Shown: piece by piece, positions 1 to 64,000 of the stretch
Position numbering within the stretch: the first letter of the stretch is position 1
Layout of the letters: each line of letters opens with the position of its first letter
Origin: an uncultured Clostridia bacterium
GTDB taxonomy: Bacteria; Bacillota; Clostridia; Christensenellales; Borkfalkiaceae
Assembly (NCBI GenBank): GCA_947625245.1
Contig: CANQNO010000006.1
Span: 21,876-85,875 of the forward strand
Reading direction: 5' to 3'
DNA length: 64,000 nucleotides
Notes under the pieces: model-generated
What the model was told of the DNA's origin: nothing
Databases searched by the model: none
Seen by the model: only the letters and a program-made list of their open reading frames with translations
Position numbers and translations under genes: made by a program

Positions 1-88
1 CGCAGTGCGTATAAAAACGAGCGCCAAATTTTTGCCCCCGGGACAGATTTTAATATAAACAGTATTGTCAAAAAAAACGCTAATATTC

Positions 89-117
89 TTGATTTTGGAA
101 AGGCGTTGTGATATAAT
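89..117 (+). promoter_or_regulatory. Sigma-A-type promoter of the folate operon
   Basis: TTGATT (89-94) and a perfect TATAAT (112-117) are separated by 17 bases, and the folC ATG follows 22 bases later. This implies a very short leader. The first 88 bases of the window contain no gene that I can recognise. Confidence 0.75.
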
Positions 118-139
118 GCTTTTTCGGGCAAGGTAAAAA

Positions 140-1333
140 ATGTTCGGCATCGTCAAAAAAACCGAAAATCTGAAAGGCGGCGCGATGGAGTTCGGCACCG
201 AAAACGCGCGCGGGCTTCTCAATAGGCTGGGCTCGCCGGACGGCGGGCTCAAAATAATACATATCGCTGGCACTAACGGCAAAGGCTCTGTTGCGGAATA
301 CGTTTCGCGTATTCTCGTCGCCGCCGGCAAAAAGACGGGGACTTTCACTTCCCCGCAGGTTTTGGGGTTTTACGACCAATTTAAAATAAACTGCGAACAG
401 GTAAAAAAGCGGCTGTTCGGCAAATATCTTACCAAAGCTTATAAAAAGGCGGAAGGCTGCACTTCGTTCGAGGTGGTAACCGCCGCCGCCCTCTATTGCT
501 TTTTTAAAGAAGGGTGCGAATACGCGGTGGTAGAGTGCGGCATGGGCGGGCTATACGACGCCACCAATGCCGTTTTAAAAAAAGAGATCGCGCTCATATC
601 TTCGGTAGGGCTTGAACATACTGCGTATTTAGGCAATACCATACGGGAGATCTGCCGCCATAAAGCGGGAATAATAAGGGATTGCCCCGCCGTCGTAAGC
701 GCGTTGCAGCCCCCCGAAGCAGCGGAATATTTTAAAGAGACGGGCGCGGCGTTCGCGGACAAGCCGATAGAGGCGTTAACCCCGGTAGGCGGCTTGCGGC
801 GTTTTAAGTACGGCGGCAGGGAATTCAAAATCCAAATGGCGGGAAGCGCGCAGATGTACGACGCGGCGCTTGCCATAGAGGGCGCGCGGCTTTTGGGGAT
901 AGACGAAAACAGCATAAGCGAAGGCGTTTCAAAAGCCCGGCTTGCGGGCAGGTTGCAGTTCTTCCGAAAGAACGGCAGAACGTTTATAGTGGACGGCTGC
1001 CACAATCCTTCGGGTTTCGAGCCCTTAAAAGAAGCGCTTGAAACTTTTGACCCCGAAGACACCACGGTTGTGTTCGGCTGTCTTTCGGACAAAGACATAG
1101 ACGGTTGCCTGAGCAAAATAGGCGGGCTTGCGGCGCGGGCGTATGCGGTAAAACCGCCGGGTCCGCGGGCTATGGACGGGGATAAAATTCTTTCCTCGTG
1201 CAAAAGACATTTCGGCGCGGCGTATGCCGCGGACAGCGTAAAAGACGCTCTCGATAAATCATCGGGCACGACAGTCGTGTGCGGATCTTTCACACTCGTC
1301 AAGGAGGCGGTAAAGTGGATAGGGAAAAGGTAA
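140..1333 (+). CDS. folC: Folylpolyglutamate / dihydrofolate synthase
   Basis: This ATP-dependent Mur-ligase-family enzyme adds glutamate to dihydropteroate and/or folates in the cytoplasm. The P-loop AGTNGKGS lies at about residues 43-50. The Mur-ligase C-terminal signature DGCHNPSG is near residue 284, where Cys replaces the more usual Ala of DGAHNP. At 397 residues it is slightly shorter than common family members (about 420-440). The start ATG follows a weak AAGG and a strong promoter. It is the first gene of a folate operon; its end overlaps folE by 19 bases, which suggests translational coupling. Whether it has both activities or only one cannot be told from sequence alone, but folP and folBK next door make the dihydrofolate synthase step likely. 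Confidence 0.93.
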   Translation: MFGIVKKTENLKGGAMEFGTENARGLLNRLGSPDGGLKIIHIAGTNGKGSVAEYVSRILVAAGKKTGTFTSPQVLGFYDQFKINCEQVKKRLFGKYLTKAYKKAEGCTSFEVVTAAALYCFFKEGCEYAVVECGMGGLYDATNAVLKKEIALISSVGLEHTAYLGNTIREICRHKAGIIRDCPAVVSALQPPEAAEYFKETGAAFADKPIEALTPVGGLRRFKYGGREFKIQMAGSAQMYDAALAIEGARLLGIDENSISEGVSKARLAGRLQFFRKNGRTFIVDGCHNPSGFEPLKEALETFDPEDTTVVFGCLSDKDIDGCLSKIGGLAARAYAVKPPGPRAMDGDKILSSCKRHFGAAYAADSVKDALDKSSGTTVVCGSFTLVKEAVKWIGKR

Positions 1334-1860
1334 TAAAGGCTATTGAGGAGCTTTTGGACGCCCTCGGCGAGGATCGCTCGCGCGAGGGGCTTAAAGACAC
1401 GCCGAGGCGGGTCGCCGACGCGTATGCCGAACTGCTTTCGGGCGAGGGAAAGACGGCGGACGAGTGTCTTTCCAAAACCTTTGCGGGAGCGGGCGGGGAG
1501 CTTGTAATAGAAAAGGACATAAGCTTTTCTTCTACCTGCGAGCATCATCTCATGCCATTTTTCGGCAAAATAGCCATAGCGTATATTCCCGACGGAAAAG
1601 TCGTGGGCATATCCAAACTTGCCCGCACGGTCGAAATTTTTTCAAAGAGATTACAGATACAGGAAAGGCTCACAAGCAGTATAGCCGAAGAAATAATGCG
1701 CTGTCTCAAACCCAAAGGGGTTATGGTGGTATGCGAAGCCGAGCACACCTGCATGACCTGCCGCGGCGTAAAAAAACCGGGCAGCAAGACGGTGACATAC
1801 GCCGTTGCGGGGAATTTCCCCAAAGAGAAAAAAGACGAAGTTTTCGGGCTTCTGAAATGA
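1315..1860 (+). CDS. folE: GTP cyclohydrolase I
   Basis: This enzyme converts GTP to 7,8-dihydroneopterin triphosphate, the first step of the pterin branch of folate synthesis. The zinc ligands expected for the family are visible as Cys75, His78 (in CEHH) and Cys146 (in HTCMTC), with the catalytic-type His at 77 and 144. The length of 181 residues is normal. I chose the GTG at 1315 because AAGGAGG lies at 1301-1307, eight bases upstream; a longer in-frame reading from 1279 has no ribosome site and lies entirely inside folC. The gene overlaps the end of folC and its stop overlaps the folP start (ATGA). Confidence 0.95.
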   Translation: MDREKVIKAIEELLDALGEDRSREGLKDTPRRVADAYAELLSGEGKTADECLSKTFAGAGGELVIEKDISFSSTCEHHLMPFFGKIAIAYIPDGKVVGISKLARTVEIFSKRLQIQERLTSSIAEEIMRCLKPKGVMVVCEAEHTCMTCRGVKKPGSKTVTYAVAGNFPKEKKDEVFGLLK

Positions 1861-2642
1861 AGATAGGCAAGCGGGAATTTTCGGGTTACACCTATGTAAT
1901 GGCTATAATAAACCTGACGCCCGACAGCTTTTACGCGGCGAGCCGCAAAACCGCGGACAACCTGCTTTTCGCCGTCGAAAAGGCGATTGGCGACGGCGCG
2001 GCTGTAATAGACATAGGCGCGCAGTCCACCCGTCCCGGCTACGAAAAAATAAGCGCAGACGAGGAGACGGAGCGCTTTTTAAAACCCCTTAACATGATAA
2101 AGGCAAGGTTCGACATACCCGTTTCGGTGGACACCTTCTACGAAAAATGCGCGCTGGCGGCGCTTGGCGCGGGCGCGGATATGATAAACGACGTATGGGG
2201 GCTTACCTATGATAGGGGGATGGCAGACGCCGTGGCAAAATACGGCGCTTCCGTATGTATAATGCACAATTCCCCGTCGCCCCTTAAAGGGGATATCTGG
2301 CAGCCCGTTTTGGGTTTTCTTGAAAATTCCGTCAAAACAGCTTTAAATGCGGGCATAGACGGCGATAAAATAATACTTGACGGCGGCATAGGCTTCGCCA
2401 AAGACAGGGAACAGAATTTTGAGCTTTTGAACAATTACCAAAGGCTCGGTTCTTTGGGGTATCCCACATTGCTGGGCTGTTCGCGCAAGTCCATGTTCGG
2501 CGGAAAGCCCGAGGACAGGCTGAGCGCAACGGTTGAAGCCACGCGCCTCGCCTGCAAAAAGGGCGTACTCTTCGTGCGGGTCCACGACGTAAAGGAAAAC
2601 GCTATGGCGATAGAAGAATATTACAGGCGGGCGGAGGGATAA
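1857..2642 (+). CDS. folP: Dihydropteroate synthase
   Basis: A TIM-barrel enzyme that joins hydroxymethyl-dihydropterin diphosphate to p-aminobenzoate; it is the sulfonamide target. Family signatures are NLTPDSF (residues 19-25), DIGAQSTRPG (about 52-61), a late CSRKS loop and a C-terminal HDV. The second signature normally reads GGESTRPG, so Gly-Glu to Ala-Gln is a small departure. The ATG at 1857 overlaps the folE stop in an ATGA arrangement and yields 261 residues, a normal length. A much longer in-frame reading from 1464 would run through folE and is rejected. Confidence 0.95.
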   Translation: MKIGKREFSGYTYVMAIINLTPDSFYAASRKTADNLLFAVEKAIGDGAAVIDIGAQSTRPGYEKISADEETERFLKPLNMIKARFDIPVSVDTFYEKCALAALGAGADMINDVWGLTYDRGMADAVAKYGASVCIMHNSPSPLKGDIWQPVLGFLENSVKTALNAGIDGDKIILDGGIGFAKDREQNFELLNNYQRLGSLGYPTLLGCSRKSMFGGKPEDRLSATVEATRLACKKGVLFVRVHDVKENAMAIEEYYRRAEG

Positions 2643-2643
2643 T

Positions 2644-3462
2644 TTGGATAAAATTTTGATACGCGGGCTGGAAATTTCCGCCTGCCACGGCGTAAAGGAT
2701 TTCGAAAAAACCGAACCGCAGCCGTTTGTGTTCGACGCCGACCTGTATTACGATTTCGGCGCCGCATACCGTTCTGACGATTTAGCCGACACTTTAAACT
2801 ATTCCGAAGCCTGCAAAATAATAGCGGCGACGGCGACGGGCAGGTCTTTTAACCTGATAGAAAAACTTGTGTACGAGTGCGCATATGCGGTTATGGACAA
2901 GCTTCCCGCAAAAAAAATGATCCTTACGGTCTACAAGCCGCAAGCCCCCATGAAGCAAAAATTTTCCTCCGTCGGCGTAACGGCGGAAGTGGAGCGCAAC
3001 ACCGTTTATCTGTCTCTCGGTTCGAGCGAGGGCGACAGGAAAAAATATCTCGGCGCGGCTTTAAACGCGCTTGACGCCCATCCCTTAATAAAATTGAAAA
3101 AGGTGTCGTCATTTATAGAAACGGAGCCGTACGGCGGCGTTGCCTCAAACAGGTTTTTAAACTGTGCGGCAGAGATAGAAACCCTTCTCACCCCGCAGGC
3201 GCTTTTGTCATTTGCGCAGGAGGTGGAAGCCCGCAACGGCAGGACGCGCGTCCGCCGCTGGGCGGACAGGACGCTGGATATAGACATAATCTTTTTCGGC
3301 AAAAAAGTAATTGCGGAGGACAACCTTATAATTCCCCACCCCGATTATGCGCGGCGCGGCTTTGTGCTGGAGCCTCTTTGCGAAATCGCGCCCGCTTTCG
3401 TCTGCCCCGTATACAGAAAATCCGTCAAAGATTTATTGTGCAATTTGCACAAAAATAATTAA
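2644..3462 (+). CDS. folB-folK: Bifunctional dihydroneopterin aldolase / HPPK
   Basis: A fused two-domain enzyme. Residues 1 to about 117 are dihydroneopterin aldolase (FolB), and about 119-272 are 6-hydroxymethyl-7,8-dihydropterin pyrophosphokinase (FolK), which begins at YLSLGSSEGDR and includes RRWADRTLDIDI and the late IPHPDYARRGF. Together they supply the substrate of FolP. The start is a TTG at 2644 with GGAGGG at 2633-2638, one base after the folP stop; no ATG fits the FolB N-terminus. With folC, folE and folP this gives nearly the whole pterin-to-dihydrofolate route; the neopterin triphosphate pyrophosphatase step is not in the window. Confidence 0.94.
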   Translation: MDKILIRGLEISACHGVKDFEKTEPQPFVFDADLYYDFGAAYRSDDLADTLNYSEACKIIAATATGRSFNLIEKLVYECAYAVMDKLPAKKMILTVYKPQAPMKQKFSSVGVTAEVERNTVYLSLGSSEGDRKKYLGAALNALDAHPLIKLKKVSSFIETEPYGGVASNRFLNCAAEIETLLTPQALLSFAQEVEARNGRTRVRRWADRTLDIDIIFFGKKVIAEDNLIIPHPDYARRGFVLEPLCEIAPAFVCPVYRKSVKDLLCNLHKNN

Positions 3463-3468
3463 ATAATC

Positions 3469-3497
3469 TATACAAAAAAAAAGTTGTATGTTATAAT
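3469..3497 (+). promoter_or_regulatory. Promoter of the Ppx/GppA gene
   Basis: TATACA (3469-3474) and TATAAT (3492-3497) lie 17 bases apart, and the -10 is extended (TGT immediately upstream). It lies between folBK and the TTG start at 3561, leaving a leader of roughly 55 bases. Confidence 0.6.
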
Positions 3498-3560
3498 GTG
3501 TACCTGAAAGAATTTGTTTTTAAGCAAAGTGGCGGCATAACCGCCCGTGAGGAGTGCATT

Positions 3561-5075
3561 TTGGAAAAAATAGGCATTATTGATTTGGGCTCTAATTCGG
3601 CAAGACTTGTTATCGTGAATCTCTTCGCGGACGGCTACTTTATGGTAGTCGACGAGCTGAAAGAGAGCGTCAGATTGGGTCAGGATATGGAGCGCGACGG
3701 ATTTTTGAAGCCGGCGCGCGTTGCCGAAACCATAAAAACGCTTAAAATGTTCCGCAAACTCTGCGACGCAAGCGGTGTTACGCGCACTATAGCCGTTGCC
3801 ACCGAAGCGGTGCGCAGGGCAAAAAACCAGCGCAGTTTTCTCGACGAAATACAGGCGAACTGCGGGATAAAGATCCGCGTTCTTTCCGCCGAAGAAGAGG
3901 CTATTCTTGTATACCGCGGCGTAATAAACACCATGGATATCCCTAAGGGGATAATCCTCGAAATAGGCGGAGGATCCACCAAAATAGTTTATTACAACCG
4001 CAGGAACATGCTCAATTTCGTAACGCTGCCTTTCGGCGCGGTGACTTTGACGGGGCTGTTTTCGGGCGACGGGCTTAAACCCGAAGAGCAGGCGGCTAAA
4101 ATAGAGGAATTTTTCACCGACCAGCTGAGCAAAGTGGAGTGGCTGAAAGAAGTAGACCCCGACACGCAGATGATAGGCGTGGGCGGTTCGTTCAGAAATC
4201 TTTTCAAAATAGCCAAAATGGTTACCAAATATCCTTTGGACACCGTACACAATTACCATATGGCGACGGAAGATTTTGTGCCCGTATACGATATGCTCAA
4301 AGTCCTCGACCTTGACAAAAAGAAGAAGATAAAGGGGCTTTCCGCCGAGCGCGCCGACATCTTGCCCGCCGCTCTCGCGGTGATAAAGGCGTTTATAAAC
4401 TATATGAACGTGGACGGCTTCACGCTGTCGGGCGCGGGGCTGAGAGAGGGCATTATGTTCAACCAGGCTCTTCCCATGACGGCGGAAAAGCCCATTGCCG
4501 ACGTATTGACCTATTCCCTTTCCACGTTGATCAAATATTACGATTGCGACGAAAAGCACGTGGAGCATGTGGTAAATTTAAGCATACAGCTCTTTAAACA
4601 GCTGCGCGTATTGCATAAGTTTCCCCGGCAGTATTTAAGGGTCCTCAAAGTTGCGGCAATGTTGCACGACTGCGGCATGCGCATAAAGTATTACAACCAC
4701 CAGCGCCACAGTTGGTATATGATATTGAACTCCACCCTTTACGGCGTAAGCCACCGCGACATAGTGCTTGCGGCGTTTGTTGCCTGCTGTCATAAAAAAG
4801 AGGACATCAACATGTACGATTGGGCGAGGTTCAGGGATATCGTCACCGACGACGACCTCGAAATCGTAAAGAAACTGGGCGTAATGCTCAGGATAGCCGA
4901 AAGTCTCGACAGGGCGAATTCGGGCACCATCAAGAGCGTGAATTGCGACATTTTGGGCGATTCCGTAATAATGAAAACCGAAGTCGACGGGGATGCGGCT
5001 CTCGAAATCAAAAACGCAATGGCGGCGAGCGCCGAATTCAGAAAATCTTTCCACAAAAATCTCGAAATTCTGTAA
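3561..5075 (+). CDS. ppx: Ppx/GppA-family phosphatase with C-terminal HD-like domain
   Basis: A cytoplasmic exopolyphosphatase or pppGpp phosphatase of 504 residues. The N-terminal actin-like fold shows IGIIDLGSNSARL at the very start and the nucleotide/phosphate loop EIGGGSTK. The C-terminal half (about residue 310 on) has an HD-type motif MLHDCG followed by further His residues, as in long Ppx proteins. The start TTG at 3561 has GAGGAG at 3549-3554 and places the family N-terminus at residue 2; an upstream in-frame ATG at 3498 overlaps the promoter and is unlikely. Sequence does not separate polyphosphate from pppGpp as the main substrate. Confidence 0.88.
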   Translation: MEKIGIIDLGSNSARLVIVNLFADGYFMVVDELKESVRLGQDMERDGFLKPARVAETIKTLKMFRKLCDASGVTRTIAVATEAVRRAKNQRSFLDEIQANCGIKIRVLSAEEEAILVYRGVINTMDIPKGIILEIGGGSTKIVYYNRRNMLNFVTLPFGAVTLTGLFSGDGLKPEEQAAKIEEFFTDQLSKVEWLKEVDPDTQMIGVGGSFRNLFKIAKMVTKYPLDTVHNYHMATEDFVPVYDMLKVLDLDKKKKIKGLSAERADILPAALAVIKAFINYMNVDGFTLSGAGLREGIMFNQALPMTAEKPIADVLTYSLSTLIKYYDCDEKHVEHVVNLSIQLFKQLRVLHKFPRQYLRVLKVAAMLHDCGMRIKYYNHQRHSWYMILNSTLYGVSHRDIVLAAFVACCHKKEDINMYDWARFRDIVTDDDLEIVKKLGVMLRIAESLDRANSGTIKSVNCDILGDSVIMKTEVDGDAALEIKNAMAASAEFRKSFHKNLEIL

Positions 5076-5079
5076 CCAT

Positions 5080-5114
5080 ATGCCGTCCGCACGGACGGCA
5101 TTATAACTTTTTGC
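5080..5114 (+). terminator. Weak hairpin after ppx
   Basis: A near-perfect inverted repeat (ATGCCGTCCG and CGGACGGCAT, 5080-5101) is followed by an interrupted T stretch. The T-run is poor and maf begins at 5121, so it may only reduce read-through. Confidence 0.45.
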
Positions 5115-5120
5115 CGGCTT

Positions 5121-5675
5121 ATGAAATATATTCTTGCAAGCGCTTCGCCGAGGCGCAGCATGCTCTTAAAAAGTATTTTGCCCGAATTCGACACAGTGCC
5201 CGCCAAACGGGAAGAGCGCGTAAACATGTCGCTGTTCCCCGAACAAATGGCTTGCGCGCTCGCCGAAAGCAAGTGCGACGAAGTGTTCGAAAAATATCCC
5301 GACGCCACGGTTATCGGTTGCGACACCATAGTGGTATTCGGTAAAGAGGTGTTGGGCAAACCCAAAAACCGCGACGACGCCGCCGCAACTCTAAAAAGGC
5401 TTTCGGGCAACACCCATTATGTGATTACCGCGGTGTGCGTACAGAACAAGTACAAAAAATTAACCGAATACGAGCGGACGGAAGTAAAATTCAACGTGCT
5501 TTCGGACGAGTTCATAAAAATTTACGTGGACAGCGGTTCCCCGCTCGACAAAGCCGGCAGTTACGGTATACAGGACGGCGGGCTTGTAAAGGAATATTAC
5601 GGAAATTATACAAACGTAGTGGGCTTGCCCATCCAGCTTACTAAAAAACTGCTTGAAAAGGTAAACGACATATGA
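5121..5675 (+). CDS. maf: Maf-family nucleoside triphosphate pyrophosphatase
   Basis: Maf enzymes hydrolyse non-canonical or pyrimidine nucleoside triphosphates to monophosphates and are often found beside cell-shape and division genes. The N-terminal SASPRR, the GCDTIV acid motif near residue 70 and the late DKAGSYGIQDGG segment are all present; 184 residues is usual. No clear Shine-Dalgarno precedes the ATG. Its stop overlaps the start of the next gene (an MreB-like actin) by 4 bases, reproducing the maf-mreB association known in many Gram-positive genomes, but here mreC and mreD do not follow. Confidence 0.92.
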   Translation: MKYILASASPRRSMLLKSILPEFDTVPAKREERVNMSLFPEQMACALAESKCDEVFEKYPDATVIGCDTIVVFGKEVLGKPKNRDDAAATLKRLSGNTHYVITAVCVQNKYKKLTEYERTEVKFNVLSDEFIKIYVDSGSPLDKAGSYGIQDGGLVKEYYGNYTNVVGLPIQLTKKLLEKVNDI

Positions 5676-6688
5676 AGAGAATTGCCATAGATTTAGGCTC
5701 AGGGCTCACCAAAATTTATATGCCCGGGAGCGGGGTCGTCTTAACCGAATCCACCTGCATAGCGGTGGAAGAAATTTTCGGCGCAGACGGACAAAAAAAA
5801 TTCACCGTAAAGGCTTGCGGCGAAAAAGCCCGCGCGCTTTCGGGCAGGGCGGCGCAGAACACCGTGATAGTAAATCCCGTATTCGAGGGGGATATAGTTC
5901 ACCCCAACCTTGCCGCGCGCCTTTTATCGTACTTCCTCGAAAAGGTGGAAATAACGGGAAGAAAGCTCAGGCGCACGGAGGCTATTTTCATAATTCCGTG
6001 CGGGATAAGCGAACAGATAAAAGACAAGTACAGGCGGCTTGCCGCCGACGTAGGGTTTGAAACGACCTATTTCACCCTTACGCCCTATGCGGCGGTTTTG
6101 GGGCATAACGTCTCCATAAGCGAGAGTACCCCCAAATTTTCGCTGGATATAGGCTGTACCATAACCAACATAGCGGCGTTTTCGCAGGACGGGATAATCG
6201 CAGGTCTCAACGTCAATTTAGGCGGCAGTAACATAGACAGGCAGCTAATTGACGAGCTTGCCGAAAATTTTTCGTTCAGAGTGGGCGCCCTCACCGCCGA
6301 AAAGCTGAAAAACACGGTGGGAAGCCTATTGCACGACGACAACAAAATGACCGTTGCGGACGGTCGCGACGCAAATTCGGGCGCGCCCGCTTCGCTCTGC
6401 GTGAATTCCGAAAAACTCCTGCCCATAATAACGGCGTATGTGGATAAAATTACCGAATACGTGCAGCTTGTCATTTCCAAATTGCCGCCCGACGTAACTT
6501 CGGCTGTAATGCGCGGCGGTATATATCTTACGGGCGGGCTTGTAAAGCTTGACGGGCTGCCCGAATATATCGAAAAAAAGCTCTCTATTCCCGTAAATGT
6601 GCCAGAAGAGCCGCAGCTTGCCGCAGTGATAGGCGGCGGAGCCATACTTTCGGACGACGGGCTTTTGGACAGGCTTGCCACCGAATAA
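5672..6688 (+). CDS. Divergent MreB/Mbl-like actin
   Basis: A 338-residue actin-fold ATPase. Visible elements are phosphate 1 (IDLGSGLTKIY, residues 5-15), phosphate 2 (LDIGCTITNIA), a NLGGSNIDRQLID segment in place of the MreB GGDxFD region, and the adenosine motif YLTGGLVKLDGL. MreB-type proteins form membrane-associated filaments that guide wall synthesis. Length fits MreB (about 330-345), but sequence at each motif is divergent and mreC/mreD are absent downstream. A ParM-like or other actin role cannot be excluded. It is translationally coupled to maf and ends at a strong bidirectional terminator. Confidence 0.75.
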   Translation: MKRIAIDLGSGLTKIYMPGSGVVLTESTCIAVEEIFGADGQKKFTVKACGEKARALSGRAAQNTVIVNPVFEGDIVHPNLAARLLSYFLEKVEITGRKLRRTEAIFIIPCGISEQIKDKYRRLAADVGFETTYFTLTPYAAVLGHNVSISESTPKFSLDIGCTITNIAAFSQDGIIAGLNVNLGGSNIDRQLIDELAENFSFRVGALTAEKLKNTVGSLLHDDNKMTVADGRDANSGAPASLCVNSEKLLPIITAYVDKITEYVQLVISKLPPDVTSAVMRGGIYLTGGLVKLDGLPEYIEKKLSIPVNVPEEPQLAAVIGGGAILSDDGLLDRLATE

Positions 6689-6698
6689 AATTATAAAC

Positions 6699-6750
6699 AC
6701 CTCCAAAAACGGGCAGCCCGCAATTTTGCGGGCTGCCCGTTTTTGGAGGT
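6699..6750. terminator. Bidirectional terminator
   Basis: A very long perfect stem of about 24 bp (ACCTCCAAAAACGGGC at one end, its complement ending at 6750) lies between two converging genes. Each arm carries an A or T run, so it can work in both directions. Confidence 0.9.
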
Positions 6751-6762
6751 TAATTTTTATGG

Positions 6763-8010
6763 TTACGCTTTCGCGCTTTTGCGGAGTTTTCGTATTTTAC
6801 GCTTTATGGGGAACGCCCAGAATATCGAAACTATCCATAAGAGAAGATAGCAACCGCCGCTTATCCAGGTCAGCGAGGATATAGCCGCCAAAATCGCCGC
6901 TAAGTTTATGCCTGCTTCGGCGGGAACGAGGGCGGAAAGCACAGAACCCGCCACAAGGGGAAGAACCCCGAAAACAAAGCAGGGGAAGAACCCGAGCAAC
7001 TTAACATACCACATTGTAAAACGCTTGTTTTTGGCAAAAAGATGTGCAAAGGCGAATATGAACAGCACAAGCCATACGGCGGCGAAGCCCATCATTACAA
7101 AAGAAATATATTTAAAGTAGGGCAATATGTTATCGAGAGAGGAATTGATGCTGTCGAGAGGACTTCCCGAATCTCCGCTTTCGCCGAACATAGCCGTAAT
7201 AAGTTCCTGATAGGTGGTATAAATTTTGCCGTCGTTATTGTTGTTTTCTTCTACAGCCGACGCGAGGGCGACGGGCGCAACGCCCTGCACGTTTCCGTCG
7301 GAATTGTTTCCGGATTCGTTCATGATTTCGGATATGGTAACGCAAATAAAGTTTTCAAGGGTAACGTCGCCATCCACGGCTTCCGCCGCGTCGTCGTAAT
7401 ACTTCCTTATATATTCGCTCAATTCGTCTTTCATATCGTCTTCTATTAGCTGCGTTCCGTCGGCTGTCGTTGTTTGCCGCTGCAATTCGTCCACCAAATC
7501 ATAAATAGCCTCGTCGATCTCCGTGTCGCTCTGCGCTTCGAAAACCGCGTTGAGTTTGCCGGTGACAGCTTTGACGTCTATATTATCGAGATCTATGTCC
7601 GAGTCGGGCTGGTAGTTTTCGATTATTTGGGGAATAACGGTTACCACTACCGTGGAAAACAAATCCGCCTCGATCTGCGTAAAGATGTCGGCTACATATC
7701 CCGTGATCTGCGAGAAACCGTCGCCAGAGGCAAACTTATAAAGCCCTATAACGGTGACGTTGAGTTTTAAATTTTCGGTACTTTTCGTAAGCAGTCCTAA
7801 AATATTGCTCATTTCTTCGCTTTCTCCGGAGCCTTCACTTTCGTCGCCCGCGGCGCTGTCCATCGCGGAAACTATTTCGCCCGTAATCTTGCCCACGTTA
7901 ACGGTAAGGATAGGTGCGAAAAGTATGCTCAAAGCCGCAACCAACGACAAGACCATAACCACAATGTTGACGGGAATAAGCTTCTTTTGCAATCTTCCTA
8001 TTTCGTTCAT
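6763..8010 (-). CDS. Uncharacterised membrane protein with large outside domain
   Basis: A 415-residue protein that I do not recognise. One membrane segment lies at about residues 13-35, followed by an acidic, Asn/Ser/Asp-rich region of about 260 residues that is probably outside the cell, then three hydrophobic segments (about 299-321, 337-362 and 372-400) and a basic tail ending KIRKLRKSAKA. The start is supported by AAGGAGAG (8015-8022 on the minus strand) and a promoter at 8050-8078. It is a single-gene unit that converges on the MreB-like gene. No catalytic motif is visible. Confidence 0.75.
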   Translation of the reverse strand: MNEIGRLQKKLIPVNIVVMVLSLVAALSILFAPILTVNVGKITGEIVSAMDSAAGDESEGSGESEEMSNILGLLTKSTENLKLNVTVIGLYKFASGDGFSQITGYVADIFTQIEADLFSTVVVTVIPQIIENYQPDSDIDLDNIDVKAVTGKLNAVFEAQSDTEIDEAIYDLVDELQRQTTTADGTQLIEDDMKDELSEYIRKYYDDAAEAVDGDVTLENFICVTISEIMNESGNNSDGNVQGVAPVALASAVEENNNNDGKIYTTYQELITAMFGESGDSGSPLDSINSSLDNILPYFKYISFVMMGFAAVWLVLFIFAFAHLFAKNKRFTMWYVKLLGFFPCFVFGVLPLVAGSVLSALVPAEAGINLAAILAAISSLTWISGGCYLLLWIVSIFWAFPIKRKIRKLRKSAKA

Positions 8011-8049
8011 AGTTCTCTCCTTTTTAAAGAATTGTGTTAAGACATAATG

Positions 8050-8078
8050 ATTTTATCATTAACGCCGCAAGCTGTCAA
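8050..8078 (-). promoter_or_regulatory. Promoter of the membrane protein gene
   Basis: On the minus strand TTGACA (8073-8078) and TAAAAT (8050-8055) are 17 bases apart, with an extended TG before the -10. Confidence 0.8.
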
Positions 8079-8130
8079 CCGTGCCGCCGTCGTTGTATGT
8101 AAAAAAAATACGTTTGAGCGTTTAAACCTA

Positions 8131-8159
8131 TTGCCAAACGACAAAGTTTTTTATATAAT
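8131..8159 (+). promoter_or_regulatory. lepA promoter, almost abutting the start codon
   Basis: TTGCCA (8131-8136) and TATAAT (8154-8159) with a 17-base spacer. Only six bases separate the -10 from the lepA ATG, so transcription probably starts at or next to the A of the ATG. Confidence 0.75.
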
Positions 8160-8165
8160 AAACCT

Positions 8166-9971
8166 ATGGGCAAAAAGAACAATATCCGCAACTTCTGCAT
8201 AATAGCGCACATAGACCACGGCAAGTCCACTCTCGCCGACAGGCTTATGGAGTGCACGGGGCAGGTCTCCGAGCGGGATATGGAAGCGCAGCTTCTCGAT
8301 TCGATGGATATCGAAAGGGAGCGCGGCATAACCATAAAGCTCGCTCCCGTTAGAATGTTCTATAAGGCGGACGACGGCGAAGAATACGAACTCAATCTTA
8401 TAGACACGCCCGGGCACGTGGATTTCACGTACGAAGTTTCCCGTTCTCTCGCCGCATGCGAGGGCGCTATCTTAATTGTCGACGCCACGCAGGGCGTGGA
8501 AGCGCAGACCCTCTCAAACGTATATCTCGCCCTTGAAAACGACCTTGAAATTCTGCCGGTTATAAATAAGATAGACCTTGCTTCCGCCCGTCCCGAAGAG
8601 GCTAAAAAGGAAATAGAGGAAGTTATAGGTTTGGACGCGTCCTATGCGCCCCTCGTTTCTGCGAAAGAGGGCATAAACATCCGCGAAGTGCTGGAGGACG
8701 TTATAAAATATTTCCCCGCGCCGCAGGGCGACGACGATGCCCCGTTAAAGGCGTTGATTTTCGACAGCTATTACGACAACTACAAGGGAGTAATTCTCTT
8801 TGTGCGGATAAAAGACGGCACGGTAAAGCCGGGCGACAGAATAAAAACTTTCCGTTCGGACAAGGAGTACGACGTGGTAGAGGTGGGCGCCTTCAATCCC
8901 CGCCTTCTTCCCAAAGAAATTCTTGTTTCGGGCGAAGTCGGCTATATAGCCGCTTCCATCAAATCCATACAGGACGTCGCCGTGGGCGATACAGTAACGG
9001 GTGTTTTACGTCCCGCCGCCGAACCTTTGCCCGGCTATAAAAAGGTGCAGAGCGTAGTGTTCTGCGGGATATATCCCCTCGACGGCAGCAAGTTCAACGA
9101 CCTCAAAGACGCCTTGTTAAAGTTACAGCTTAACGACGCGTCGCTCTTGTTCGAGCCCGACAGTTCGGTCGCGCTGGGCTTCGGCTTCCGTTGCGGCTTT
9201 TTGGGGCTTTTGCATATGGAGATAATACAGGAGAGGCTGGAAAGGGAGTTCGGGCTGGAGATAATAACCACCGCGCCGTCAGTAAGCTACAAGGTAGTAA
9301 AAACGGACGGGGAGGAGCTGTTTGTGGACAACCCCTCGCACCTGCCTCCCGTTTCTGAAATAGAGCATATAGAGGAGCCGATAGTCAAAGCCGATATCTA
9401 TTCCCCGCCCGATTATTTGGGTCAGATAATGGACCTGTGCCGCGAAAAGCGGGGTGTGTTTTTGCAGATGACCTATCTGGACAAGTCGAGGGTGCGGCTG
9501 GAATACCGCCTGCCCCTCAACGAAATAATTTTCGACTTCTTCGATTCCATAAAATCCCGCACCCGAGGCTATGCGAGCTTCGATTACGAGCTCTGCGGCT
9601 ACGAAAAGAGCAAGCTGGTAAAAATGGACATACTCTTAAACGGCGAAATATGCGACGCGCTCTCCATGATAGTCCACGAGGACAGCGCGTATCCGCGCGG
9701 CAGAACGCTTTGCGAAAACCTCAAAGACGCAATTCCACGCCAGCTCTTCGAAATCCCCGTACAGGCGGCGATAGGCGGCAAAATCATAGCGAGGGAAACG
9801 GTTAAAGCCATGCGCAAGGACGTGCTCGCCAAATGTTACGGCGGCGATATCACCCGCAAAAAGAAGTTGCTCGAAAAGCAGAAAGAGGGCAAAAAGCGCA
9901 TGAGGCAGATAGGCAACGTGGAAGTGCCCAGCGAAGTGTTCATGCAGATTTTAAAGACCAATAAAGACTGA
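8166..9971 (+). CDS. lepA: Elongation factor 4 (back-translocating GTPase)
   Basis: LepA is a ribosome-binding translational GTPase related to EF-G. The G1 motif [10 protein letters not shown]3 DTPGH and G4 NKID are all at the expected places, and 601 residues is the standard length. The ATG gives the expected N-terminus ([10 protein letters not shown] compares with the usual KNIRNF opening). No Shine-Dalgarno is present and the -10 box lies six bases upstream, so this mRNA may be leaderless. lepA heads an operon with an MGMT-family gene and hemW; lepA next to hemW is a familiar Gram-positive arrangement. Confidence 0.97.
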
Positions 9972-9972
9972 G

Positions 9973-10281
9973 ATGGATTTTTTCGGAAAAGTATACGAAA
10001 CGGTTAAAAAAATACCCGCGGGCAAAGTGCTCTCTTACGGCGACGTCGCGGCAATGGCAGGCTGTCCGCGCGCGGCGCGCAGCGTGGGTTGGGCGCTTCA
10101 CTCAAATCCCCGCCCGGGCGAAATACCCTGCCACAGGGTCGTATTTAAGGACGGTTCGGTAAGCAGCGGTTTCGCGTTCGGCGGACCGCAGGTGCAGAGG
10201 GCTATGCTCGAAGCCGAAGGCATAGTGTTCTCCCGCGACGGGAAAGCCGATATGAATATTTACCGTTGGGAGGGAAACTGA
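9973..10281 (+). CDS. MGMT-family DNA alkyltransferase (single domain)
   Basis: A 102-residue protein matching only the DNA-binding/active-site domain of O6-methylguanine-DNA methyltransferases. The acceptor motif IPCHRV is intact, with its Cys, so it is not one of the alkyltransferase-like proteins in which this Cys is replaced. The helix-turn-helix region with RAARSVG is also visible. The usual N-terminal domain is missing. It starts one base after the lepA stop, and its stop shares one base with the hemW start. It probably repairs alkylated guanine directly or senses alkylation; which of the two is not determined. Confidence 0.88.
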   Translation: MDFFGKVYETVKKIPAGKVLSYGDVAAMAGCPRAARSVGWALHSNPRPGEIPCHRVVFKDGSVSSGFAFGGPQVQRAMLEAEGIVFSRDGKADMNIYRWEGN

Positions 10282-11399
10282 TGGCGGGAATTTACGTGCA
10301 TATTCCCTTTTGCAAGGCAAAATGCCGCTATTGCGACTTTGCCTCCTTTCCCGAAAAGCTATATCTTGCCGAAAGCTATATGGCGTGCGTTTACCGCGAA
10401 ATGGCTATGCGCAAAGAGGAGCTTAAAGGATATAACTTCGACACCCTCTACATAGGCGGGGGAACGCCCTCCGTGGTGGACGAAAATTATATTGCAATGC
10501 TCGTCGCGGCGGCAAAGAAGAATTTTTCTCTCTCCCCGTCCGCCGAAATCACCATAGAGATAAACCCCGGCACCGTAAGCGCGGGAAAGATAGACCTGTA
10601 TTCAAAGTGCGGCATAAACCGCTTTTCGGTGGGCTTGCAGACGGCAATCGACAGCCAGCTTGCCGAAATAGGCAGAATTCACACCCTCAACCAATTTGTG
10701 ACCTGCGCAAAACTTTTAAAGGGCAAAAATTTTTCGGTAGACGTCATGATAGGTTTAAAGGGTCAGACTCCGGACGACGTGATAAAGACCATAGAGGTCG
10801 CCGCGGCTTTCGGCGCAAGCCATATTTCCATGTACGCCCTCTCGCCCGAAGACGGTACGCCTATTTATACGGACTACCTCAACGGCGAACTGCCCGACGC
10901 GGACGAAGTGGCAGACATGTATGCGGCGGGTTATAAAAAGCTGGAAGAGCTGGGCTTTCACCGTTACGAAGTCTCCAACTTCGCCAAAAAGGGAAAGGAG
11001 AGCCGCCATAACCTCAACTATTGGAAGAGGGGCGAATACATAGGCTTCGGGGTATCGGCGTCGTCGCATATAGGCAACGTGCGGTTTACCAATACTTTCG
11101 GTTTGGACGAGTATTTCAAATGCCTGCTTTCGGGCAACCTTGCCGTCGTCGACCGCGAAACGGTGGACAAAGACGGGCAGGAAGAGGAATTCATAATGCT
11201 CGCCCTGCGCACGTCGGCGGGGATAGACAGGGAAGAATACACCCGGCTTTTCGGCAAGGACTTCATTTCGGAGTATAAAGACGCGATAAATAAAATGAAC
11301 GGGTATATCGAGGTCACCCCGCGGCGTATAAAAATAAAGGACGAATATCTGTTCGTGCAAAATACGATAATAATAGAATTTTTAAGGAACCGGTTATGA
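10281..11399 (+). CDS. hemW: Radical SAM heme chaperone HemW
   Basis: The N-terminus holds the radical-SAM cluster motif CKAKCRYC followed directly by DFAS, which is diagnostic of HemW rather than true coproporphyrinogen oxidase HemN. A GGGTPS glycine motif follows. HemW proteins bind heme and hand it to membrane heme proteins; many are annotated as HemN. 372 residues is normal. The start is the ATG at 10281, overlapping the previous stop, with GGGAGGG just upstream; the in-frame ATG five codons earlier overlaps that ribosome site and is less likely. It overlaps the following GNAT gene by 4 bases. Confidence 0.93.
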   Translation: MAGIYVHIPFCKAKCRYCDFASFPEKLYLAESYMACVYREMAMRKEELKGYNFDTLYIGGGTPSVVDENYIAMLVAAAKKNFSLSPSAEITIEINPGTVSAGKIDLYSKCGINRFSVGLQTAIDSQLAEIGRIHTLNQFVTCAKLLKGKNFSVDVMIGLKGQTPDDVIKTIEVAAAFGASHISMYALSPEDGTPIYTDYLNGELPDADEVADMYAAGYKKLEELGFHRYEVSNFAKKGKESRHNLNYWKRGEYIGFGVSASSHIGNVRFTNTFGLDEYFKCLLSGNLAVVDRETVDKDGQEEEFIMLALRTSAGIDREEYTRLFGKDFISEYKDAINKMNGYIEVTPRRIKIKDEYLFVQNTIIIEFLRNRL

Positions 11400-11905
11400 A
11401 ATTTTCTTACGCGCCGTCGCGCATAAACCAACTCGAAGAAATAATGAAAATATACTCCTCGGCACAGCAGTTTATGGAATCTCTCGGCAACCCGCAGTGG
11501 GGTAAGGGATTTTTGGAAGAACACGACATACGCGAGGGGATTTTGGGCGGAGTGCTGTATTCCGTGAACGTGGGGAAAGAAGTCGCCGCGGTGTTTTCCC
11601 TTTTAAACTTTGACGAAAACTACGTGGAGATCGACGGGAAATGGCTTACGGAAGGCAATTATCTTGCCGTGCACCGCGTTGCGGTCGCCGAAAAATTCAG
11701 AAGGACGGGCGCCGCCATGTACGTTCTTATGGAAGCCGCGCCCGAAATAGCCAAAAAGCGCGGGCGTACCAGCCTTAGGATAGACACGCACATAAAAAAC
11801 GGACCCATGCTTGCGCTTTTGGAAAAGCTGCAATTCAGCCGCTGCGGCACGGTTACATTGCTCCGCGACGGCTCTTCGCGCGTGGCGTTCGAAAAAATTT
11901 TATGA
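11396..11905 (+). CDS. GNAT-family N-acetyltransferase
   Basis: A 169-residue acetyl-CoA-dependent transferase. The acetyl-CoA loop is visible as VAEKFRRTGAAMYVL near residue 98-112, preceded by the beta4 strand LAVHRVAV. The substrate (small molecule or protein) cannot be told. It overlaps hemW in an ATGA arrangement and is the last gene of the lepA operon, closed by a hairpin terminator. An early run IEIMKIYSSAQQFME resembles the N-terminus of other Bacillota GNAT proteins of unknown substrate. Confidence 0.85.
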   Translation: MKFSYAPSRINQLEEIMKIYSSAQQFMESLGNPQWGKGFLEEHDIREGILGGVLYSVNVGKEVAAVFSLLNFDENYVEIDGKWLTEGNYLAVHRVAVAEKFRRTGAAMYVLMEAAPEIAKKRGRTSLRIDTHIKNGPMLALLEKLQFSRCGTVTLLRDGSSRVAFEKIL

Positions 11906-11928
11906 TCAAATTTAAAATTTTAAAAATT

Positions 11929-11958
11929 AAAGCGCGGCTTTTTTTAAAGCCGCGCTTT
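11929..11958. terminator. Terminator of the lepA operon
   Basis: The inverted repeat AAAGCGCGGCTTT / AAAGCCGCGCTTT is flanked by A and T runs and sits between convergent genes, so it can act both ways. Confidence 0.85.
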
Positions 11959-11973
11959 TGCATTATTGGGGTT

Positions 11974-12624
11974 TTAAGCGGGGAGTTTTTTGTGCGAGAT
12001 GACCTTGCCGCTCGTCCCGTCCAGGAGATATGCCGAAACGTTTTTCTCCCTGTCGCATACGCCCACGTAATAATAGCACCCGTCGTCGTACAAAAGCCGC
12101 ACGTAAATTTCTCCGCCGAACCCATTTTTACGGGTCAGGCTTTTAAACAGCTCCCCGTCGTATTCCGCGGCAAAGCGCACCGCGTCGCCGCAACTTATGG
12201 TGTCTTTCCCCGCCACGTTCAATGCGCGGAAAGTTTTTTCTTTTCCGTCAAAGGTAAGCGTTACGTCAACGCCGTCCGCCGAAAACGGCTCTGCGGAAAA
12301 TGTAAGGGTAAACCTTTTGTTTACCGCTTCGTAGTTCATCTCTCCCGAAAAATTTCCCACCTTTGCTTCAAGGGTTTCGGGCGGAACGGGGAAAGAGGCA
12401 AAAATTTCGGCAAGACTGCACGGCTCGCCGCATATCCCGTCAGAGACATACGGCTGTTCCCGCTCCGTGCAGTAAATTTTAAAATCTATTTCGTCGTCCG
12501 AATACAAATAAATCTCGCTTCTCTTTTCCGAAATGAATTTTGTGTAATCAATTTGGGAAGAGCAAGCCGAAAGCCCCGCAATCGCGGTCGCCGCAAACAG
12601 CGCGGCTATAATAAAACGTTTCAT
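11974..12624 (-). CDS. Putative lipoprotein of unknown function
   Basis: A 216-residue exported lipoprotein. A basic start and hydrophobic core lead to the lipobox LSAC with the lipidated Cys at residue 21. The mature part is beta-rich with many aromatic residues and no recognised domain. No Shine-Dalgarno precedes the ATG. Instead TATAAA (12631-12636, minus strand) ends six bases before it, though a good -35 is lacking. It stands alone and converges on the lepA operon. Confidence 0.7.
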   Translation of the reverse strand: MKRFIIAALFAATAIAGLSACSSQIDYTKFISEKRSEIYLYSDDEIDFKIYCTEREQPYVSDGICGEPCSLAEIFASFPVPPETLEAKVGNFSGEMNYEAVNKRFTLTFSAEPFSADGVDVTLTFDGKEKTFRALNVAGKDTISCGDAVRFAAEYDGELFKSLTRKNGFGGEIYVRLLYDDGCYYYVGVCDREKNVSAYLLDGTSGKVISHKKLPA

Positions 12625-12752
12625 AGGCTATTTATATTAAAACCGCACACCGCTTTATGATAAAAAATTTTGCCGCGCGCCCGTATGTTAACCCCGACCA
12701 TATGATAATGAAATATAAATTTTAATTATTTAGTTGCTTTTTCCGTGCGGCT

Positions 12753-14901
<2,149 letters not shown>

Positions 14902-14910
14902 TTTAAATTG

Positions 14911-14937
14911 TAAGGCGCAAGCGCGGCTTGCGCCTTA
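14911..14937 (+). other. Intercistronic hairpin between guaB and guaA
   Basis: The perfect inverted repeat TAAGGCGCAAGC / GCTTGCGCCTTA has a 3-base loop and no T-run after it. It is more likely an mRNA-stabilising or attenuating hairpin than a terminator. Confidence 0.6.
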
Positions 14938-14960
14938 ATTCGGATAAAAGAGAGGAATAT

Positions 14961-16493
14961 ATGCTCCATCAAAAAGTATTAGTGCTCGATTTCGGCGGGC
15001 AGTACAACCAACTTATTGCAAGAAGAGTGCGCGAGCTGGGCGTATTTTGCGACCTTAAACCCTGCGAGACCACGGTGGAAAAAATCAGGGAATATAACCC
15101 CATAGGTATTATTTTTACGGGCGGGCCCAACAGCGTTTACGAAGAGGGCAGCCCCAAAATCGACCCGCGCGTATTCGCTTTGGGCATACCCGTTTTGGGG
15201 ATTTGCTACGGCTGCCAGCTTACCGCGCATATCCTCGGCGGAAAAGTCGGGCGCGCGGATACCTCCGAATACGGCAAAGCCGAAGTTAAATATTATCCTT
15301 CGCCGCTCACCGAAAACATACCCCGAAAATCGGTCTGCTGGATGAGCCACACCGACAGGATAACGGGGCTGCCCGAAGGGTTTGAAAAGATAGCCGAGAG
15401 CGATAATTGCCCGTATGCGGCTTTCGGGAACGAAGAGCGCAAAATTTACGGCGTACAGTTCCACCCCGAAGTCAACCATACCCAATACGGCATGCAGATA
15501 CTTAAAAATTTCCTCTATAACATCTGCGGCGCGGCGGGAGACTGGACAATGTCCAACTTCGTTGCGGGCAAAATCGAGGAATTAAAGAGGAAGATAGGCA
15601 ACAGAAAGGTGCTCTGCGCAATGTCGGGCGGAGTGGATTCCGCGGTTGCCGCAACCCTCGTGCATAAAGCCGCGGGGAACAACCTCACCTGCGTTTTCGT
15701 AGACCACGGGCTTTTGCGCAAATACGAAGCGGACGAAGTTATGAAAGTATTCCGCGACGGGCTGAAAATGAACCTCATTAAAGTCGACGCTGGCAAAATA
15801 TTCCTCGAAAAATTAAAGGGCGTCGCCGACCCCGAAAGAAAGAGAAAGATAATAGGCGAAGAGTTTATTCGCGCCTTCGAAGCCGAAAGCAAAAAGATAG
15901 GCAAGGTGGATTTTTTGGTACAGGGCACCATATATCCCGACGTCATCGAGAGCGGCAAGGGCAAGAGCGCGGTAATAAAGAGCCATCACAACGTAGGCGG
16001 ACTTCCCGACGTGGTGGACTTCGAAGAGATTATAGAGCCGCTGCGCGACTTGTTTAAGGACGAGGTGCGCAAAGTCGGCTTCGAGCTGGGCTTGCCCAAA
16101 TCGGTGGTTATGCGCCAGCCTTTCCCGGGGCCGGGGCTTGCCATAAGAATTATGGGCGAAGTCACCGAAGAAAAGCTCGAAACCCTGCGCGACAGCGACT
16201 ATATATTGCGCGAAGAAATTGCAAAGGCGGGGCTCGACGGCGAAATATGGCAATACTTCACCGTAATCACCAACAGCAAAACGGTGGGCGTACAGGGCGA
16301 TTTCAGGACGTACGAAAACGTGATAGCCATCCGCGCCGTGACCTCTCTCGACGCAATGACGGCGGATTGGGCGAGAATTCCGTACGACGTGCTCGAAACT
16401 ATTTCCAACCGCATATCCAACGAAGTGAAACATGCCAACAGGGTGGTTTACGATATCACTTCCAAACCCCCCGCGACAATAGAATGGGAGTGA
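14961..16493 (+). CDS. guaA: GMP synthase (glutamine-hydrolysing)
   Basis: The enzyme aminates XMP to GMP. The N-terminal glutaminase shows the nucleophile in GICYGCQ and the His-Glu pair in GVQFHPEV. The ATP-pyrophosphatase P-loop SGGVDS is at about residue 210, and the C-terminal dimerisation domain contains QPFPGPGL. 510 residues is normal. The start is the ATG at 14961 with AGAGGA directly upstream. A longer in-frame start at 14928 lies in the hairpin and is rejected. Confidence 0.97.
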
Positions 16494-16508
16494 AAAAGGA
16501 GAGTTGCC

Positions 16509-17135
16509 ATGAAAATAATTACCGTAAGCCGTGAATTCGGAAGCGGCGGCAGGGAGCTCGGCAAGCGTCTTGCCGACGTTTTGGGGTTCGGTTATTACGA
16601 CAAAGAGATAATAACCGCGATAGCCGCCAACAAAGGTCTGGACGAAAGATACGTGGAAAAAGCTCTCGACAGCAACTACGTACAAACTTTTTCCTTTACG
16701 TACGGCAATACGTTCGGCGTAATTCCTTCCTTGCAGGCGCAAAAAACCGAACTGTTTCTCGAGCAGAAGCGTGTGATAGAAAAGATAGGGCAGGCGGGCA
16801 AGGACTGCGTTATAGTAGGGCGTAACGCCGACGTGATTTTAAAGGAGTTTAACCCTTTCAACATTTTCGTGTGCGCAGATATGGAAGCCAAAATAAGGCG
16901 GTGCGCGGCGCGCGCACCCGAAGGTGAAAACCTTTCGCGCAAACAGATAATAAAAAACATAAAGAGCATTGACAAGAGCCGTGCGCAGATACGCGAATTC
17001 ATGGCGGATTCAAAGTGGGGTTCTTCTTCCACATATCATCTTACGGTGAACACTACGGATTGGAACATAAAAGAACTTTCTCTCGTGCTTGCGGAATTTA
17101 TACAATGCTGGTATAAAAGGTCAAAAAATTCCTGA
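16509..17135 (+). CDS. Cytidylate-kinase-like P-loop protein
   Basis: A 208-residue nucleotide kinase-like protein. The N-terminus ISREFGSGGRELGKRLA is the P-loop form of the cytidylate-kinase-like family, common in Clostridia as a stand-alone gene in addition to true Cmk. A GRNADV strand and an Arg-rich lid region (RAQIREFMADSKWG) follow. The true substrate is not known for this subfamily. AAGGAG lies upstream of the ATG, and the gene follows guaA by 15 bases, consistent with a nucleotide-metabolism operon closed by the terminator at 17145. Confidence 0.8.
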   Translation: MKIITVSREFGSGGRELGKRLADVLGFGYYDKEIITAIAANKGLDERYVEKALDSNYVQTFSFTYGNTFGVIPSLQAQKTELFLEQKRVIEKIGQAGKDCVIVGRNADVILKEFNPFNIFVCADMEAKIRRCAARAPEGENLSRKQIIKNIKSIDKSRAQIREFMADSKWGSSSTYHLTVNTTDWNIKELSLVLAEFIQCWYKRSKNS

Positions 17136-17144
17136 AATTTTTTT

Positions 17145-17180
17145 CAACGGGCACTGCGCCCGTTGATTTTTTTATTTTAC
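17145..17180 (+). terminator. Terminator of the gua operon
   Basis: The 8-bp stem CAACGGGC / GCCCGTTG with a 5-base loop is followed by a long T-rich stretch. Confidence 0.85.
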
Positions 17181-17182
17181 CG

Positions 17183-17211
17183 TTGATTTTTGGCATGCGG
17201 TGTGATATACT
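17183..17211 (+). promoter_or_regulatory. Promoter of the HelD-like gene
   Basis: TTGATT (17183-17188) and TATACT (17206-17211) have a 17-base spacer and an extended TGA before the -10. The leader before the ATG at 17254 is about 35 bases. Confidence 0.7.
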
Positions 17212-17253
17212 TTGTAAATAAACCCTTAAAGGCGCGGAATACCCGACGGAACG

Positions 17254-19632
17254 ATGAATAAACTCGAAGAAGCCGAAAATTTAATAAAACCCGCCAAAGA
17301 ACCCACAAAACAGTTTTTTTGCGATCTTCTGGACGAAGAAAAACAGCGCGATTACGAGGACAGGCATATTCTTGCCGTAAAAGTAATGCTCAAAGCGCTG
17401 TATATCGTCAAGCTCAAAAAAGCCTCCGAAGCCGCCCGCGCCGAAAAACAGGAAATACTTTCTTCCTCCGATTACAACGCCGAATCGTATAAGCGCGTGC
17501 TCGCGCTTAATTCTGAAATTACCCGCCTTAAAAAGAAAACAGACAGCTATAAACCCTTTTTCGCCGAACCCTATTTTGCAAGGATGGATCTTACCGACCC
17601 GTCCGAGGGATACAATTCGTATTATATAGGCAAGCGCGGCGACGCGGGGCTGGAAATTGTGGATTGGCGCGCTCCCCTCGCGCAGAAATACTACCAGAAG
17701 AGCCGCACGGCGTTCAACATAAACGGTTATGACTACAAGCTTATTCTCCGCCGCTCCGTCCGCACCGACAACGGCAAGGTGATAGATTTCAAAAACGAAT
17801 ATCTTAACCTTTCGGACTTTTTGACCAAAGAGGAGATAGGCGGCAGGGACGAAGCGCTCATTTTCGACCCCTTTTTAAAGGAGATCTTAAAGAGCCGCAA
17901 AGAGAAAGAGGAAATCACCGACATAATAGAGACTATACAGGAGAAGCAGTACGAAATAATAACCCTGCCCGAAGAGTCGCGCTTCGTATTGCAAGGGGTT
18001 GCGGGAAGCGGCAAAACGATGGTAATGCTGCACAGGCTGTCGTATATAATGTACAACAACGACGCCATACGTAATTCCGACGTGCTTGTAATCACTCCTT
18101 CCGACTCCTTCAACGCATTTATAGACGAGCTTTCCGCCGTACTCGAACTCGAAAAGGTAAAAACCTGCACCCTCGACAACTATTTCATAGCCATGCTCAA
18201 AAACGCGGGGGTGGACATAGCGGGAAAGACGGATATGAACGCCGAAGTGCCCGAAGAGTATTTAAAATATATATATTCGGGCGGCTTTGCGGGCGACGTC
18301 ACCAAAAAACTTGCCAAAATTTATGACGGCATTTACGGCATGTTCAATTCGGACGACGCCAAGGACACGGTAGAACATATTATATCCGTGTGCGAAAAGC
18401 AGGTTGCCCGTTACGAAAAGATAAAAAACGCAAGCCTGCGCGTAAGGCGCTGCGTTTTGGGCGAAATAAAGGAAAAGCCCGACGGCGGGCTGTACTATAC
18501 AAAACAATTCAGATACATGTTCAACTGCGTGCTCGACGTGGCGGAATTTTTGCGGCTTTCGGGAGAGGACGCAAGGATGAAGGGATACGCCTTTTTTTAC
18601 AGGCAGTTTTTGTCCTTTTACAAGTCGGTAAGATTTTTAAGGCGCTATTCGGGCAAGATATGCCGCGCCGCAACAGAGGATCTTTCGGCGTTAAAGGAGA
18701 TTCTTACGCGCGAAGCCGCCGACCTCAGACGCTATAAAACGAGAATCGGCGACGCCGAAGTGCTCACCTATTCGGAGGGAGTGGAAAAGCGCGAAAAGCT
18801 GATAGCGGAAACAGAGGAGATCTCTGCGGCGGCGGAGGAAATATTGGGCGGCTTTTCGGCGATATGCGAATTTGCCGACGTGATACGCGGCGACGAGGCG
18901 CTGGTTGCCGTGGGCAAGTGCGAAAACACCGCCGACGTCCTAAGATTTTTCTACAGGGAAACGGTTAAAAAATACAAGGCGCGCTTCGGCGTGTCCGCAA
19001 AGACCCTGATAAAGAGCGACCCCTTTTCGCTGTGTTTCATCTTGTCAAAGCTCGGTTACGACCTTTCCCCCAAATACGCGTTCATATTCGTGGACGAGGC
19101 GCAGGACGTCTCCCCCGCCGAATACGGCATATTGCGCGCGGTCAACGACAGGGCGGTGCTCAACGTTTTCGGCGATTTAAAGCAGAATATCACCGAATAC
19201 CGCGGCATAAAGGATTGGCGCGAATTGGGGCTCGACGTTTTGGAACTCAATCTCAACTACCGCAACACTAACCAGATCGTGGACTACGTTTCCGGACGTC
19301 TGGGGATTGAGATGAAGTCTATAGGGCTTGACGGCAACGACGTAAAATTCATAGAAAAGCGCGCCGTAACGGGGTTTCTCTCCAAAACCACGGGCTTAAA
19401 AGCCGTGATCTGCTCCGAAAAGAACTTCGAAAAACTTAAAAAGAAGAGTTACAACCTGCCATGTTTTACGGGCAAAATTTCAAAAAATAAAATAAACCTT
19501 ATGACGGTTTACCAGAGCAAGGGTCTGGAATTCACTTCCGTTGCCGTCGCCGACGAGGATATGACCGATAACGAAAAGTACATTGCCTACACCCGCGCTT
19601 TAAAGGAACTTGCCATAATCAAAAAAGTTTAA
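17254..19632 (+). CDS. helD: HelD-like UvrD-family helicase
   Basis: A 792-residue superfamily 1 ATPase of the HelD group, which in Gram-positive bacteria clears stalled RNA polymerase from DNA and nucleic acids. The N-terminal 110 residues are a charged, coiled-coil arm with an early Lys/Glu-rich helix, as in HelD. Walker A GVAGSGKTMVML is near residue 250; Walker B is IFVDEAQD. The C-terminal motifs (QSKGLEF and YIAYTRAL) are intact. The family assignment rests on length, N-terminal arm and motif order; a DNA-repair helicase role is an alternative. The gene is monocistronic. Confidence 0.82.
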   Translation: MNKLEEAENLIKPAKEPTKQFFCDLLDEEKQRDYEDRHILAVKVMLKALYIVKLKKASEAARAEKQEILSSSDYNAESYKRVLALNSEITRLKKKTDSYKPFFAEPYFARMDLTDPSEGYNSYYIGKRGDAGLEIVDWRAPLAQKYYQKSRTAFNINGYDYKLILRRSVRTDNGKVIDFKNEYLNLSDFLTKEEIGGRDEALIFDPFLKEILKSRKEKEEITDIIETIQEKQYEIITLPEESRFVLQGVAGSGKTMVMLHRLSYIMYNNDAIRNSDVLVITPSDSFNAFIDELSAVLELEKVKTCTLDNYFIAMLKNAGVDIAGKTDMNAEVPEEYLKYIYSGGFAGDVTKKLAKIYDGIYGMFNSDDAKDTVEHIISVCEKQVARYEKIKNASLRVRRCVLGEIKEKPDGGLYYTKQFRYMFNCVLDVAEFLRLSGEDARMKGYAFFYRQFLSFYKSVRFLRRYSGKICRAATEDLSALKEILTREAADLRRYKTRIGDAEVLTYSEGVEKREKLIAETEEISAAAEEILGGFSAICEFADVIRGDEALVAVGKCENTADVLRFFYRETVKKYKARFGVSAKTLIKSDPFSLCFILSKLGYDLSPKYAFIFVDEAQDVSPAEYGILRAVNDRAVLNVFGDLKQNITEYRGIKDWRELGLDVLELNLNYRNTNQIVDYVSGRLGIEMKSIGLDGNDVKFIEKRAVTGFLSKTTGLKAVICSEKNFEKLKKKSYNLPCFTGKISKNKINLMTVYQSKGLEFTSVAVADEDMTDNEKYIAYTRALKELAIIKKV

Positions 19633-19644
19633 ACGGTATAAAAA

Positions 19645-19680
19645 ATGCGGCTGCGTTTTAATAACGCAGCCGCATTTTTT
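19645..19680. terminator. Bidirectional terminator
   Basis: The 13-bp perfect stem ATGCGGCTGCGTT / AACGCAGCCGCAT is flanked by A-run and T-run and lies between convergent genes. Confidence 0.92.
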
Positions 19681-19691
19681 TTGGCTTCGGG

Positions 19692-20075
19692 TCAAACAAC
19701 CGCCAACGAAGCACATGCGCTTGCCATCATGGAAATGAGCAAAATGCCCGGTACAAATCCCAAAAGCGACAGCACAAGTCCCGCAATTGCCATACCGCGC
19801 CCTTTTCCGTGAACAGAACCTGCCTTTATAATACCCACAATGCTCAAAATAAAGCCGAGCAGTTGCAGTATAAAGGCAATCGAAAAGAACAAACCGATAA
19901 TCGACAGCACAAAGCCTGCCGTAGCCGAGCCGTTGGATTCGGTGACAGGCGATGTTACCACAATCTGCTGTTGCGGCTGTGAGTAATAGGGCTGCTGCAC
20001 GGTTTGCGATGCGCCGCAGTGGGGGCATACCGTCTGTCCTTCAGGAATTTCTTTTCCGCATTTGTTGCAATACAT
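19692..20075 (-). CDS. Zinc-ribbon membrane protein (DUF4190-like)
   Basis: A 127-residue protein. The first 25 residues are a zinc ribbon (YCNKCGKEIPEGQTVCPHCG, two CxxC pairs), then a Gln/Pro-rich linker, then two glycine-rich membrane segments of the DUF4190 type (ATAGFVLSIIGL and GMAIAGLVLSLLG). Function unknown. The start at 20075 is set by AAAAGGAGA just upstream on the minus strand; longer in-frame readings run back through the promoter and the XRE gene. Its promoter contains a perfect palindrome that recurs at the promoter of the lipoprotein gene at 20496, so both are probably controlled by the XRE protein between them. Confidence 0.82.
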   Translation of the reverse strand: MYCNKCGKEIPEGQTVCPHCGASQTVQQPYYSQPQQQIVVTSPVTESNGSATAGFVLSIIGLFFSIAFILQLLGFILSIVGIIKAGSVHGKGRGMAIAGLVLSLLGFVPGILLISMMASACASLAVV

Positions 20076-20105
20076 ACATATCTCCTTTTGTGTAGCGTTA
20101 GTTAT

Positions 20106-20134
20106 ATTATATGTGCAACGCACATATTTGTCAA
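20106..20134 (-). promoter_or_regulatory. Promoter with palindromic operator (site 1)
   Basis: On the minus strand TTGACA (20129-20134) and TATAAT (20106-20111) flank a 17-base spacer. The spacer and part of the -10 are occupied by a perfect 8-bp inverted repeat, ATATGTGC-AAC-GCACATAT (20109-20127, plus-strand reading). A protein bound there would block RNA polymerase. The XRE gene starts 40 bases away in the other direction. Confidence 0.85.
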
Positions 20135-20166
20135 ATGTTTCGTCATAATTTAAGTATACTTTTTTT

Positions 20167-20370
20167 ATGGAATTTGGGGAGAGATTTAAAAGTTTGCGGT
20201 TGCAGAACGGGTATACCCAGTTGCAAGTCGCGCAGATTTTGGGAATAAAACAGTCTAACATAAGCGATTGGGAGAACAACGTTTCCCGACCCGAGTATGA
20301 AAATCTCATAGCGTTGGCGCGTTTGTACGACGAAACGCTCGAATCCCTTCTCGGCATAGATTTATCTTAA
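20167..20370 (+). CDS. Small XRE-family repressor
   Basis: A 67-residue protein consisting of little more than a Cro/C1-type helix-turn-helix: FKSLRLQNGYTQLQVAQILG, then IKQSNISDWENNVSRP, which holds the recognition helix. Such proteins bind short palindromes as dimers. It is flanked on both sides by genes whose promoters carry the same palindrome, so self-contained local repression is the simplest role; an inducer is unknown. The ATG has no Shine-Dalgarno and follows TATACT (20155-20160) by six bases. The protein is closed by a terminator at 20386. Confidence 0.88.
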   Translation: MEFGERFKSLRLQNGYTQLQVAQILGIKQSNISDWENNVSRPEYENLIALARLYDETLESLLGIDLS

Positions 20371-20385
20371 AAAAATAACGTTGTG

Positions 20386-20413
20386 CCCGCGGGTCTTGCC
20401 TGCGGGTTTTTTT
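20386..20413 (+). terminator. Terminator of the XRE gene
   Basis: The stem CCCGCGGG / CCTGCGGG (one G-T pair) with loop TCTTG is followed by seven T. Confidence 0.88.
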
Positions 20414-20438
20414 ATATTTAAAAAACCTGTAAAATTGC

Positions 20439-20467
20439 TTGACAAATATGTGCAATACACATATAAT
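20439..20467 (+). promoter_or_regulatory. Promoter with palindromic operator (site 2)
   Basis: TTGACA (20439-20444) and TATAAT (20462-20467), spacer 17. The operator ATATGTGC-AAT-ACACATAT (20446-20464) differs from site 1 at one arm base and in the 3-base centre, and takes exactly the same place between -35 and -10. Confidence 0.85.
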
Positions 20468-20495
20468 TTTATTATAAAATATTTTTGGAGGAAAT

Positions 20496-20897
20496 ATGAC
20501 AAAAAAATTGGTTTTACTTATACCTGCAGTGGCGCTATTATTGTTTACGGTGGTTTTTTCGGCGGGTTGTAATTTTTTCGGGGTCAACGGCGAATATTAT
20601 CTTTATGAAAACAACGAACTTAATACAGACGTTTATATTAAACTTAGTAACGGAAAGTGGAGCAGTTCGGGGTTGGAAATGTCGTACTCTTTATTCGGCG
20701 GCGATGATATCGAAATTAATTCGGGTACATATCAAATTTCCAACGGATTAATCAGTTTTACAAGCGACTATATCCCTGAATACGGAACGACTATGCTTGT
20801 TTCATCCAACGGTTTCTGCGACCGCGGAGGACTTGAATTCCGTGGAAAATCGTTTTATAAAAAAGGCAGGCAGCGCGAAAGCGTAAGAGGAAGTTAA
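20496..20897 (+). CDS. Small lipoprotein controlled by the XRE operator
   Basis: A 133-residue exported protein. The signal peptide ends in the lipobox SAGC, with the lipidated Cys at residue 25. The mature part has a short beta-type fold (GEYYLYENNELNTDVYIKL and GTYQISNGLISF) that resembles the small beta units repeated in the giant lipoprotein at 39323, and ends in a basic tail. Function unknown. GGAGG precedes the ATG at a good distance. Expression probably depends on the palindrome in its promoter. Confidence 0.8.
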   Translation: MTKKLVLLIPAVALLLFTVVFSAGCNFFGVNGEYYLYENNELNTDVYIKLSNGKWSSSGLEMSYSLFGGDDIEINSGTYQISNGLISFTSDYIPEYGTTMLVSSNGFCDRGGLEFRGKSFYKKGRQRESVRGS

Positions 20898-20910
20898 AAA
20901 AATAAAAAAC

Positions 20911-20957
20911 AAAGCGGCGGCGGGCGCAAATACGCGCCCGCCGCCGCTTTAACTTTT
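20911..20957. terminator. Bidirectional terminator
   Basis: A 17-bp GC-rich perfect stem (20911-20927 with 20934-20950) and loop AAATAC, between the lipoprotein gene and dapB which converge. A short T-run follows. Confidence 0.85.
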
Positions 20958-20977
20958 TTACGGCTTATATTTAACTG

Positions 20978-21715
20978 TTAAAAAGTATTAGTCATATCCT
21001 CAAAACCGTACAGCGCGGGCGGTTTTCCCTGTATCCACTTTGCCGCCTCTATCGCGCCCGCCGCGAATATATCTTTGGACAGGGCGGTGTGGGAGAGGGC
21101 AATTATTTCGCCGCCGCCCGCAAAAATTATTTCATGCTCGCCCGTAATCGTTCCGCCGCGCACGGAGTGTATGCCTATTTCGCCGCCGCGCTTTCCGCCG
21201 TGCCCGCAAACATAGGGCTTTCCGCCCATTACTTCGCCTATGCTTTCGGCAAGCGATATGGCGGTGCCCGATGGCGCGTCCGCTTTAAGGCGGTGATGTT
21301 TTTCTATAATTTCCACGTCGAAATTTTCGCCGAGAATTTTTGCGGCTTCCCTTGCCAGCTTTTTAAGAACGGCTATGCCGAGGGAGTAGTTGGGGGAAAT
21401 AAACAGCGCGTTCTTTTCGGAACGCAGGCGTATATATTCTCTTTCCCTGTCAGAATAGCCCGTTGCGGCTATTATAACGGGCACATGCCTGCTTTCAGCC
21501 CACTCCAGCTCGCCGTAAATGGCGGAGGGAGAGGAAAAATCTATTACGGCGTCGACCTCTTCGCCGACTTCTTCAAAGGATGAATACACGGGCGGTTTTA
21601 AATTGGTTGCGGCTATGTCCACGCCGCATACGGCTTCGGCGCCGCGGCTTTGGCAAATTTTAAGCGCAGTCCCGCCCATTTTGCCGCATATACCCGTTAT
21701 AAGCAGTTTCAGCAT
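20978..21715 (-). CDS. dapB: 4-hydroxy-tetrahydrodipicolinate reductase
   Basis: The third gene of a diaminopimelate/lysine operon; it reduces the DapA product with NAD(P)H. The N-terminal Rossmann motif ITGICGKMG and the substrate-binding motif EKHHRLKADAPSGTA are both clear. 245 residues is typical. The start overlaps the dapA end by 7 bases, consistent with translational coupling. Its product feeds peptidoglycan meso-diaminopimelate and, in sporulating cells, dipicolinate. Confidence 0.96.
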   Translation of the reverse strand: MLKLLITGICGKMGGTALKICQSRGAEAVCGVDIAATNLKPPVYSSFEEVGEEVDAVIDFSSPSAIYGELEWAESRHVPVIIAATGYSDREREYIRLRSEKNALFISPNYSLGIAVLKKLAREAAKILGENFDVEIIEKHHRLKADAPSGTAISLAESIGEVMGGKPYVCGHGGKRGGEIGIHSVRGGTITGEHEIIFAGGGEIIALSHTALSKDIFAAGAIEAAKWIQGKPPALYGFEDMTNTF

Positions 21716-22599
21716 ACTTTTAAAATTCCCGTCCTTTCCAGTTCCCTTTTTAAAATTTCTCTGTTTTCCTTACAAAGCGGGGTGAGGGGCGGCCGCGGCT
21801 CGCCCGCGTCGAATCCCAGCATATTGTACGCGGCTTTTACGGGTATGGGGTTCACTTCCGAAAACAGCGCGTATTCCAAAGGCAGCAAAAAGTCCTGCAG
21901 GGCGTTGGCTTCGTCAAGGCGGTTTGCCTTTACCAGCCCGTACATTTTTTTCATGGCCGCCGGCGCGACGTTGGAAGTCACCGAAATAAGCCCCGCGCCG
22001 CCTATTGCAAGCAGGGGCAGGTTCAAAAAATCCTCGCCCGAAAATAAATCCAGCCTGCCGCGCACCCGCCGCATGGTTTCCACTACCTGCGTTACGTTTC
22101 CGCCGGCTTCCTTTATTCCCGCAAGATTATTTATTTCGGCAAGCTTTTCGCACGTTTCGGGAAGAATATTCACGCCCGTGCGCGACGGCACGTTATAGGC
22201 GACTACGGGGATTTTTGCCCCGCCGCACACCGCCTTATAGTATTCTATTATGCCGTTTTGGGTGCACTTGTTGTAGTAAGGGGTAACGGCAAGCAAACCG
22301 TCCGCGCCCTCTGCGGCGGCAAATTTCCCCGCTTCCACGGCTTTTGCCGTACAATTCGAGCCCGTGCCTACAATAATTTTTATTTTGCCTTTAAAAGCCT
22401 TTACCACGCCTTTTATAACTTCGGCTTTTTCGGCTTCGGTCATTGTGGAAGCTTCGCCCGTCGTGCCGAGTACCAAAATCCCGTCCGCGCCGTTTTCTGC
22501 CTGATATTCCGCCATTTTTAAAAGCGAAGCCATATTCACGCCGCCGTCTTTAAAGGGGGTGATCAAAGCGGTTATTATACCGCCCAAAAAACCTGTCAT
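21709..22599 (-). CDS. dapA: 4-hydroxy-tetrahydrodipicolinate synthase
   Basis: A TIM-barrel aldolase condensing pyruvate with aspartate semialdehyde. GTTGEASTMT near residue 45, YNVPSRTGVN near 135 and the Schiff-base lysine in GIKEAGGN near 163 are all present; 296 residues is typical. I placed the start at the ATG at 22599, behind GAGGCGGA; an in-frame ATG 41 codons upstream would add a non-homologous leader. It is the second gene after asd, 85 bases downstream. Confidence 0.96.
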   Translation of the reverse strand: MTGFLGGIITALITPFKDGGVNMASLLKMAEYQAENGADGILVLGTTGEASTMTEAEKAEVIKGVVKAFKGKIKIIVGTGSNCTAKAVEAGKFAAAEGADGLLAVTPYYNKCTQNGIIEYYKAVCGGAKIPVVAYNVPSRTGVNILPETCEKLAEINNLAGIKEAGGNVTQVVETMRRVRGRLDLFSGEDFLNLPLLAIGGAGLISVTSNVAPAAMKKMYGLVKANRLDEANALQDFLLPLEYALFSEVNPIPVKAAYNMLGFDAGEPRPPLTPLCKENREILKRELERTGILKVC

Positions 22600-22684
22600 A
22601 AAAAATCCGCCTCGATAACCATCATATGTTTCGGGGCGGATAGGTGTTAAAGTTTTAAAAATGCGGACGCCTGTACGGCGACAA

Positions 22685-23761
22685 TCAGTCGAAATATCCC
22701 TTAACGGCAACAAGTTCTGCAAGCAGTACGGCGCCGCCTGCGGCGCCGCGCAGGGTGTTGTGCGACAGCCCTATGAATTTATAGTCGAAAACGCTGTCTT
22801 TGCGAAGCCTGCCTGCGCTGACCGCCATGCCGTTTTCCAGATCCCTGTCAAGGCGGGGTTGGGGGCGGTTGTCGTCGCCGAAATAATGTATAAACTGTTT
22901 GGGCGCGGAGGGCAGGTTTAAAATCTGCGGCTCGCCGCGGAAATTTTTCCAGCCGTCTATAATTTCTTCCGCCGTGATTTTCTTTTCGAACTCCACAAAT
23001 ACGGCGGCTGTATGTCCGTCGGTCACGGGTACGCGTACGCACTGCGCCGAAATGTGCGGGGCTTGAGCGGGTTTTATTATTTTGCCGTCGGGCTTTCCCC
23101 AAATTTTAAGGGGCTCCATTTCGCTTTTGAATTCCTCGCCGTCGATAAAGGGGATTATGTTGTCGTAAATTTCGGGCATGGTGGCAAAAGTTTTGCCCGC
23201 GCCCGAAATTGCCTGGTACGTGCAAAGAGCCACGTTTTTAAGCCCGTATTTCATAAAGGGGTGCAAAAGCGGCACGTAGGATTGGAGAGAGCAGTTGGAT
23301 TTTGCCGCAATAAACCCGCGCCTTGTGCCGAGGCGCTTTCTCTGCGCGTGTATGATTTCGAGATGCCCGGGGTTTACTTCGGGTATGATCATGGGCACGT
23401 CGGGCTCGTCGCGGTTTGCGGAATTATTTGAAATTACCGGGCATTCCGCCTTTGCATAACTCAATTCCAGCAGCTGCGTTTCGGCTTTGGGCATATTTAC
23501 TGCGCAAAAGCAAAAATCGGTTTGCTCCGCAATTTTTTTAACGTCCTTTTCGGCGTTCAATACGGTCATTTCCGCAAATTTTTCGGGCATGGGCGTGGGC
23601 ATATCCCACGACTTGACCGCGTCTTTATATTTTTTTCCCGCCGACCTTTCGGACGCGGCGAGACTTACCACGTTGAAAAAAGGGTGATTTTCGAGCAACG
23701 TAAGAAATCTTTGTCCGACTATGCCGGTCGCGCCGATTATTCCCACATTGTACTTTTTCAT
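22685..23761 (-). CDS. asd: Aspartate-semialdehyde dehydrogenase (archaeal/fungal type)
   Basis: The enzyme reduces aspartyl phosphate to the semialdehyde used by DapA and by the threonine/methionine branch. The Rossmann opening VGIIGATGIVGQRF and the nucleophile motif AAKSNCS (catalytic Cys) are clear. The length of 358 residues and the SNCSLQ context place it in the archaeal/fungal-type class found in many anaerobes, not the E. coli type. AAGGAG precedes the ATG. It heads the asd-dapA-dapB operon and has a structured leader. Confidence 0.94.
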   Translation of the reverse strand: MKKYNVGIIGATGIVGQRFLTLLENHPFFNVVSLAASERSAGKKYKDAVKSWDMPTPMPEKFAEMTVLNAEKDVKKIAEQTDFCFCAVNMPKAETQLLELSYAKAECPVISNNSANRDEPDVPMIIPEVNPGHLEIIHAQRKRLGTRRGFIAAKSNCSLQSYVPLLHPFMKYGLKNVALCTYQAISGAGKTFATMPEIYDNIIPFIDGEEFKSEMEPLKIWGKPDGKIIKPAQAPHISAQCVRVPVTDGHTAAVFVEFEKKITAEEIIDGWKNFRGEPQILNLPSAPKQFIHYFGDDNRPQPRLDRDLENGMAVSAGRLRKDSVFDYKFIGLSHNTLRGAAGGAVLLAELVAVKGYFD

Positions 23762-23910
23762 AAATAACTCCTTTGCGCAAACGCCTTATAATAAAAAAGA
23801 CAGCTTTGCGCTGTTCGATAGGTGAAAGCGGAACCTTTTAAATCTTTACGGGCAAGCCCGTCCGCCGATTTAATTAACAAAATAATAGCACAACGCAATG
23901 CGATTGTAAA
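23762..23910 (-). promoter_or_regulatory. asd promoter and hairpin leader
   Basis: On the minus strand TTTACA (23905-23910) and TATTAT (23882-23887) with a 17-base spacer start a leader of about 114 bases. It holds the hairpin ACGGGC-TT-GCCCGT, and then a 5-bp stem ACAGC / GCTGT (23800-23814) followed by six U, which is terminator-like. A second palindrome TTTGCGCAAA lies next to the AAGGAG site and matches the loop of the terminator-like hairpin. I see no lysine riboswitch or T-box signature. An attenuator is possible but not shown. Confidence 0.5.
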
Positions 23911-23959
23911 GTTTTTAAAGTCGGGGAAGCAAATTTTTTTATCTTCCGCCGCAAAATTA

Positions 23960-23988
23960 TTGAAATAATTTCGCTTATGTGATATTAT
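23960..23988 (+). promoter_or_regulatory. Promoter of the DUF624-like gene
   Basis: TTGAAA (23960-23965) and TATTAT (23983-23988), spacer 17, with an extended TGA. Leader about 25 bases before AAAGGAAA and the ATG at 24021. Confidence 0.7.
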
Positions 23989-24020
23989 TAAAAAGCAAAA
24001 TTGTGTTTTAAAGGAAATAT

Positions 24021-25271
24021 ATGGTAGAACTTAAAGGCTTGCAGGGCAACGAAATTGCCGACGATTTTAAAAAGGTGGAAACCGAAGGGGGCAGATGGCG
24101 CCGCACGTGGGAAGTTTTCAAGACAAATTTCTGGAAACTCGTCGCGTTGAATTTGCTGGTGCTCATCACCTTTATCCCCGCTATAGTGGTGGTTTATATG
24201 CGGAATATGTATATAGACACCCTTTCGCTGTCCTATCCTTTCAACGCGTCGCAAGGCTATCCGTTTTACCCGCGCGAAGCGCTGACCGGGCTTGCCGAAA
24301 AGCTTGTTCTTTGGGTGGATATCCGCTTTTTCGCCCTCTTGATTGCCTCGGGTCTTATTGCTTCCGCAGGCGTTTCGGGCGCGGCTTACTGCATAAGAAA
24401 GCTTTTATACACCAAAAACCAGTTTACCATAAAGGGGCTTTTGCACGGCGTTAAGGTGGGATATCTTAAAACGGCTTTGCCCGTAACGCTGTTTATGTCC
24501 CTTCTTTACTGCACTTTCCTTGCAAACGACCAAATGCACCTTGCCGCGGCTACCGCTTCGGGGTTTGGCGGCGCGGTGACGCTGTTCGTGTTTGCCATAA
24601 TTTTCACCGTTTTAGGCGGCATATATCTTTTATGGCTCTTTGCTTTGGGGGTAAGCTACCGCACCAATTACCTTAACATTATCCGCAATGCGTTCAAACT
24701 TATGTTCTGTACGCCCATACAAACGGTGTTTATGGCGGGCTTTTCGCTCATACCCGTATGGCTTGCCATGATGTTTTCGGGGTTCTGGCTTATTCTTGTA
24801 TACATTATATTCGCGCTGTTCGGGTTTACGTTCGTGCTGTTGTGCTGGCTCAGCTTTTCGCAGTGGGCTTGCGGGCTGTATCTCGAACCCGAAACCAAAA
24901 CCGACAAAGCCGCGCCCCGCAAAACAGAGCGTGAAATTGCCGTTGAAACCGAGGACAGGCAGAGGAGGGAAGCCCTCGCCCTGCTCGCCGCGGGCAAAAG
25001 CTCGCTTATATCCCGTCCCATAAAACCCATAGGAAACGAGCGGGTAGACGTTATAGGCAAGAGCTTTACGCGCGCCCGCATTGCCGAAGCCGGCGTCGCG
25101 AGGGAGAAGATGGTTTCTGGCGTTCTGGCTTACGAAAAGGAACATGAGAACGAAAAGGAATACGTAGAATACAACAAGATGTTCGCCGAACGCGAAAAGG
25201 CGCTTGTCGTTGACGGGAAAGACAAAAAGAACAAGAACAAAAAGGTGAGCGCGGAAAATCTGTTGAGATGA
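24021..25271 (+). CDS. Polytopic membrane protein (DUF624/YesL-like N-terminus)
   Basis: 416 residues. The N-terminal 290 residues hold about six membrane segments (near 38-60, 101-123, 148-168, 183-215 and 232-290) in the pattern of DUF624/YesL-type proteins, with an early WRRTWEVFKTNFWKL amphipathic stretch. The last 120 residues are cytoplasmic, highly charged and Lys/Glu-rich, ending KKNKNKKVSAENLLR. Its role is not known; the assignment is by overall pattern only. It is a single gene behind its own promoter. The 165 bases after it hold two small hairpins and no gene. Confidence 0.65.
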   Translation: MVELKGLQGNEIADDFKKVETEGGRWRRTWEVFKTNFWKLVALNLLVLITFIPAIVVVYMRNMYIDTLSLSYPFNASQGYPFYPREALTGLAEKLVLWVDIRFFALLIASGLIASAGVSGAAYCIRKLLYTKNQFTIKGLLHGVKVGYLKTALPVTLFMSLLYCTFLANDQMHLAAATASGFGGAVTLFVFAIIFTVLGGIYLLWLFALGVSYRTNYLNIIRNAFKLMFCTPIQTVFMAGFSLIPVWLAMMFSGFWLILVYIIFALFGFTFVLLCWLSFSQWACGLYLEPETKTDKAAPRKTEREIAVETEDRQRREALALLAAGKSSLISRPIKPIGNERVDVIGKSFTRARIAEAGVAREKMVSGVLAYEKEHENEKEYVEYNKMFAEREKALVVDGKDKKNKNKKVSAENLLR

Positions 25272-25436
25272 CCGCGGCGCTTAAAGGCAAGTAAAAACCG
25301 GCATAATTCAAATCGTACTGCGGCTATTTAAATGGTCGCAGTTTTGATTGAAAGGGCGGGCTTTAAAGAATTTTTAAACGAAGATTAACCAAACTATGAG
25401 AGCGGGCTTTTGCCCGAAATAGCGGGAGAGTTTTTA

Positions 25437-26261
25437 ATGAACAAGCTGTATAAAAGTCTTATATACGACCGTCAGGTTTCGCTGTCCGTGCTGGAGACGA
25501 AAGACCTTGTGAACGACGCGATAAAAATCCACGGTCTCGACGACGTTTCCGCGGAAATTCTGGGCGGGTTGCTCACGGCGTGCGCGTATATGGCGGGCTG
25601 TCTCAAAAACCCCGTGGGCGCGGTGTCTCTTACCGTTAAATCCAACGACGGCAGCGCCACGGCGGGCGTTTCGGGTGATATCGACGGGCATATCCGCGGC
25701 TATATAGAAAACGGCGGCGGGGGGCTTAAAGGCGGCACGCTCACCGTAATAAAAGACGACGGGTTTTACCGCCCGTTCGTGGGCACGTGCGAACTCGGCT
25801 CGGAGGACATTTCCGAAAATCTTACGGAGTATTTCCGCATGAGCGAGCAAATCCCCACTTATGTATCGATAGGCGTAAGAGTGGCAAACGGCAAATGCCT
25901 GTCGGCGGGCGGGGTGATAATGCAGCTTTTGCCGGGCACTTCCCCCGAAAACGCTGAAAAATCAAAGGAAAAAATGCTCTCTTTCAAAAACGCCGCGGAG
26001 CTGTTTTTACGGTGCGGTGCGGAAGAGATACTTAAAAAGTACTTCGGTACTGAGGCGGAGAGCGGCGGTCTTTACGAAACTTTCCCCGAATACAAGTGCA
26101 ACTGTTCGGAAAATAAGATAGGGAAAGTCATAATATCCCTCGGCAAGGACGAGTGCGAAAAGATAATCGAAGAGCAGGGCAACATAAAAGTGCATTGCCA
26201 TTACTGCAACAAAGACTACATATTCACCCGCGGCGACGTGGAAAAACTGTTCGGAAAATAA
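25437..26261 (+). CDS. hslO: Redox-regulated chaperone Hsp33
   Basis: Hsp33 becomes an active holdase when oxidised. The four zinc/redox cysteines are present as CNC and CHYC near the C-terminus, about 30 residues apart, which is the family pattern. The N-terminal substrate domain shows ACAYMAGCLKNP and the GxSGDIDGHIRGYIENG signature. 274 residues is slightly short of the usual 290. I chose the ATG at 25437 with GGGAGAG upstream. It is followed after 3 bases by a TPR gene, so the three genes 25437-28774 form one operon. Confidence 0.94.
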   Translation: MNKLYKSLIYDRQVSLSVLETKDLVNDAIKIHGLDDVSAEILGGLLTACAYMAGCLKNPVGAVSLTVKSNDGSATAGVSGDIDGHIRGYIENGGGGLKGGTLTVIKDDGFYRPFVGTCELGSEDISENLTEYFRMSEQIPTYVSIGVRVANGKCLSAGGVIMQLLPGTSPENAEKSKEKMLSFKNAAELFLRCGAEEILKKYFGTEAESGGLYETFPEYKCNCSENKIGKVIISLGKDECEKIIEEQGNIKVHCHYCNKDYIFTRGDVEKLFGK

Positions 26262-26264
26262 GTA

Positions 26265-27923
26265 ATGTCAAAGACGGTAGAGATCGACCTCAGCGACGAC
26301 AGGCTTATAGCCATTGCCGCGGATATGGTCGAAGAACACAACTATATAGGCGCGCTTAAAATGCTCAACAAAAACGCCGAAATCACGGGCAACGATGAGG
26401 ACAGTTATATGCTGTACGCCGAAATTTTCGACGACATAGGGCTTTACGAGCGCAGCGTCCATAATTGGTTCAAGTATATGGATATAGCCGAATTTTCCGA
26501 AATGTCGGACTGTTACGAGGGGCTTGCCGTCGGCTACATGAATTTGGGCAACGAGCAATTTTCGGCTTATTATTACAACAAGCTTCTTATGGAGTCGGAC
26601 GAAGTGGACTCCGCAACCCGCGAGGAGATACTCCGCGATTTTCTCTCTGCGGAGAGCAACCCTTTAAAATTCGTCTATCCGCCCGAAATAGCCGACGTTT
26701 CGGACGTGTTCGTGCAGGGGCTCGGCTATATGAAGCAGGGCGAATTCGGTAAGGCTTACGACGAATTTTCTAATGTCGCCGAAGGCAACCCGAGATGGGG
26801 CGAAGCCCGCAATTATATGGCTATGTGCCTAATAATGCAGAACGAAAACGCGCAGGCGGAAGAAGAGTGTCTGGAACTTATCCGCAAAAATCCCGGCAAC
26901 GTGCAGGCGCTTACCACCCTTGCGGCGGTCAAAACCGAAGCGGGCAAAAAGGACGAGGCGGCGGAAATCACCAGACAGCTGTTGAGCGTGGAAGTCAGCG
27001 ACCCGGACGATCTGTATAAAATAGCCACGGTCTGTTGCGAAAACAAATTCCACGCCGATGCATACGGCTTATTCTGCAAAATCGGAGCCGAAAACCGCTA
27101 TGATTTGAATATCCTGTATTTCAAAGCCATTTCGGCTTTTAACTGCAGAAAGTACGACGAGTGTTTCGAGGCGTTCGACACCCTTTTAACTGTTTATCCC
27201 GACTCCGTGATCGCGCAGTATTGGTACGGCATCGCTCGGACTTTGAAAGAAGAGGGCAAGTGGGAAGAGCTCAACTACTTTTACACCCTGCCCCAAAGCG
27301 TAAAGGAATCGTCCGTAAAAGTGCTTGCGGCGTATATGAAGCTTTCCAAAGCAAGGGCTATGCACTTTGCCGCGGAGCTGGATATAGCCGGACCCGTAAA
27401 GTGGTGTTTCGACGAAAACGACCCCTCGGGTTCGGAGGAGCTTCGCTATCTTGCGTCGCGCGCGGCGGTAAAATCCTGTATGGACGATTACGTGCGGGAT
27501 TTGCTGCTACATCCGTTTTTATCCGACGCAATTAAAATCGATTTGCTCGAGGCGCTTACCGAACGAAATTCGGACGACTCTTTCGGGGTGGTTATCTGCA
27601 ACGTATACAGGCGCGTGTCTGTGCGCAAATTGTTTTTAAACCGTAAACGCCGCGCAAATTTCGTGCGCGCGTACGCCCGCCTCGTGTCGCATTTCTCTAT
27701 TCTCGACAATGTTTACGGCGAACGGTTTGCCTCCGCCGCCGAAAGGGTTTACTTCAGGCTCGAAAGAGAGGGGAGAACGGAGGATTCCGACGACGTGGAC
27801 GCGCTTACGGCGTATGTTTTCGACGAAGCCCGCATAGACGACGCGGGCATATCGCGGAAGAATATATGCGCGTTTTTTGAGGTCACCGAAGAGCGGATAC
27901 AAAAATTGAAAGGTGAACAATGA
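26265..27923 (+). CDS. TPR-repeat protein
   Basis: A 552-residue soluble protein made of TPR-like helical repeats, clear in residues 25-300 (for example YIGALKMLNKNAEITGNDED, FGKAYDEFSNVAEGNPRWGE and YDECFEAFDTLLTVYPDSVI). The second half is helical but not recognisably repeated. No signal peptide. Function unknown, but it is cotranscribed with Hsp33 and a HEAT-like protein and may be an adaptor or co-chaperone. It overlaps the next gene in an ATGA arrangement. Confidence 0.82.
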   Translation: MSKTVEIDLSDDRLIAIAADMVEEHNYIGALKMLNKNAEITGNDEDSYMLYAEIFDDIGLYERSVHNWFKYMDIAEFSEMSDCYEGLAVGYMNLGNEQFSAYYYNKLLMESDEVDSATREEILRDFLSAESNPLKFVYPPEIADVSDVFVQGLGYMKQGEFGKAYDEFSNVAEGNPRWGEARNYMAMCLIMQNENAQAEEECLELIRKNPGNVQALTTLAAVKTEAGKKDEAAEITRQLLSVEVSDPDDLYKIATVCCENKFHADAYGLFCKIGAENRYDLNILYFKAISAFNCRKYDECFEAFDTLLTVYPDSVIAQYWYGIARTLKEEGKWEELNYFYTLPQSVKESSVKVLAAYMKLSKARAMHFAAELDIAGPVKWCFDENDPSGSEELRYLASRAAVKSCMDDYVRDLLLHPFLSDAIKIDLLEALTERNSDDSFGVVICNVYRRVSVRKLFLNRKRRANFVRAYARLVSHFSILDNVYGERFASAAERVYFRLEREGRTEDSDDVDALTAYVFDEARIDDAGISRKNICAFFEVTEERIQKLKGEQ

Positions 27924-28774
27924 AAATTTACGACTTTGACGGGATGTTCGACGAAAAGCTTTCCGCCTATATCTCCCGCGACCCGCACAGGTATACCGAA
28001 GAGGGCTGGGAGGACGCCATACCCGCTCTGTATAAAAAATTCGGCGAAACGGTGATAAAGAGTATAGGCAAATCCCCGCGGCAATACTATGCCGAAATGA
28101 CGGACGCGGAAATCACAGGTTGCCTTAGGCAGCATCTTGCAAAGGGAGTGTCCGTGCCGGGATTTCTGCGCTCCGAAGCCGAATCCCGCGGGCTGAGGGA
28201 AGAATTTTTAAAAATGCTCGGCGGAACCCCGTCCGAACGCGACTTTGCAATGGGCGTTTTGGGCGCCGACGACGCCGCAATATCCAAATATATGGATATC
28301 CTCGTTTCGTGCGGAGATGAAGAGGTAAAAGCGCGGTGCGCGGAATTCATTTCGGAAAAAGCCGATCTTGCGGCAGGGCGCGCTATCGAAAATTACCGCG
28401 CGGGCGTAGAAAAGGAATACATGTGCGAAATTCTTTCGCGCACGGTCGTAAAGGACGACAGGATCTTCGAAATTTTGTTAAATGAATTCCGCACCGCGGA
28501 CGAAGATTTAGGCGTCCGGGCGGACTTTTTGGCAAATTACGGCGACGAGCGCGCGCTTCCGTATCTGCTTTCGAAAGCCGACGAGGACGGCTTGACGTAC
28601 CTCGAATTCCGCGAATTGAAATTCGCCGTAGAAACGCTCGGCGGCGAATACAAAAGGGAAAGGGATTTTTCGGGCGACCCCGCATACAGGGCGCTTAAAG
28701 AACACGAAGAGAGTTCTGCCGATATATTCGAAATATTTCAGGGTGACAAAAATTCCGACGGAGGGAAGGCCTGA
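27920..28774 (+). CDS. HEAT-like helical repeat protein
   Basis: 284 residues, all-helical, with HEAT-like repeats in the central part (for example DDAAISKYMDILVSCGDEEVKARCAEFISEKADLA split by acidic linkers). No known catalytic motif or signal peptide. It shares an operon with Hsp33 and the TPR protein through overlapping stop and start codons. Both repeat proteins could bind client proteins, but this is inference. A GC-rich hairpin follows. Confidence 0.72.
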   Translation: MKIYDFDGMFDEKLSAYISRDPHRYTEEGWEDAIPALYKKFGETVIKSIGKSPRQYYAEMTDAEITGCLRQHLAKGVSVPGFLRSEAESRGLREEFLKMLGGTPSERDFAMGVLGADDAAISKYMDILVSCGDEEVKARCAEFISEKADLAAGRAIENYRAGVEKEYMCEILSRTVVKDDRIFEILLNEFRTADEDLGVRADFLANYGDERALPYLLSKADEDGLTYLEFRELKFAVETLGGEYKRERDFSGDPAYRALKEHEESSADIFEIFQGDKNSDGGKA

Positions 28775-28808
28775 ACATCTCCGTTCCCATAAAACAGTTT
28801 CAATCCTT

Positions 28809-28850
28809 AGCCGCGCGCGGGGCAAATACGCCCCGCGCGCGGCTTAATTG
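28809..28850 (+). terminator. GC-rich hairpin after the hslO operon
   Basis: A 15-bp perfect stem of CG-rich sequence (28809-28823 with 28830-28844) with loop AAATAC, the same loop as at 20928. The T-run after it is poor, so it may be a weak terminator. Confidence 0.65.
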
Positions 28851-28872
28851 TAAAATATAATTCCAAAAGGGG

Positions 28873-28901
28873 TTGACTATAATTAAAGCAAATGTTATAA
28901 T
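28873..28901 (+). promoter_or_regulatory. glnA promoter
   Basis: TTGACT (28873-28878) and TATAAT (28896-28901), spacer 17, extended TGT before the -10. Confidence 0.88.
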
Positions 28902-28939
28902 ACAAATAGTCTAAAAAACAGATAGGAGTATATGGAATA

Positions 28940-30370
28940 ATGTTCAAAAACGTACACGAAGTTTTGGCTTATTGCGAAAAAGAAGAAATAAAAATGATCG
29001 ACTTCAAAATGGTTGACATAGACGGCAGATGGCACCATCTGTCTATTCCCGTTTCGCGCTTTAACGAGGACACCATGAAGTACGGCATAGGCTTCGACGG
29101 CTCCAACTACGGCTTTGCGCCCGTCGAAAAGAGCGATATGGTATTTATACCCATAATCGAATCGGCGGTAAGAGATCCCTTTGCCGAAATCCCCACGCTC
29201 ACAATGTCGGGCGACGTAAGAATTATCGACGCGAACAACAGCCGCTTCGACCAATATCCCCGCAACGTGGCTATCGCGGCGGAAGAATATATGCGCAAGA
29301 CCGGCATTGCCGACAGGATGATAATAGGACCCGAATTCGAATTCCATCTTTTCGACCACGTAGCTTTTGAAAACACTCCCAACAAGGCTATGTTCCATAT
29401 AGACGCGTGGGAAGCCGATTGGAATACGGGCGACGAGGAGCCGGGCAATACGGGCTACCATACCCCTCATAAGGGCGGCTACCATGCCTGCAAGCCGCAG
29501 GACGTAACATACGATATCCGCAGCCGCATGTGCATGATGCTCGAAGATTGGGGCGTTAAGGTAAAATATCACCACCACGAAGTGGGCGGTCCCGGTCAGG
29601 TGGAAATAGAAGTAGAACTTGACGATATGACCAAAATGGCGGACAACACCATGATAGTCAAGTACATAATAAAGAATCAGGCTATAGAAGAGGGTATGAC
29701 GGCAACCTTTATGCCCAAACCCATTTTCGGCGAAGCGGGCAACGGTATGCACGTGCATATGCTCCTTTTAAAGGACGGCAAGCCCGTATTCTACGACCCG
29801 AACGGCTATTCCTCGCTCAGCGAAACAGCGCACTATTTTATGGGCGGACTGTTAAAGCACGCCGCAAGCCTCTGCGCGTTTACAAACCCTTCCACAAACT
29901 CGTATAAGAGGCTTGTGCCCGGGTTCGAAGCGCCCGTTACGATAGGCTATGCCACCGCCAACCGCAGTTCGGTCATCCGTATCCCCGCATACGCTAAGTC
30001 TCCCGATAAAAAGCGTTTCGAACTCCGCAACCCCGATGCGACCTGCAACCCTTATTACGCTTATGCCGCAATTCTTATGGCGGGTCTCGACGGCGTTAAA
30101 AACAAAATCGACCCTCACAAGAACGGCTGGGGTCCTTTCGACTTCAACCTGTTCGATTTGAGCGACAAGGAGAAAAAGAAGATACAGCACTTGCCTTCTT
30201 CCCTCGAAGAGGCGTTGGTTGCGCTTGAAAAAGACCACGATTATCTCACCTGCGACGGAGTATTCCCCGAAAGGCTTATTAAGATTTGGGTTGAAAAGAA
30301 GCGCAAAGAGCTTGACAAAATCAACAAGATGCCCACTCCCGAAGAGTTTGAAATGTATTTCGATTTATAA
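28940..30370 (+). CDS. glnA: Glutamine synthetase type I
   Basis: Ligates ammonia to glutamate. The family motifs are clear: GFDGSNYG (substrate entry), GPEFEFHLF (metal-binding strand), the glutamate flap region NSYKRLVPGFEAP and the ATP-site run NRSSVIRIP. At 476 residues it is of the long GSI (beta-like) form. At the site that is Tyr in adenylylated enzymes (NLYDLP), this protein has NLFDLS with Phe405, so the usual adenylylation cannot occur there. Upstream AGGAG serves an ATG at 28932 that gives only Met-Glu and then TAA, whose last base is the A of this ATG. Strong terminator downstream. Confidence 0.95.
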   Translation: MFKNVHEVLAYCEKEEIKMIDFKMVDIDGRWHHLSIPVSRFNEDTMKYGIGFDGSNYGFAPVEKSDMVFIPIIESAVRDPFAEIPTLTMSGDVRIIDANNSRFDQYPRNVAIAAEEYMRKTGIADRMIIGPEFEFHLFDHVAFENTPNKAMFHIDAWEADWNTGDEEPGNTGYHTPHKGGYHACKPQDVTYDIRSRMCMMLEDWGVKVKYHHHEVGGPGQVEIEVELDDMTKMADNTMIVKYIIKNQAIEEGMTATFMPKPIFGEAGNGMHVHMLLLKDGKPVFYDPNGYSSLSETAHYFMGGLLKHAASLCAFTNPSTNSYKRLVPGFEAPVTIGYATANRSSVIRIPAYAKSPDKKRFELRNPDATCNPYYAYAAILMAGLDGVKNKIDPHKNGWGPFDFNLFDLSDKEKKKIQHLPSSLEEALVALEKDHDYLTCDGVFPERLIKIWVEKKRKELDKINKMPTPEEFEMYFDL

Positions 30371-30394
30371 AATTTTATACGATTATGGTTTGTA

Positions 30395-30430
30395 AAAAAG
30401 CCGCGGTGCGTGTACGCACCGCGGCTTTTT
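30395..30430 (+). terminator. glnA terminator
   Basis: The perfect stem AAAAAGCCGCGGTGCG / CGCACCGCGGCTTTTT ends in a T-run directly after the glnA stop. Confidence 0.93.
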
Positions 30431-30434
30431 ACTA

Positions 30435-30559
30435 CCGCAAACCGCGTATAAGCTTCGTTCTGCGGTGTCAAGCTACGCTCCGCCTTGTTCGTGTACTTCA
30501 GTGTACACTCGCTGCGGTCGTCGCTTGCTTTCCTTGCATAACTCGCTTCTCCGCAGTTT
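30435..30559. repeat. Dispersed intergenic repeat, copy 1
   Basis: This 125-bp element starts with CCGCAAACCGCGTATAAGC and ends with CATAACTCGCTTCTCCGCAGTTT in near-inverted relation to its start (AAACCGCG / CGCAGTTT). A related element lies at 38334-38480, and the two agree at both ends while differing in length and sequence in the middle. The central hairpin TGTAC-TTCAGT-GTACA differs from copy 2 by a compensating pair change. No ORF or transposase. The remaining 90 bases (30560-30649) contain nothing that I recognise. Confidence 0.75.
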
Positions 30560-30649
30560 ATCTTCTTAAATGCAAAATATCCGAACACTTTGCCGTACAA
30601 GCATTTTAGTGCAATTTTGATAACCTGTATTGCGTTTTAAAATGTTTTT

Positions 30650-30691
30650 AGGGGCAGTGTATTAAAAATTAGGGGCAGTGTATTAAAAATT
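30650..30691. repeat. Tandem 21-bp direct repeat
   Basis: Two perfect copies (30650-30670 and 30671-30691) of a unit that starts AGGGGCAGTGTA and ends AAAAATT. It lies 36 bases before the coat-gene pair, so it may be part of its control region. Confidence 0.9.
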
Positions 30692-30726
30692 ATTGCGCGG
30701 GCAATAACCATTGCGGAGGTAATTTT

Positions 30727-30915
30727 ATGCAGGATATAACTTCTAAGGAACTCGAACTCATTTCCGACGCTCTCACGGCGGAGGGGCTTATCTGCAAAAA
30801 GGCGCGCGCCTATTCCAAAACACTCACCGACGTGGATTTGGCTCAGGTTATGACGCAGATTGCAGACGAACACGAACAGCGCTACAACGCTCTGTTGAAT
30901 ATTATAGGAGGTTAA
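30727..30915 (+). CDS. Small spore-coat-associated protein (partner of CotF-like)
   Basis: 62 residues, helical, with no signal peptide. It resembles the short rubrerythrin-like partner that precedes CotF-family genes in Clostridia: a first helix TSKELELISDALTAEGLICKK and a second one ending QIADEHEQRYNALLNIIGG. GGAGG precedes the ATG. The gene sits 2 bases ahead of the CotF-like gene, and the pairing is the best evidence for its role. Length and helical pattern are all that support the call, so the function is tentative. Confidence 0.62.
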   Translation: MQDITSKELELISDALTAEGLICKKARAYSKTLTDVDLAQVMTQIADEHEQRYNALLNIIGG

Positions 30916-30917
30916 AT

Positions 30918-31211
30918 ATGAAACTCACCAAAAGCGACGTAACTTTAAACGAAAAAGACGCATTGCAGGATATGCTCGAATCAGAAAAACAGCTTATGAC
31001 CATTTATACCACCGCATTGTTCGAAGGCAGTACCAAAACGATTCGCAAAAATTTTTCCACCAACCTTATGGGCGTTGCCGAAAACCAGTACAGTCTGTTC
31101 ACGCAGATGTCTTCCCGCGGGTACTACCAGCCCCAGCCGGCAAATAAAAATATGATAGACACCGCCAACCAGACCTACAAAAAGCAGAAAAACCAGCTCA
31201 AAGCACAATAA
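30918..31211 (+). CDS. CotF-family spore coat protein
   Basis: 97 residues with the Coat-F pattern: DALQDMLESEKQLMTIYTTA, then NLMGVAENQYSLFTQMSSRGYY, which fits the long-helix bundle family seen in spore coats. The mature tail is Gln/Asn/Lys rich. With the 62-residue partner upstream it forms a two-gene operon with RBS GGAGG in front and a strong terminator after it. It is evidence that the organism makes endospores; expression by a sporulation sigma factor is likely but no such promoter is clear. Confidence 0.82.
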   Translation: MKLTKSDVTLNEKDALQDMLESEKQLMTIYTTALFEGSTKTIRKNFSTNLMGVAENQYSLFTQMSSRGYYQPQPANKNMIDTANQTYKKQKNQLKAQ

Positions 31212-31250
31212 AAAATACGGCCTTCCTTTTCGGGAAGACCGTATTTTTTT
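31211..31250 (+). terminator. Terminator of the coat operon
   Basis: The stem AAAAATACGG-C-CTTCC / GGAAG-A-CCGTATTTTT (one internal C-A mismatch) is followed by seven T. It begins on the last base of the coat gene stop. Confidence 0.9.
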
Positions 31251-31259
31251 ACCATACAG

Positions 31260-31288
31260 TTGACAATTACGCCATAATTTGGTAAAAT
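31260..31288 (+). promoter_or_regulatory. galE promoter
   Basis: TTGACA (31260-31265) and TAAAAT (31283-31288) with a 17-base spacer. Confidence 0.8.
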
Positions 31289-31351
31289 TTATTCACATAC
31301 ATTTAAAACGTAATACAGGTATCAAATATATCCGTAACGAAGGAAATTTAA

Positions 31352-32365
31352 ATGAAAGTTCTTGTAACGGGCGGTGCGGGGTATATAGGTTCGCACACCT
31401 GCGTGGAATTGTTAAACGGCGGTTTTGAACCGGTGGTTTTGGACAACTTTTCAAATTCCTCTCCCGAAAGCGTTTCGCGGGTGGAAAAAATCACGGGCAA
31501 ACAAGTAAGGCTCTATAAAGGCGACGTGCGCGACGCTTCGCTCTTAAATAAAATTTTCGAAGAAAACAAAATAGGCTGCGTAATACATTTTGCGGGGCTT
31601 AAAGCCGTGGGCGAGTCCTGCCGCATGCCGATAGAGTACTACGACAACAACATAAACGGCACTTTATCGCTTGTCGAAGCCATGCGCGGGCACGGCTGCA
31701 AAAAGATTATTTTTTCCTCATCGGCAACCGTTTACGGCGTTCCCGAAAGGCTTCCTCTCGACGAAAATTGCAGAGTGGGCGGCACGACCAACCCTTACGG
31801 CACTTCCAAATATTTTCAGGAGATCATCTTAAAAGATCTGTACGCTTCCGACAACGGCTGGACGGTGGTGCTGCTCAGATATTTTAACCCCGTGGGCGCG
31901 CACGAAAGCGGGCTTATAGGCGAGGATCCGCAGGGTATTCCTAACAACTTAACTCCCTATATAGCCAAAGTCGCCATAGGCGAGCTTAAGGAAATAGGCG
32001 TTTTCGGCAATGACTATCCCACTCCCGACGGTACGGGCGTACGCGATTATATCCATGTAGTAGACCTTGCCAAAGGTCATGTCGCGGCAATCGAAAAGAC
32101 CGCGGACAGCGGCGTTTACGTATACAATCTCGGCACGGGCAAAGGGTACAGCGTTCTGGAAGTGATAAAAGCTTTTGAAAAGGCTTGCGGAAAAAAATTG
32201 CCGTACGTCATCAAGCCGCGCAGAGCGGGGGATATAGCGGAGTGTTATGCCGACTGCTCCAAAGCGTATGCCGAACTGGGCTGGAAAGCCGTTCTCGGCA
32301 TAGACGAAATGTGCGCGTCTCTATGGAATTGGCAGTGTAAAAACCCCAAAGGCTATAAATCATAG
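31352..32365 (+). CDS. galE: UDP-glucose 4-epimerase
   Basis: Interconverts UDP-glucose and UDP-galactose for cell-surface sugars. The N-terminal NAD motif VTGGAGYIGSHTC, the Ser in SSSATVYG and the active-site YGTSK pair are all present; 337 residues is typical. GAAGGAAA supports the start. It is a single-gene unit behind its own TTGACA promoter. Confidence 0.96.
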   Translation: MKVLVTGGAGYIGSHTCVELLNGGFEPVVLDNFSNSSPESVSRVEKITGKQVRLYKGDVRDASLLNKIFEENKIGCVIHFAGLKAVGESCRMPIEYYDNNINGTLSLVEAMRGHGCKKIIFSSSATVYGVPERLPLDENCRVGGTTNPYGTSKYFQEIILKDLYASDNGWTVVLLRYFNPVGAHESGLIGEDPQGIPNNLTPYIAKVAIGELKEIGVFGNDYPTPDGTGVRDYIHVVDLAKGHVAAIEKTADSGVYVYNLGTGKGYSVLEVIKAFEKACGKKLPYVIKPRRAGDIAECYADCSKAYAELGWKAVLGIDEMCASLWNWQCKNPKGYKS

Positions 32366-32598
32366 ACTGAATTTTGTAACGGATTTTAAAATTAAACGGC
32401 TTTTGCGTGTGTAACCCTGCCCGCCTGTTTTTGCGCGCAGGGTGATTTGATAAAGATTTTGTTCTATCGGGACCCGCCGTGCGAATAGATTAAATTAGGG
32501 CGGACCGTAAGTCAAAGTGAAAAAATTTAAAAGCAGTGTTTTAAACCTTTAATAAGACATAATTCGCCCATTAAAATGCGCTAATATCGGAGAAAAGG
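32366..32598 (+). other. Intergenic region before pdaB
   Basis: 233 bases without an ORF. There is an ACCCTG...CAGGGT inverted repeat around 32423-32452 with an 18-base loop. I cannot find a TTGACA-17-TATAAT promoter or an unambiguous sporulation-sigma promoter. Control of the next gene is unresolved. Confidence 0.5.
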
Positions 32599-33363
32599 TT
32601 GTTTAAAGTAATCGATTTCAAATCCGTTGCCGCGGCGCTCGCTGCGGCTTGCATGGCGGTGGTTTTGTGCCTTTCGGTGCGTTTTACGGGCGCGTACGCA
32701 GTGTATTACAATGCGTCGCCGCGGCTTGTTCCAATCTATTCCGTCGGCAGGGACGACAAGGTCGTCTCAATAACGTTCGACTGTGCCTGGGGCACCGAAT
32801 ACACCGATAAGATTTTGACCGCCCTCAAAGCTTCGGACGTCCGCGCAACGTTTTTTATGGTTGAATTTTGGACGGAAAAGTATCCTGATTTCGTCAGAAA
32901 AATAGACGAAAGCGGGTGTGAGATCGGCACCCACTCCGCAACGCACAGCTACATGTCAAAGCAAAATGCGGAGGAGATAAAACTAGAACTGCAGTCCTCG
33001 TCCGAAGCCATAACCGCGGTTACGGGCAAACCGGTGGAATTGTTCCGCCCCCCGTACGGCGACTATGACGACGAACTGTTGAAAACGGCTTCCGAACTCG
33101 GTTACTATACAATTCAGTGGGATGTGGACAGTCTTGACTGGAAAAACCTGTCTGCATCCGATATCGCAATGAGAGTTATCAACGGCGTGACCAGCGGTTC
33201 GATAATTCTTATGCACAACAACGGTACGCATACGGCTGAAGCCGTTCCCGTGATTCTGGAGACCCTGAAAAACAGAGGATACACTTTTGTGCCGGTCGGC
33301 GAGCTTATTTTCCGTGAAAATTATTCCGTAGACCATACGGGTCGACAGCAAAGAGCGCAATGA
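32599..33363 (+). CDS. pdaB: PdaB-like polysaccharide deacetylase
   Basis: A 254-residue exported or membrane-anchored NodB-type deacetylase. After a membrane segment (about 9-31), motif 1 reads SITFDCAWGTE, the form typical of the sporulation protein PdaB, motif 2 HSATHS (about residues 114-119) and motif 3 RPPYGDYD. PdaB-type enzymes remove acetyl groups from peptidoglycan sugars during spore cortex formation. The start is a TTG at 32599 behind GGAG, with no ATG in reach. The C-terminus has a short charged tail beyond the family core. Confidence 0.85.
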   Translation: MFKVIDFKSVAAALAAACMAVVLCLSVRFTGAYAVYYNASPRLVPIYSVGRDDKVVSITFDCAWGTEYTDKILTALKASDVRATFFMVEFWTEKYPDFVRKIDESGCEIGTHSATHSYMSKQNAEEIKLELQSSSEAITAVTGKPVELFRPPYGDYDDELLKTASELGYYTIQWDVDSLDWKNLSASDIAMRVINGVTSGSIILMHNNGTHTAEAVPVILETLKNRGYTFVPVGELIFRENYSVDHTGRQQRAQ

Positions 33364-33413
33364 CCCGCGGCGCGTATCGAAAATAAAAGGAAATACTTTT
33401 TTTGGAGGCATAT

Positions 33414-34100
33414 ATGAATTACAACACGGAGAAGAACAACAAAGTCTATTTATACGGAGAAATAGTATCCGAAGCGAAGTTTTCGCACGAAGTATACGGC
33501 GAGGGGTTTTACGAATTTTTTGTAAAAGTGATGAGGCTTTCGGGGCAGGCGGATATACTTCCCGTCACCGTTTCCGAAAGGATAATGACTCCCGAAATGA
33601 AAGTGGGCGAAATGATTTCCGCCTTAGGGCAGTTCCGCAGCTATAATAAGCTCGAAAACGGCAGGTCGCGGCTTATGCTCACGGTGTTCGTAAGGGAGCT
33701 TCCCGAAATCCAGCCCGGCAAAAACCCCAACTCCATAGTGCTTTCGGGCTATATCTGCAAGCCGCCCGTTTACCGCACCACGCCCTTTAACAGGGAAATC
33801 GCCGATTTGCTGATCGCCGTCAACCGCAGCTACAACAAGTCCGACTATATCCCCGCCATAGCCTGGGGCAGGAACGCGAGGTTCGTGCGCAATCTCTCCG
33901 TGGGCGACAGGGTCGCCGTATCGGGCAGGATACAGAGCAGGGAGTACCAAAAAAAGCAGGAGGACGAGAGCTTTGTGACCATGACCGCATACGAAGTCTC
34001 CATCTCCAAACTCGCCGCTTTCGACGACGACAGCCAATTCGATATAGACGAAGAGTTCGAGCTGTATTCTTCGCCCAAAACATACGAAACAAACGAGTGA
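33414..34100 (+). CDS. Single-stranded-DNA-binding-like protein with two OB folds
   Basis: 228 residues. Two similar OB-type domains: residues 8-100 (NKVYLYGEIVSEAKFSHEVY and onwards) and about 108-210, which starts NSIVLSGYICKPPVYRTTPF and is followed by DLLIAVNR. Many Clostridia carry such a two-domain SSB-like protein beside the canonical ssb. The tail is acidic, as in SSB. GGAGG at 33404-33408 fixes the ATG at 33414; a TTG four codons earlier overlaps that site. It follows pdaB by 50 bases. DNA binding is expected from the fold but not shown. Confidence 0.72.
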   Translation: MNYNTEKNNKVYLYGEIVSEAKFSHEVYGEGFYEFFVKVMRLSGQADILPVTVSERIMTPEMKVGEMISALGQFRSYNKLENGRSRLMLTVFVRELPEIQPGKNPNSIVLSGYICKPPVYRTTPFNREIADLLIAVNRSYNKSDYIPAIAWGRNARFVRNLSVGDRVAVSGRIQSREYQKKQEDESFVTMTAYEVSISKLAAFDDDSQFDIDEEFELYSSPKTYETNE

Positions 34101-34118
34101 CCGCAACCGCGGGCATAT

Positions 34119-34159
34119 ACGGCGGCGCGCGCAAATTTTTGCGCGCGCCGCCGTTTTTT
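34119..34159 (+). terminator. Terminator after the SSB-like gene
   Basis: A 17-bp palindromic stem (34119-34135 with 34138-34154) rich in CG, followed by six T. The same T-region runs into the -35 of the MATE gene promoter. Confidence 0.88.
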
Positions 34160-34160
34160 G

Positions 34161-34189
34161 TTGCTTTTTGAATTTTTTTTAATTATAAT
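34161..34189 (+). promoter_or_regulatory. MATE-gene promoter close to the start codon
   Basis: TTGCTT (34161-34166) and TATAAT (34184-34189), spacer 17. Only eight bases lie between the -10 and the ATG at 34198, with no Shine-Dalgarno. Confidence 0.7.
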
Positions 34190-34197
34190 ATGCAGGT

Positions 34198-35592
34198 ATG
34201 CAAAAGGCAAAAACCGTAGATTTGACCCGCGGAAGCGTATGGATCACGCTTTTAAAATATTCCCTGCCGCTTTTCGGAAGCGCTATGGTACAGCAGATTT
34301 ACTCGCTCGTGGATCTGCTCGTCGTCGGCAATTATGCCGCCGACGGCGCGCTTTCGGTGGACGCGGTGGGAAACGCCACAAACGTAATAAATATTCTTCT
34401 TGCCTTTGCTTTGGGCGCAAACGGCGGCTGTTCGGTAGTAATAGCGCGGCATTTCGGCGCCAAAGATAACCGCAAAGTGCGCGAAACGGTGAATACCGCC
34501 ATGATCTCCTTTGCCGTGCTCTGCACCGCGGTAATGGGAGTGGGGCTCGGCTTCGGCAGGCAGCTCTTGTATCTTTTAAGCGTACACGGCAGTTATTTCG
34601 ACAGCTGTCTCGAATATCTCTACATATACACGGCGTCCATGCCGTTTGTATTTTTGTACAATCTGGGTTGCGGCATTTGTTCGGCACTCGGCGATTCAAA
34701 AACACCTTTCATTTTTCTCGTCATTTCCTCTGTCTTAAACGTCGCGCTCGACTTCATGTTCGTATGTCTTCTGCACCTCGACGTCGCGGGCGCGGCATGG
34801 GCTACTTTCATTTCACAGGCAATTTCCTGCGTACTTACGGTAATAGTGCTCGTAAGAAAACTCCGCACGGTCCGCCCCGACGATAAGCCCAAAAAATTCG
34901 ACGGCGGAATCCTGAAAGAACTCACCGTTGCCTCCGTGCCCCTCATTTTGCAGCAGTCCTTCGTCTCCGTGGGCAACTTCTTCGTTTCCCGCAAGATCAA
35001 CAACATAAGCGAGGACGCGACTACGGGCTTTATTACGGCGTTCAAACTAATTGGCATGTCAAACATGGGCGTAGTGAGCATGACAAACGGGCTGGCGAAT
35101 TTTGCCTCGCAGAACAAGGCGGCGGGCGAATACGGCAGAATACGCGGCGGTTTTTGGGCGGTTCTCACCTTCGCGCTCGTCACAAGCCTTGTGTTTTTGT
35201 CACTTTTCGTGGGCTTGCCCGAACCGCTTACAAGGCTGTTCGTGCGGCAGGAAAAGCTCACGGCGGACGCAATGGCGTATTCCGTCAGGTTTTTGACCAC
35301 AGTCTCATGCTTCTTGCCCGTGGTTTGCCTTAAAATAGTGGCGGACGGCGCGGTGCGCGGCTGCGGCGGGAACATAGGCTTTGCGGTGAGCACTTTTACC
35401 GACCTTATCCTGCGCGTAGTGCTGGTATACGTTTTCGTGGACGCCGGGTTCGGCTTTGCGGGCGTGTGCTGGGCATGGATAATAGGGTGGAGCCTCAGCA
35501 CCGTTCTGGCGGTGATCTTTTACATCAACATCAAATGCCTTAAAGGCGTTAAGCTCTTTTCGGGTTTTCCGCGGAAAACCGACTGTAAATAA
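34198..35592 (+). CDS. MATE-family efflux transporter
   Basis: 464 residues with about 12 membrane segments in two similar halves, the hallmark of MATE drug/cation antiporters. The N-terminal segment LKYSLPLFGSAMVQQIYSLV and the Asp-Leu-Leu-Val-Val-Gly loop are typical. Such pumps export cationic drugs or metabolites with Na+ or H+. Substrate unknown. The start is the ATG at 34198, eight bases after the -10 box, possibly a leaderless mRNA. An 18-base palindrome (35563-35580) lies in the last codons. It has no terminator before the lgt promoter. Confidence 0.92.
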   Translation: MQKAKTVDLTRGSVWITLLKYSLPLFGSAMVQQIYSLVDLLVVGNYAADGALSVDAVGNATNVINILLAFALGANGGCSVVIARHFGAKDNRKVRETVNTAMISFAVLCTAVMGVGLGFGRQLLYLLSVHGSYFDSCLEYLYIYTASMPFVFLYNLGCGICSALGDSKTPFIFLVISSVLNVALDFMFVCLLHLDVAGAAWATFISQAISCVLTVIVLVRKLRTVRPDDKPKKFDGGILKELTVASVPLILQQSFVSVGNFFVSRKINNISEDATTGFITAFKLIGMSNMGVVSMTNGLANFASQNKAAGEYGRIRGGFWAVLTFALVTSLVFLSLFVGLPEPLTRLFVRQEKLTADAMAYSVRFLTTVSCFLPVVCLKIVADGAVRGCGGNIGFAVSTFTDLILRVVLVYVFVDAGFGFAGVCWAWIIGWSLSTVLAVIFYINIKCLKGVKLFSGFPRKTDCK

Positions 35593-35609
35593 ATAACACT
35601 TCCAAATAT

Positions 35610-35638
35610 TTGACACGCGGCTTCGGCGGGTTTATAAT
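35610..35638 (+). promoter_or_regulatory. lgt promoter
   Basis: A perfect consensus: TTGACA (35610-35615) and TATAAT (35633-35638) with 17 bases between. Confidence 0.93.
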
Positions 35639-35662
35639 GGTAAAGCGAAAAGGAGGTATAAA

Positions 35663-36592
35663 ATGCATCCCCAACCTTTGTTTATGATAGGTTCGCACGG
35701 CGTATACGCATACGGGATCTGTATGGCGGGCGGCATAATTCTGTGCTTTGCTTTTCTGCTTTTCGCCATGTGGAAAATGAAATTCAACGACGAAGCTACC
35801 GATAAAATTCTCATAATAGGTATCTTCGGCACGGGCTTCGGCATTTTTGCCGCAATGCTTTTCCAGTCTCTCTACAACTATATCGACAATCCCGCCGCGG
35901 GGTTCAGGCTGAACGGAAGCATGACTTTTATAGGCGGGCTCATTGGCGGCGTGGTAAGCTTTGTGCTGGTATATTGGCTGTACATATACGTTATTGCCCC
36001 GCATACCAAAATCGGGTTTTTGAAGAACAACATGAACGCCACTCTTACCGACGCTCTTCCCTTTATCCCTATAGGCATCTGCATAGCGCATGCTTTCGGG
36101 CGTTTGGGCTGTTTTTTTGCGGGGTGCTGTTACGGCGCGCCCACCGACAGCTGGATAGGTTTGGCTTGTTCCGCGCCCAACGGCATCCACTCCGCGCAGA
36201 CGGTTATTCCCACGCAGCTTCTCGAAATGATTTTCCTGCTTGTCTTAGCCGCGGTAATGGCTGTGCTGTACTTCAAATTCCGTTTCAACTATAATTTCGC
36301 TCTTTACCTTTTCGCCTACGGCGTATGGAGATTTTTGATAGAATTCCTCCGCGACGATTACCGCGGCGAATTTGTTGGGGAGGCGCTTTCGCCCTCGCAG
36401 CTGTGGTCGCTCGTAATGTGCGTTGCGGGTGCGGGATATGTATTTTTGCAGCGGTTCGTCTTTGAAAAATTTATGAAACACCCCGAGCTGAAAGCGGCGG
36501 CGGCAAAGAGCGCGGCTTCGGACGCCCCGTCTGAAGAGCCTCCCGCAAACGCCGGTGAGAACGGCGGCGGAACGCCCGGCGGCGAAGGTTAA
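35663..36592 (+). CDS. lgt: Prolipoprotein diacylglyceryl transferase
   Basis: An integral membrane enzyme that attaches diacylglycerol to lipobox cysteines, the first step of lipoprotein maturation. The Lgt signature GRLGCFFAGCCYG is near residue 148, followed by TQLLE and RFLIEFLRDD. The 309 residues include a C-terminal Ala/Glu/Gly tail of about 35 residues that is not part of the family core. The RBS is AGGAGG. The window encodes at least six lipoproteins that would be its substrates. A hairpin terminator follows. Confidence 0.9.
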   Translation: MHPQPLFMIGSHGVYAYGICMAGGIILCFAFLLFAMWKMKFNDEATDKILIIGIFGTGFGIFAAMLFQSLYNYIDNPAAGFRLNGSMTFIGGLIGGVVSFVLVYWLYIYVIAPHTKIGFLKNNMNATLTDALPFIPIGICIAHAFGRLGCFFAGCCYGAPTDSWIGLACSAPNGIHSAQTVIPTQLLEMIFLLVLAAVMAVLYFKFRFNYNFALYLFAYGVWRFLIEFLRDDYRGEFVGEALSPSQLWSLVMCVAGAGYVFLQRFVFEKFMKHPELKAAAAKSAASDAPSEEPPANAGENGGGTPGGEG

Positions 36593-36620
36593 TTTTATAC
36601 GTTGCACTTTTAAAGGGAGC

Positions 36621-36660
36621 GCGGCGCGGGCTGTCTGAGCCCGCGCCGCAGATTGTTTTT
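36621..36660 (+). terminator. Terminator after lgt
   Basis: The stem GCGGCGCGGGC / GCCCGCGCCGC (36621-36649) with a 7-base loop is followed by a T-run. Confidence 0.85.
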
Positions 36661-36694
36661 ATATGCCTGAATTCACGGAAGGAGGAATTAAAAA

Positions 36695-37879
36695 ATGAAA
36701 AAAATCATACCTGTATGCTGTTTTTTTCTGGCTTGCGCTATTCTTCTTCCGTGCTGTGCGCATAGTTGCGACGGGGAAAACGGGTATTACCAATACGATT
36801 ATTATGGCGTAATGAATTCCGACGCGGTGCTTAAAATTTACGCCGAACGGGGCGACGAAGAGGAAGAAAACAGATTTAAAGAGCTCGCCCGCAAAGTGGG
36901 GGAAATGCTGGCCGGCGTCGAAAAATCCCTCTCCGCGGAAAATCCGGATTCTTTCATTTCCCGTTTCAACGCCGCGTCGGACGGAACGGAAACGGAGATA
37001 GACTATAACGCCTATAAGGCGCTTTCGGTCGCAAAGGAGATATATAACTTAACGGGCGGAGCCTACAATCCCGCCGTGTATTACAGCGTAAAGGCGTACG
37101 GTTTCAACGGCGGCGAGCCGCCGAAATCCGCCGCGGAGCTGCCCGCGGACGAAGATATTTTTACATACGTCGAACTTTCCAAAGCCTTCGGCGGCGTAAC
37201 GTTGAGGGAAGAGGAAAAAGAGGGCGTCAAACGCTATTATGCCGCAAAGCCCGTAAATACTGCGGCGGAGAGCGGGGAGCTTGCGCTCAAAATAGATTTG
37301 GGCGGCATCGGCAAGGGCTACGCCGCCGATCTTGCGGACGGGCTTATCGGGGAATACGGCTTTTCATACGGATATTTCAGTTTCGGTTCGAGCAGCATAG
37401 CCTTTAAAAAATATCCCGACGAAAGTTCCTGTTACAATCTCAGAATTTCAAACCCGAGACTTGACGGCAAATCCCCGCAGAGCTGTCTCACCGCCACCGT
37501 TAAGGACGAAAGTGTATCCACGAGCGGCGACAACGTGAATTATTTTCTTCTCGATTCCGACGGCGACGGCATAAGCGAGCGCTTTTGCCATATAATAGAC
37601 CCGTTTACGGGCAAACCCGTGCAAAACGGCGTTATTTCCGTCACTGTTACGGGCGGCGCCGCTGCGGAAAACGACGCCCTTTCCACCGCGCTTATGGTTA
37701 TGGGAAAGGACGGGGCGTTAAAGTTTATAAACGAAAAACTCGGCGGCAGGCGGGTGGTTATGCTCTGCGAAGAGGAAAGCGGACTTTCGCTTTATACCAC
37801 AATGGCTTTAAGCGAATTCACTTTGGACGACCCGCGCTATGCCGTGCACTGTATTGCGGGAGGCGGAGATGTCGCTTGA
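36695..37879 (+). CDS. apbE: FAD:protein FMN transferase (ApbE family)
   Basis: 394 residues. A signal peptide ends at LLPCC (an unusual lipobox form) near residue 20, so it is exported and possibly lipid-anchored. ApbE enzymes use FAD to attach FMN to Thr or Ser of extracytoplasmic flavoproteins. The signatures KIDLGGIGKGYAAD and the later AENDALSTALMVMG (metal and nucleotide binding) are present. GAAGGAGG precedes the ATG. It overlaps the next gene, a NusG-II protein, by 11 bases. It is likely part of an extracytoplasmic flavin electron-transfer route; its target flavoprotein is not seen. Confidence 0.93.
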   Translation: MKKIIPVCCFFLACAILLPCCAHSCDGENGYYQYDYYGVMNSDAVLKIYAERGDEEEENRFKELARKVGEMLAGVEKSLSAENPDSFISRFNAASDGTETEIDYNAYKALSVAKEIYNLTGGAYNPAVYYSVKAYGFNGGEPPKSAAELPADEDIFTYVELSKAFGGVTLREEEKEGVKRYYAAKPVNTAAESGELALKIDLGGIGKGYAADLADGLIGEYGFSYGYFSFGSSSIAFKKYPDESSCYNLRISNPRLDGKSPQSCLTATVKDESVSTSGDNVNYFLLDSDGDGISERFCHIIDPFTGKPVQNGVISVTVTGGAAAENDALSTALMVMGKDGALKFINEKLGGRRVVMLCEEESGLSLYTTMALSEFTLDDPRYAVHCIAGGGDVA

Positions 37880-38330
37880 AAAAGTGCGGCAGGTCAGATC
37901 GGGCAGGTTCTTCCGCCCGGCAGACCTCATAATTTACGGGATAATCGCCGCCGCGGCAATCGCGCTCTTTATACTGTTTTTCGCAATAAAAAAGGATGGC
38001 GGATTGGAGGGGGTGCGCATTTTCGTGCGGGACGAGGTAGTTTTCGAATACAGCTTCGAAAGTGACGAATACAAGGTTTTTTCTTCCTGTGCCGAAGTCG
38101 TCAACGGCGAAAAACTTACCGTAAACATTACAACGGAAGAGGGCGGCAACCTTGTGGAAATAGACAGAGCGGCGCGCTCCGTGCGGGTTGTTTCCGCCGA
38201 CTGCCGTTCCCGCGATTGCGTATATTCCCCGCCCTTAACGGGCGCGGACGGCTTTATATGCTGTATGCCTCATCATATGCGCATATTGCCGTTTGGATAT
38301 AAAGATGACGGAAAAACCGTTATAATTTAG
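37869..38330 (+). CDS. Membrane-anchored NusG-domain-II protein
   Basis: 153 residues. One membrane segment (about 25-48) and then a NusG-domain-II-like beta domain with a Cys pair region CRSRDCVYSPP and CCMPHHM. In Clostridia this family is regularly linked with ApbE and with electron-transfer proteins, though its role is unknown. The ATG at 37869 has GGAGGCGGAG immediately upstream; an in-frame ATG at 37839 inside apbE is less likely. It is the last gene before the repeat region. Confidence 0.82.
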   Translation: MSLEKVRQVRSGRFFRPADLIIYGIIAAAAIALFILFFAIKKDGGLEGVRIFVRDEVVFEYSFESDEYKVFSSCAEVVNGEKLTVNITTEEGGNLVEIDRAARSVRVVSADCRSRDCVYSPPLTGADGFICCMPHHMRILPFGYKDDGKTVII

Positions 38331-38333
38331 CTG

Positions 38334-38480
38334 CCGCAAACCGCGTATAAGCGTCGTTCTGCTGTGTCGTGCTGTGGCAACCCTCAGTAAGGCTAACGCC
38401 TTCGGTACGACACGTACTTCTTTGTACGCTCCTTCGGGTTATTCCTCGCACTCCTTGCATAACTCGCTTCTCCGCGGTTT
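38334..38480. repeat. Dispersed intergenic repeat, copy 2
   Basis: 147 bp. It begins CCGCAAACCGCGTATAAGC and ends CATAACTCGCTTCTCCGCGGTTT, and its terminal AAACCGCG / CGCGGTTT form a perfect inverted repeat. The central hairpin is CGTAC-TTCTTT-GTACG, where copy 1 has TGTAC-TTCAGT-GTACA; the outer pair T-A has become C-G, so pairing is kept. It starts only 3 bases after the preceding stop codon. Confidence 0.78.
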
Positions 38481-38510
38481 CTAAAATAATTACATAGTAA
38501 TTTACGAGTA

Positions 38511-38723
38511 TGTCATTTCGAGGGATATGAGACCCGCGAAGCGGGCGATTGACCGAGAGAATCCCATGGTGGGTCTGCTCGTGGCAATTACGAGCGGACA
38601 CACTTCCTAAAATTACTACCGCTCTTTCATCGTTGGGATTCTTCGGCTACGCCTCAGAATGACAAGTAGGAAAGGGGGATTCTTCACTTCGCGCAGAATG
38701 ACAGTGAGGAGAGGGATTCTTCA
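38511..38723. repeat. Nested TGTCATT / GGGATTCTTC intergenic repeats
   Basis: A cluster of mutually inverted segments: TGTCATTTCGAGGG (38511-38524) leads to AGAGAATCCC, and GGGATTCTTC...AGAATGACA recurs at 38635-38664 and 38676-38703, with a third start at 38713. The terminal TGTCATT / AATGACA and GAATCCC / GGGATTC are inverted. Similar intergenic repeats are known to be widespread in several bacterial phyla. No ORF. Confidence 0.75.
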
Positions 38724-38746
38724 TTTTTGTTCAAAAATAAGTAAAA

Positions 38747-38784
38747 CAAAACACGGTCTTGCCTAAATGGCAAGACCGTGTTTT
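38747..38784 (-). terminator. tRNA-Ser terminator
   Basis: The 16-bp stem AAACACGGTCTTGCC / GGCAAGACCGTGTTT (38748-38783) directly follows the encoded CCA of the tRNA on the minus strand and has a T-run (seen as AAAACAAAA on the plus strand). Confidence 0.9.
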
Positions 38785-38874
38785 GGCGCGGATGGCGAGA
38801 TTTGAACTCGCGCTGCGGTTTCCCGCACTACTCCCTTAGCAGGGGAGCCCCTTGAGCCTCTTGGGTACGTCCGC
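38784..38874 (-). tRNA. tRNA-Ser (anticodon GCT)
   Basis: A class II tRNA on the minus strand with encoded CCA. The anticodon stem CTCCC / GGGAG holds the loop CTGCTAA, giving anticodon GCT (serine AGC/AGT). A long variable arm (TAGTGCGGGAAACCGCAGC) is as expected for tRNA-Ser. The T-arm is GCGAG-TTCAAAT-CTCGC. Acceptor stem GCGGACG / CATCCGC has one C-A mismatch at the sixth pair. It has its own promoter and terminator. Confidence 0.95.
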
Positions 38875-38893
38875 AACGTTTAAAAGCCTGTTA

Positions 38894-38922
38894 ACTATAA
38901 CATAATTTTCATAATTTGTCAA
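38894..38922 (-). promoter_or_regulatory. tRNA-Ser promoter
   Basis: On the minus strand TTGACA (38917-38922) and TATAGT (38894-38899) with a 17-base spacer, about 19 bases before the tRNA. Confidence 0.88.
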
Positions 38923-38973
38923 AACATTATTCGGCATTTTTAAAATTTGCATATAATAATTTTAAATTACCCC

Positions 38974-39002
38974 TTGTAAACACCGTCGGGATATGATATA
39001 AT
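38974..39002 (+). promoter_or_regulatory. Distal promoter of the surface operon or of a small RNA
   Basis: TTGTAA (38974-38979) and an extended TGA-TATAAT (38997-39002), spacer 17. It lies 320 bases before the first gene; the region between holds two near-copies of an 18-base AT-rich unit (39061-39078 and 39079-39096, each ending TATAAT) and no convincing ORF. Confidence 0.55.
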
Positions 39003-39213
39003 CAAACCGATAATATAATATTGTCGCGAGGCGTCGGTGCGGCATTGCGGGCGGAGTTTTGCATAAAAAATTTATAATGCATAAAATTTTTATAATTGTA
39101 ATAAAAAAGCCCCGCGCGGCGCCCGAATAGCCGATTATATATATGGTAGCAATTAACAAAAATGAAATTTTGGTGAATTAATTTATAAATTTCACATTTC
39201 CCGTCTAATTTAC

Positions 39214-39243
39214 TTGCTTTTTGGGTTTGACTTATTGTATAAT
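39214..39243 (+). promoter_or_regulatory. Proximal promoter of the surface operon
   Basis: TTGCTT (39214-39219) and TATAAT (39238-39243), spacer 18. This is the nearest good promoter to the start at 39323; the mRNA leader would be about 73 bases. Confidence 0.6.
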
Positions 39244-39322
39244 ACCCATATCCTGAAATAATAGGGATAGTTATGCCCTTTTGTTTTAAGATAAATATAC
39301 AAATAATATAAAGGAAGTGGCT

Positions 39323-42300
39323 ATGAAGAAATTTTTCCTGTTCGTGTTGGCAGCTGTCTGCGCCATATGCGTCGGTGCGGCGGTAGCTTGCTCGGGGAAC
39401 GACGGCGAATACTATTCGCTCGTATTCCGCCAGACCAACGGCGTGACCTATGTCTGTGACATCCCCACGACGGGCGTCGAAGTGCGCGCCGGCACGGAAG
39501 TCAGATTTACGATCACTCTGAGCGAAGAGGCGCAGGGCTATCCCGTCGTTTATAGGAACGACGAGGAAATGACCGCGGACAAAGACGGCTATTATTCTTT
39601 CACTCTTGACAAGAACACCGTCATCAAAGTTCTCGGCATAGACGCTCCGGGCGGAGAATATAACCGTATATTTTATAACAACGCTCCCGGTGCGACCGTA
39701 AAGTTCACTACCCAAAACGGCGACGAAATGCTTCAAAACGGCATGCTCGTACGAAACGGCACGCAAGTCGATTTTGAAGTTTCGCTCAGCGCGGACTATT
39801 TCGTTGAACCCAAAGACCAACCCAACGACGCGCCTTTGGTAAAAGCCAACGACACGGTTCTTGTGTCGACGGGCAGAACGGAAGCCGGCTGGACGTATTC
39901 TTTTGTTATGAACGGTCGTACGGAAATAACGATCGAACATATCAAAAAGAATATAACGGTGACATACGTCAACGGCGACACGCGCGTAAAATATTACGAT
40001 GCGGGCGGCGACCAGATAGATGCCGACACAGAGTTGCCTTTCAAAACGGGCGACGAAGTTAACTTCAAAGTCGAAATTTCCGTTTACTACAAACAGGATG
40101 AGCCTTACGAAGTACAAGCCAACAACGACATACTCACCATAGGTGACGACGGCTTGTATCACTACACGTTCAAAGACGACACACGGATTTCGGTCAACAA
40201 CCTCGTAATTGCACCGTCGTTTACCGAACGTCCCGAAGATTGCGGTTCGGGCACTGAACGCACTCCTTTCCTGCTTTCCGAGCCGATTGACCTTTACCAG
40301 ATGGCGGGCATCATAAACGGCACACAGAACGTAGGCGATGCATGGCGCCACGGCTATTACAGACTGGAAAAGGATATAGACCTTAAAGGCGAACAGCTCT
40401 TTATAATAGGCACAACGCAAAACGATTTGGCTTATTTTGCCGGTCATTTCGACGGCAACGGCCATAAGATCTCCAACTTCTACATTGTAGACAATTTTGT
40501 GGATCAGGAGACGTTCCAACCCATGGTTGCTTCCAGCGTAGGCATGTTCGGTACGGTCACTCCGAGAAGCGGCAGCGACAAGCCCGAAATAAAGAACCTC
40601 ACGCTTGAAAATTACCAAATAACCGCAAGCGCGGCAAGTCAGAATTACAGGCTTTCCGTGGGCAGTTTTGTAGGTATGGGTTACGGCGTAGACATTATAA
40701 ACTGCAAAGCGGTGGGCGGCACGATAACCGTTACCGGCGGTCAGCAGGCGGCATACGTCGGCGGCATAATAGGCCAGCAGGTGTCCGCTTATTCCGATAC
40801 GGGCGCGTTTGCCATAGAATCCAGAGTTATAGGTTGCGGCAGCAACGCTAAAATAAGAATTCCCGGCTCCAGCGCAAATTTGGTTTACGCAACGGGCGGC
40901 ATAACGGGCTTGCTCGGCGCAGGCGAACGCAGTGTTTCCGCATATGTCCTTAATTCCTACTTCACAGGTAATATTTCCGGCGGTTTACGTGCAGGCGGCG
41001 TAGTAGGTTACGCTTCCGACTTCACTTCCGTAATAAACAGCTATTCTAACGGCGTTGTAAGAGCGCAAAGCCCCTTCAGCGTGACGGGTATGAGCGAAAC
41101 GCTTTATGATGCGTACGCGGCGGGCGTTGTGGCTGAACTCGGCTATGACTCGATAGTTTCCGGATGTTTCTCCACAAGCTCTGTTTCTGCCGATACGGCA
41201 GGGCAAAACGCCACAAAAGTTGCAAAACCCGTTTATGCTATTTTGGGCGGCACGGAAGACGGAGTTAACAAACAGTACGGCTTTAACAAAGCCATAGCAT
41301 ACAACAACCTTCCGGAAAAAAATGAAGGCAAAATTCAAGTTTCCGAAGATAGCATCTCTAATATCATGGAAACTTTGGGCTGGCATGCAGACGAGTGGGA
41401 GACTGTAAACGGCTATCCCATCCCCAAAAATATTCCTTCTCGCGATATAACTATAAAATTTGTAGCAGACGGCGAGTTTGGCACGGTTAACGACCACAAG
41501 TCAACCGGCTATAAATCCCTTGCCGAATGGGGCAAGATAAACGGAAATAACAATATTCCCGAATATCTGCAAGGCGAGGGTAGCTACCGTTCTTACGGAT
41601 ATTACTTCGACGCGGAACATAAAAACAAAGTGCCTTTGGGCTATGTGTTTACGAACGTTACAACAACATTATATATAGCTTCCGCAGATTACAATGAGGT
41701 TGCGGGCAAGTATTATCTCGGAAACAACCCCCAAGTGGGAGCGTATATCGAACTCAACACCGACGGTACAATGTTCTACCGCAACGGCGCGGTAAGTCAG
41801 GAGACGACTTATTTCTACAACAAAGCAGAAAACGAAATCGTGCTTTTGAATACGGTAATAAGCGAACTTACCGAACAGGATTTGGGCAACGACGCCGGAA
41901 TTCTCAGCGAATATTTCTCGGTTTACTATAATTTCGGCGCGACGTTGGAAAATAACGCCTTGTCGATTGTCGGCGGCTATGTCAGCGAATTGACTCGCAG
42001 CACAACCGACGCCACCCAAATCAATGCCACGGGCAACACTATAACGCTGTTCCCTCAAACAAACCCTTTGAGAGGACTTAAACAAATTTCCGAAGAAATG
42101 AAATACGGCGAGTATTATTCCGAAGATAAGAACACCGTATACGGTTTCAACGGCAACGGCAACGGCTATAGAACAGTTAAAGGCGGCGACTCGCCCGTTA
42201 CAACTTATTTCACATATAATTATACAGGAAATAACATTACCATAACTTACGATCCCGAAAATACCGAGACCGCAACAATCGAAAATAACGTAATAGCCAC

Positions 42301-44449
42301 TATAAAAGATACGTCGGTTAAACCTTACGACGGCTTTACGGGCGTTTGGGAAGCGGCTTACGGCATTTCCGAAAAATACGAATTCGACGGCATGGGAAAG
42401 TGGAATCCCAACGTTGAAGATAATACCGGTGACTATACCATAGAAGGAGGTACTCTTACCGCAACAGGTAGTGCAAGTTTCACCGCAACAATCAATAAAG
42501 ACGGTTTCCTCGAAGTGAAAAAAGACGAAAAAACCGTAACTTATTACAGAGAGGGAAGCTTTAAGGGCGAGTGGTATTTCAGCAGAAAAGCCAACAATAC
42601 CAACTCCATATCCGTAAGCCTTGTGCTCAGCGGACTTACCGAAGCCGGCTACGGCACGGCTGTGGCAACCTTGTCCTCGGGCGAAGTTTACGAACTCGAT
42701 TACGAAAAGACGACTACAACCGACAATAAGCCGGGCGTCATGCTGCAGAATAAAGAAATTTTATACGGCAGTCTCGTTTATGACGACACGACGGGGCTTT
42801 TGAGCGGCGATTTCACGGGCTTTGCGGCGCGCTTTACCGCATACGACACATTGATGGGTTCATGGATAGCCGACGACGAAACTCTCTATTCGTTGAGCTT
42901 TAACGGCAACGGTTTCTATGACCTGTCCGCCGACAACAATAGCGGCTACAACGCCGTTAAACCCAAAGTTCAGGTTGTGGAAAAGGCGGCAGACGGCAAG
43001 CTTGTAACAAAGACGGCGGATTACCGCATCTACCGCACTGCAACCAACGGCTATAAAGCTAACGAAGGCTTTATTAAATACAAGAGCGGCAACGATACAA
43101 TTGAATATAAGTTGACATACGATCCTTTAGCCGATACCGTTTCGTTGCAGAAAAAGACGGGCGAAGCGTATGACAGCAATTCAATTACCGTTCAACACCG
43201 TGACGAGTGGTACGGCGTGGAACTCAAAGACCAAAACGGCAATGTTTTGGTATTCGACGGCAGGGGCAGGCTTAAAGACGGCGGTAAGCTTACTATAAAT
43301 AATAAAAACGGCACTCTCAAAGACGACGGTATTTATAAGATAACCGAACAGGGTATCAAAATTACCGATACAGACGAATATAACGATAGCCCTGACGTAG
43401 CTGTCGTTATAAAGAAAGGCGAAAAGCAAATCGGCGAAAGCGGAACCCATAACGTATATTATATCGAGGGTAAAGAGACCATCTTCTACAAGAATCTTCC
43501 TTTTGTGGGCGACTGGCTTATCGGCACGGTAAGGGGCGAGCTTACAATTTCCGAAGTCTATGCGGACGACACCGCCACCGGCTCCTACAAGATAAATGAA
43601 GGCAACGTAGATGTTCAAAATGCAAACTTCACTTATCACCAGGACGGCAATTATCTCGAGTTCACATACGGCAACAGCGGCAAGACCTATTATATTAACG
43701 CGCTCTCCGTGGGCAGCGATTACCGTTTGTCTTTCGGACCCGACAACACCTTCTCATCCGCAAACAACTACACTTGCGTAGTTGACGACGCCGAGCATAA
43801 GGACAAATATTACAGCAACACCTATTACGTATACGAAAAAGACTCCGAAGACAACTCCAAAGACAAAGATTTGGGCATGTTGGTATTCGACGGTCTCGGC
43901 AAATCCACCGGTACCGTAACCTATTACGGACTTACCGGAGAAAGCGCAATCGATTACAGCAAGGTGAACAGGAGACACACATACACGATAGCCGAATACG
44001 GCAGGGGTGAAAGGACATACGACTATCCCAGAATCTTCGACGGGTTCTATGAATACCTGCTTATCCCCATTTCGAGGGACGCGAACTTCGATGGCGACGT
44101 AATGTACTACCTGCACGACGGTGCAAGTGAAAACAGAAAGTACTTTGCGGTTGTTTATCCCGACGAACTGTACGGTCTTACGGTTAGCGACGGTAATGGT
44201 ACGAACTATACGTTCGACGGCGTAGGCGGCGTAACGGCATACAGCGTCACGGGCGATAATGTGGTATTATATAAATATACCGTAAAGAATATCAACACCG
44301 ATACCTATATCCACGACCTCATATTTACCGTAATCAATAAAGACGGCACAACGGGCGATTCGTACAATGTACAGTTGGACCAGAGCAGTGATGTGGATTC
44401 GGCAATGTGGCGTGTAATCATGGGCGACAAGATCACCGGGCAGGCATAA
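39323..44449 (+). CDS. Giant surface lipoprotein with repeated small beta domains
   Basis: 1708 residues. The signal peptide ends in a lipobox (AVAC, Cys23), so the protein is anchored outside. Residues 25-300 hold three Ig- or InlB-like units (for example FRQTNGVTYVCD and VTYVNGDTRVKYYDAGG). Residues 330-660 hold GLUG/beta-helix-type repeats (HFDGNGHKISNFY). From about 770 on there are six or seven related beta units of 80-130 residues that carry a motif like F-N/D-G-x-G (for example YGFNGNGNG, LSFNGNGFY and YTFDGVGG). The true start is the ATG at 39323 behind AAGGAAG. The gene heads the surface operon. It is likely an adhesin or substrate-binding scaffold; its ligand is unknown. Confidence 0.82.
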   Translation: MKKFFLFVLAAVCAICVGAAVACSGNDGEYYSLVFRQTNGVTYVCDIPTTGVEVRAGTEVRFTITLSEEAQGYPVVYRNDEEMTADKDGYYSFTLDKNTVIKVLGIDAPGGEYNRIFYNNAPGATVKFTTQNGDEMLQNGMLVRNGTQVDFEVSLSADYFVEPKDQPNDAPLVKANDTVLVSTGRTEAGWTYSFVMNGRTEITIEHIKKNITVTYVNGDTRVKYYDAGGDQIDADTELPFKTGDEVNFKVEISVYYKQDEPYEVQANNDILTIGDDGLYHYTFKDDTRISVNNLVIAPSFTERPEDCGSGTERTPFLLSEPIDLYQMAGIINGTQNVGDAWRHGYYRLEKDIDLKGEQLFIIGTTQNDLAYFAGHFDGNGHKISNFYIVDNFVDQETFQPMVASSVGMFGTVTPRSGSDKPEIKNLTLENYQITASAASQNYRLSVGSFVGMGYGVDIINCKAVGGTITVTGGQQAAYVGGIIGQQVSAYSDTGAFAIESRVIGCGSNAKIRIPGSSANLVYATGGITGLLGAGERSVSAYVLNSYFTGNISGGLRAGGVVGYASDFTSVINSYSNGVVRAQSPFSVTGMSETLYDAYAAGVVAELGYDSIVSGCFSTSSVSADTAGQNATKVAKPVYAILGGTEDGVNKQYGFNKAIAYNNLPEKNEGKIQVSEDSISNIMETLGWHADEWETVNGYPIPKNIPSRDITIKFVADGEFGTVNDHKSTGYKSLAEWGKINGNNNIPEYLQGEGSYRSYGYYFDAEHKNKVPLGYVFTNVTTTLYIASADYNEVAGKYYLGNNPQVGAYIELNTDGTMFYRNGAVSQETTYFYNKAENEIVLLNTVISELTEQDLGNDAGILSEYFSVYYNFGATLENNALSIVGGYVSELTRSTTDATQINATGNTITLFPQTNPLRGLKQISEEMKYGEYYSEDKNTVYGFNGNGNGYRTVKGGDSPVTTYFTYNYTGNNITITYDPENTETATIENNVIATIKDTSVKPYDGFTGVWEAAYGISEKYEFDGMGKWNPNVEDNTGDYTIEGGTLTATGSASFTATINKDGFLEVKKDEKTVTYYREGSFKGEWYFSRKANNTNSISVSLVLSGLTEAGYGTAVATLSSGEVYELDYEKTTTTDNKPGVMLQNKEILYGSLVYDDTTGLLSGDFTGFAARFTAYDTLMGSWIADDETLYSLSFNGNGFYDLSADNNSGYNAVKPKVQVVEKAADGKLVTKTADYRIYRTATNGYKANEGFIKYKSGNDTIEYKLTYDPLADTVSLQKKTGEAYDSNSITVQHRDEWYGVELKDQNGNVLVFDGRGRLKDGGKLTINNKNGTLKDDGIYKITEQGIKITDTDEYNDSPDVAVVIKKGEKQIGESGTHNVYYIEGKETIFYKNLPFVGDWLIGTVRGELTISEVYADDTATGSYKINEGNVDVQNANFTYHQDGNYLEFTYGNSGKTYYINALSVGSDYRLSFGPDNTFSSANNYTCVVDDAEHKDKYYSNTYYVYEKDSEDNSKDKDLGMLVFDGLGKSTGTVTYYGLTGESAIDYSKVNRRHTYTIAEYGRGERTYDYPRIFDGFYEYLLIPISRDANFDGDVMYYLHDGASENRKYFAVVYPDELYGLTVSDGNGTNYTFDGVGGVTAYSVTGDNVVLYKYTVKNINTDTYIHDLIFTVINKDGTTGDSYNVQLDQSSDVDSAMWRVIMGDKITGQA

Positions 44450-44471
44450 ATAAATAATAAGGAAGAAAAAA

Positions 44472-47400
44472 ATGACAAAATTCAGAAAGACATCGATTGC
44501 GGTTATGTCGGTTGCCATGGCAGCCACCGTCGCGGCAAGTCAGGTTGTTGCGTATGCAAACTCCGGCGCAATGCGCGGCACGTCGTTGCAGGCTACCGAA
44601 ACCGTCCGTAACATTGGGTTCACCGATCTCACGGGCTCTTTGGACCTCTCAGATATTGCGTTGAGCCAACTTTCCGATAAAACGGTGGATAACGGCGCCG
44701 ATATCGAGGAAAGAAACATTACGGGCGCAGGCAATAAAACCCAAACGGTAATTGTCAGCTTCAATACCCCGTCGCTCGTCGAAGCAAAGGGCGACGACAT
44801 GGAAGTTGCCGAATATCTTTCCACCAACGCGGGCAAGAGCGCTCTTAAAAATATCGAGGACGCGCAAAACAGCTTTTTATCTAAGCTTAAAGCTTCGGGT
44901 ACGAGCTATAAGCTTGTGGACAGATATAACACCGTAATGAGCGGCGTTGCAATCGAAATCAACACTGCGCAGTTGTCCAAAATCAAAAACTTCGCCAACG
45001 TTGCGCTTACGGGCATTTCCAAAACCTATGCGGCTCCCAAAGTGGAAGCGGCGCAAACAAACCCCAGCAACGTTTACGGAACGGGTATTTACAACTCGCT
45101 TGAAACAATGAAAACGTACGGCGTTGACGGAAGCGGAATAAGCGTTGCCGTGCTCGATACAGGTCTCGATTACACCCACGAAGCCTTTTCGCATATCCCT
45201 GAGGTACAGGGGTTAAGCAAAGATACGGTTGAAAGTGTGTTCGAAAGCCTCAAAGCGCACGGGCGCAATCCGTCGGCAACGATAGACGACCTGTACAAGA
45301 GCGGTAAAGTTCCCTTCACGTTTGACTATGCCGACGACGACGCGGACGTTTATCCTTCCTATTCGCAGCACGGTGTGCACGTTTCGGGCATTATAGCCGG
45401 CAAAGCCGATACCTATACCGACAAAGACGGCAATACGATAGATACAACTAAACCCGCAGACGAATTCACACAATATAATTACGACGGTTACGATTTCCTC
45501 GGCGCGGCTCCCGAAGCGCAGATCGTCGTTTGCAAAGTGTTCACCGACGATCTGAACAGCGAAGACCTCGGCGGCGCTACTTCCGAAGATATAATCGCGG
45601 CTCTTGACGACTGCGTAACTCTCGGCGTAGACATAATCAACATGAGTCTCGGCACGGCGTGCGGCTTCTCCAGCGACGTCGGCGACGACGACGAGGGCAA
45701 GGAATTAAGCAGGGTTTATAACAGCATTAAAAATGCGGGCATAAGTCTTATCACCGCGGCGGGCAACGAGTACAGCTCGGGCTCGGGCAGTGAATACGGT
45801 ACCAACCTTGCTTCCAACCCCGATTCGGGTACTGTAGGTTCGCCTTCGACTTTCACGGGCGCAATGTCCGTCGCTTCCATAAACGGACAGGAAGCGCCTT
45901 ACATGATCGCGAACGAGGACGAAGATAACCAGTACGCCAACGCTCCCATATACTATAACGATTCCAACGACTCCAACGCCGTTCCTTTCGATTTCGCGGA
46001 AGAAATTTTGGGAGATAAAAAGAGCGCCACTCTTAAATATTACGTAATTCCCGGTTACGGCGCGGCGGGCGACTATTCCGACACGGTTAAAACCGCATTG
46101 AGGAACAAGGCAGAGGGCGAAAAGATACTCGTTCTCGTAAGGCGCGGTACGTCCGACTTCAAAACAAAGGTTGAAATCGCTCACTCCATGGGCGCGGACG
46201 GCATCATAGTTTATAACAACGTCCCGGGCACCATAAGGATGTCTCTTGCCGATATCGAAGAGACCGATCGTATCCCCGCCATTTCCATAAATATGGACGC
46301 GGGCGCGATCCTCACCACCAACCCCGACAACCCGTCGAGGCTCAGAACGTCCGGTACAATAAGAATAGATAAAAACCTTAAAGCGGGTCCTTTCATGAAC
46401 GACTATTCGTCCTGGGGCGCAACTCCCGATTTAAGGCTTAAACCCGATATAACCTCGCACGGCGGCGAAATTACTTCTACCGTTTCCGGCGGTTACGAAG
46501 AAATGAGCGGTACCTCAATGGCTACCCCCAACTTCGCGGGCTTTATGGCTCTTGCAAGAAGCTATTTCAGAACACATTCTCAGGAATTGTTCGGAAAAGA
46601 TCTTACAGATAAAAACTCGACAAATAATACAAAGCTTACCACTTGGCTCAACCAGCTTGCCATGAGTTCGGCAACGCTTGTGTTCGACGAGGAAAAGCTT
46701 CCTTACTCCCCCAGAAAGCAGGGCGCGGGGCTTGCGACCCTCAGCAATATGTTCTCCACAAAGGCTTACCTCTACACCACTCAAGAAGATGCGGAAGCAG
46801 GGGATTTCGACATAGAGGACGGCAGACCCAAAGTGGAATTGGGCGAGGACGAAGCAAAGAAAGGCGAATATACCTTCACTTTCAGAGCGAAGAACTTTGA
46901 TAAAACAAAATCGCTTACCTTCGAGCTCATTTCAAGGTTTATGACCGAAACCATTTCGGCGGACGGGATTGCGGTTGCCGAAGCGGCGTATATGCTGGAC
47001 GACGTTCCCGCACAGTTCACCGTTAGCGGCGCGACTTTCGCGGACAATAAAGTTACCATTGCGGCGGGAGAGGAAGCTACAATTACCGTTAAGCTTACCC
47101 TTTCCTCAGCCGAAAAGGAATATCTGAACAGAAACTTCAAAAACGGCATGTATGTAGAGGGCTTTATATCCCTTAAATCGAAAGATGCGGAACAGTGCAA
47201 CCTCAACCTTCCTTTCATGGGCTTCTACGGCGATTGGGAATCGGCTCCCATGCTCGACTACAACGCATACGAAATGTCCGAAATCGAGCAGGATACATCT
47301 GTAATCGAAGAGGAAAAGACGCACGAGAGCGTATTTGCAACCCAGCTCTATTCAACATATTATAACGGCAGGTACGCCGTTCCCATGGGCGGTTTTGCAT

Positions 47401-50400
47401 ACGTTCAGGATGAAAACGCAGAGCAGGTTTATGTAGAAGAAGAGCACTGCGCGATCTCCCGTTTCAACATATTCACCAGCCCGACCGACAACACCAACTA
47501 CCTTACGAGTACGGGCGTCAGAGCGCTGTATGCCGGACTTTTAAGGAACGCCGAACTTGTAACGTACGACCTGTACGACGCATATACGGGCGAACTTATA
47601 AAAGCGGGCAGAAAGTACCGCGTCGGCAAGGCATATGCTGGCGGCGGCAGTGCAAGACCCGCGCTTGTGGATTTGAGAGAAGAAGATATCGACGCAGACA
47701 ACCTTCCTCTCTACAATAACGGCAAGTACAGAATAGAATTCAATTTCTATATGAAAACCGAGGACGAAGATACAAACGTTCCTTACAAAAATACTTTCGG
47801 TTCCGATTTCTATGTAGACTTTGACGCGCCTATTTTGCAGAGCGCCCGCGTGAGATATTACGACTACGAAGAAAACAACAAGACCAAACAGCGCGTATAT
47901 CTCGACCTCGACGTATTCGATAACCATTATCCCCAGTCCGTGCTTTTGTGCTATTCCGACGAAGAATATTCTACGGACAGCACCGAAGTTGCCGAAATAA
48001 ATCTTGCCACGGAATATGTAACTCCCATATACAATCCCGGCAGGAACACCACAACCACGGTTTCCATAGAAATCACGGATATTTACGAAAAGTATCAGAA
48101 CAATCTGTACGTTCAGATAGACGACTATGCGCTCAACCATACCGTTCAGGTGCTGAACTTCAAGGACGACAGTCTTTTAAATACCAATTCCGATTTCAGC
48201 ATTGTAGCAAACAACAGGGTAAAGAGAACGGGCAGCGCTCCAAACTATCAATACAACCTTACGCTTGAGAAAAACGAAGCTTACAAAGTCCAGCTCAACT
48301 GCGGCGACGCAAATCCTTCCAACTATATCTGGAAGTCGGACGACGATAGTATAGTAAAAGTTAAAAACGGCGAATTGTTCGGACTTGCCGTAGGTAAAAC
48401 CACAATAGAAGTTACGGGCGGTACGGCGTTGAACGGCGACACCGAAAAAACGATTTACCTCGACGTTGAGGTAGTGGACAGTTCAAGACGGCTTTCCACA
48501 CCCAGACTGTCGTTCGGAGTTGTTAAGGGCACAAACCAGAACCTCGAAATCGCTCAGGGCGTTGTAAATGTCAACGCAGGTCAAACGTTCACGATGGATA
48601 TCATCACCGACCCGTGGTACTATCCCCTTGAAAATCTAACCTTGCTGTGGACTTCGTCCGACGAAAACATAGCGAAGATAGTGACGGAGACCGATGGCGT
48701 TCACATCGTAACTCAAAATAAGCACGGTTCAACCATTATAAGGGCTTCGGTAGCTGCTTCCGACGGCGTAACGCCTACAAGTACGGCGGCTTCGGTCACA
48801 ATGCGCGTTGCGGAACCTTTCGATATTGCCAACATGACTCTCAACAAGTATTACGGCAGCGAAACGGAAGTCTTTATCCCCAAAGATAAAAACGTAATGA
48901 CCATAGGTGAAGAGGCGTTCGAGGACAACAAGACAATGGAAATAGTGCATATACCCAGAACGGTAACGCAGATTTCCGAACGCGCTTTCCTCAATGCAAC
49001 GGCATTGCGAGAGGTTATATTTGACGTTGAAAAGCCAAACGACCTTTCGGCTATAAACCTTATCCTTGCCGACGCCTTCCAGGGCTGCACAAGTCTTACT
49101 ACACTGGATCTTACCAATGTCAAGGTATTGACCGTCGGCGACAGAGCCTTTAAAGATTGTACAAATCTTACAACGATTATAGGCATGGAGAAGATAGGTA
49201 TAGCGCAGACGTCCGCGTTTGAAAATACCGGTCTTACAAATGTCGATATCACGGGCTTGCATACAGCAGGTTACAGAGTATTTGCTAATTGTAACGCGAT
49301 TACTTCCGTTAAGACAGACCATTACTCGGCAATAAGCCCTGCAATGTTCTACGGCTGTACCCAATTGGATAGTGTTACCATAAACAATGAACGCGTCGGC
49401 GGCGGCGCTCGCGGCTTTGGCGCGTTTGAGAATTGTACCAATCTTACATCCGTAACTTTCGGCGGAGAAGAAATCGCAGATAAGTGGAGCGATACCAAAT
49501 TCAAAATCGACGCTTACGCGTTTGCGGGCTGTGAAAAGCTTGGCACCGTAACTTTCGGAGGTTACGAAGTTTCGTATATAGGCGATTACGCGTTTGCGGG
49601 CACCAACATTACCGACTTCACAATGCCTAAGGGCAATCCCAAACTCGGCGAATCCATTTTCGACAGCCAAGTCGGCGGCGGTAAAGTTAATATCACGTGG
49701 CCTAACAATAACACTTATGAAAACGTAGGCGGCGCTATTTATGTCGGCGATACGCTTATAAAAGCTCCCGATACTATAACAAGCGAGTTTAGCCTCAGAG
49801 AAGGCACTAAGGCAATAGGACCTTACGCATTTACCGACAGTCAATTTGATGGCGTGACGACGATTGATTTAAAGAATATAGAAACTCTCGGTGAGGGCGC
49901 GTTTGCGGGCGCGGGTATAACCGAAATTACAATACCCGAAAAATTGAAAGTTATCCCCGCTTCGGCGTTCAGACAGAGCAAACTCACCTCTATCCAAATT
50001 CCCGCCACAGTGACGGAAATAGGCGACGCGGCGTTCTCGACCTGCTCTGCTCTTACAGGTATAACGTTTGCTGATCAATCCCAACTCAAGAGAATCGGCG
50101 ACAATGCGTTCCAGATGTGCCCGATAGACGAAATAACTTTACCCGACGGAGTGGAAACCATGGGCAACTATGTATTCCTTGGTTGTCCCAAACTTGCAAC
50201 GGTAGTTCTTCCCTCGGTTAAATCGCTCGGCGCATACACCTTCTCGGAATGTCCCGAACTTAAATCCGTGACGTTCGGCGACCATGCAACGGATTCGGGT
50301 GCATACACCTGCTTCCCCGGCGCGGATATCAACCAAATTACGGGCGAAGTTAATGAAATTTACTCTAACAAACTCGATACGGTTAACCTCGGCGGTCTTA

Positions 50401-52019
50401 CCGAAATAAAAGAGGGTACGTTCTATGCTTGCACGGAGCTTGCTTCAATAGACCTCAAAAATGTTACCAAAATAGGTGACGGCGCGTTTGCAAGCTGCAC
50501 AAAACTTGCAACAGTTACAAACCTTGACAAAGTCACCGATTTCGGAGCGATATCTTTCGCGGCTACGGCGGATAATTCCAAAATCACTACACTTACGCTT
50601 ACGGCGGCAAAGAATATCGGCGCGCAGGCGTTCGTGAACAGCGCGGCTACAACAATTGATTTGCCCGCTGTAGAAAATATCGGCGAACAGGCATTTGCGG
50701 GTATTAAGATAACTTCCCTCAACCTGCCCTCAACGCTCAAAACATACGGCGCGGGCGCGTTTATGGCGGCAACCAATCTTGCAACCTTAACTTTGGACGG
50801 AAAAGGGGACGGCAAGAACGATAACTTCTTTGTGAAAGACAACGTATTGTACCGCAATGTAAAGAACCACCGCACGAACGAAATCACTTATGAACTTTGC
50901 CTGTATCCGGGCGCTAAAAGCGACGTTGATTATACGGTAATAGACGAAACCTCGACCATACAGTCGCGTTCGTTCTACGGAATAAATAGTACGCTTAAAA
51001 CGGTTATACTTCCCTATAGCTTAAAGACGATAGGCGTTCAGGCGTTCACGGGAAGCGCGATAACGAGATACGATTTCTACAGCATCAACGCTCCCGCACT
51101 TCTTTCCGAATATTTCTATACCGAACTCGAAGAATCGTCGTTCCGCTCCATGTATTACGACAACTTCAACGATTCGTTCCTTTCGCACTTCTCCGGTGTA
51201 AACCAAAATGCCACACCCAGCACGGTGACGATAGGCTATCCCGACAACGGTATAGGCTATGACAACTTTGTCTACGGCATATACTTCGGCAGCACGGTGA
51301 GCCTCGGTGAGTGTATGGACGACAACACCCGCGCTTTGAGAGATATACTCGACCATTTCCCTTCGGCGGAAGAAGTTGCCGGTTGGGTAAGCTGGGAAAT
51401 TACCGACGAAAACAAGGCACAGGTTGAAGCGTTCTCCGCAGAGGTAATCAACGCGCACAGAATGTACAACAATATCCCCACCGACAAGCAGAGGGATTAC
51501 CTGAATACGGGCAGCGCAAGGGCAACAAAGCTTACCGATATCGAAAAGGCTTTAAGACCTGTAAAACAGCGTTTCGGCATTGCTTCCAAAGTTGCCAGCG
51601 TGGCGGTTTCCCCGTCGAGCACTGTAAGAACAGAGTATGTCGAGGGCGAAACTTTCGATATCACGGGGCTTGTGCTTATAATAACTTATGACGACTATTA
51701 TACCGAAGAATTGACCGATATGACCAACGTAAAGATAGGCTCTAACTATTCCGGTCCTCTTCACACGTATAATACCAGGGTTGTAGTAACGTACAGCGGC
51801 ATCAACGTAAATATCGGCGTTACGGTTACTGCCGCCGACGAAAGCGGCAACGGCGAACAGGAAGGCAACGCCGGTGGCGGCGGCGGATGCGCAGGTTGCT
51901 CGGGTTGCGGTTCCACCGATATCGGCACTACCATAGGCGGAACGGGACTTATGCTTCTCACCTTTGTCGGCGCATTGTTCCTGATTCAAAAATCTCGCCG
52001 CAAGGCAAATAAAAACTGA
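44472..52019 (+). CDS. Giant cell-wall subtilisin-like protease with LRR and Ig-like domains
   Basis: 2515 residues. Signal peptide (1-30); propeptide-like region (about 85-190); S8 subtilase with catalytic Asp229 (VAVLDTGLDYTHE), His300 (QHGVHVSG) and Ser682 (SGTSMATPNFAG), all intact; a PA-type insert at about 480-620; beta domains like the Fn-type region of C5a peptidases (700-1250); Ig-like domains near 1262-1335 and 1345-1450; BspA-type LRRs from about 1455 to 2190 (repeats such as AFxxCTNLTxVxF); and a last Ig-like domain (2374-2453). The end is GGGGGCAGCSGCG, a membrane segment and KSRRKANKN, with no LPXTG. Good RBS AAGGAAG. It probably degrades extracellular protein for the transporter encoded downstream. 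Confidence 0.88.
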   Translation: MTKFRKTSIAVMSVAMAATVAASQVVAYANSGAMRGTSLQATETVRNIGFTDLTGSLDLSDIALSQLSDKTVDNGADIEERNITGAGNKTQTVIVSFNTPSLVEAKGDDMEVAEYLSTNAGKSALKNIEDAQNSFLSKLKASGTSYKLVDRYNTVMSGVAIEINTAQLSKIKNFANVALTGISKTYAAPKVEAAQTNPSNVYGTGIYNSLETMKTYGVDGSGISVAVLDTGLDYTHEAFSHIPEVQGLSKDTVESVFESLKAHGRNPSATIDDLYKSGKVPFTFDYADDDADVYPSYSQHGVHVSGIIAGKADTYTDKDGNTIDTTKPADEFTQYNYDGYDFLGAAPEAQIVVCKVFTDDLNSEDLGGATSEDIIAALDDCVTLGVDIINMSLGTACGFSSDVGDDDEGKELSRVYNSIKNAGISLITAAGNEYSSGSGSEYGTNLASNPDSGTVGSPSTFTGAMSVASINGQEAPYMIANEDEDNQYANAPIYYNDSNDSNAVPFDFAEEILGDKKSATLKYYVIPGYGAAGDYSDTVKTALRNKAEGEKILVLVRRGTSDFKTKVEIAHSMGADGIIVYNNVPGTIRMSLADIEETDRIPAISINMDAGAILTTNPDNPSRLRTSGTIRIDKNLKAGPFMNDYSSWGATPDLRLKPDITSHGGEITSTVSGGYEEMSGTSMATPNFAGFMALARSYFRTHSQELFGKDLTDKNSTNNTKLTTWLNQLAMSSATLVFDEEKLPYSPRKQGAGLATLSNMFSTKAYLYTTQEDAEAGDFDIEDGRPKVELGEDEAKKGEYTFTFRAKNFDKTKSLTFELISRFMTETISADGIAVAEAAYMLDDVPAQFTVSGATFADNKVTIAAGEEATITVKLTLSSAEKEYLNRNFKNGMYVEGFISLKSKDAEQCNLNLPFMGFYGDWESAPMLDYNAYEMSEIEQDTSVIEEEKTHESVFATQLYSTYYNGRYAVPMGGFAYVQDENAEQVYVEEEHCAISRFNIFTSPTDNTNYLTSTGVRALYAGLLRNAELVTYDLYDAYTGELIKAGRKYRVGKAYAGGGSARPALVDLREEDIDADNLPLYNNGKYRIEFNFYMKTEDEDTNVPYKNTFGSDFYVDFDAPILQSARVRYYDYEENNKTKQRVYLDLDVFDNHYPQSVLLCYSDEEYSTDSTEVAEINLATEYVTPIYNPGRNTTTTVSIEITDIYEKYQNNLYVQIDDYALNHTVQVLNFKDDSLLNTNSDFSIVANNRVKRTGSAPNYQYNLTLEKNEAYKVQLNCGDANPSNYIWKSDDDSIVKVKNGELFGLAVGKTTIEVTGGTALNGDTEKTIYLDVEVVDSSRRLSTPRLSFGVVKGTNQNLEIAQGVVNVNAGQTFTMDIITDPWYYPLENLTLLWTSSDENIAKIVTETDGVHIVTQNKHGSTIIRASVAASDGVTPTSTAASVTMRVAEPFDIANMTLNKYYGSETEVFIPKDKNVMTIGEEAFEDNKTMEIVHIPRTVTQISERAFLNATALREVIFDVEKPNDLSAINLILADAFQGCTSLTTLDLTNVKVLTVGDRAFKDCTNLTTIIGMEKIGIAQTSAFENTGLTNVDITGLHTAGYRVFANCNAITSVKTDHYSAISPAMFYGCTQLDSVTINNERVGGGARGFGAFENCTNLTSVTFGGEEIADKWSDTKFKIDAYAFAGCEKLGTVTFGGYEVSYIGDYAFAGTNITDFTMPKGNPKLGESIFDSQVGGGKVNITWPNNNTYENVGGAIYVGDTLIKAPDTITSEFSLREGTKAIGPYAFTDSQFDGVTTIDLKNIETLGEGAFAGAGITEITIPEKLKVIPASAFRQSKLTSIQIPATVTEIGDAAFSTCSALTGITFADQSQLKRIGDNAFQMCPIDEITLPDGVETMGNYVFLGCPKLATVVLPSVKSLGAYTFSECPELKSVTFGDHATDSGAYTCFPGADINQITGEVNEIYSNKLDTVNLGGLTEIKEGTFYACTELASIDLKNVTKIGDGAFASCTKLATVTNLDKVTDFGAISFAATADNSKITTLTLTAAKNIGAQAFVNSAATTIDLPAVENIGEQAFAGIKITSLNLPSTLKTYGAGAFMAATNLATLTLDGKGDGKNDNFFVKDNVLYRNVKNHRTNEITYELCLYPGAKSDVDYTVIDETSTIQSRSFYGINSTLKTVILPYSLKTIGVQAFTGSAITRYDFYSINAPALLSEYFYTELEESSFRSMYYDNFNDSFLSHFSGVNQNATPSTVTIGYPDNGIGYDNFVYGIYFGSTVSLGECMDDNTRALRDILDHFPSAEEVAGWVSWEITDENKAQVEAFSAEVINAHRMYNNIPTDKQRDYLNTGSARATKLTDIEKALRPVKQRFGIASKVASVAVSPSSTVRTEYVEGETFDITGLVLIITYDDYYTEELTDMTNVKIGSNYSGPLHTYNTRVVVTYSGINVNIGVTVTAADESGNGEQEGNAGGGGGCAGCSGCGSTDIGTTIGGTGLMLLTFVGALFLIQKSRRKANKN

Positions 52020-52033
52020 AGGAAATAATAAAA

Positions 52034-53548
52034 GTGAAAGCTAAATTTAAACCACTGATAATATTGATAGCAGTATTTATATGTTCCCTTATCGCGGGCG
52101 TGGCGGCGGGCTGTGCCATAGGAGAGGAAACCGCGCAGGATTTCGCCGACAAAAGGGGCTTGACTTGCCCCGTTACATATTATATCAACGGCGGAAACTT
52201 CACGTTGGGGCAAGACGTTGAGGACTACTCCTACAAGACAATATATTATGCTCCAAACACTCCGATATTGAACATTGGCGTTGTGGAAACCACTTCCACG
52301 CCGGTTATTTGGCTTAGACGCACGGGATATTTGTTCCTCGGCTGGCGCTATTGCCTGCTCGACGAAGACGGCAACCCCGTTTTAACCGATATGGACGGCA
52401 ATTCCATCAAGTATCTCAGCAACGGCACTGCCGATATGACCGAAACTAAGAACGGCATGGAAGTACAGTTGCCCGAATCGCGCAAAAAATTTTTGGCAAC
52501 GCCCGACCCCGACCAACCCGGATACGCTTTTGACAACGGGAATGTGGTAGTCAAGGAAAACCAGCATCTGTTTCTTGTAGCCGACTGGATAAAGGACGTA
52601 GAAATACAGTATATTCTCGACATCGGCGAAAACAACAAGATGACAATCGACTTGACCAAAGGCGAAACGACGGAAGAGGTGGAACTTAATAACGGAGACG
52701 TTATCGAAACTGTTTCTTTTGGAAAGAGCGACAGCAAAACGATTGACCCTTCCAACGCAATTACCTATAACGCATTAGACGGTACGGTAAAAGTAAAGAG
52801 TCACAGCTACATAAGCCTCTATCTTGAGCCGAACGGCGTAAAGCCCATAATAAAGGGCAATGAAAACGCGACGATTCCAAAACCTGAAGCCGACCTATCC
52901 AAACCCGATGAAGACAGAAACATAAAAATTTATGCAAGATTTTTTGAGGGTACAAATTGGAAAGGCGTACGTACGGTGAGTGAATTCGCCGGAATGTTGA
53001 GAGATACCGGCTCGAATAAATATTTTATCGTAAACGATATCAATTGCGCCGGAACGAACATAAGCCCTAAAGGCGGTGACGTTTTCAGTAACAGCATTTA
53101 CGGCAACGGCTGTACGATTTCCAACATTAAAGTAGGACAGCGAACACCGTCCAACGCTAGCGACGTTTCGCTTTTCGGTAATCTCGATGCAGGTGTGAAG
53201 ATAGAAGATCTCACCATCGAAAATGTTGAGTACGAAAAGGTTACGATAAGGAAAGGGAATACGGTCCCGGTTCACGTTTTATTCGCGTCGGTTGCAGATA
53301 AATCCGAAACTTTTACAAACTTTAAAGTAGACGGCACGATTAAAGTTACTGTTGAAAGAGTCGATAAAGAAAATAAATCTGCGATAGATAACATAACCGA
53401 GCAGGAAATTGCGGGCATTTTTGTTGCTTCGGACAGTTGGCTCGGCGGCGACAGTTTCAGTACAAACGATGAGTTTATCAGGCTATACGGCGGCGATAAG
53501 CTTACGCTTGAATTAAAAATAGATGAGTATAGTGTTCAGGAGGATTAA
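52034..53548 (+). CDS. Surface lipoprotein with InlB/GLUG-type repeats
   Basis: 504 residues. The lipobox VAAGC places the lipidated Cys at residue 27. Residues 90-190 resemble InlB B-type beta repeats (RRTGYLFLGWRY), and residues 330-440 resemble GLUG-type beta repeats (NSIYGNGCTISNIKVGQ), which are also seen in the giant lipoprotein two genes upstream. No catalytic motif. The start is GTG at 52034 behind AAGGAAA. It lies 14 bases after the protease gene and one base before the binding-protein gene, so it is part of the operon, perhaps an adhesive or a co-receptor. Confidence 0.78.
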   Translation: MKAKFKPLIILIAVFICSLIAGVAAGCAIGEETAQDFADKRGLTCPVTYYINGGNFTLGQDVEDYSYKTIYYAPNTPILNIGVVETTSTPVIWLRRTGYLFLGWRYCLLDEDGNPVLTDMDGNSIKYLSNGTADMTETKNGMEVQLPESRKKFLATPDPDQPGYAFDNGNVVVKENQHLFLVADWIKDVEIQYILDIGENNKMTIDLTKGETTEEVELNNGDVIETVSFGKSDSKTIDPSNAITYNALDGTVKVKSHSYISLYLEPNGVKPIIKGNENATIPKPEADLSKPDEDRNIKIYARFFEGTNWKGVRTVSEFAGMLRDTGSNKYFIVNDINCAGTNISPKGGDVFSNSIYGNGCTISNIKVGQRTPSNASDVSLFGNLDAGVKIEDLTIENVEYEKVTIRKGNTVPVHVLFASVADKSETFTNFKVDGTIKVTVERVDKENKSAIDNITEQEIAGIFVASDSWLGGDSFSTNDEFIRLYGGDKLTLELKIDEYSVQED

Positions 53549-53549
53549 A

Positions 53550-56228
53550 ATGAACAAATTTGCAAAAGCGCTTACATGTGCGGCGTTGGGTAGCGCAATG
53601 TTGTTTTCCGTCGCATGCAACAAGGGTGAACAGACGGACATAACTGAGTCCCGTTGGCTCGCATTGTCGTTGGGCGTACCCGACGGCGTATTCAATCCCT
53701 TTTTCTCTACGTCTCTCGTAGACAGCAAGGTTATAAGCATGACGCAGGCTTCGCTTATAACTTCCGACGTAGACTCCAAAGGCGACGTAGTACCCGTTGC
53801 GGGCGAAGAGTATCCCACCGTGGCAAAGGCATTTGAAATCAAGTATTATAACGGCGATAACGAGTGCGAACCCGCACAGGCGGCTGAAGATGGCGGCAGA
53901 ACGGAATACAGATTCCTCATTAAAAACGGGATGAAGTTCTCCGACGGCGAACCGCTTACCATTAAAGACGTACTGTTCAACTTCTACGTATATCTCGACC
54001 CCGTTTATACAGGCTCCAACACTATGTACTCGGTAAATATACAGGGTCTTGACGCCTACAGAAACAACAACCATTATACTCCCGACGGTTCTGGCGACTC
54101 CAATTTGGGCGCCGACCAAGCTCGTCAAAGAATTCAAAAGCTTATAGATTATGCCAATAGTGCAAACGGCGTAACCTCGCTTGACGAAGAGGGCGAAAAA
54201 GACTTCGAATACGTAAAAACGAAGTTCAAAGAAGAACTCGAAACAGACTGGAACAACATGGCTTCCAGCTGGCAGGAAACTTATAAAGTAAACTACACTT
54301 TCCAGTATACCTGGCAGGCGTATCTCTTCCAGGAGGGCATTGTTACTGCTCAGAAAAAGCAGTATCCACAGGAAGAAGGCAAATATATTACCAAAGAAGT
54401 GAGAGTGGATGAAAACGGACAAGAAATCGACCCGACGGTAGAAGCCAATAAAGAAGCTTATAAGAGCGGTAAGGTTAAAACCACTCTCGACAAATGGGTT
54501 GAAGGCAACACCGAAAACGGCAGTACCGAGCAGATAGGCGCCCAGAACGAGATCGACCAGTTTGAAGGCTTGACTGACGAGGATGCAATTAAGCAAAAAG
54601 CTATCGATATCGTTTACGGAAAAATTCTCGGCGATAAAACCGGTCTTGACGAGGTGCTTAGCTACTGGGCTACGGCTAACACCGTATACAGCGACTGGGT
54701 TGCCGAAGAACGCGGCGAGCTTTTGGAAAAGACCGATGCGCCCCAATACTTTATAAAGGGCATTCAGACCGAAAAAGTAACCGAGTTCGACCTTGACGGC
54801 AAAAACGGACCAGATCAACTTGACGGCACTTACGACGTGCTCAAAATTATAGTAAACCGGGTAGACCCCGCCGCCATCTGGCAGTTCGGCATAACCATTG
54901 CGCCTTTGCACTATTATTCGGGCGAATACGGCGGCAAGGACTATGTCAAAGATTTCAACGGCGACACGGCTATAACAGATTATAGTGGTGACGGAGATTT
55001 AAACGGCGATAAACAAGACAATGACATATGTTTTGGTGTTAAACGCGGTGACTTTGACTTCTTCCAGACAATTTTAAAGGGAGATGTAAAGAGCGGCGTA
55101 CCCGTCGGCGCGGGTCCCTATAAGGCTTCCACAGAACTCGGCGGCAAACCCGAAAGGAGGAGCCAGTTCTTCAACAACAACCTTGTAAACTATGAGCGCA
55201 ACGAGAATTTCACTACCATGGGTGAACAGATAGATAACGCAAAGATAAGATATATGCGTTACAAGGTAGTCGATGAGTCCAGAATTCTCAACTCCGTAAT
55301 AAGCGGAGAAATCGATTACGGCGAGCCCAACGGCACCGAGACTAACCGCACAATTGTTGACAACAATGCAAACGTGCTCGGTTCTACCCACTATAGCACA
55401 AACGGTTTCGGCTACGTGGGCGTTAACCCCACCTATGTGCCTGATCTTAACATCCGCCGGATAATCATGCGAGCAATGGATACGGCTTTGTCGGTTGACT
55501 ATTACGGCAAATTGGCAGATAACCTTTACAGACCCATGTCCAAAACTTCGTGGGCATATCCCGAGGACGCTCAGGATTACTTTAAAGACGATCCTTTGGG
55601 CACTCCCGAACAGGTTAAACAAGAGCTCCGAAAACTCGGATATCAAGAAGGCGACGACGGTGTATTCTATAAAGACAACGATAAGTTAAAATATACGTTC
55701 ACTATTGCGGGCGCAAACGCAGACCACCCCGCATACAATATGTTCAACCAGGCGGCGGATACGCTCAACCAGTGCGGTTTTGATATCAGTGTTTCCACCG
55801 ACCCCAACGCATTGCTTAAGTTGACCAGCGGCGAACTTGCCGTATGGGCGGCTGCATGGTCGTCCGGCGTCGACCCCGATATGTATCAGGTATATCATAA
55901 AGATAGCCAGGCTTCGAGCACTTTGAACTGGGGCTATAAGACCATATATAACGATACGACCGGCAAGTACGACACCGAAAAGGGAATTATAGACGAAATG
56001 AGCAAGCGGATTATGGACGCCAGAAAAGTTACTGACAATGAAGATCGTGCGCCGATATATTATGAGTGTCTCGATATGCTTATGGAATTGGCGGTAGAAC
56101 TTCCCGTATACCAGCGTGACGATTTCTGCGTATATAACAAGACCGTAATCAATCCCGCTTCCTTGAATCAAAAACCCAACGCCACTATCGGACTTATCGA
56201 CAGAATTTGGGAAGTAAACTACAACTAA
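53550..56228 (+). CDS. oppA: Oligopeptide-binding lipoprotein (enlarged OppA family)
   Basis: 892 residues, with lipobox SVAC (Cys23). It belongs to the SBP family 5 (peptide/nickel-binding). Family features are GMKFSDGEPLTIKDVLFNFY near residue 130 and the C-terminal half with YKASTELGG, LGVNP-type elements and WAAAWSSGVDPDMYQVYH. Typical members have 500-600 residues; the excess of about 270 residues lies between residues 165 and 430 and is acidic and charged, perhaps an added domain. AGGAGG supports the ATG at 53550; an in-frame start at 53523 overlaps the previous gene. It delivers peptides to the permeases that follow. Confidence 0.92.
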   Translation: MNKFAKALTCAALGSAMLFSVACNKGEQTDITESRWLALSLGVPDGVFNPFFSTSLVDSKVISMTQASLITSDVDSKGDVVPVAGEEYPTVAKAFEIKYYNGDNECEPAQAAEDGGRTEYRFLIKNGMKFSDGEPLTIKDVLFNFYVYLDPVYTGSNTMYSVNIQGLDAYRNNNHYTPDGSGDSNLGADQARQRIQKLIDYANSANGVTSLDEEGEKDFEYVKTKFKEELETDWNNMASSWQETYKVNYTFQYTWQAYLFQEGIVTAQKKQYPQEEGKYITKEVRVDENGQEIDPTVEANKEAYKSGKVKTTLDKWVEGNTENGSTEQIGAQNEIDQFEGLTDEDAIKQKAIDIVYGKILGDKTGLDEVLSYWATANTVYSDWVAEERGELLEKTDAPQYFIKGIQTEKVTEFDLDGKNGPDQLDGTYDVLKIIVNRVDPAAIWQFGITIAPLHYYSGEYGGKDYVKDFNGDTAITDYSGDGDLNGDKQDNDICFGVKRGDFDFFQTILKGDVKSGVPVGAGPYKASTELGGKPERRSQFFNNNLVNYERNENFTTMGEQIDNAKIRYMRYKVVDESRILNSVISGEIDYGEPNGTETNRTIVDNNANVLGSTHYSTNGFGYVGVNPTYVPDLNIRRIIMRAMDTALSVDYYGKLADNLYRPMSKTSWAYPEDAQDYFKDDPLGTPEQVKQELRKLGYQEGDDGVFYKDNDKLKYTFTIAGANADHPAYNMFNQAADTLNQCGFDISVSTDPNALLKLTSGELAVWAAAWSSGVDPDMYQVYHKDSQASSTLNWGYKTIYNDTTGKYDTEKGIIDEMSKRIMDARKVTDNEDRAPIYYECLDMLMELAVELPVYQRDDFCVYNKTVINPASLNQKPNATIGLIDRIWEVNYN

Positions 56229-56255
56229 TAAGTAAAATTTTAACGGAAATCAAGT

Positions 56256-57260
56256 ATGGTTAAATATATAGTCAAAAGATTGCTTCTTTCCATATTCATT
56301 CTGCTGGGCGTCTCGATGATAATATATTTCATAATAAGGCTTATGCCTATGGACTATATCGATCAGACGTTGGGCGGACTGATGTCCGGCGGTTCTGCCA
56401 TGAACCAGGAAAAAATCGACGCAATCAAAGCATTGTACGGTCTTGACGACAACAGCTTCGGCGGAATACTTAAAGGTTATTTCGGCTGGCTGGGCAGGTT
56501 CCTGAAAGGCGATATGGGCACGTCCTATATGTACAACGAAAAGGTTGAAGACGTTATAATAGACAACATGGGCATATCTTTCGGTATATCCTTTGTATCG
56601 CTCATATTCGAACTTATAATCGCCATACCTCTCGGCATAAAGTGCGCGGTAAACCAATATGGCAAGCTCGACTACACTGCAACCGTCGTATGTATGACCC
56701 TTATGGCGTTCCCCACGTTCTTCCTCGGCAATCTGTTCATAATGCTCTTTGCGGACAAATTGCAGTGGTTCGACCCGTCGCTGGGCTTAGTTTCAACATC
56801 TTTGCCTGTCGGCACGTCGGGCTGGGTACGGTTTTGGGATATGATGTGGCACCTTGTGCTGCCTATGGTAGTGTTGGTGCTTCTTAACGTCGGCTCGTAC
56901 ATGCGCTACCAGCGTACCAACACTCTTGAAGTGTTGAACGCCGATTACATAAGGACGGCGCGCGCCAAGGGGCTTTCCGAAAACAAAGTCATATACAAGC
57001 ATGTATTCCGTAACACAATGATACCTCTTGTTACGGTGCTTGCTTCGGCTTTGCCCATGCTCTTCGGCGGCGCAATGATTACCGAAACGGTGTTCAATAT
57101 ACCCGGTATCGGTAAAAAGACGTACGACGCGCTTATGAAAGGCGATATCCCCCTTGCAATGGGTTACAATATGTTCATAGCCATACTTACGGTTTTGGGT
57201 ATATTGCTGTCCGATATAATGTATGCCGTGGTTGACCCTCGCGTCAAGCTCGGAAAGTGA
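56256..57260 (+). CDS. oppB: Oligopeptide ABC transporter permease, OppB type
   Basis: 334 residues with about six membrane segments and the binding-protein-dependent transporter loop YIRTARAKGLSENKVIYKHV. The N-terminal segment MVKYIVKRLLLSIFILLGVS is typical of OppB/DppB. It forms a heterodimer channel with the next gene. It follows the binding protein by 27 bases. Confidence 0.95.
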   Translation: MVKYIVKRLLLSIFILLGVSMIIYFIIRLMPMDYIDQTLGGLMSGGSAMNQEKIDAIKALYGLDDNSFGGILKGYFGWLGRFLKGDMGTSYMYNEKVEDVIIDNMGISFGISFVSLIFELIIAIPLGIKCAVNQYGKLDYTATVVCMTLMAFPTFFLGNLFIMLFADKLQWFDPSLGLVSTSLPVGTSGWVRFWDMMWHLVLPMVVLVLLNVGSYMRYQRTNTLEVLNADYIRTARAKGLSENKVIYKHVFRNTMIPLVTVLASALPMLFGGAMITETVFNIPGIGKKTYDALMKGDIPLAMGYNMFIAILTVLGILLSDIMYAVVDPRVKLGK

Positions 57261-57267
57261 GGATAAT

Positions 57268-58368
57268 ATGGAAGAAGAAATAAAGATGGAAAATCCCGAA
57301 GAATCCGAAATTCCCGTAGCTCCCGAAAACGAGGAGAATAACGAAATATCTCAGGACAAACTCCACGGCGAAAGTTTGGGGGACAGAGTAAAGGCGCTGT
57401 CCCCGGCGGCAACCGTCGCAAAGCGGTTTTTCCGCTCCAAACTCTCTATGATAGGACTTGTCACCATAATCGTGCTGTTCGTATTTTCGTTCCTCGGACC
57501 TCTGTGTTCGCCCTGGGGCGAAAAAGAAGCGGACAACAACAAGTCCGACGCAATGATTTCCGGCAGTTACATAACTTATTCCGTTGACGATACCGAACTC
57601 AGCGGCGAAGAGATAACGTACGCCTGGAACAGAACGCTTAACGACTATGCCGGCATATCGGGCGACCACTGGATGGGCACCGACAGGCAGGGTTATGACG
57701 TATTTTCCCGCTTGATGTACGGCGGCAGGGTGTCGCTTACTATAGGCTTTGTGGTTATATTGCTCGAAACCCTTTTGGGCGTAGTTTTGGGCGGTATATC
57801 GGGCTATTTCGGCGGCTGGGTCGACAACGTTATAATGCGTATAGTCGATTTGCTGAGCTGTATTCCCACAATTCCGCTGATGCTTATTTTGGGCTTTGCC
57901 TTAAACGGCATAGGCGACCTTGAAACGAGTATAATGAAGTTATACATAATAATGGGTGTGCTATGTCTTATAGGTTGGGTCGGCACCGCGCGGCTTGTCC
58001 GAGGTCAGATATTGTCCTTGCGCGAGCAGGAGTTTATGCTTGCCGCAAAATGTTCGGGTCTTTCCACCCGTTCCAAAATATTCAAGCACTTGCTGCCTAA
58101 CGTCATACCGCAACTCATAGTTTCAATGACCCTCGGATTGGGCAACGTAATACTTATGGAAGCCACTTTGGGATTCCTCGGTATAGGCGCGCCTCTTTCA
58201 ACGGCAACCTGGGGCAACATGATAAATTTGGTGCAGGATATGCGAATAAGGTCGTACTATCCCAACATGTGGATAGGCGCGGGCGTTTGCATTACTCTTG
58301 CAATACTTGCATTTAACTTTGTCGGCGACGGTTTGCGTGACGCATTCGATCCCAAAATGAAGAGGTAA
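57268..58368 (+). CDS. oppC: Oligopeptide ABC transporter permease, OppC type
   Basis: 366 residues. After an acidic cytoplasmic N-terminal extension of about 55 residues (MEEEIKMENPEESEIPVA and onward), which typical OppC lacks, come the membrane segments and the EAA loop region EFMLAAKCSGLSTRSKIFKH. The linker after the first segment includes GTDRQGYDVFSRLMYGGRVS, diagnostic of OppC/DppC. I chose the ATG at 57268 (GAGGA upstream); an in-frame ATG at 57223 lies inside oppB. It is 7 bases after oppB. Confidence 0.94.
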   Translation: MEEEIKMENPEESEIPVAPENEENNEISQDKLHGESLGDRVKALSPAATVAKRFFRSKLSMIGLVTIIVLFVFSFLGPLCSPWGEKEADNNKSDAMISGSYITYSVDDTELSGEEITYAWNRTLNDYAGISGDHWMGTDRQGYDVFSRLMYGGRVSLTIGFVVILLETLLGVVLGGISGYFGGWVDNVIMRIVDLLSCIPTIPLMLILGFALNGIGDLETSIMKLYIIMGVLCLIGWVGTARLVRGQILSLREQEFMLAAKCSGLSTRSKIFKHLLPNVIPQLIVSMTLGLGNVILMEATLGFLGIGAPLSTATWGNMINLVQDMRIRSYYPNMWIGAGVCITLAILAFNFVGDGLRDAFDPKMKR

Positions 58369-58371
58369 CCC

Positions 58372-59703
58372 ATGGCAGTCGATAAACAAGAAAGAAATAA
58401 ACATTATATATCCCGTAAGGAATCGCGCGAAATTGCCAAAAACAATTCAAAGATGATAAGAAACTTTGAAAAGCAAAAGAAGCGCAAGATCCGTCCCGAA
58501 GAGTATGTGACCGAAATGAAGGACCCCAACAATATAGTGGAGTTCGACGACCTGCACACATTTTTCTTCTCGGACGCGGGTACCGTAAAGGCGGTAAACG
58601 GCGTTACTTTCTCTGTTCCCGCCGGTTCGACCGTCGGCGTCGTGGGCGAGAGCGGTTGCGGCAAATCCGTAACTTCGCTTTCCCTTATGCAACTTGTGCA
58701 AGCGCCCAGCGGTCAGATAGTTTCGGGTTCCATACGTTTCCGTGCGGACATGTTCAAATTGGACGAACACGGGCGCAAGATTCCCGTATACGAGACCGAA
58801 ACGGACGAGGACGGCAACGATAAGCTGGATGAAAACGGCAACAAGATTTACAAGTTGGACGCCCGCGGCAAAAAAATCATTAAAAAGAACGAGCTCGGCG
58901 GCAATATGTACGAAATGGAGCGCGAGGTAGTCGATATCGCAAAAATGCCCACACAGGCAATGCGTATGATCCGCGGCAGGGAAATATCGATGATATTTCA
59001 GGAGCCCATGACTTCCTTGAACCCCGTATTCACGATAGGCAACCAGCTCGACGAAGTCGGCAAACTTCACATAGAGGGAATTTCCAAAGAGAAAGTAAAA
59101 GAGCGTTCTATCGAAATGCTCAACCTCGTCGGAATTGCCGATCCCGAGGGCGTTTACAAAAAATACCCCCACGAACTTTCCGGCGGTATGCGCCAAAGGG
59201 TAATGATAGCGATAGCCCTTTTGTGCAACCCCAAACTCATAATCGCCGACGAGCCTACAACCGCGCTCGACGTTACAATTCAGGCGCAGATTCTCGACCT
59301 TTTAAGGGAAATCAAAGGCAAAATCAACGGCAGTATAATGCTGATCACGCACGACCTCGGCGTCGTAGCCGAAATGGCGGATTACGTTGTGGTTATGTAT
59401 GCGGGCAAAGTTATAGAAATGGGTACGGCTGAGGACATATTCGACCGTCCTTTGCACCCCTACACGATCGGCTTGCAGAAGAGCAAGCCTACGGTCGACC
59501 AGGTCACGGACGAACTGTATTGCATACCCGGCTTTGTTCCCAACCCCATAAACATGCCCAATTATTGCTATTTCCGCGACAGATGCGACAAATGCATGGA
59601 AAAATGCTCCGGCGAATATCCCGGCTATGTTCAGGTAACGCCCACGCACAAGGTAGCTTGCTATCTGTATAAAGATATGGCGAAGGAGGAGACAAATGGC
59701 TGA
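58372..59703 (+). CDS. oppD: Oligopeptide ABC transporter ATPase, OppD type, with insert
   Basis: 443 residues against about 330 in most OppD. The extra sequence is a basic N-terminal extension (about 52 residues) and an insert of about 68 residues (129-196) between Walker A ([14 protein letters not shown]) and the Q-loop, made of a degenerate repeat ([22 protein letters not shown] and [10 protein letters not shown]). The signature LSGGMRQRV, Walker [13 protein letters not shown] and the Cys-rich C-terminal motif CDKCMEKC with CY are intact. It drives peptide uptake with the partner encoded next, whose start overlaps this gene by 8 bases. Confidence 0.94.
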
Positions 59704-61012
59704 TAAAAAGACCAAAAAGGCTGACGTAACCGGCGAAGAGACCATAAAGACAGAACAGCCCGCGGAAGTTTTGGAAACAGCCGCCGCGGTTGAAGAACCC
59801 GCGGCAGAAGTCGTTGCGGCTCAGGAAGAAACCGCCGCAACTTCCGAATATGTTTCCGACGCCTTTCTCGAAGTAAGAAATCTTTGCAAATACTTTGTTG
59901 TGGGCACAAACTTTTTCGGCAGACCCAACAAATGGCTCAAAGCCGTGGACAACGTCTCGTTTAAACTGCAAAAGGGCAAAACGTTGGGTATAGTCGGCGA
60001 AAGCGGTTGCGGCAAAACCACTATGGGCAGAACCATTTTGCGCCTGCACGACGTTACGAGCGGCGAAGTGTGGTTCAAAGGCGAAAAAATTTCCGATCTT
60101 TCCAACCGTGAATTCGACAAACGCCGCCCGCACATGCAGATGATATTTCAGGACCCTTACGCAAGTCTTTCTCCCAGACTTACCGTGGGCGAAATAATCG
60201 GCGAAGCGGCGCGCCAGCACGGTATGGTAGACAAAGCCGGTTTTTACGACTATGTCATAGAAGTAATGAAGATGTGCGGCTTGCAGCCCCACTATTTCGA
60301 GCGTTACCCGCATGAGTTTTCGGGCGGACAGCGCCAGCGTATATGTATTGCGCGCGCTCTCGCTTTAAAACCCGAACTCGTGATTTGCGACGAGCCTGTT
60401 TCGGCGCTTGACGTGTCCATACAGGCGCAGATCATAAATATGCTTATAGAGCTTCGTAAAACTCTCGGGCTTACATACGTATTCATCTCGCACGACCTGT
60501 CCGTCGTAAAGCACATTTCGGACGAAGTCGGCGTTATGTACCTCGGCACAATGGTTGAATACGGCTCCAAAGAGAGCATTTTCGAAAACACTCTTCACCC
60601 TTACACAAAGGCGTTGTTCTCGGCAGTGCCCGTTCCCAACGTACACGTAAAGATGAACAGGGTTATTCTTAAAGGCGATATACCTTCGCCCGTCAACCCG
60701 CCGTCGGGTTGCAAATTCCATACGAGATGCGATAACTGTATGGAAATATGCTCTAAAGTCGCACCCGAATACAAGGAAGTGGAGCAAGGGCATTTTTGCG
60801 CTTGCCACCTGTATAATTCGGAAGAGGACACCGCAAGGCTTTGGGCCGCATACGAAGAAGAGCAAAGGCGCATAGCCGAAGAATATGCGGCAAAGCATGC
60901 AAAACATAAACCCGAAAAGGTTGCCGAAGGAGAGGACGACGGGGCGGAAGCGCCTGCGGAAGTTCAAGGCATACCCGAAGGTGAACATTCGGGGCAAGCT
61001 GCTTCCGAATAA
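59696..61012 (+). CDS. oppF: Oligopeptide ABC transporter ATPase, OppF type, with charged tails
   Basis: 438 residues. The core has Walker A GESGCGKTTMGRT, signature FSGGQRQRI, Walker B LVICDEPVSALD and the C-terminal GCKFHTRCDNCMEIC motif of OppF. It differs from ordinary OppF (about 310-330) by an Ala/Glu-rich N-terminal extension of about 50 residues and a C-terminal coiled-coil-like Glu/Ala-rich tail of about 65 residues. Overlaps oppD by 8 bases. The tails may dock the transporter to other cytoplasmic parts; this is inference. Confidence 0.94.
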   Translation: MADKKTKKADVTGEETIKTEQPAEVLETAAAVEEPAAEVVAAQEETAATSEYVSDAFLEVRNLCKYFVVGTNFFGRPNKWLKAVDNVSFKLQKGKTLGIVGESGCGKTTMGRTILRLHDVTSGEVWFKGEKISDLSNREFDKRRPHMQMIFQDPYASLSPRLTVGEIIGEAARQHGMVDKAGFYDYVIEVMKMCGLQPHYFERYPHEFSGGQRQRICIARALALKPELVICDEPVSALDVSIQAQIINMLIELRKTLGLTYVFISHDLSVVKHISDEVGVMYLGTMVEYGSKESIFENTLHPYTKALFSAVPVPNVHVKMNRVILKGDIPSPVNPPSGCKFHTRCDNCMEICSKVAPEYKEVEQGHFCACHLYNSEEDTARLWAAYEEEQRRIAEEYAAKHAKHKPEKVAEGEDDGAEAPAEVQGIPEGEHSGQAASE

Positions 61013-61041
61013 ACTAAATAAGGAGTAGTTACATTTAGTAA

Positions 61042-61308
61042 ATGCCCAAAAAACGCAAAAAACCCGATAATCTCGATACCACCACAACTTTTGCGAATAT
61101 GAACGTAGAGGGATTCAAGTGGTACGATCCGACTCTCGAAAAGAGGTTGGAAGATAGGAAAAAAGGTATTGTTCCGCCCAAAATAAGCCGCCGCGAATAC
61201 TGGCAAATGGTTCGCGGCGCCTTTGTGGCGGCGTTGCCGGTAATCCTGATGATAACTTTGATATTCGGGATATTGGTGGGCGTTGCCTATCTGTGGCTAT
61301 CGCATTGA
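61042..61308 (+). CDS. Small single-pass membrane protein
   Basis: 88 residues, not recognised. A basic start, then YDPTLEKRLEDRKKGI, and one membrane segment (about 60-86) at the C-terminus, so the main part is cytoplasmic. AGGAG lies 16 bases ahead of the ATG, a long distance; the ATG itself lies in a short inverted repeat (CATTTA-G-TAAATG). A stop codon sits directly upstream in frame, so no longer reading exists. It follows oppF by 29 bases and precedes another membrane gene by 2. Confidence 0.65.
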   Translation: MPKKRKKPDNLDTTTTFANMNVEGFKWYDPTLEKRLEDRKKGIVPPKISRREYWQMVRGAFVAALPVILMITLIFGILVGVAYLWLSH

Positions 61309-61310
61309 TT

Positions 61311-62132
61311 ATGGCAAAATTCGAAGAAAAAACCTGTAAGCTTGTGCGGCTGGTATTCGGTATAGTTATGTCAGTATATACCGTTGTCCTTGCCGCGCTT
61401 ATTTTATGTCGGATTCTCGACATATATTTTTCGGGCGTTTCTGCAGGCAATATAAAGCCCTATACCTATGAAGCGGTAATGGGGCGCGTTCATGCAGAGC
61501 TTGCCGCACCGTTCTGGATATGGATAGTCCTTATTTTTGCAGGGCTTATTTTATGGGAAGTATTCAAAATTCCCGAAAAGCGCCGCGGCATAAGCGACGC
61601 GCGCTACATACTCCAACGCCTGCAAAAGCGTATCCCCGCGGAAGTGGGCGGCGACCTTACCGATTCATTGAACGCAGTAAGGCGCGAACAAAAAATTTTG
61701 AAAATACTGCACATCTGTCTTTATGCGCTTACTGGGCTTTTCCTCGTATACGTAATAGCATATATGTGCATACCCTCTAACTTTACCTCGGTAGAGGCGG
61801 TAACCGATGACATAAAAAGGCTTTGCCTGTTTATACTTCCGGTAGCCGCCGTAATATACGCCGCATGGCTTGCGTACGTGATTTATTACGGATATTCGGC
61901 AAAACGCCTGCTCCCCGAGGTCAAAAAGTTGACCAAAGGCATAAAGGAACCTCAGACGGCAACGGGGAAGTTTGCCGCTTTCGTTCAAAGCAGAAACTTT
62001 ATACTTGCGGTCAGAATAGCCTTGGCATGTTTTGCCGTAATTTTTATAATAATAGGTTGTTGCAACGGCAGTGTGCTGGAAGTATTAAACAAGGCTATAA
62101 GAATTTGTACGGAGTGTATCGGTCTTGGCTAA
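61311..62132 (+). CDS. Polytopic membrane protein, unknown
   Basis: 273 residues, with about five hydrophobic segments (near 10-35, 63-85, 133-155, 172-195 and 232-250), and a basic linker EVFKIPEKRRGISDARYILQ in the cytoplasm. No recognised family motif. Several Cys occur in the membrane parts and last 30 residues (CCNGSVLEVLNKAIRICTEC). The start at 61311 comes 2 bases after the preceding stop. Its 3' end overlaps the polyferredoxin start by 8 bases, so the two are translationally coupled and may form a membrane complex. Confidence 0.68.
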   Translation: MAKFEEKTCKLVRLVFGIVMSVYTVVLAALILCRILDIYFSGVSAGNIKPYTYEAVMGRVHAELAAPFWIWIVLIFAGLILWEVFKIPEKRRGISDARYILQRLQKRIPAEVGGDLTDSLNAVRREQKILKILHICLYALTGLFLVYVIAYMCIPSNFTSVEAVTDDIKRLCLFILPVAAVIYAAWLAYVIYYGYSAKRLLPEVKKLTKGIKEPQTATGKFAAFVQSRNFILAVRIALACFAVIFIIIGCCNGSVLEVLNKAIRICTECIGLG

Positions 62133-64000
62133 GATAAAACAATTTTTTATGAGCGTCGGGCTATGGATAAAAAATCACTTCCCCACACGGCGCAGAATAA
62201 TTCAGGTTTACGCGGCGTTGCTCACAAACGCCAGCTTAAAGGGCTACAGCACGGGATTGATATACGACGGTCCCACAAAGGTGCTGTGTTCGCCGGGGCT
62301 TAACTGCTATTCCTGCCCGGGCGCGGTTGCCGCATGTCCTTTGGGCTCGCTGCAAAATTCGCTCGGCTCAGCCAAAACGACGACGCCTTATTACATAATA
62401 GGCATACTCGCGCTTTACGGCTTATTGCTTGCAAGGACGATTTGCGGCTTTTTGTGTCCTTTCGGCTTCTTTCAGGATATGCTGTATAAAATCAAGACCC
62501 CGAAAGTTAAAAAGAGCGTCGGCACCCGCGTTTTGTCCTACCTTAAATACTTATTTTTAATAGTGCTTGTAATAGCCGTACCGCTCATATATCACAGCGT
62601 TCCCGGCTTCTGCAAATACATATGCCCCGCAGGTCTTATAGGCGGTGCGGGCGGGCTTTTGCCCAATTCGCGTAACGCCGACTATTTCGGTATGCTGGGT
62701 TTCCTTTTCAGCTGGAAATTCGCCCTTTTGATAGTCTGCGTAGCGGTATGCGTATTTATTTACAGGGCGTTTTGCCGCTTTATTTGCCCGCTCGGCGCTA
62801 TTTACGGATTTTTCAATAAAATCTCCCTCATGGGCGTAAAGCTCGATAAAAGCCAGTGTATCGAGTGCGGCGCTTGCATAGCTAAGTGCAAAATGGATAT
62901 CAAGCACGTCGGCGACCATGAATGTATAAATTGCGGCGAATGTATCCCCGTTTGCCCCACAAAGGCGATAAGCTGGAAAGGCAGCAAAATCTTTTTAAAA
63001 CCCGCGTCGGTAACCGTATCTGCGGCAAACGCCGGCGGCGAAGAGTTAAAGCCTTTAAACGTATATATCGAAAACGGAACGGTTTCAAATGCCAATGCTT
63101 CTGTTTCGGACAAATCCGAAGCTGTCGCGCCTGTGGAATATGCGGCTCCCACGGAGCAGGCAGTAGAGCGCGCGGCGGAAGAGGAAAGCGTAAAAGAGGC
63201 GCAGGAAGTTTTGGGTGTGGAAGTTGAACACCCCGAAGAACAGCCCGCACAAAAGCAGGGTAAAAAGCCCAACGCGCTGGCGTTAAAGTTCAAAAACCGC
63301 AATTTCGTTTTGGAGTTTGTTGCGTGGGTTCTTGCAACGGCATTGCTTGTGGGCGCGCTGGTTTACTACAACACCCGTCCAACTGTTGAAATGCAAAGGA
63401 TAAAAAGCTTTACTTGCGAAACCTATAATACGGCATATGCGGAAAAAGAATATACGCTTTCGTATAGCAGCAAGCCGACGGTAATAATCTTCTGGAACAG
63501 CCGCAACGCAATCGGCATAGATTATGTAAACGATTTTGTGGCGAATATGTATCCCGAAGTGAAAGACGACGCAAACTTTGTAATCGCGCACATCTCCAAC
63601 GCCGATACCCAAGAGACCGTGCAGGGTATAATTGACGAAAAGGGCTGGAACACCTCGGAAATTCCTTTCATACAGGATACGGCTGAACTCAACCTCTACA
63701 ATGGATGTTGCGGCGATAATTCGCCCACAATGACGGTGTTCCTGAACTTCGTAAACGCGATATACGCCCGTCACAGCGGTCCCGTAACGCTTGATACGAT
63801 AAAGCAAGAGATAGACTACAAAAACGTTTGGGAAAACACCAATTTTCAAGTGGGCGACAAGATCCCCGAACAAATGACGATACCAACCTATCACAGCGCG
63901 TACACAGCGGACAGCTACAACATTGCCGAAGCAAAAGGTAAAGTGCTTGTATTTAACTTCTGGTACGTAAGCTGCGGCGGGTGCGTTGCGGAATTGCCGT
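62125..64000 (+). CDS. NapH-like polyferredoxin fused to thioredoxin-like domains (partial)
   Basis: The gene runs off the window after 625 codons. Residues 1-230 hold several membrane segments with CxxxCP-type motifs (CGFLCPFGFF, CKYICPAGL and CRFICPLGAIYG), as in NapH/CcoG-like proteins. Two 4Fe-4S motifs follow (CIECGACIAKC and CINCGECIPVCP). After an acidic linker (about 330-395) and a membrane segment comes a thioredoxin-like fold near residue 450 that lacks CxxC (FWNSRNAIG), and a second one near 605 that has CGGC (FWYVSCGGCVAELP) at the window edge. The TTG start at 62125 follows GGAG; an ATG at 62149 lacks an RBS. It probably passes electrons across the membrane to a thiol. Confidence 0.83.
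   Translation, partial: MAKIKQFFMSVGLWIKNHFPTRRRIIQVYAALLTNASLKGYSTGLIYDGPTKVLCSPGLNCYSCPGAVAACPLGSLQNSLGSAKTTTPYYIIGILALYGLLLARTICGFLCPFGFFQDMLYKIKTPKVKKSVGTRVLSYLKYLFLIVLVIAVPLIYHSVPGFCKYICPAGLIGGAGGLLPNSRNADYFGMLGFLFSWKFALLIVCVAVCVFIYRAFCRFICPLGAIYGFFNKISLMGVKLDKSQCIECGACIAKCKMDIKHVGDHECINCGECIPVCPTKAISWKGSKIFLKPASVTVSAANAGGEELKPLNVYIENGTVSNANASVSDKSEAVAPVEYAAPTEQAVERAAEEESVKEAQEVLGVEVEHPEEQPAQKQGKKPNALALKFKNRNFVLEFVAWVLATALLVGALVYYNTRPTVEMQRIKSFTCETYNTAYAEKEYTLSYSSKPTVIIFWNSRNAIGIDYVNDFVANMYPEVKDDANFVIAHISNADTQETVQGIIDEKGWNTSEIPFIQDTAELNLYNGCCGDNSPTMTVFLNFVNAIYARHSGPVTLDTIKQEIDYKNVWENTNFQVGDKIPEQMTIPTYHSAYTADSYNIAEAKGKVLVFNFWYVSCGGCVAELP

Follow-up and report, generated by a model that had tools for sequence, protein, structure and literature searches.

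A predicted surface protein-scavenging operon of a gut Clostridia lineage with a putative thiol-reducing electron carrier joined on

Results

Eleven genes form a predicted operon at the end of the window. The window, the whole stretch of 64,000 nucleotides analyzed here, carries 11 genes from position 39323 to its end, all on the + strand in its list of open reading frames. Successive genes are spaced by 22, 14, 1, 27, 7, 3, -8, 29, 2 and -8 bases, values that depend on the start codons we picked. This agrees with the initial annotation, which had described at least eleven same-strand genes with gaps of at most 29 bases and some overlaps, and its statement that no hairpin with a T-run separates them also holds: our terminator scan finds no + strand terminator-like site in any junction from 39323 on, all such sites being intragenic. 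Counted on both strands, terminator-like sites are about as frequent as in shuffled sequence (15 versus 18.4, sd 4.0; 21 versus 16.2, sd 3.8). Promoter-like sites, likewise counted on both strands, exceed the shuffles (30 versus 16.5, sd 3.6; 23 versus 16.2, sd 4.6). Some intragenic sites on the + strand score 10 or 11 of 12 (at 51655-51682, 56032-56061 and 62022-62050), so that internal promoters are possible and count against a single transcript. The probable operon promoter (TTGCTT-18-TATAAT, 9 of 12) is located at 39214..39243 (+), with a further promoter-like site (10 of 12) upstream at 38974-39002. Among 10 relatives, a 10-of-12 site is found about 80-200 bases upstream of gene 1 in eight and a site scoring 9 in one; the tenth (L161) has a truncated gene start. 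A riboswitch or T-box 5' of the operon was considered and rejected, as tRNA is the only Rfam match above threshold and nothing credible appears at 38300-39400. Contig C6 stops at position 64000, so gene 11 is truncated in the window. The start of contig C17 overlaps the final 22 bases of the window and adds 111 codons of gene 11 up to a stop; a GC-rich hairpin lies about 20 bases beyond, ahead of convergent genes on the opposite strand. The scan calls this hairpin on the - strand only because its + strand T-run is too short for the scan rule. As judged from gaps, promoters and terminators in the sequence, the run is a putative operon.

Genes 1 to 3 encode predicted surface proteins including a large protease. 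Gene 1 (39323..44449, +) encodes bind1, a lipoprotein-like surface protein of 1708 amino acids whose only family match is a sub-threshold one to DUF5640 (Pfam). It precedes the protease gene in 9 of 10 relatives and, judged by the position of the protease, also in the tenth (L155). Gene 2 (44472..52019, +) encodes a 2515 amino acid subtilase with S8, PA and fn3_5 domains (Pfam), BspA-type LRR_5 repeats and 25 cysteines. Its S8 Asp/His/Ser motifs are present with D229, H299 and S682 and, together with the PA insert and fn3_5, fit a cell envelope proteinase of the PrtP/C5a peptidase type. Matching PDB chains are C5a peptidase and cell envelope proteinases (E 1e-57 to 4e-46, spanning at best residues 204-937), and the match to the NCBIfam SGO_0316 family is sub-threshold at 203.8 bits against a cut-off of 1400. 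No LPXTG motif is found within the last 75 residues, where a C-terminal hydrophobic anchor and a basic tail are present instead. The two giant wall proteins of the initial annotation are thus better described as a lipoprotein-like protein and an anchored protease. Gene 3 (52034..53548, +) encodes a 504 amino acid lipoprotein-like, mostly beta protein and is found between protease and OppA in relatives. Its AlphaFold2 model is good (pLDDT 81.6), and assignment to a known fold was abandoned since Foldseek matches in the PDB have uninformative TM-scores of about 0.1. As neither gene 1 nor gene 3 has a family match above a curated cut-off, their binding role is a presumed one.

Genes 4 to 8 encode an Opp/Dpp-type ABC importer. 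All five genes are on the + strand and assigned by Pfam: an OppA-type solute-binding lipoprotein of 892 amino acids with a signal sequence and an SBP_bac_5 domain (gene 4, 53550..56228), OppB- and OppC-type permeases with BPD_transp_1 domains (gene 5, 56256..57260, and gene 6, 57268..58368), and OppD- and OppF-type ATPases with oligo_HPY (gene 7, 58372..59703, and gene 8, 59696..61012). NCBIfam also gives matches for the permeases and the two ATPases. No listed NCBIfam model reaches its cut-off for the window subunits (for the ATPases, among the best 25 models), so that peptide specificity rests on gene context. Opp-type importers also transport nickel, glutathione and other solutes.

The operon ends with a small protein and a putative redox pair. 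Gene 9 (61042..61308, +) encodes 88 amino acids with a single hydrophobic stretch near the C-terminus, belongs to no family and follows OppF in the 10 codirectional relatives. Gene 10 (61311..62132, +) encodes a 273 amino acid membrane protein with five hydrophobic segments and the C-terminus CTECIGLG. This tail matches the CD1871A family CXXC domain (NCBIfam NF040920, 35.3 bits versus a cut-off of 32; residues 243-279 of the open reading frame from 61293, for a 38-position domain). A structure model (pLDDT 70.7) consists of five long helices plus one at the C-terminus, and loop charges predict the CXXC tail to be outside. Gene 11 (62125..64000, +) encodes a NapH-like polyferredoxin followed by a cysteine-less thioredoxin-like domain and a TlpA/ResA-like domain (WYVSCGGC). 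The polyferredoxin part contains a 2x[4Fe-4S] ferredoxin-type domain, CX3CP motifs and an N-terminal cysteine motif that is invariant in 12 aligned rows. A full-length relative, L035, stands in for the truncated window copy in the search against NapH/MauN TIGR02163, where it scores 70 bits, below the cut-off of 213.05. The TlpA-like domain carries a CXXC motif, as in the CcdA/Etrx surface thioredoxin system, and its closest solved domains include ResA and pneumococcal thioredoxin-family lipoproteins. An outside location of this domain is favored by the basic residues preceding the final hydrophobic stretch; the topology of gene 11 requires a membrane crossing near residues 25-45, where the hydropathy scan flags none.

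Protease and importer are linked beyond the genus. Presence was called by E-value cut-offs in fragmented genomes. Protease and OppA are located on the same contig and strand in 43 of the 46 genus genomes that have both, and in 27 of 28 such genomes of an order sample covering 8 families, the order-level counts being read by eye from match lists. The initial annotation had proposed a complete binding-cutting-importing unit; its cutting and importing parts are kept at this distance. For conservation of the gene order, a check it had named, protease, OppA-F and redox pair follow each other on one strand in 10 of the 20 genus loci around the redox gene.

The CXXC protein and the polyferredoxin constitute a constant two-gene module, often without Opp nearby. 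At least 585 polyferredoxin relatives were identified and the best 80 loci, picked by likeness to the genus query and many cut by contig ends, all have a CXXC-tailed open reading frame upstream, at most 161 bases from the start of the polyferredoxin match in 76 of them and never more than 418. Among 61 genus genomes, 37 encode the polyferredoxin (45 have any redox match, of which 8 with short ferredoxin-like matches at E >=3e-5 were dropped). In Fisher tests, which ignore kinship, it co-occurs with the protease (37/37 genomes with versus 10/24 without polyferredoxin, p 8.7e-8) and with a thioredoxin lipoprotein (37/37 versus 2/24, p 1.2e-14). The ten genomes without the redox gene that encode the protease also have OppA. 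Where the module lies beside protease/Opp in the genus, it is downstream in 15 genomes, convergent in 4 and divergent in 1. A divergent arrangement is seen in 12 of the best 80 of at least 585 loci, one of which (L073) is, by its length, the same contig as the genus case, and in one further genome (G178), while the module is upstream of protease/Opp in G184, G210 and an Anaeroplasma. Protease or OppA is in reach of 12 of 31 redox loci with at least 8 kb on each side, a set chosen by likeness to the genus in which 4 of the 12 are genus genomes. Of 36 genus genomes having both redox gene and OppA, 16 place them on different contigs; in the order, redox gene and protease are on different contigs in 8 of the 13 genomes that carry the complete unit. 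Contig breaks make up part of this class. In the order, 31 of 44 genomes with the redox gene are without the protease/Opp unit and co-occurrence is weak (p 0.037); the redox tree contains a 38-row clade with no protease or OppA neighbor in the stretches covered. The redox gene, which the initial annotation had placed in the unit, is thus no fixed member of it, although it seems to have been joined to it in the clade of the window. Because the redox pair is separable from protease/Opp in genus and order, we reject one complete unit of old standing. An unrelated redox gene is made less likely by the recurrent adjacency and by co-occurrence in the genus. These patterns suggest that protease and importer belong together widely and that the redox part joined more recently.

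The redox pair seems to have been fused to the operon in the clade of the window. In 7 of the 15 genus genomes where the redox genes follow Opp, an antisense cysteine-desulfidase gene lies in between. Among 31 genus genomes having both, such a gene adjoins the pair in 19; a desulfidase gene is also next to the pair in one genome of another family (L150, f32). Of the 37 redox-encoding genus genomes, 6 have no desulfidase at E 1e-40. The desulfidase of a relative (L040) matches Pfam SDH_alpha, and that of the window's own genome is encoded on contig C26, outside the operon, and matches the characterized desulfidase PDB 9he0 over nearly its full length (E 4.8e-34, residues 11-423 of 425). A promoter of the pair's own (at least 10 of 12) is present at 15 of 21 unfused loci, the other 6 having no such site, versus 0 of 7 fused loci (p 0.0014; 3.3% in shuffles that preserve dinucleotides approximately). 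The 21 comprise the 14 unfused loci in the genus set of 20 and 7 others, with probably wrong start codons in L051 and L151. In 78 further loci, three of them fused genus loci, 29 have such a promoter. Within gene 10 of the window, a possible internal promoter (TTGGCA-17-TATAAT, 11 of 12) occupies the site at 62022-62050 (+); in the 250 bases 5' of gene 11, five other fused loci score 7 to 9 of 12 and L034 has no site. The fused clade has a support of 100/100 in the redox tree, built from 112 rows of 117 candidates after omission of identical, short or stop-holding rows, and the fused state was checked gene by gene in seven of the eight fused genomes (all except G008). As the window clade has neither a desulfidase gene between Opp and redox pair nor a promoter of the pair's own, the fusion appears derived: the pair seems to have entered the transcript when the gene in between and the promoter of the pair were lost.

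Discussion

Our best explanation of the locus is a surface protein-scavenging operon onto which a thiol-reducing electron carrier was joined, a reading drawn from sequence comparison to which we assign a probability of roughly 0.55. Its parts, namely the eleven-gene run, the order-wide tie of protease and Opp, the constant redox pair and the fusion in the window clade, are supported by comparison of genomes. Bind1, the LRR part of the protease and the gene 3 lipoprotein would retain protein on the cell surface. The 2x[4Fe-4S] domain of gene 11 would receive electrons from cytosolic ferredoxin, and cysteine motifs at both membrane faces would carry them outward to the CXXC tail of gene 10, where single electrons could be converted to a dithiol. 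A conversion of this kind takes place at the active-site disulfide of the soluble enzyme ferredoxin:thioredoxin reductase. From there, electrons would reach disulfides of bound protein or cystine by way of the large thioredoxin lipoproteins and the TlpA-like domain that gene 11 encodes, the S8 protease would cut the loosened chains and OppA-F would import the peptides. Cysteine may be used or degraded by the desulfidase encoded on contig C26. The membrane carrier thus probably breaks disulfides of food or host proteins. More tentatively, at somewhat less than even odds, genes 10 and 11 would represent a ferredoxin-driven, CcdA-independent, outward thiol reductase, an Fe-S wire ending in CXXC and resembling a membrane version of ferredoxin:thioredoxin reductase, which in one large gut Clostridia lineage and an Anaeroplasma is tied to a protease-importer so as to reduce, cut and import.

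A general role of the redox pair in surface thiol repair, similar to pneumococcal ETrx, is a less likely but serious competitor. The pair would serve the organism's own cysteine-containing surface proteins or methionine sulfoxide repair, and adjacency to protease/Opp would reflect shared surface function in the same gut lineages. The many order genomes with the redox gene and without the unit, the 38-row clade and the cysteines of the protease itself are in line with such a role, as are the closest solved domains, ResA and pneumococcal lipoproteins, which PMC3914529 ties to methionine sulfoxide repair. However, the pair is found beside protease/Opp repeatedly, in different orientations and also in an Anaeroplasma, protease or OppA is in reach of more than a third of the redox loci with sufficient flanks, and every genus genome with the redox gene encodes the protease. 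The protease might alternatively target specific host proteins, with Opp taking up fragments or signals. We consider this improbable: the nearest solved relatives, streptococcal C5a peptidase and cell envelope proteinases, and the sub-threshold SGO_0316 match point in this direction, but cell-wall proteinases of lactic acid bacteria begin bulk casein breakdown, as stated in PMC2827410, and the link with a peptide-type importer that holds over 8 families argues for nutrition. Quite improbable is an electron sink in which surplus ferredoxin electrons reach extracellular disulfides or cystine with peptide uptake secondary, since the ferredoxin-type domain of gene 11 and its relative and the adjoining desulfidase genes would fit but such a sink accounts neither for the recurrent protease/Opp neighborhood nor for the fusion of the pair to that transcript.

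If the scavenging reading with its outward thiol reductase is true, anaerobic gut bacteria would have a general means of bringing low-potential electrons to surface thioredoxins without CcdA. Such electrons would serve feeding on disulfide-bonded protein, and cysteine breakdown would be a possible sulfide source. The CXXC/polyferredoxin pair is common, and the comparison illustrates how an operon may gain its last two genes. In the open-licence PMC literature we found no description of the pair or of CD1871A and no account of a gut operon with subtilase-LRR, OppA and thioredoxin; papers returned for polyferredoxin or NapH together with thioredoxin were off-topic (for NapH as judged by title and start of the abstract) or did not contain the word polyferredoxin, and the thiol-reductase and keratin literature there offers analogies only. 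In the main text of a paper on clostridial Dsb proteins, as far as available, ferredoxin, CcdA, DsbD and TlpA are unmentioned (PMC12453122).

Several known systems resemble parts of the locus. Lactic acid bacteria combine the envelope protease PrtP, likewise of the S8 type and with PA and fn3_5 domains, with an Opp-type importer and peptidases. Here, a single run of genes encodes protease and importer together with adhesin-like lipoproteins, and the protease has LRR repeats and no LPXTG seen. In strain SK11, prtP/prtM and oppABCDF2 are located on separate plasmids according to PMC2827410. In the pneumococcal CcdA-Etrx-MsrAB2 system, as outlined in PMC3914529, a membrane carrier likewise feeds surface ResA/TlpA-like thioredoxins. 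In contrast, PF02683, the membrane part of CcdA/DsbD and our sole marker for such carriers, is absent from 59 of 61 genus genomes including the window's own (control positive in 10 of 14), and the carrier here would be an Fe-S polyferredoxin with its CXXC partner and ferredoxin, not NADPH-thioredoxin, as donor. Keratin breakdown by Fervidobacterium similarly joins disulfide cleavage, proteolysis and ABC import, but it employs sulfitolysis instead of a ferredoxin-fed carrier and no joining operon is described in the available part of the source (PMC13157175). NapH/NosR-type polyferredoxins share CX3CP motifs and 2x[4Fe-4S] with gene 11, which differs in its far lower score against the family model, its extra N-terminal cysteine motif and its fused TlpA-like domain. 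In antigen processing, GILT opens disulfides alongside proteolysis (PMC3885806), as a lysosomal enzyme and not a ferredoxin-fed membrane carrier. Ferredoxin:thioredoxin reductase shares with the proposed carrier the idea of converting ferredoxin electrons to dithiols.

The eleven-gene run and its continuation

The genome that holds the window comprises 1.42 Mb in 26 contigs at a completeness of 94.4%, with the window forming the end of contig C6. From 39323 to the end of C6, eleven genes lie on the plus strand, separated by successive gaps of 22, 14, 1, 27, 7, 3, -8, 29, 2 and -8 bases. The first gene, starting at 39323, encodes a 1708-aa lipoprotein-like surface protein and is followed by an S8 protease of 2515 aa with PA, fn3_5 and BspA-type LRR_5 domains, a 504-aa lipoprotein-like protein, homologues of OppA, B, C, D and F (genes 4-8), an 88-aa protein, a membrane protein of 273 aa that matches the CD1871A CXXC family at its end (gene 10; 35.3 bits, cut-off 32) and a polyferredoxin bearing thioredoxin-like domains (gene 11), of which locus L035 holds a full-length relative. 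No plus-strand terminator-like site was found in any junction of the run in a sequence scan. Together with the gaps, this gives the long operon proposed in the initial annotation good support in sequence terms. Promoter-like sites outnumber those in shuffles and some are located inside genes. A minus-strand tRNA-Ser(GCT) gene (38784-38874) is present just before the operon, accompanied by a terminator-like stem of 17 pairs (38785-38747). One repeat stretch is found both 5' of the operon (38515-38538) and in locus L060 (420-443), right after the last gene.

Contig C17 begins with the same 22 bases that end C6 and supplies 111 further codons in the frame of gene 11, then a stop. About 20 bases 3' of this stop is a GC-rich hairpin, which the scan marks as terminator-like on the minus strand only, and beyond it the opposite strand carries a 160-aa lipoprotein-like gene and then a 1004-aa thioredoxin lipoprotein gene. 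A minus-strand paralogue on contig C2 (L054:8804-10084) encodes 426 aa and is lipoprotein-like with two thioredoxin-like domains as in gene 11; it shares 94.6% identity with the start of C17 across 369 bases, and this repeat probably caused the assembly break. We take C17 to be the continuation of C6, so that the redox gene closes the unit, since C2 has a continuation of its own and relatives possess the same kinds of convergent genes at this place. The C2 paralogue adjoins IleRS-like and FeoB-like genes (named by eye).

Conservation of the protease-importer core

Sequence comparison indicates that the protease-importer part of the operon is conserved across the order. Among 61 genus genomes, 47 encode the protease and 46 OppA, all 46 having both. 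Protease and OppA share one contig and strand in 43 of these 46, with the protease upstream in 40, and lie on different contigs in 3. In a sample of 151 genomes from the order, the protease is found in 32, OppA in 29 and both in 28; 27 of these 28 carry the two on a single contig and strand, across 8 families, the protease being upstream in 23. In 9 of 10 relatives a homologue of gene 1 is located 5' of the protease; for the remaining one (L155) no protease was called there, but its separately found position is about 30 bases after that homologue. One genus genome contains a second protease-OppA pair (G014:C22:11744-30624).

Architecture and distribution of the redox pair

Titled genomes were scanned with the redox alignment and the best 80 of at least 585 relatives retained. 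In these best 80 loci a CXXC-tailed ORF is always found upstream of the polyferredoxin, at most 161 bases from the start of the polyferredoxin match in 76 of the 80. K+R content of the CXXC protein is high in its second and fourth loops (10.4 and 7.8) and 2.5, 0.8 and 1.9 in the first loop, third loop and tail, which favours a tail located outside. For gene 11 our own reading favours an outer TlpA-like domain and an inner ferredoxin domain, since basic residues precede its last hydrophobic stretch; this topology requires a first crossing near residues 25-45, where the hydrophobic-segment scan flags none. The first thioredoxin-like domain has no CXXC in gene 11 and in four relatives from alignment A1 also possessing two domains (63490-63516 in the window and the corresponding position in L035, L037, L038 and L039; FWNSRNAIG and similar), while the second domain is intact. 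In genomes G184 and G210 (family f24) a separate thioredoxin gene follows the redox pair. A 456-aa flavodoxin-like ORF (by eye) directly 5' of the pair in this family (L143:1508-2878, L145:1193-2563) is a possible inner electron donor. L040 and L045 carry a run of large genes 5' of the pair, one with VWA domains.

Within the genus, 37 genomes with the redox gene were compared with 24 without it, uncorrected for kinship: the thioredoxin lipoprotein is present in 37/37 versus 2/24, the protease in 37/37 versus 10/24, OppA in 36/37 versus 10/24 and the desulfidase in 31/37 versus 2/24. At order level the tie to the protease-Opp unit is weak: 13 of 44 genomes that encode the redox gene possess this unit, versus 15 of 107 that do not encode it (p 0.037). 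PF02683 (CcdA/DsbD) was detected in 2 of 61 genus genomes and, in the same search, in 10 of 14 control genomes, indicating that most genus genomes lack the membrane carrier that usually serves surface thioredoxins.

Other loci show older ties of the pair to the protease or Opp. The protease is divergent beside it in 12 of the 80 retained loci, including L073, the genus contig of G056, and additionally in G178. Redox pair, thioredoxin lipoproteins, protease, lipoprotein and Opp all fall within 30 kb in G184 and G210, and an Anaeroplasma locus (L111) contains a thioredoxin lipoprotein, CXXC protein, polyferredoxin and two genes, then OppABCDF. L111 and L079 (Acholeplasmatales), both carrying the pair, are Mycoplasmatota MAGs, for which transfer or binning error is possible. 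Where each flank extends for 8 kb or more (31 loci), protease or OppA is in reach in 12, four of these being genus genomes. By contrast, among the 13 order genomes that encode the redox gene together with protease and OppA, 8 have the redox gene on a separate contig, and a 38-row tree clade showed no protease or Opp neighbours in the stretches seen, save weak OppB and OppC matches in L092.

Apparent later joining of the redox pair to Opp

Redox gene and OppA co-occur in 36 genus genomes: in 15 the redox gene is downstream of Opp on the same strand, in 4 convergent with it, in 1 divergent and in 16 on another contig. A gene for cysteine desulfidase, described as a degrading enzyme (PMC7373191), separates them on the opposite strand in 7 of these 15 genomes and is absent there in 8, window included; of 31 genus genomes that have both this gene and the redox gene, 19 carry it antisense about 1 kb 5' of the latter. 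A tree of 112 rows groups the window with G055, G041, G006, G017 and G014 (100/100), and this clade is nested among loci where the desulfidase is between or adjacent. Of 21 unfused loci, 15 have a promoter-like site (at least 10 of 12, within 150 bases 5' of the CXXC gene), versus 0 of 7 fused loci, where the pair follows Opp on the same strand without the antisense desulfidase (p 0.0014; shuffles 3.3%). From this nesting and the missing promoter it appears that, in the window's clade, both the neighbour and the pair's own promoter were lost, leaving the pair dependent on the Opp transcript unless an internal site in gene 10 is functional. The single unit of the initial annotation holds for the conserved protease-importer part, and the last two genes, on these comparisons, seem to have joined later from a redox module. 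This widespread and little described module is the more novel part.

Proposed function and comparison with known systems

The protease contains its catalytic motifs and has cell envelope proteinases and C5a peptidase as relatives; the closest solved relatives of the thioredoxin domain include ResA and pneumococcal surface thioredoxins. In the proposed mechanism the polyferredoxin would receive electrons from ferredoxin, its Fe-S clusters would provide their exit path and the CXXC tail would make dithiols. Surface thioredoxins would open disulfides, the protein chains would then be cut by the protease, and import by Opp would be the last step. For the conversion of ferredoxin electrons to dithiols, the comparison is ferredoxin:thioredoxin reductase. 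Of the published designs considered, the protease-Opp system of lactic acid bacteria (PMC2827410) and the CcdA-Etrx pathway of pneumococci (PMC3914529) come closest.
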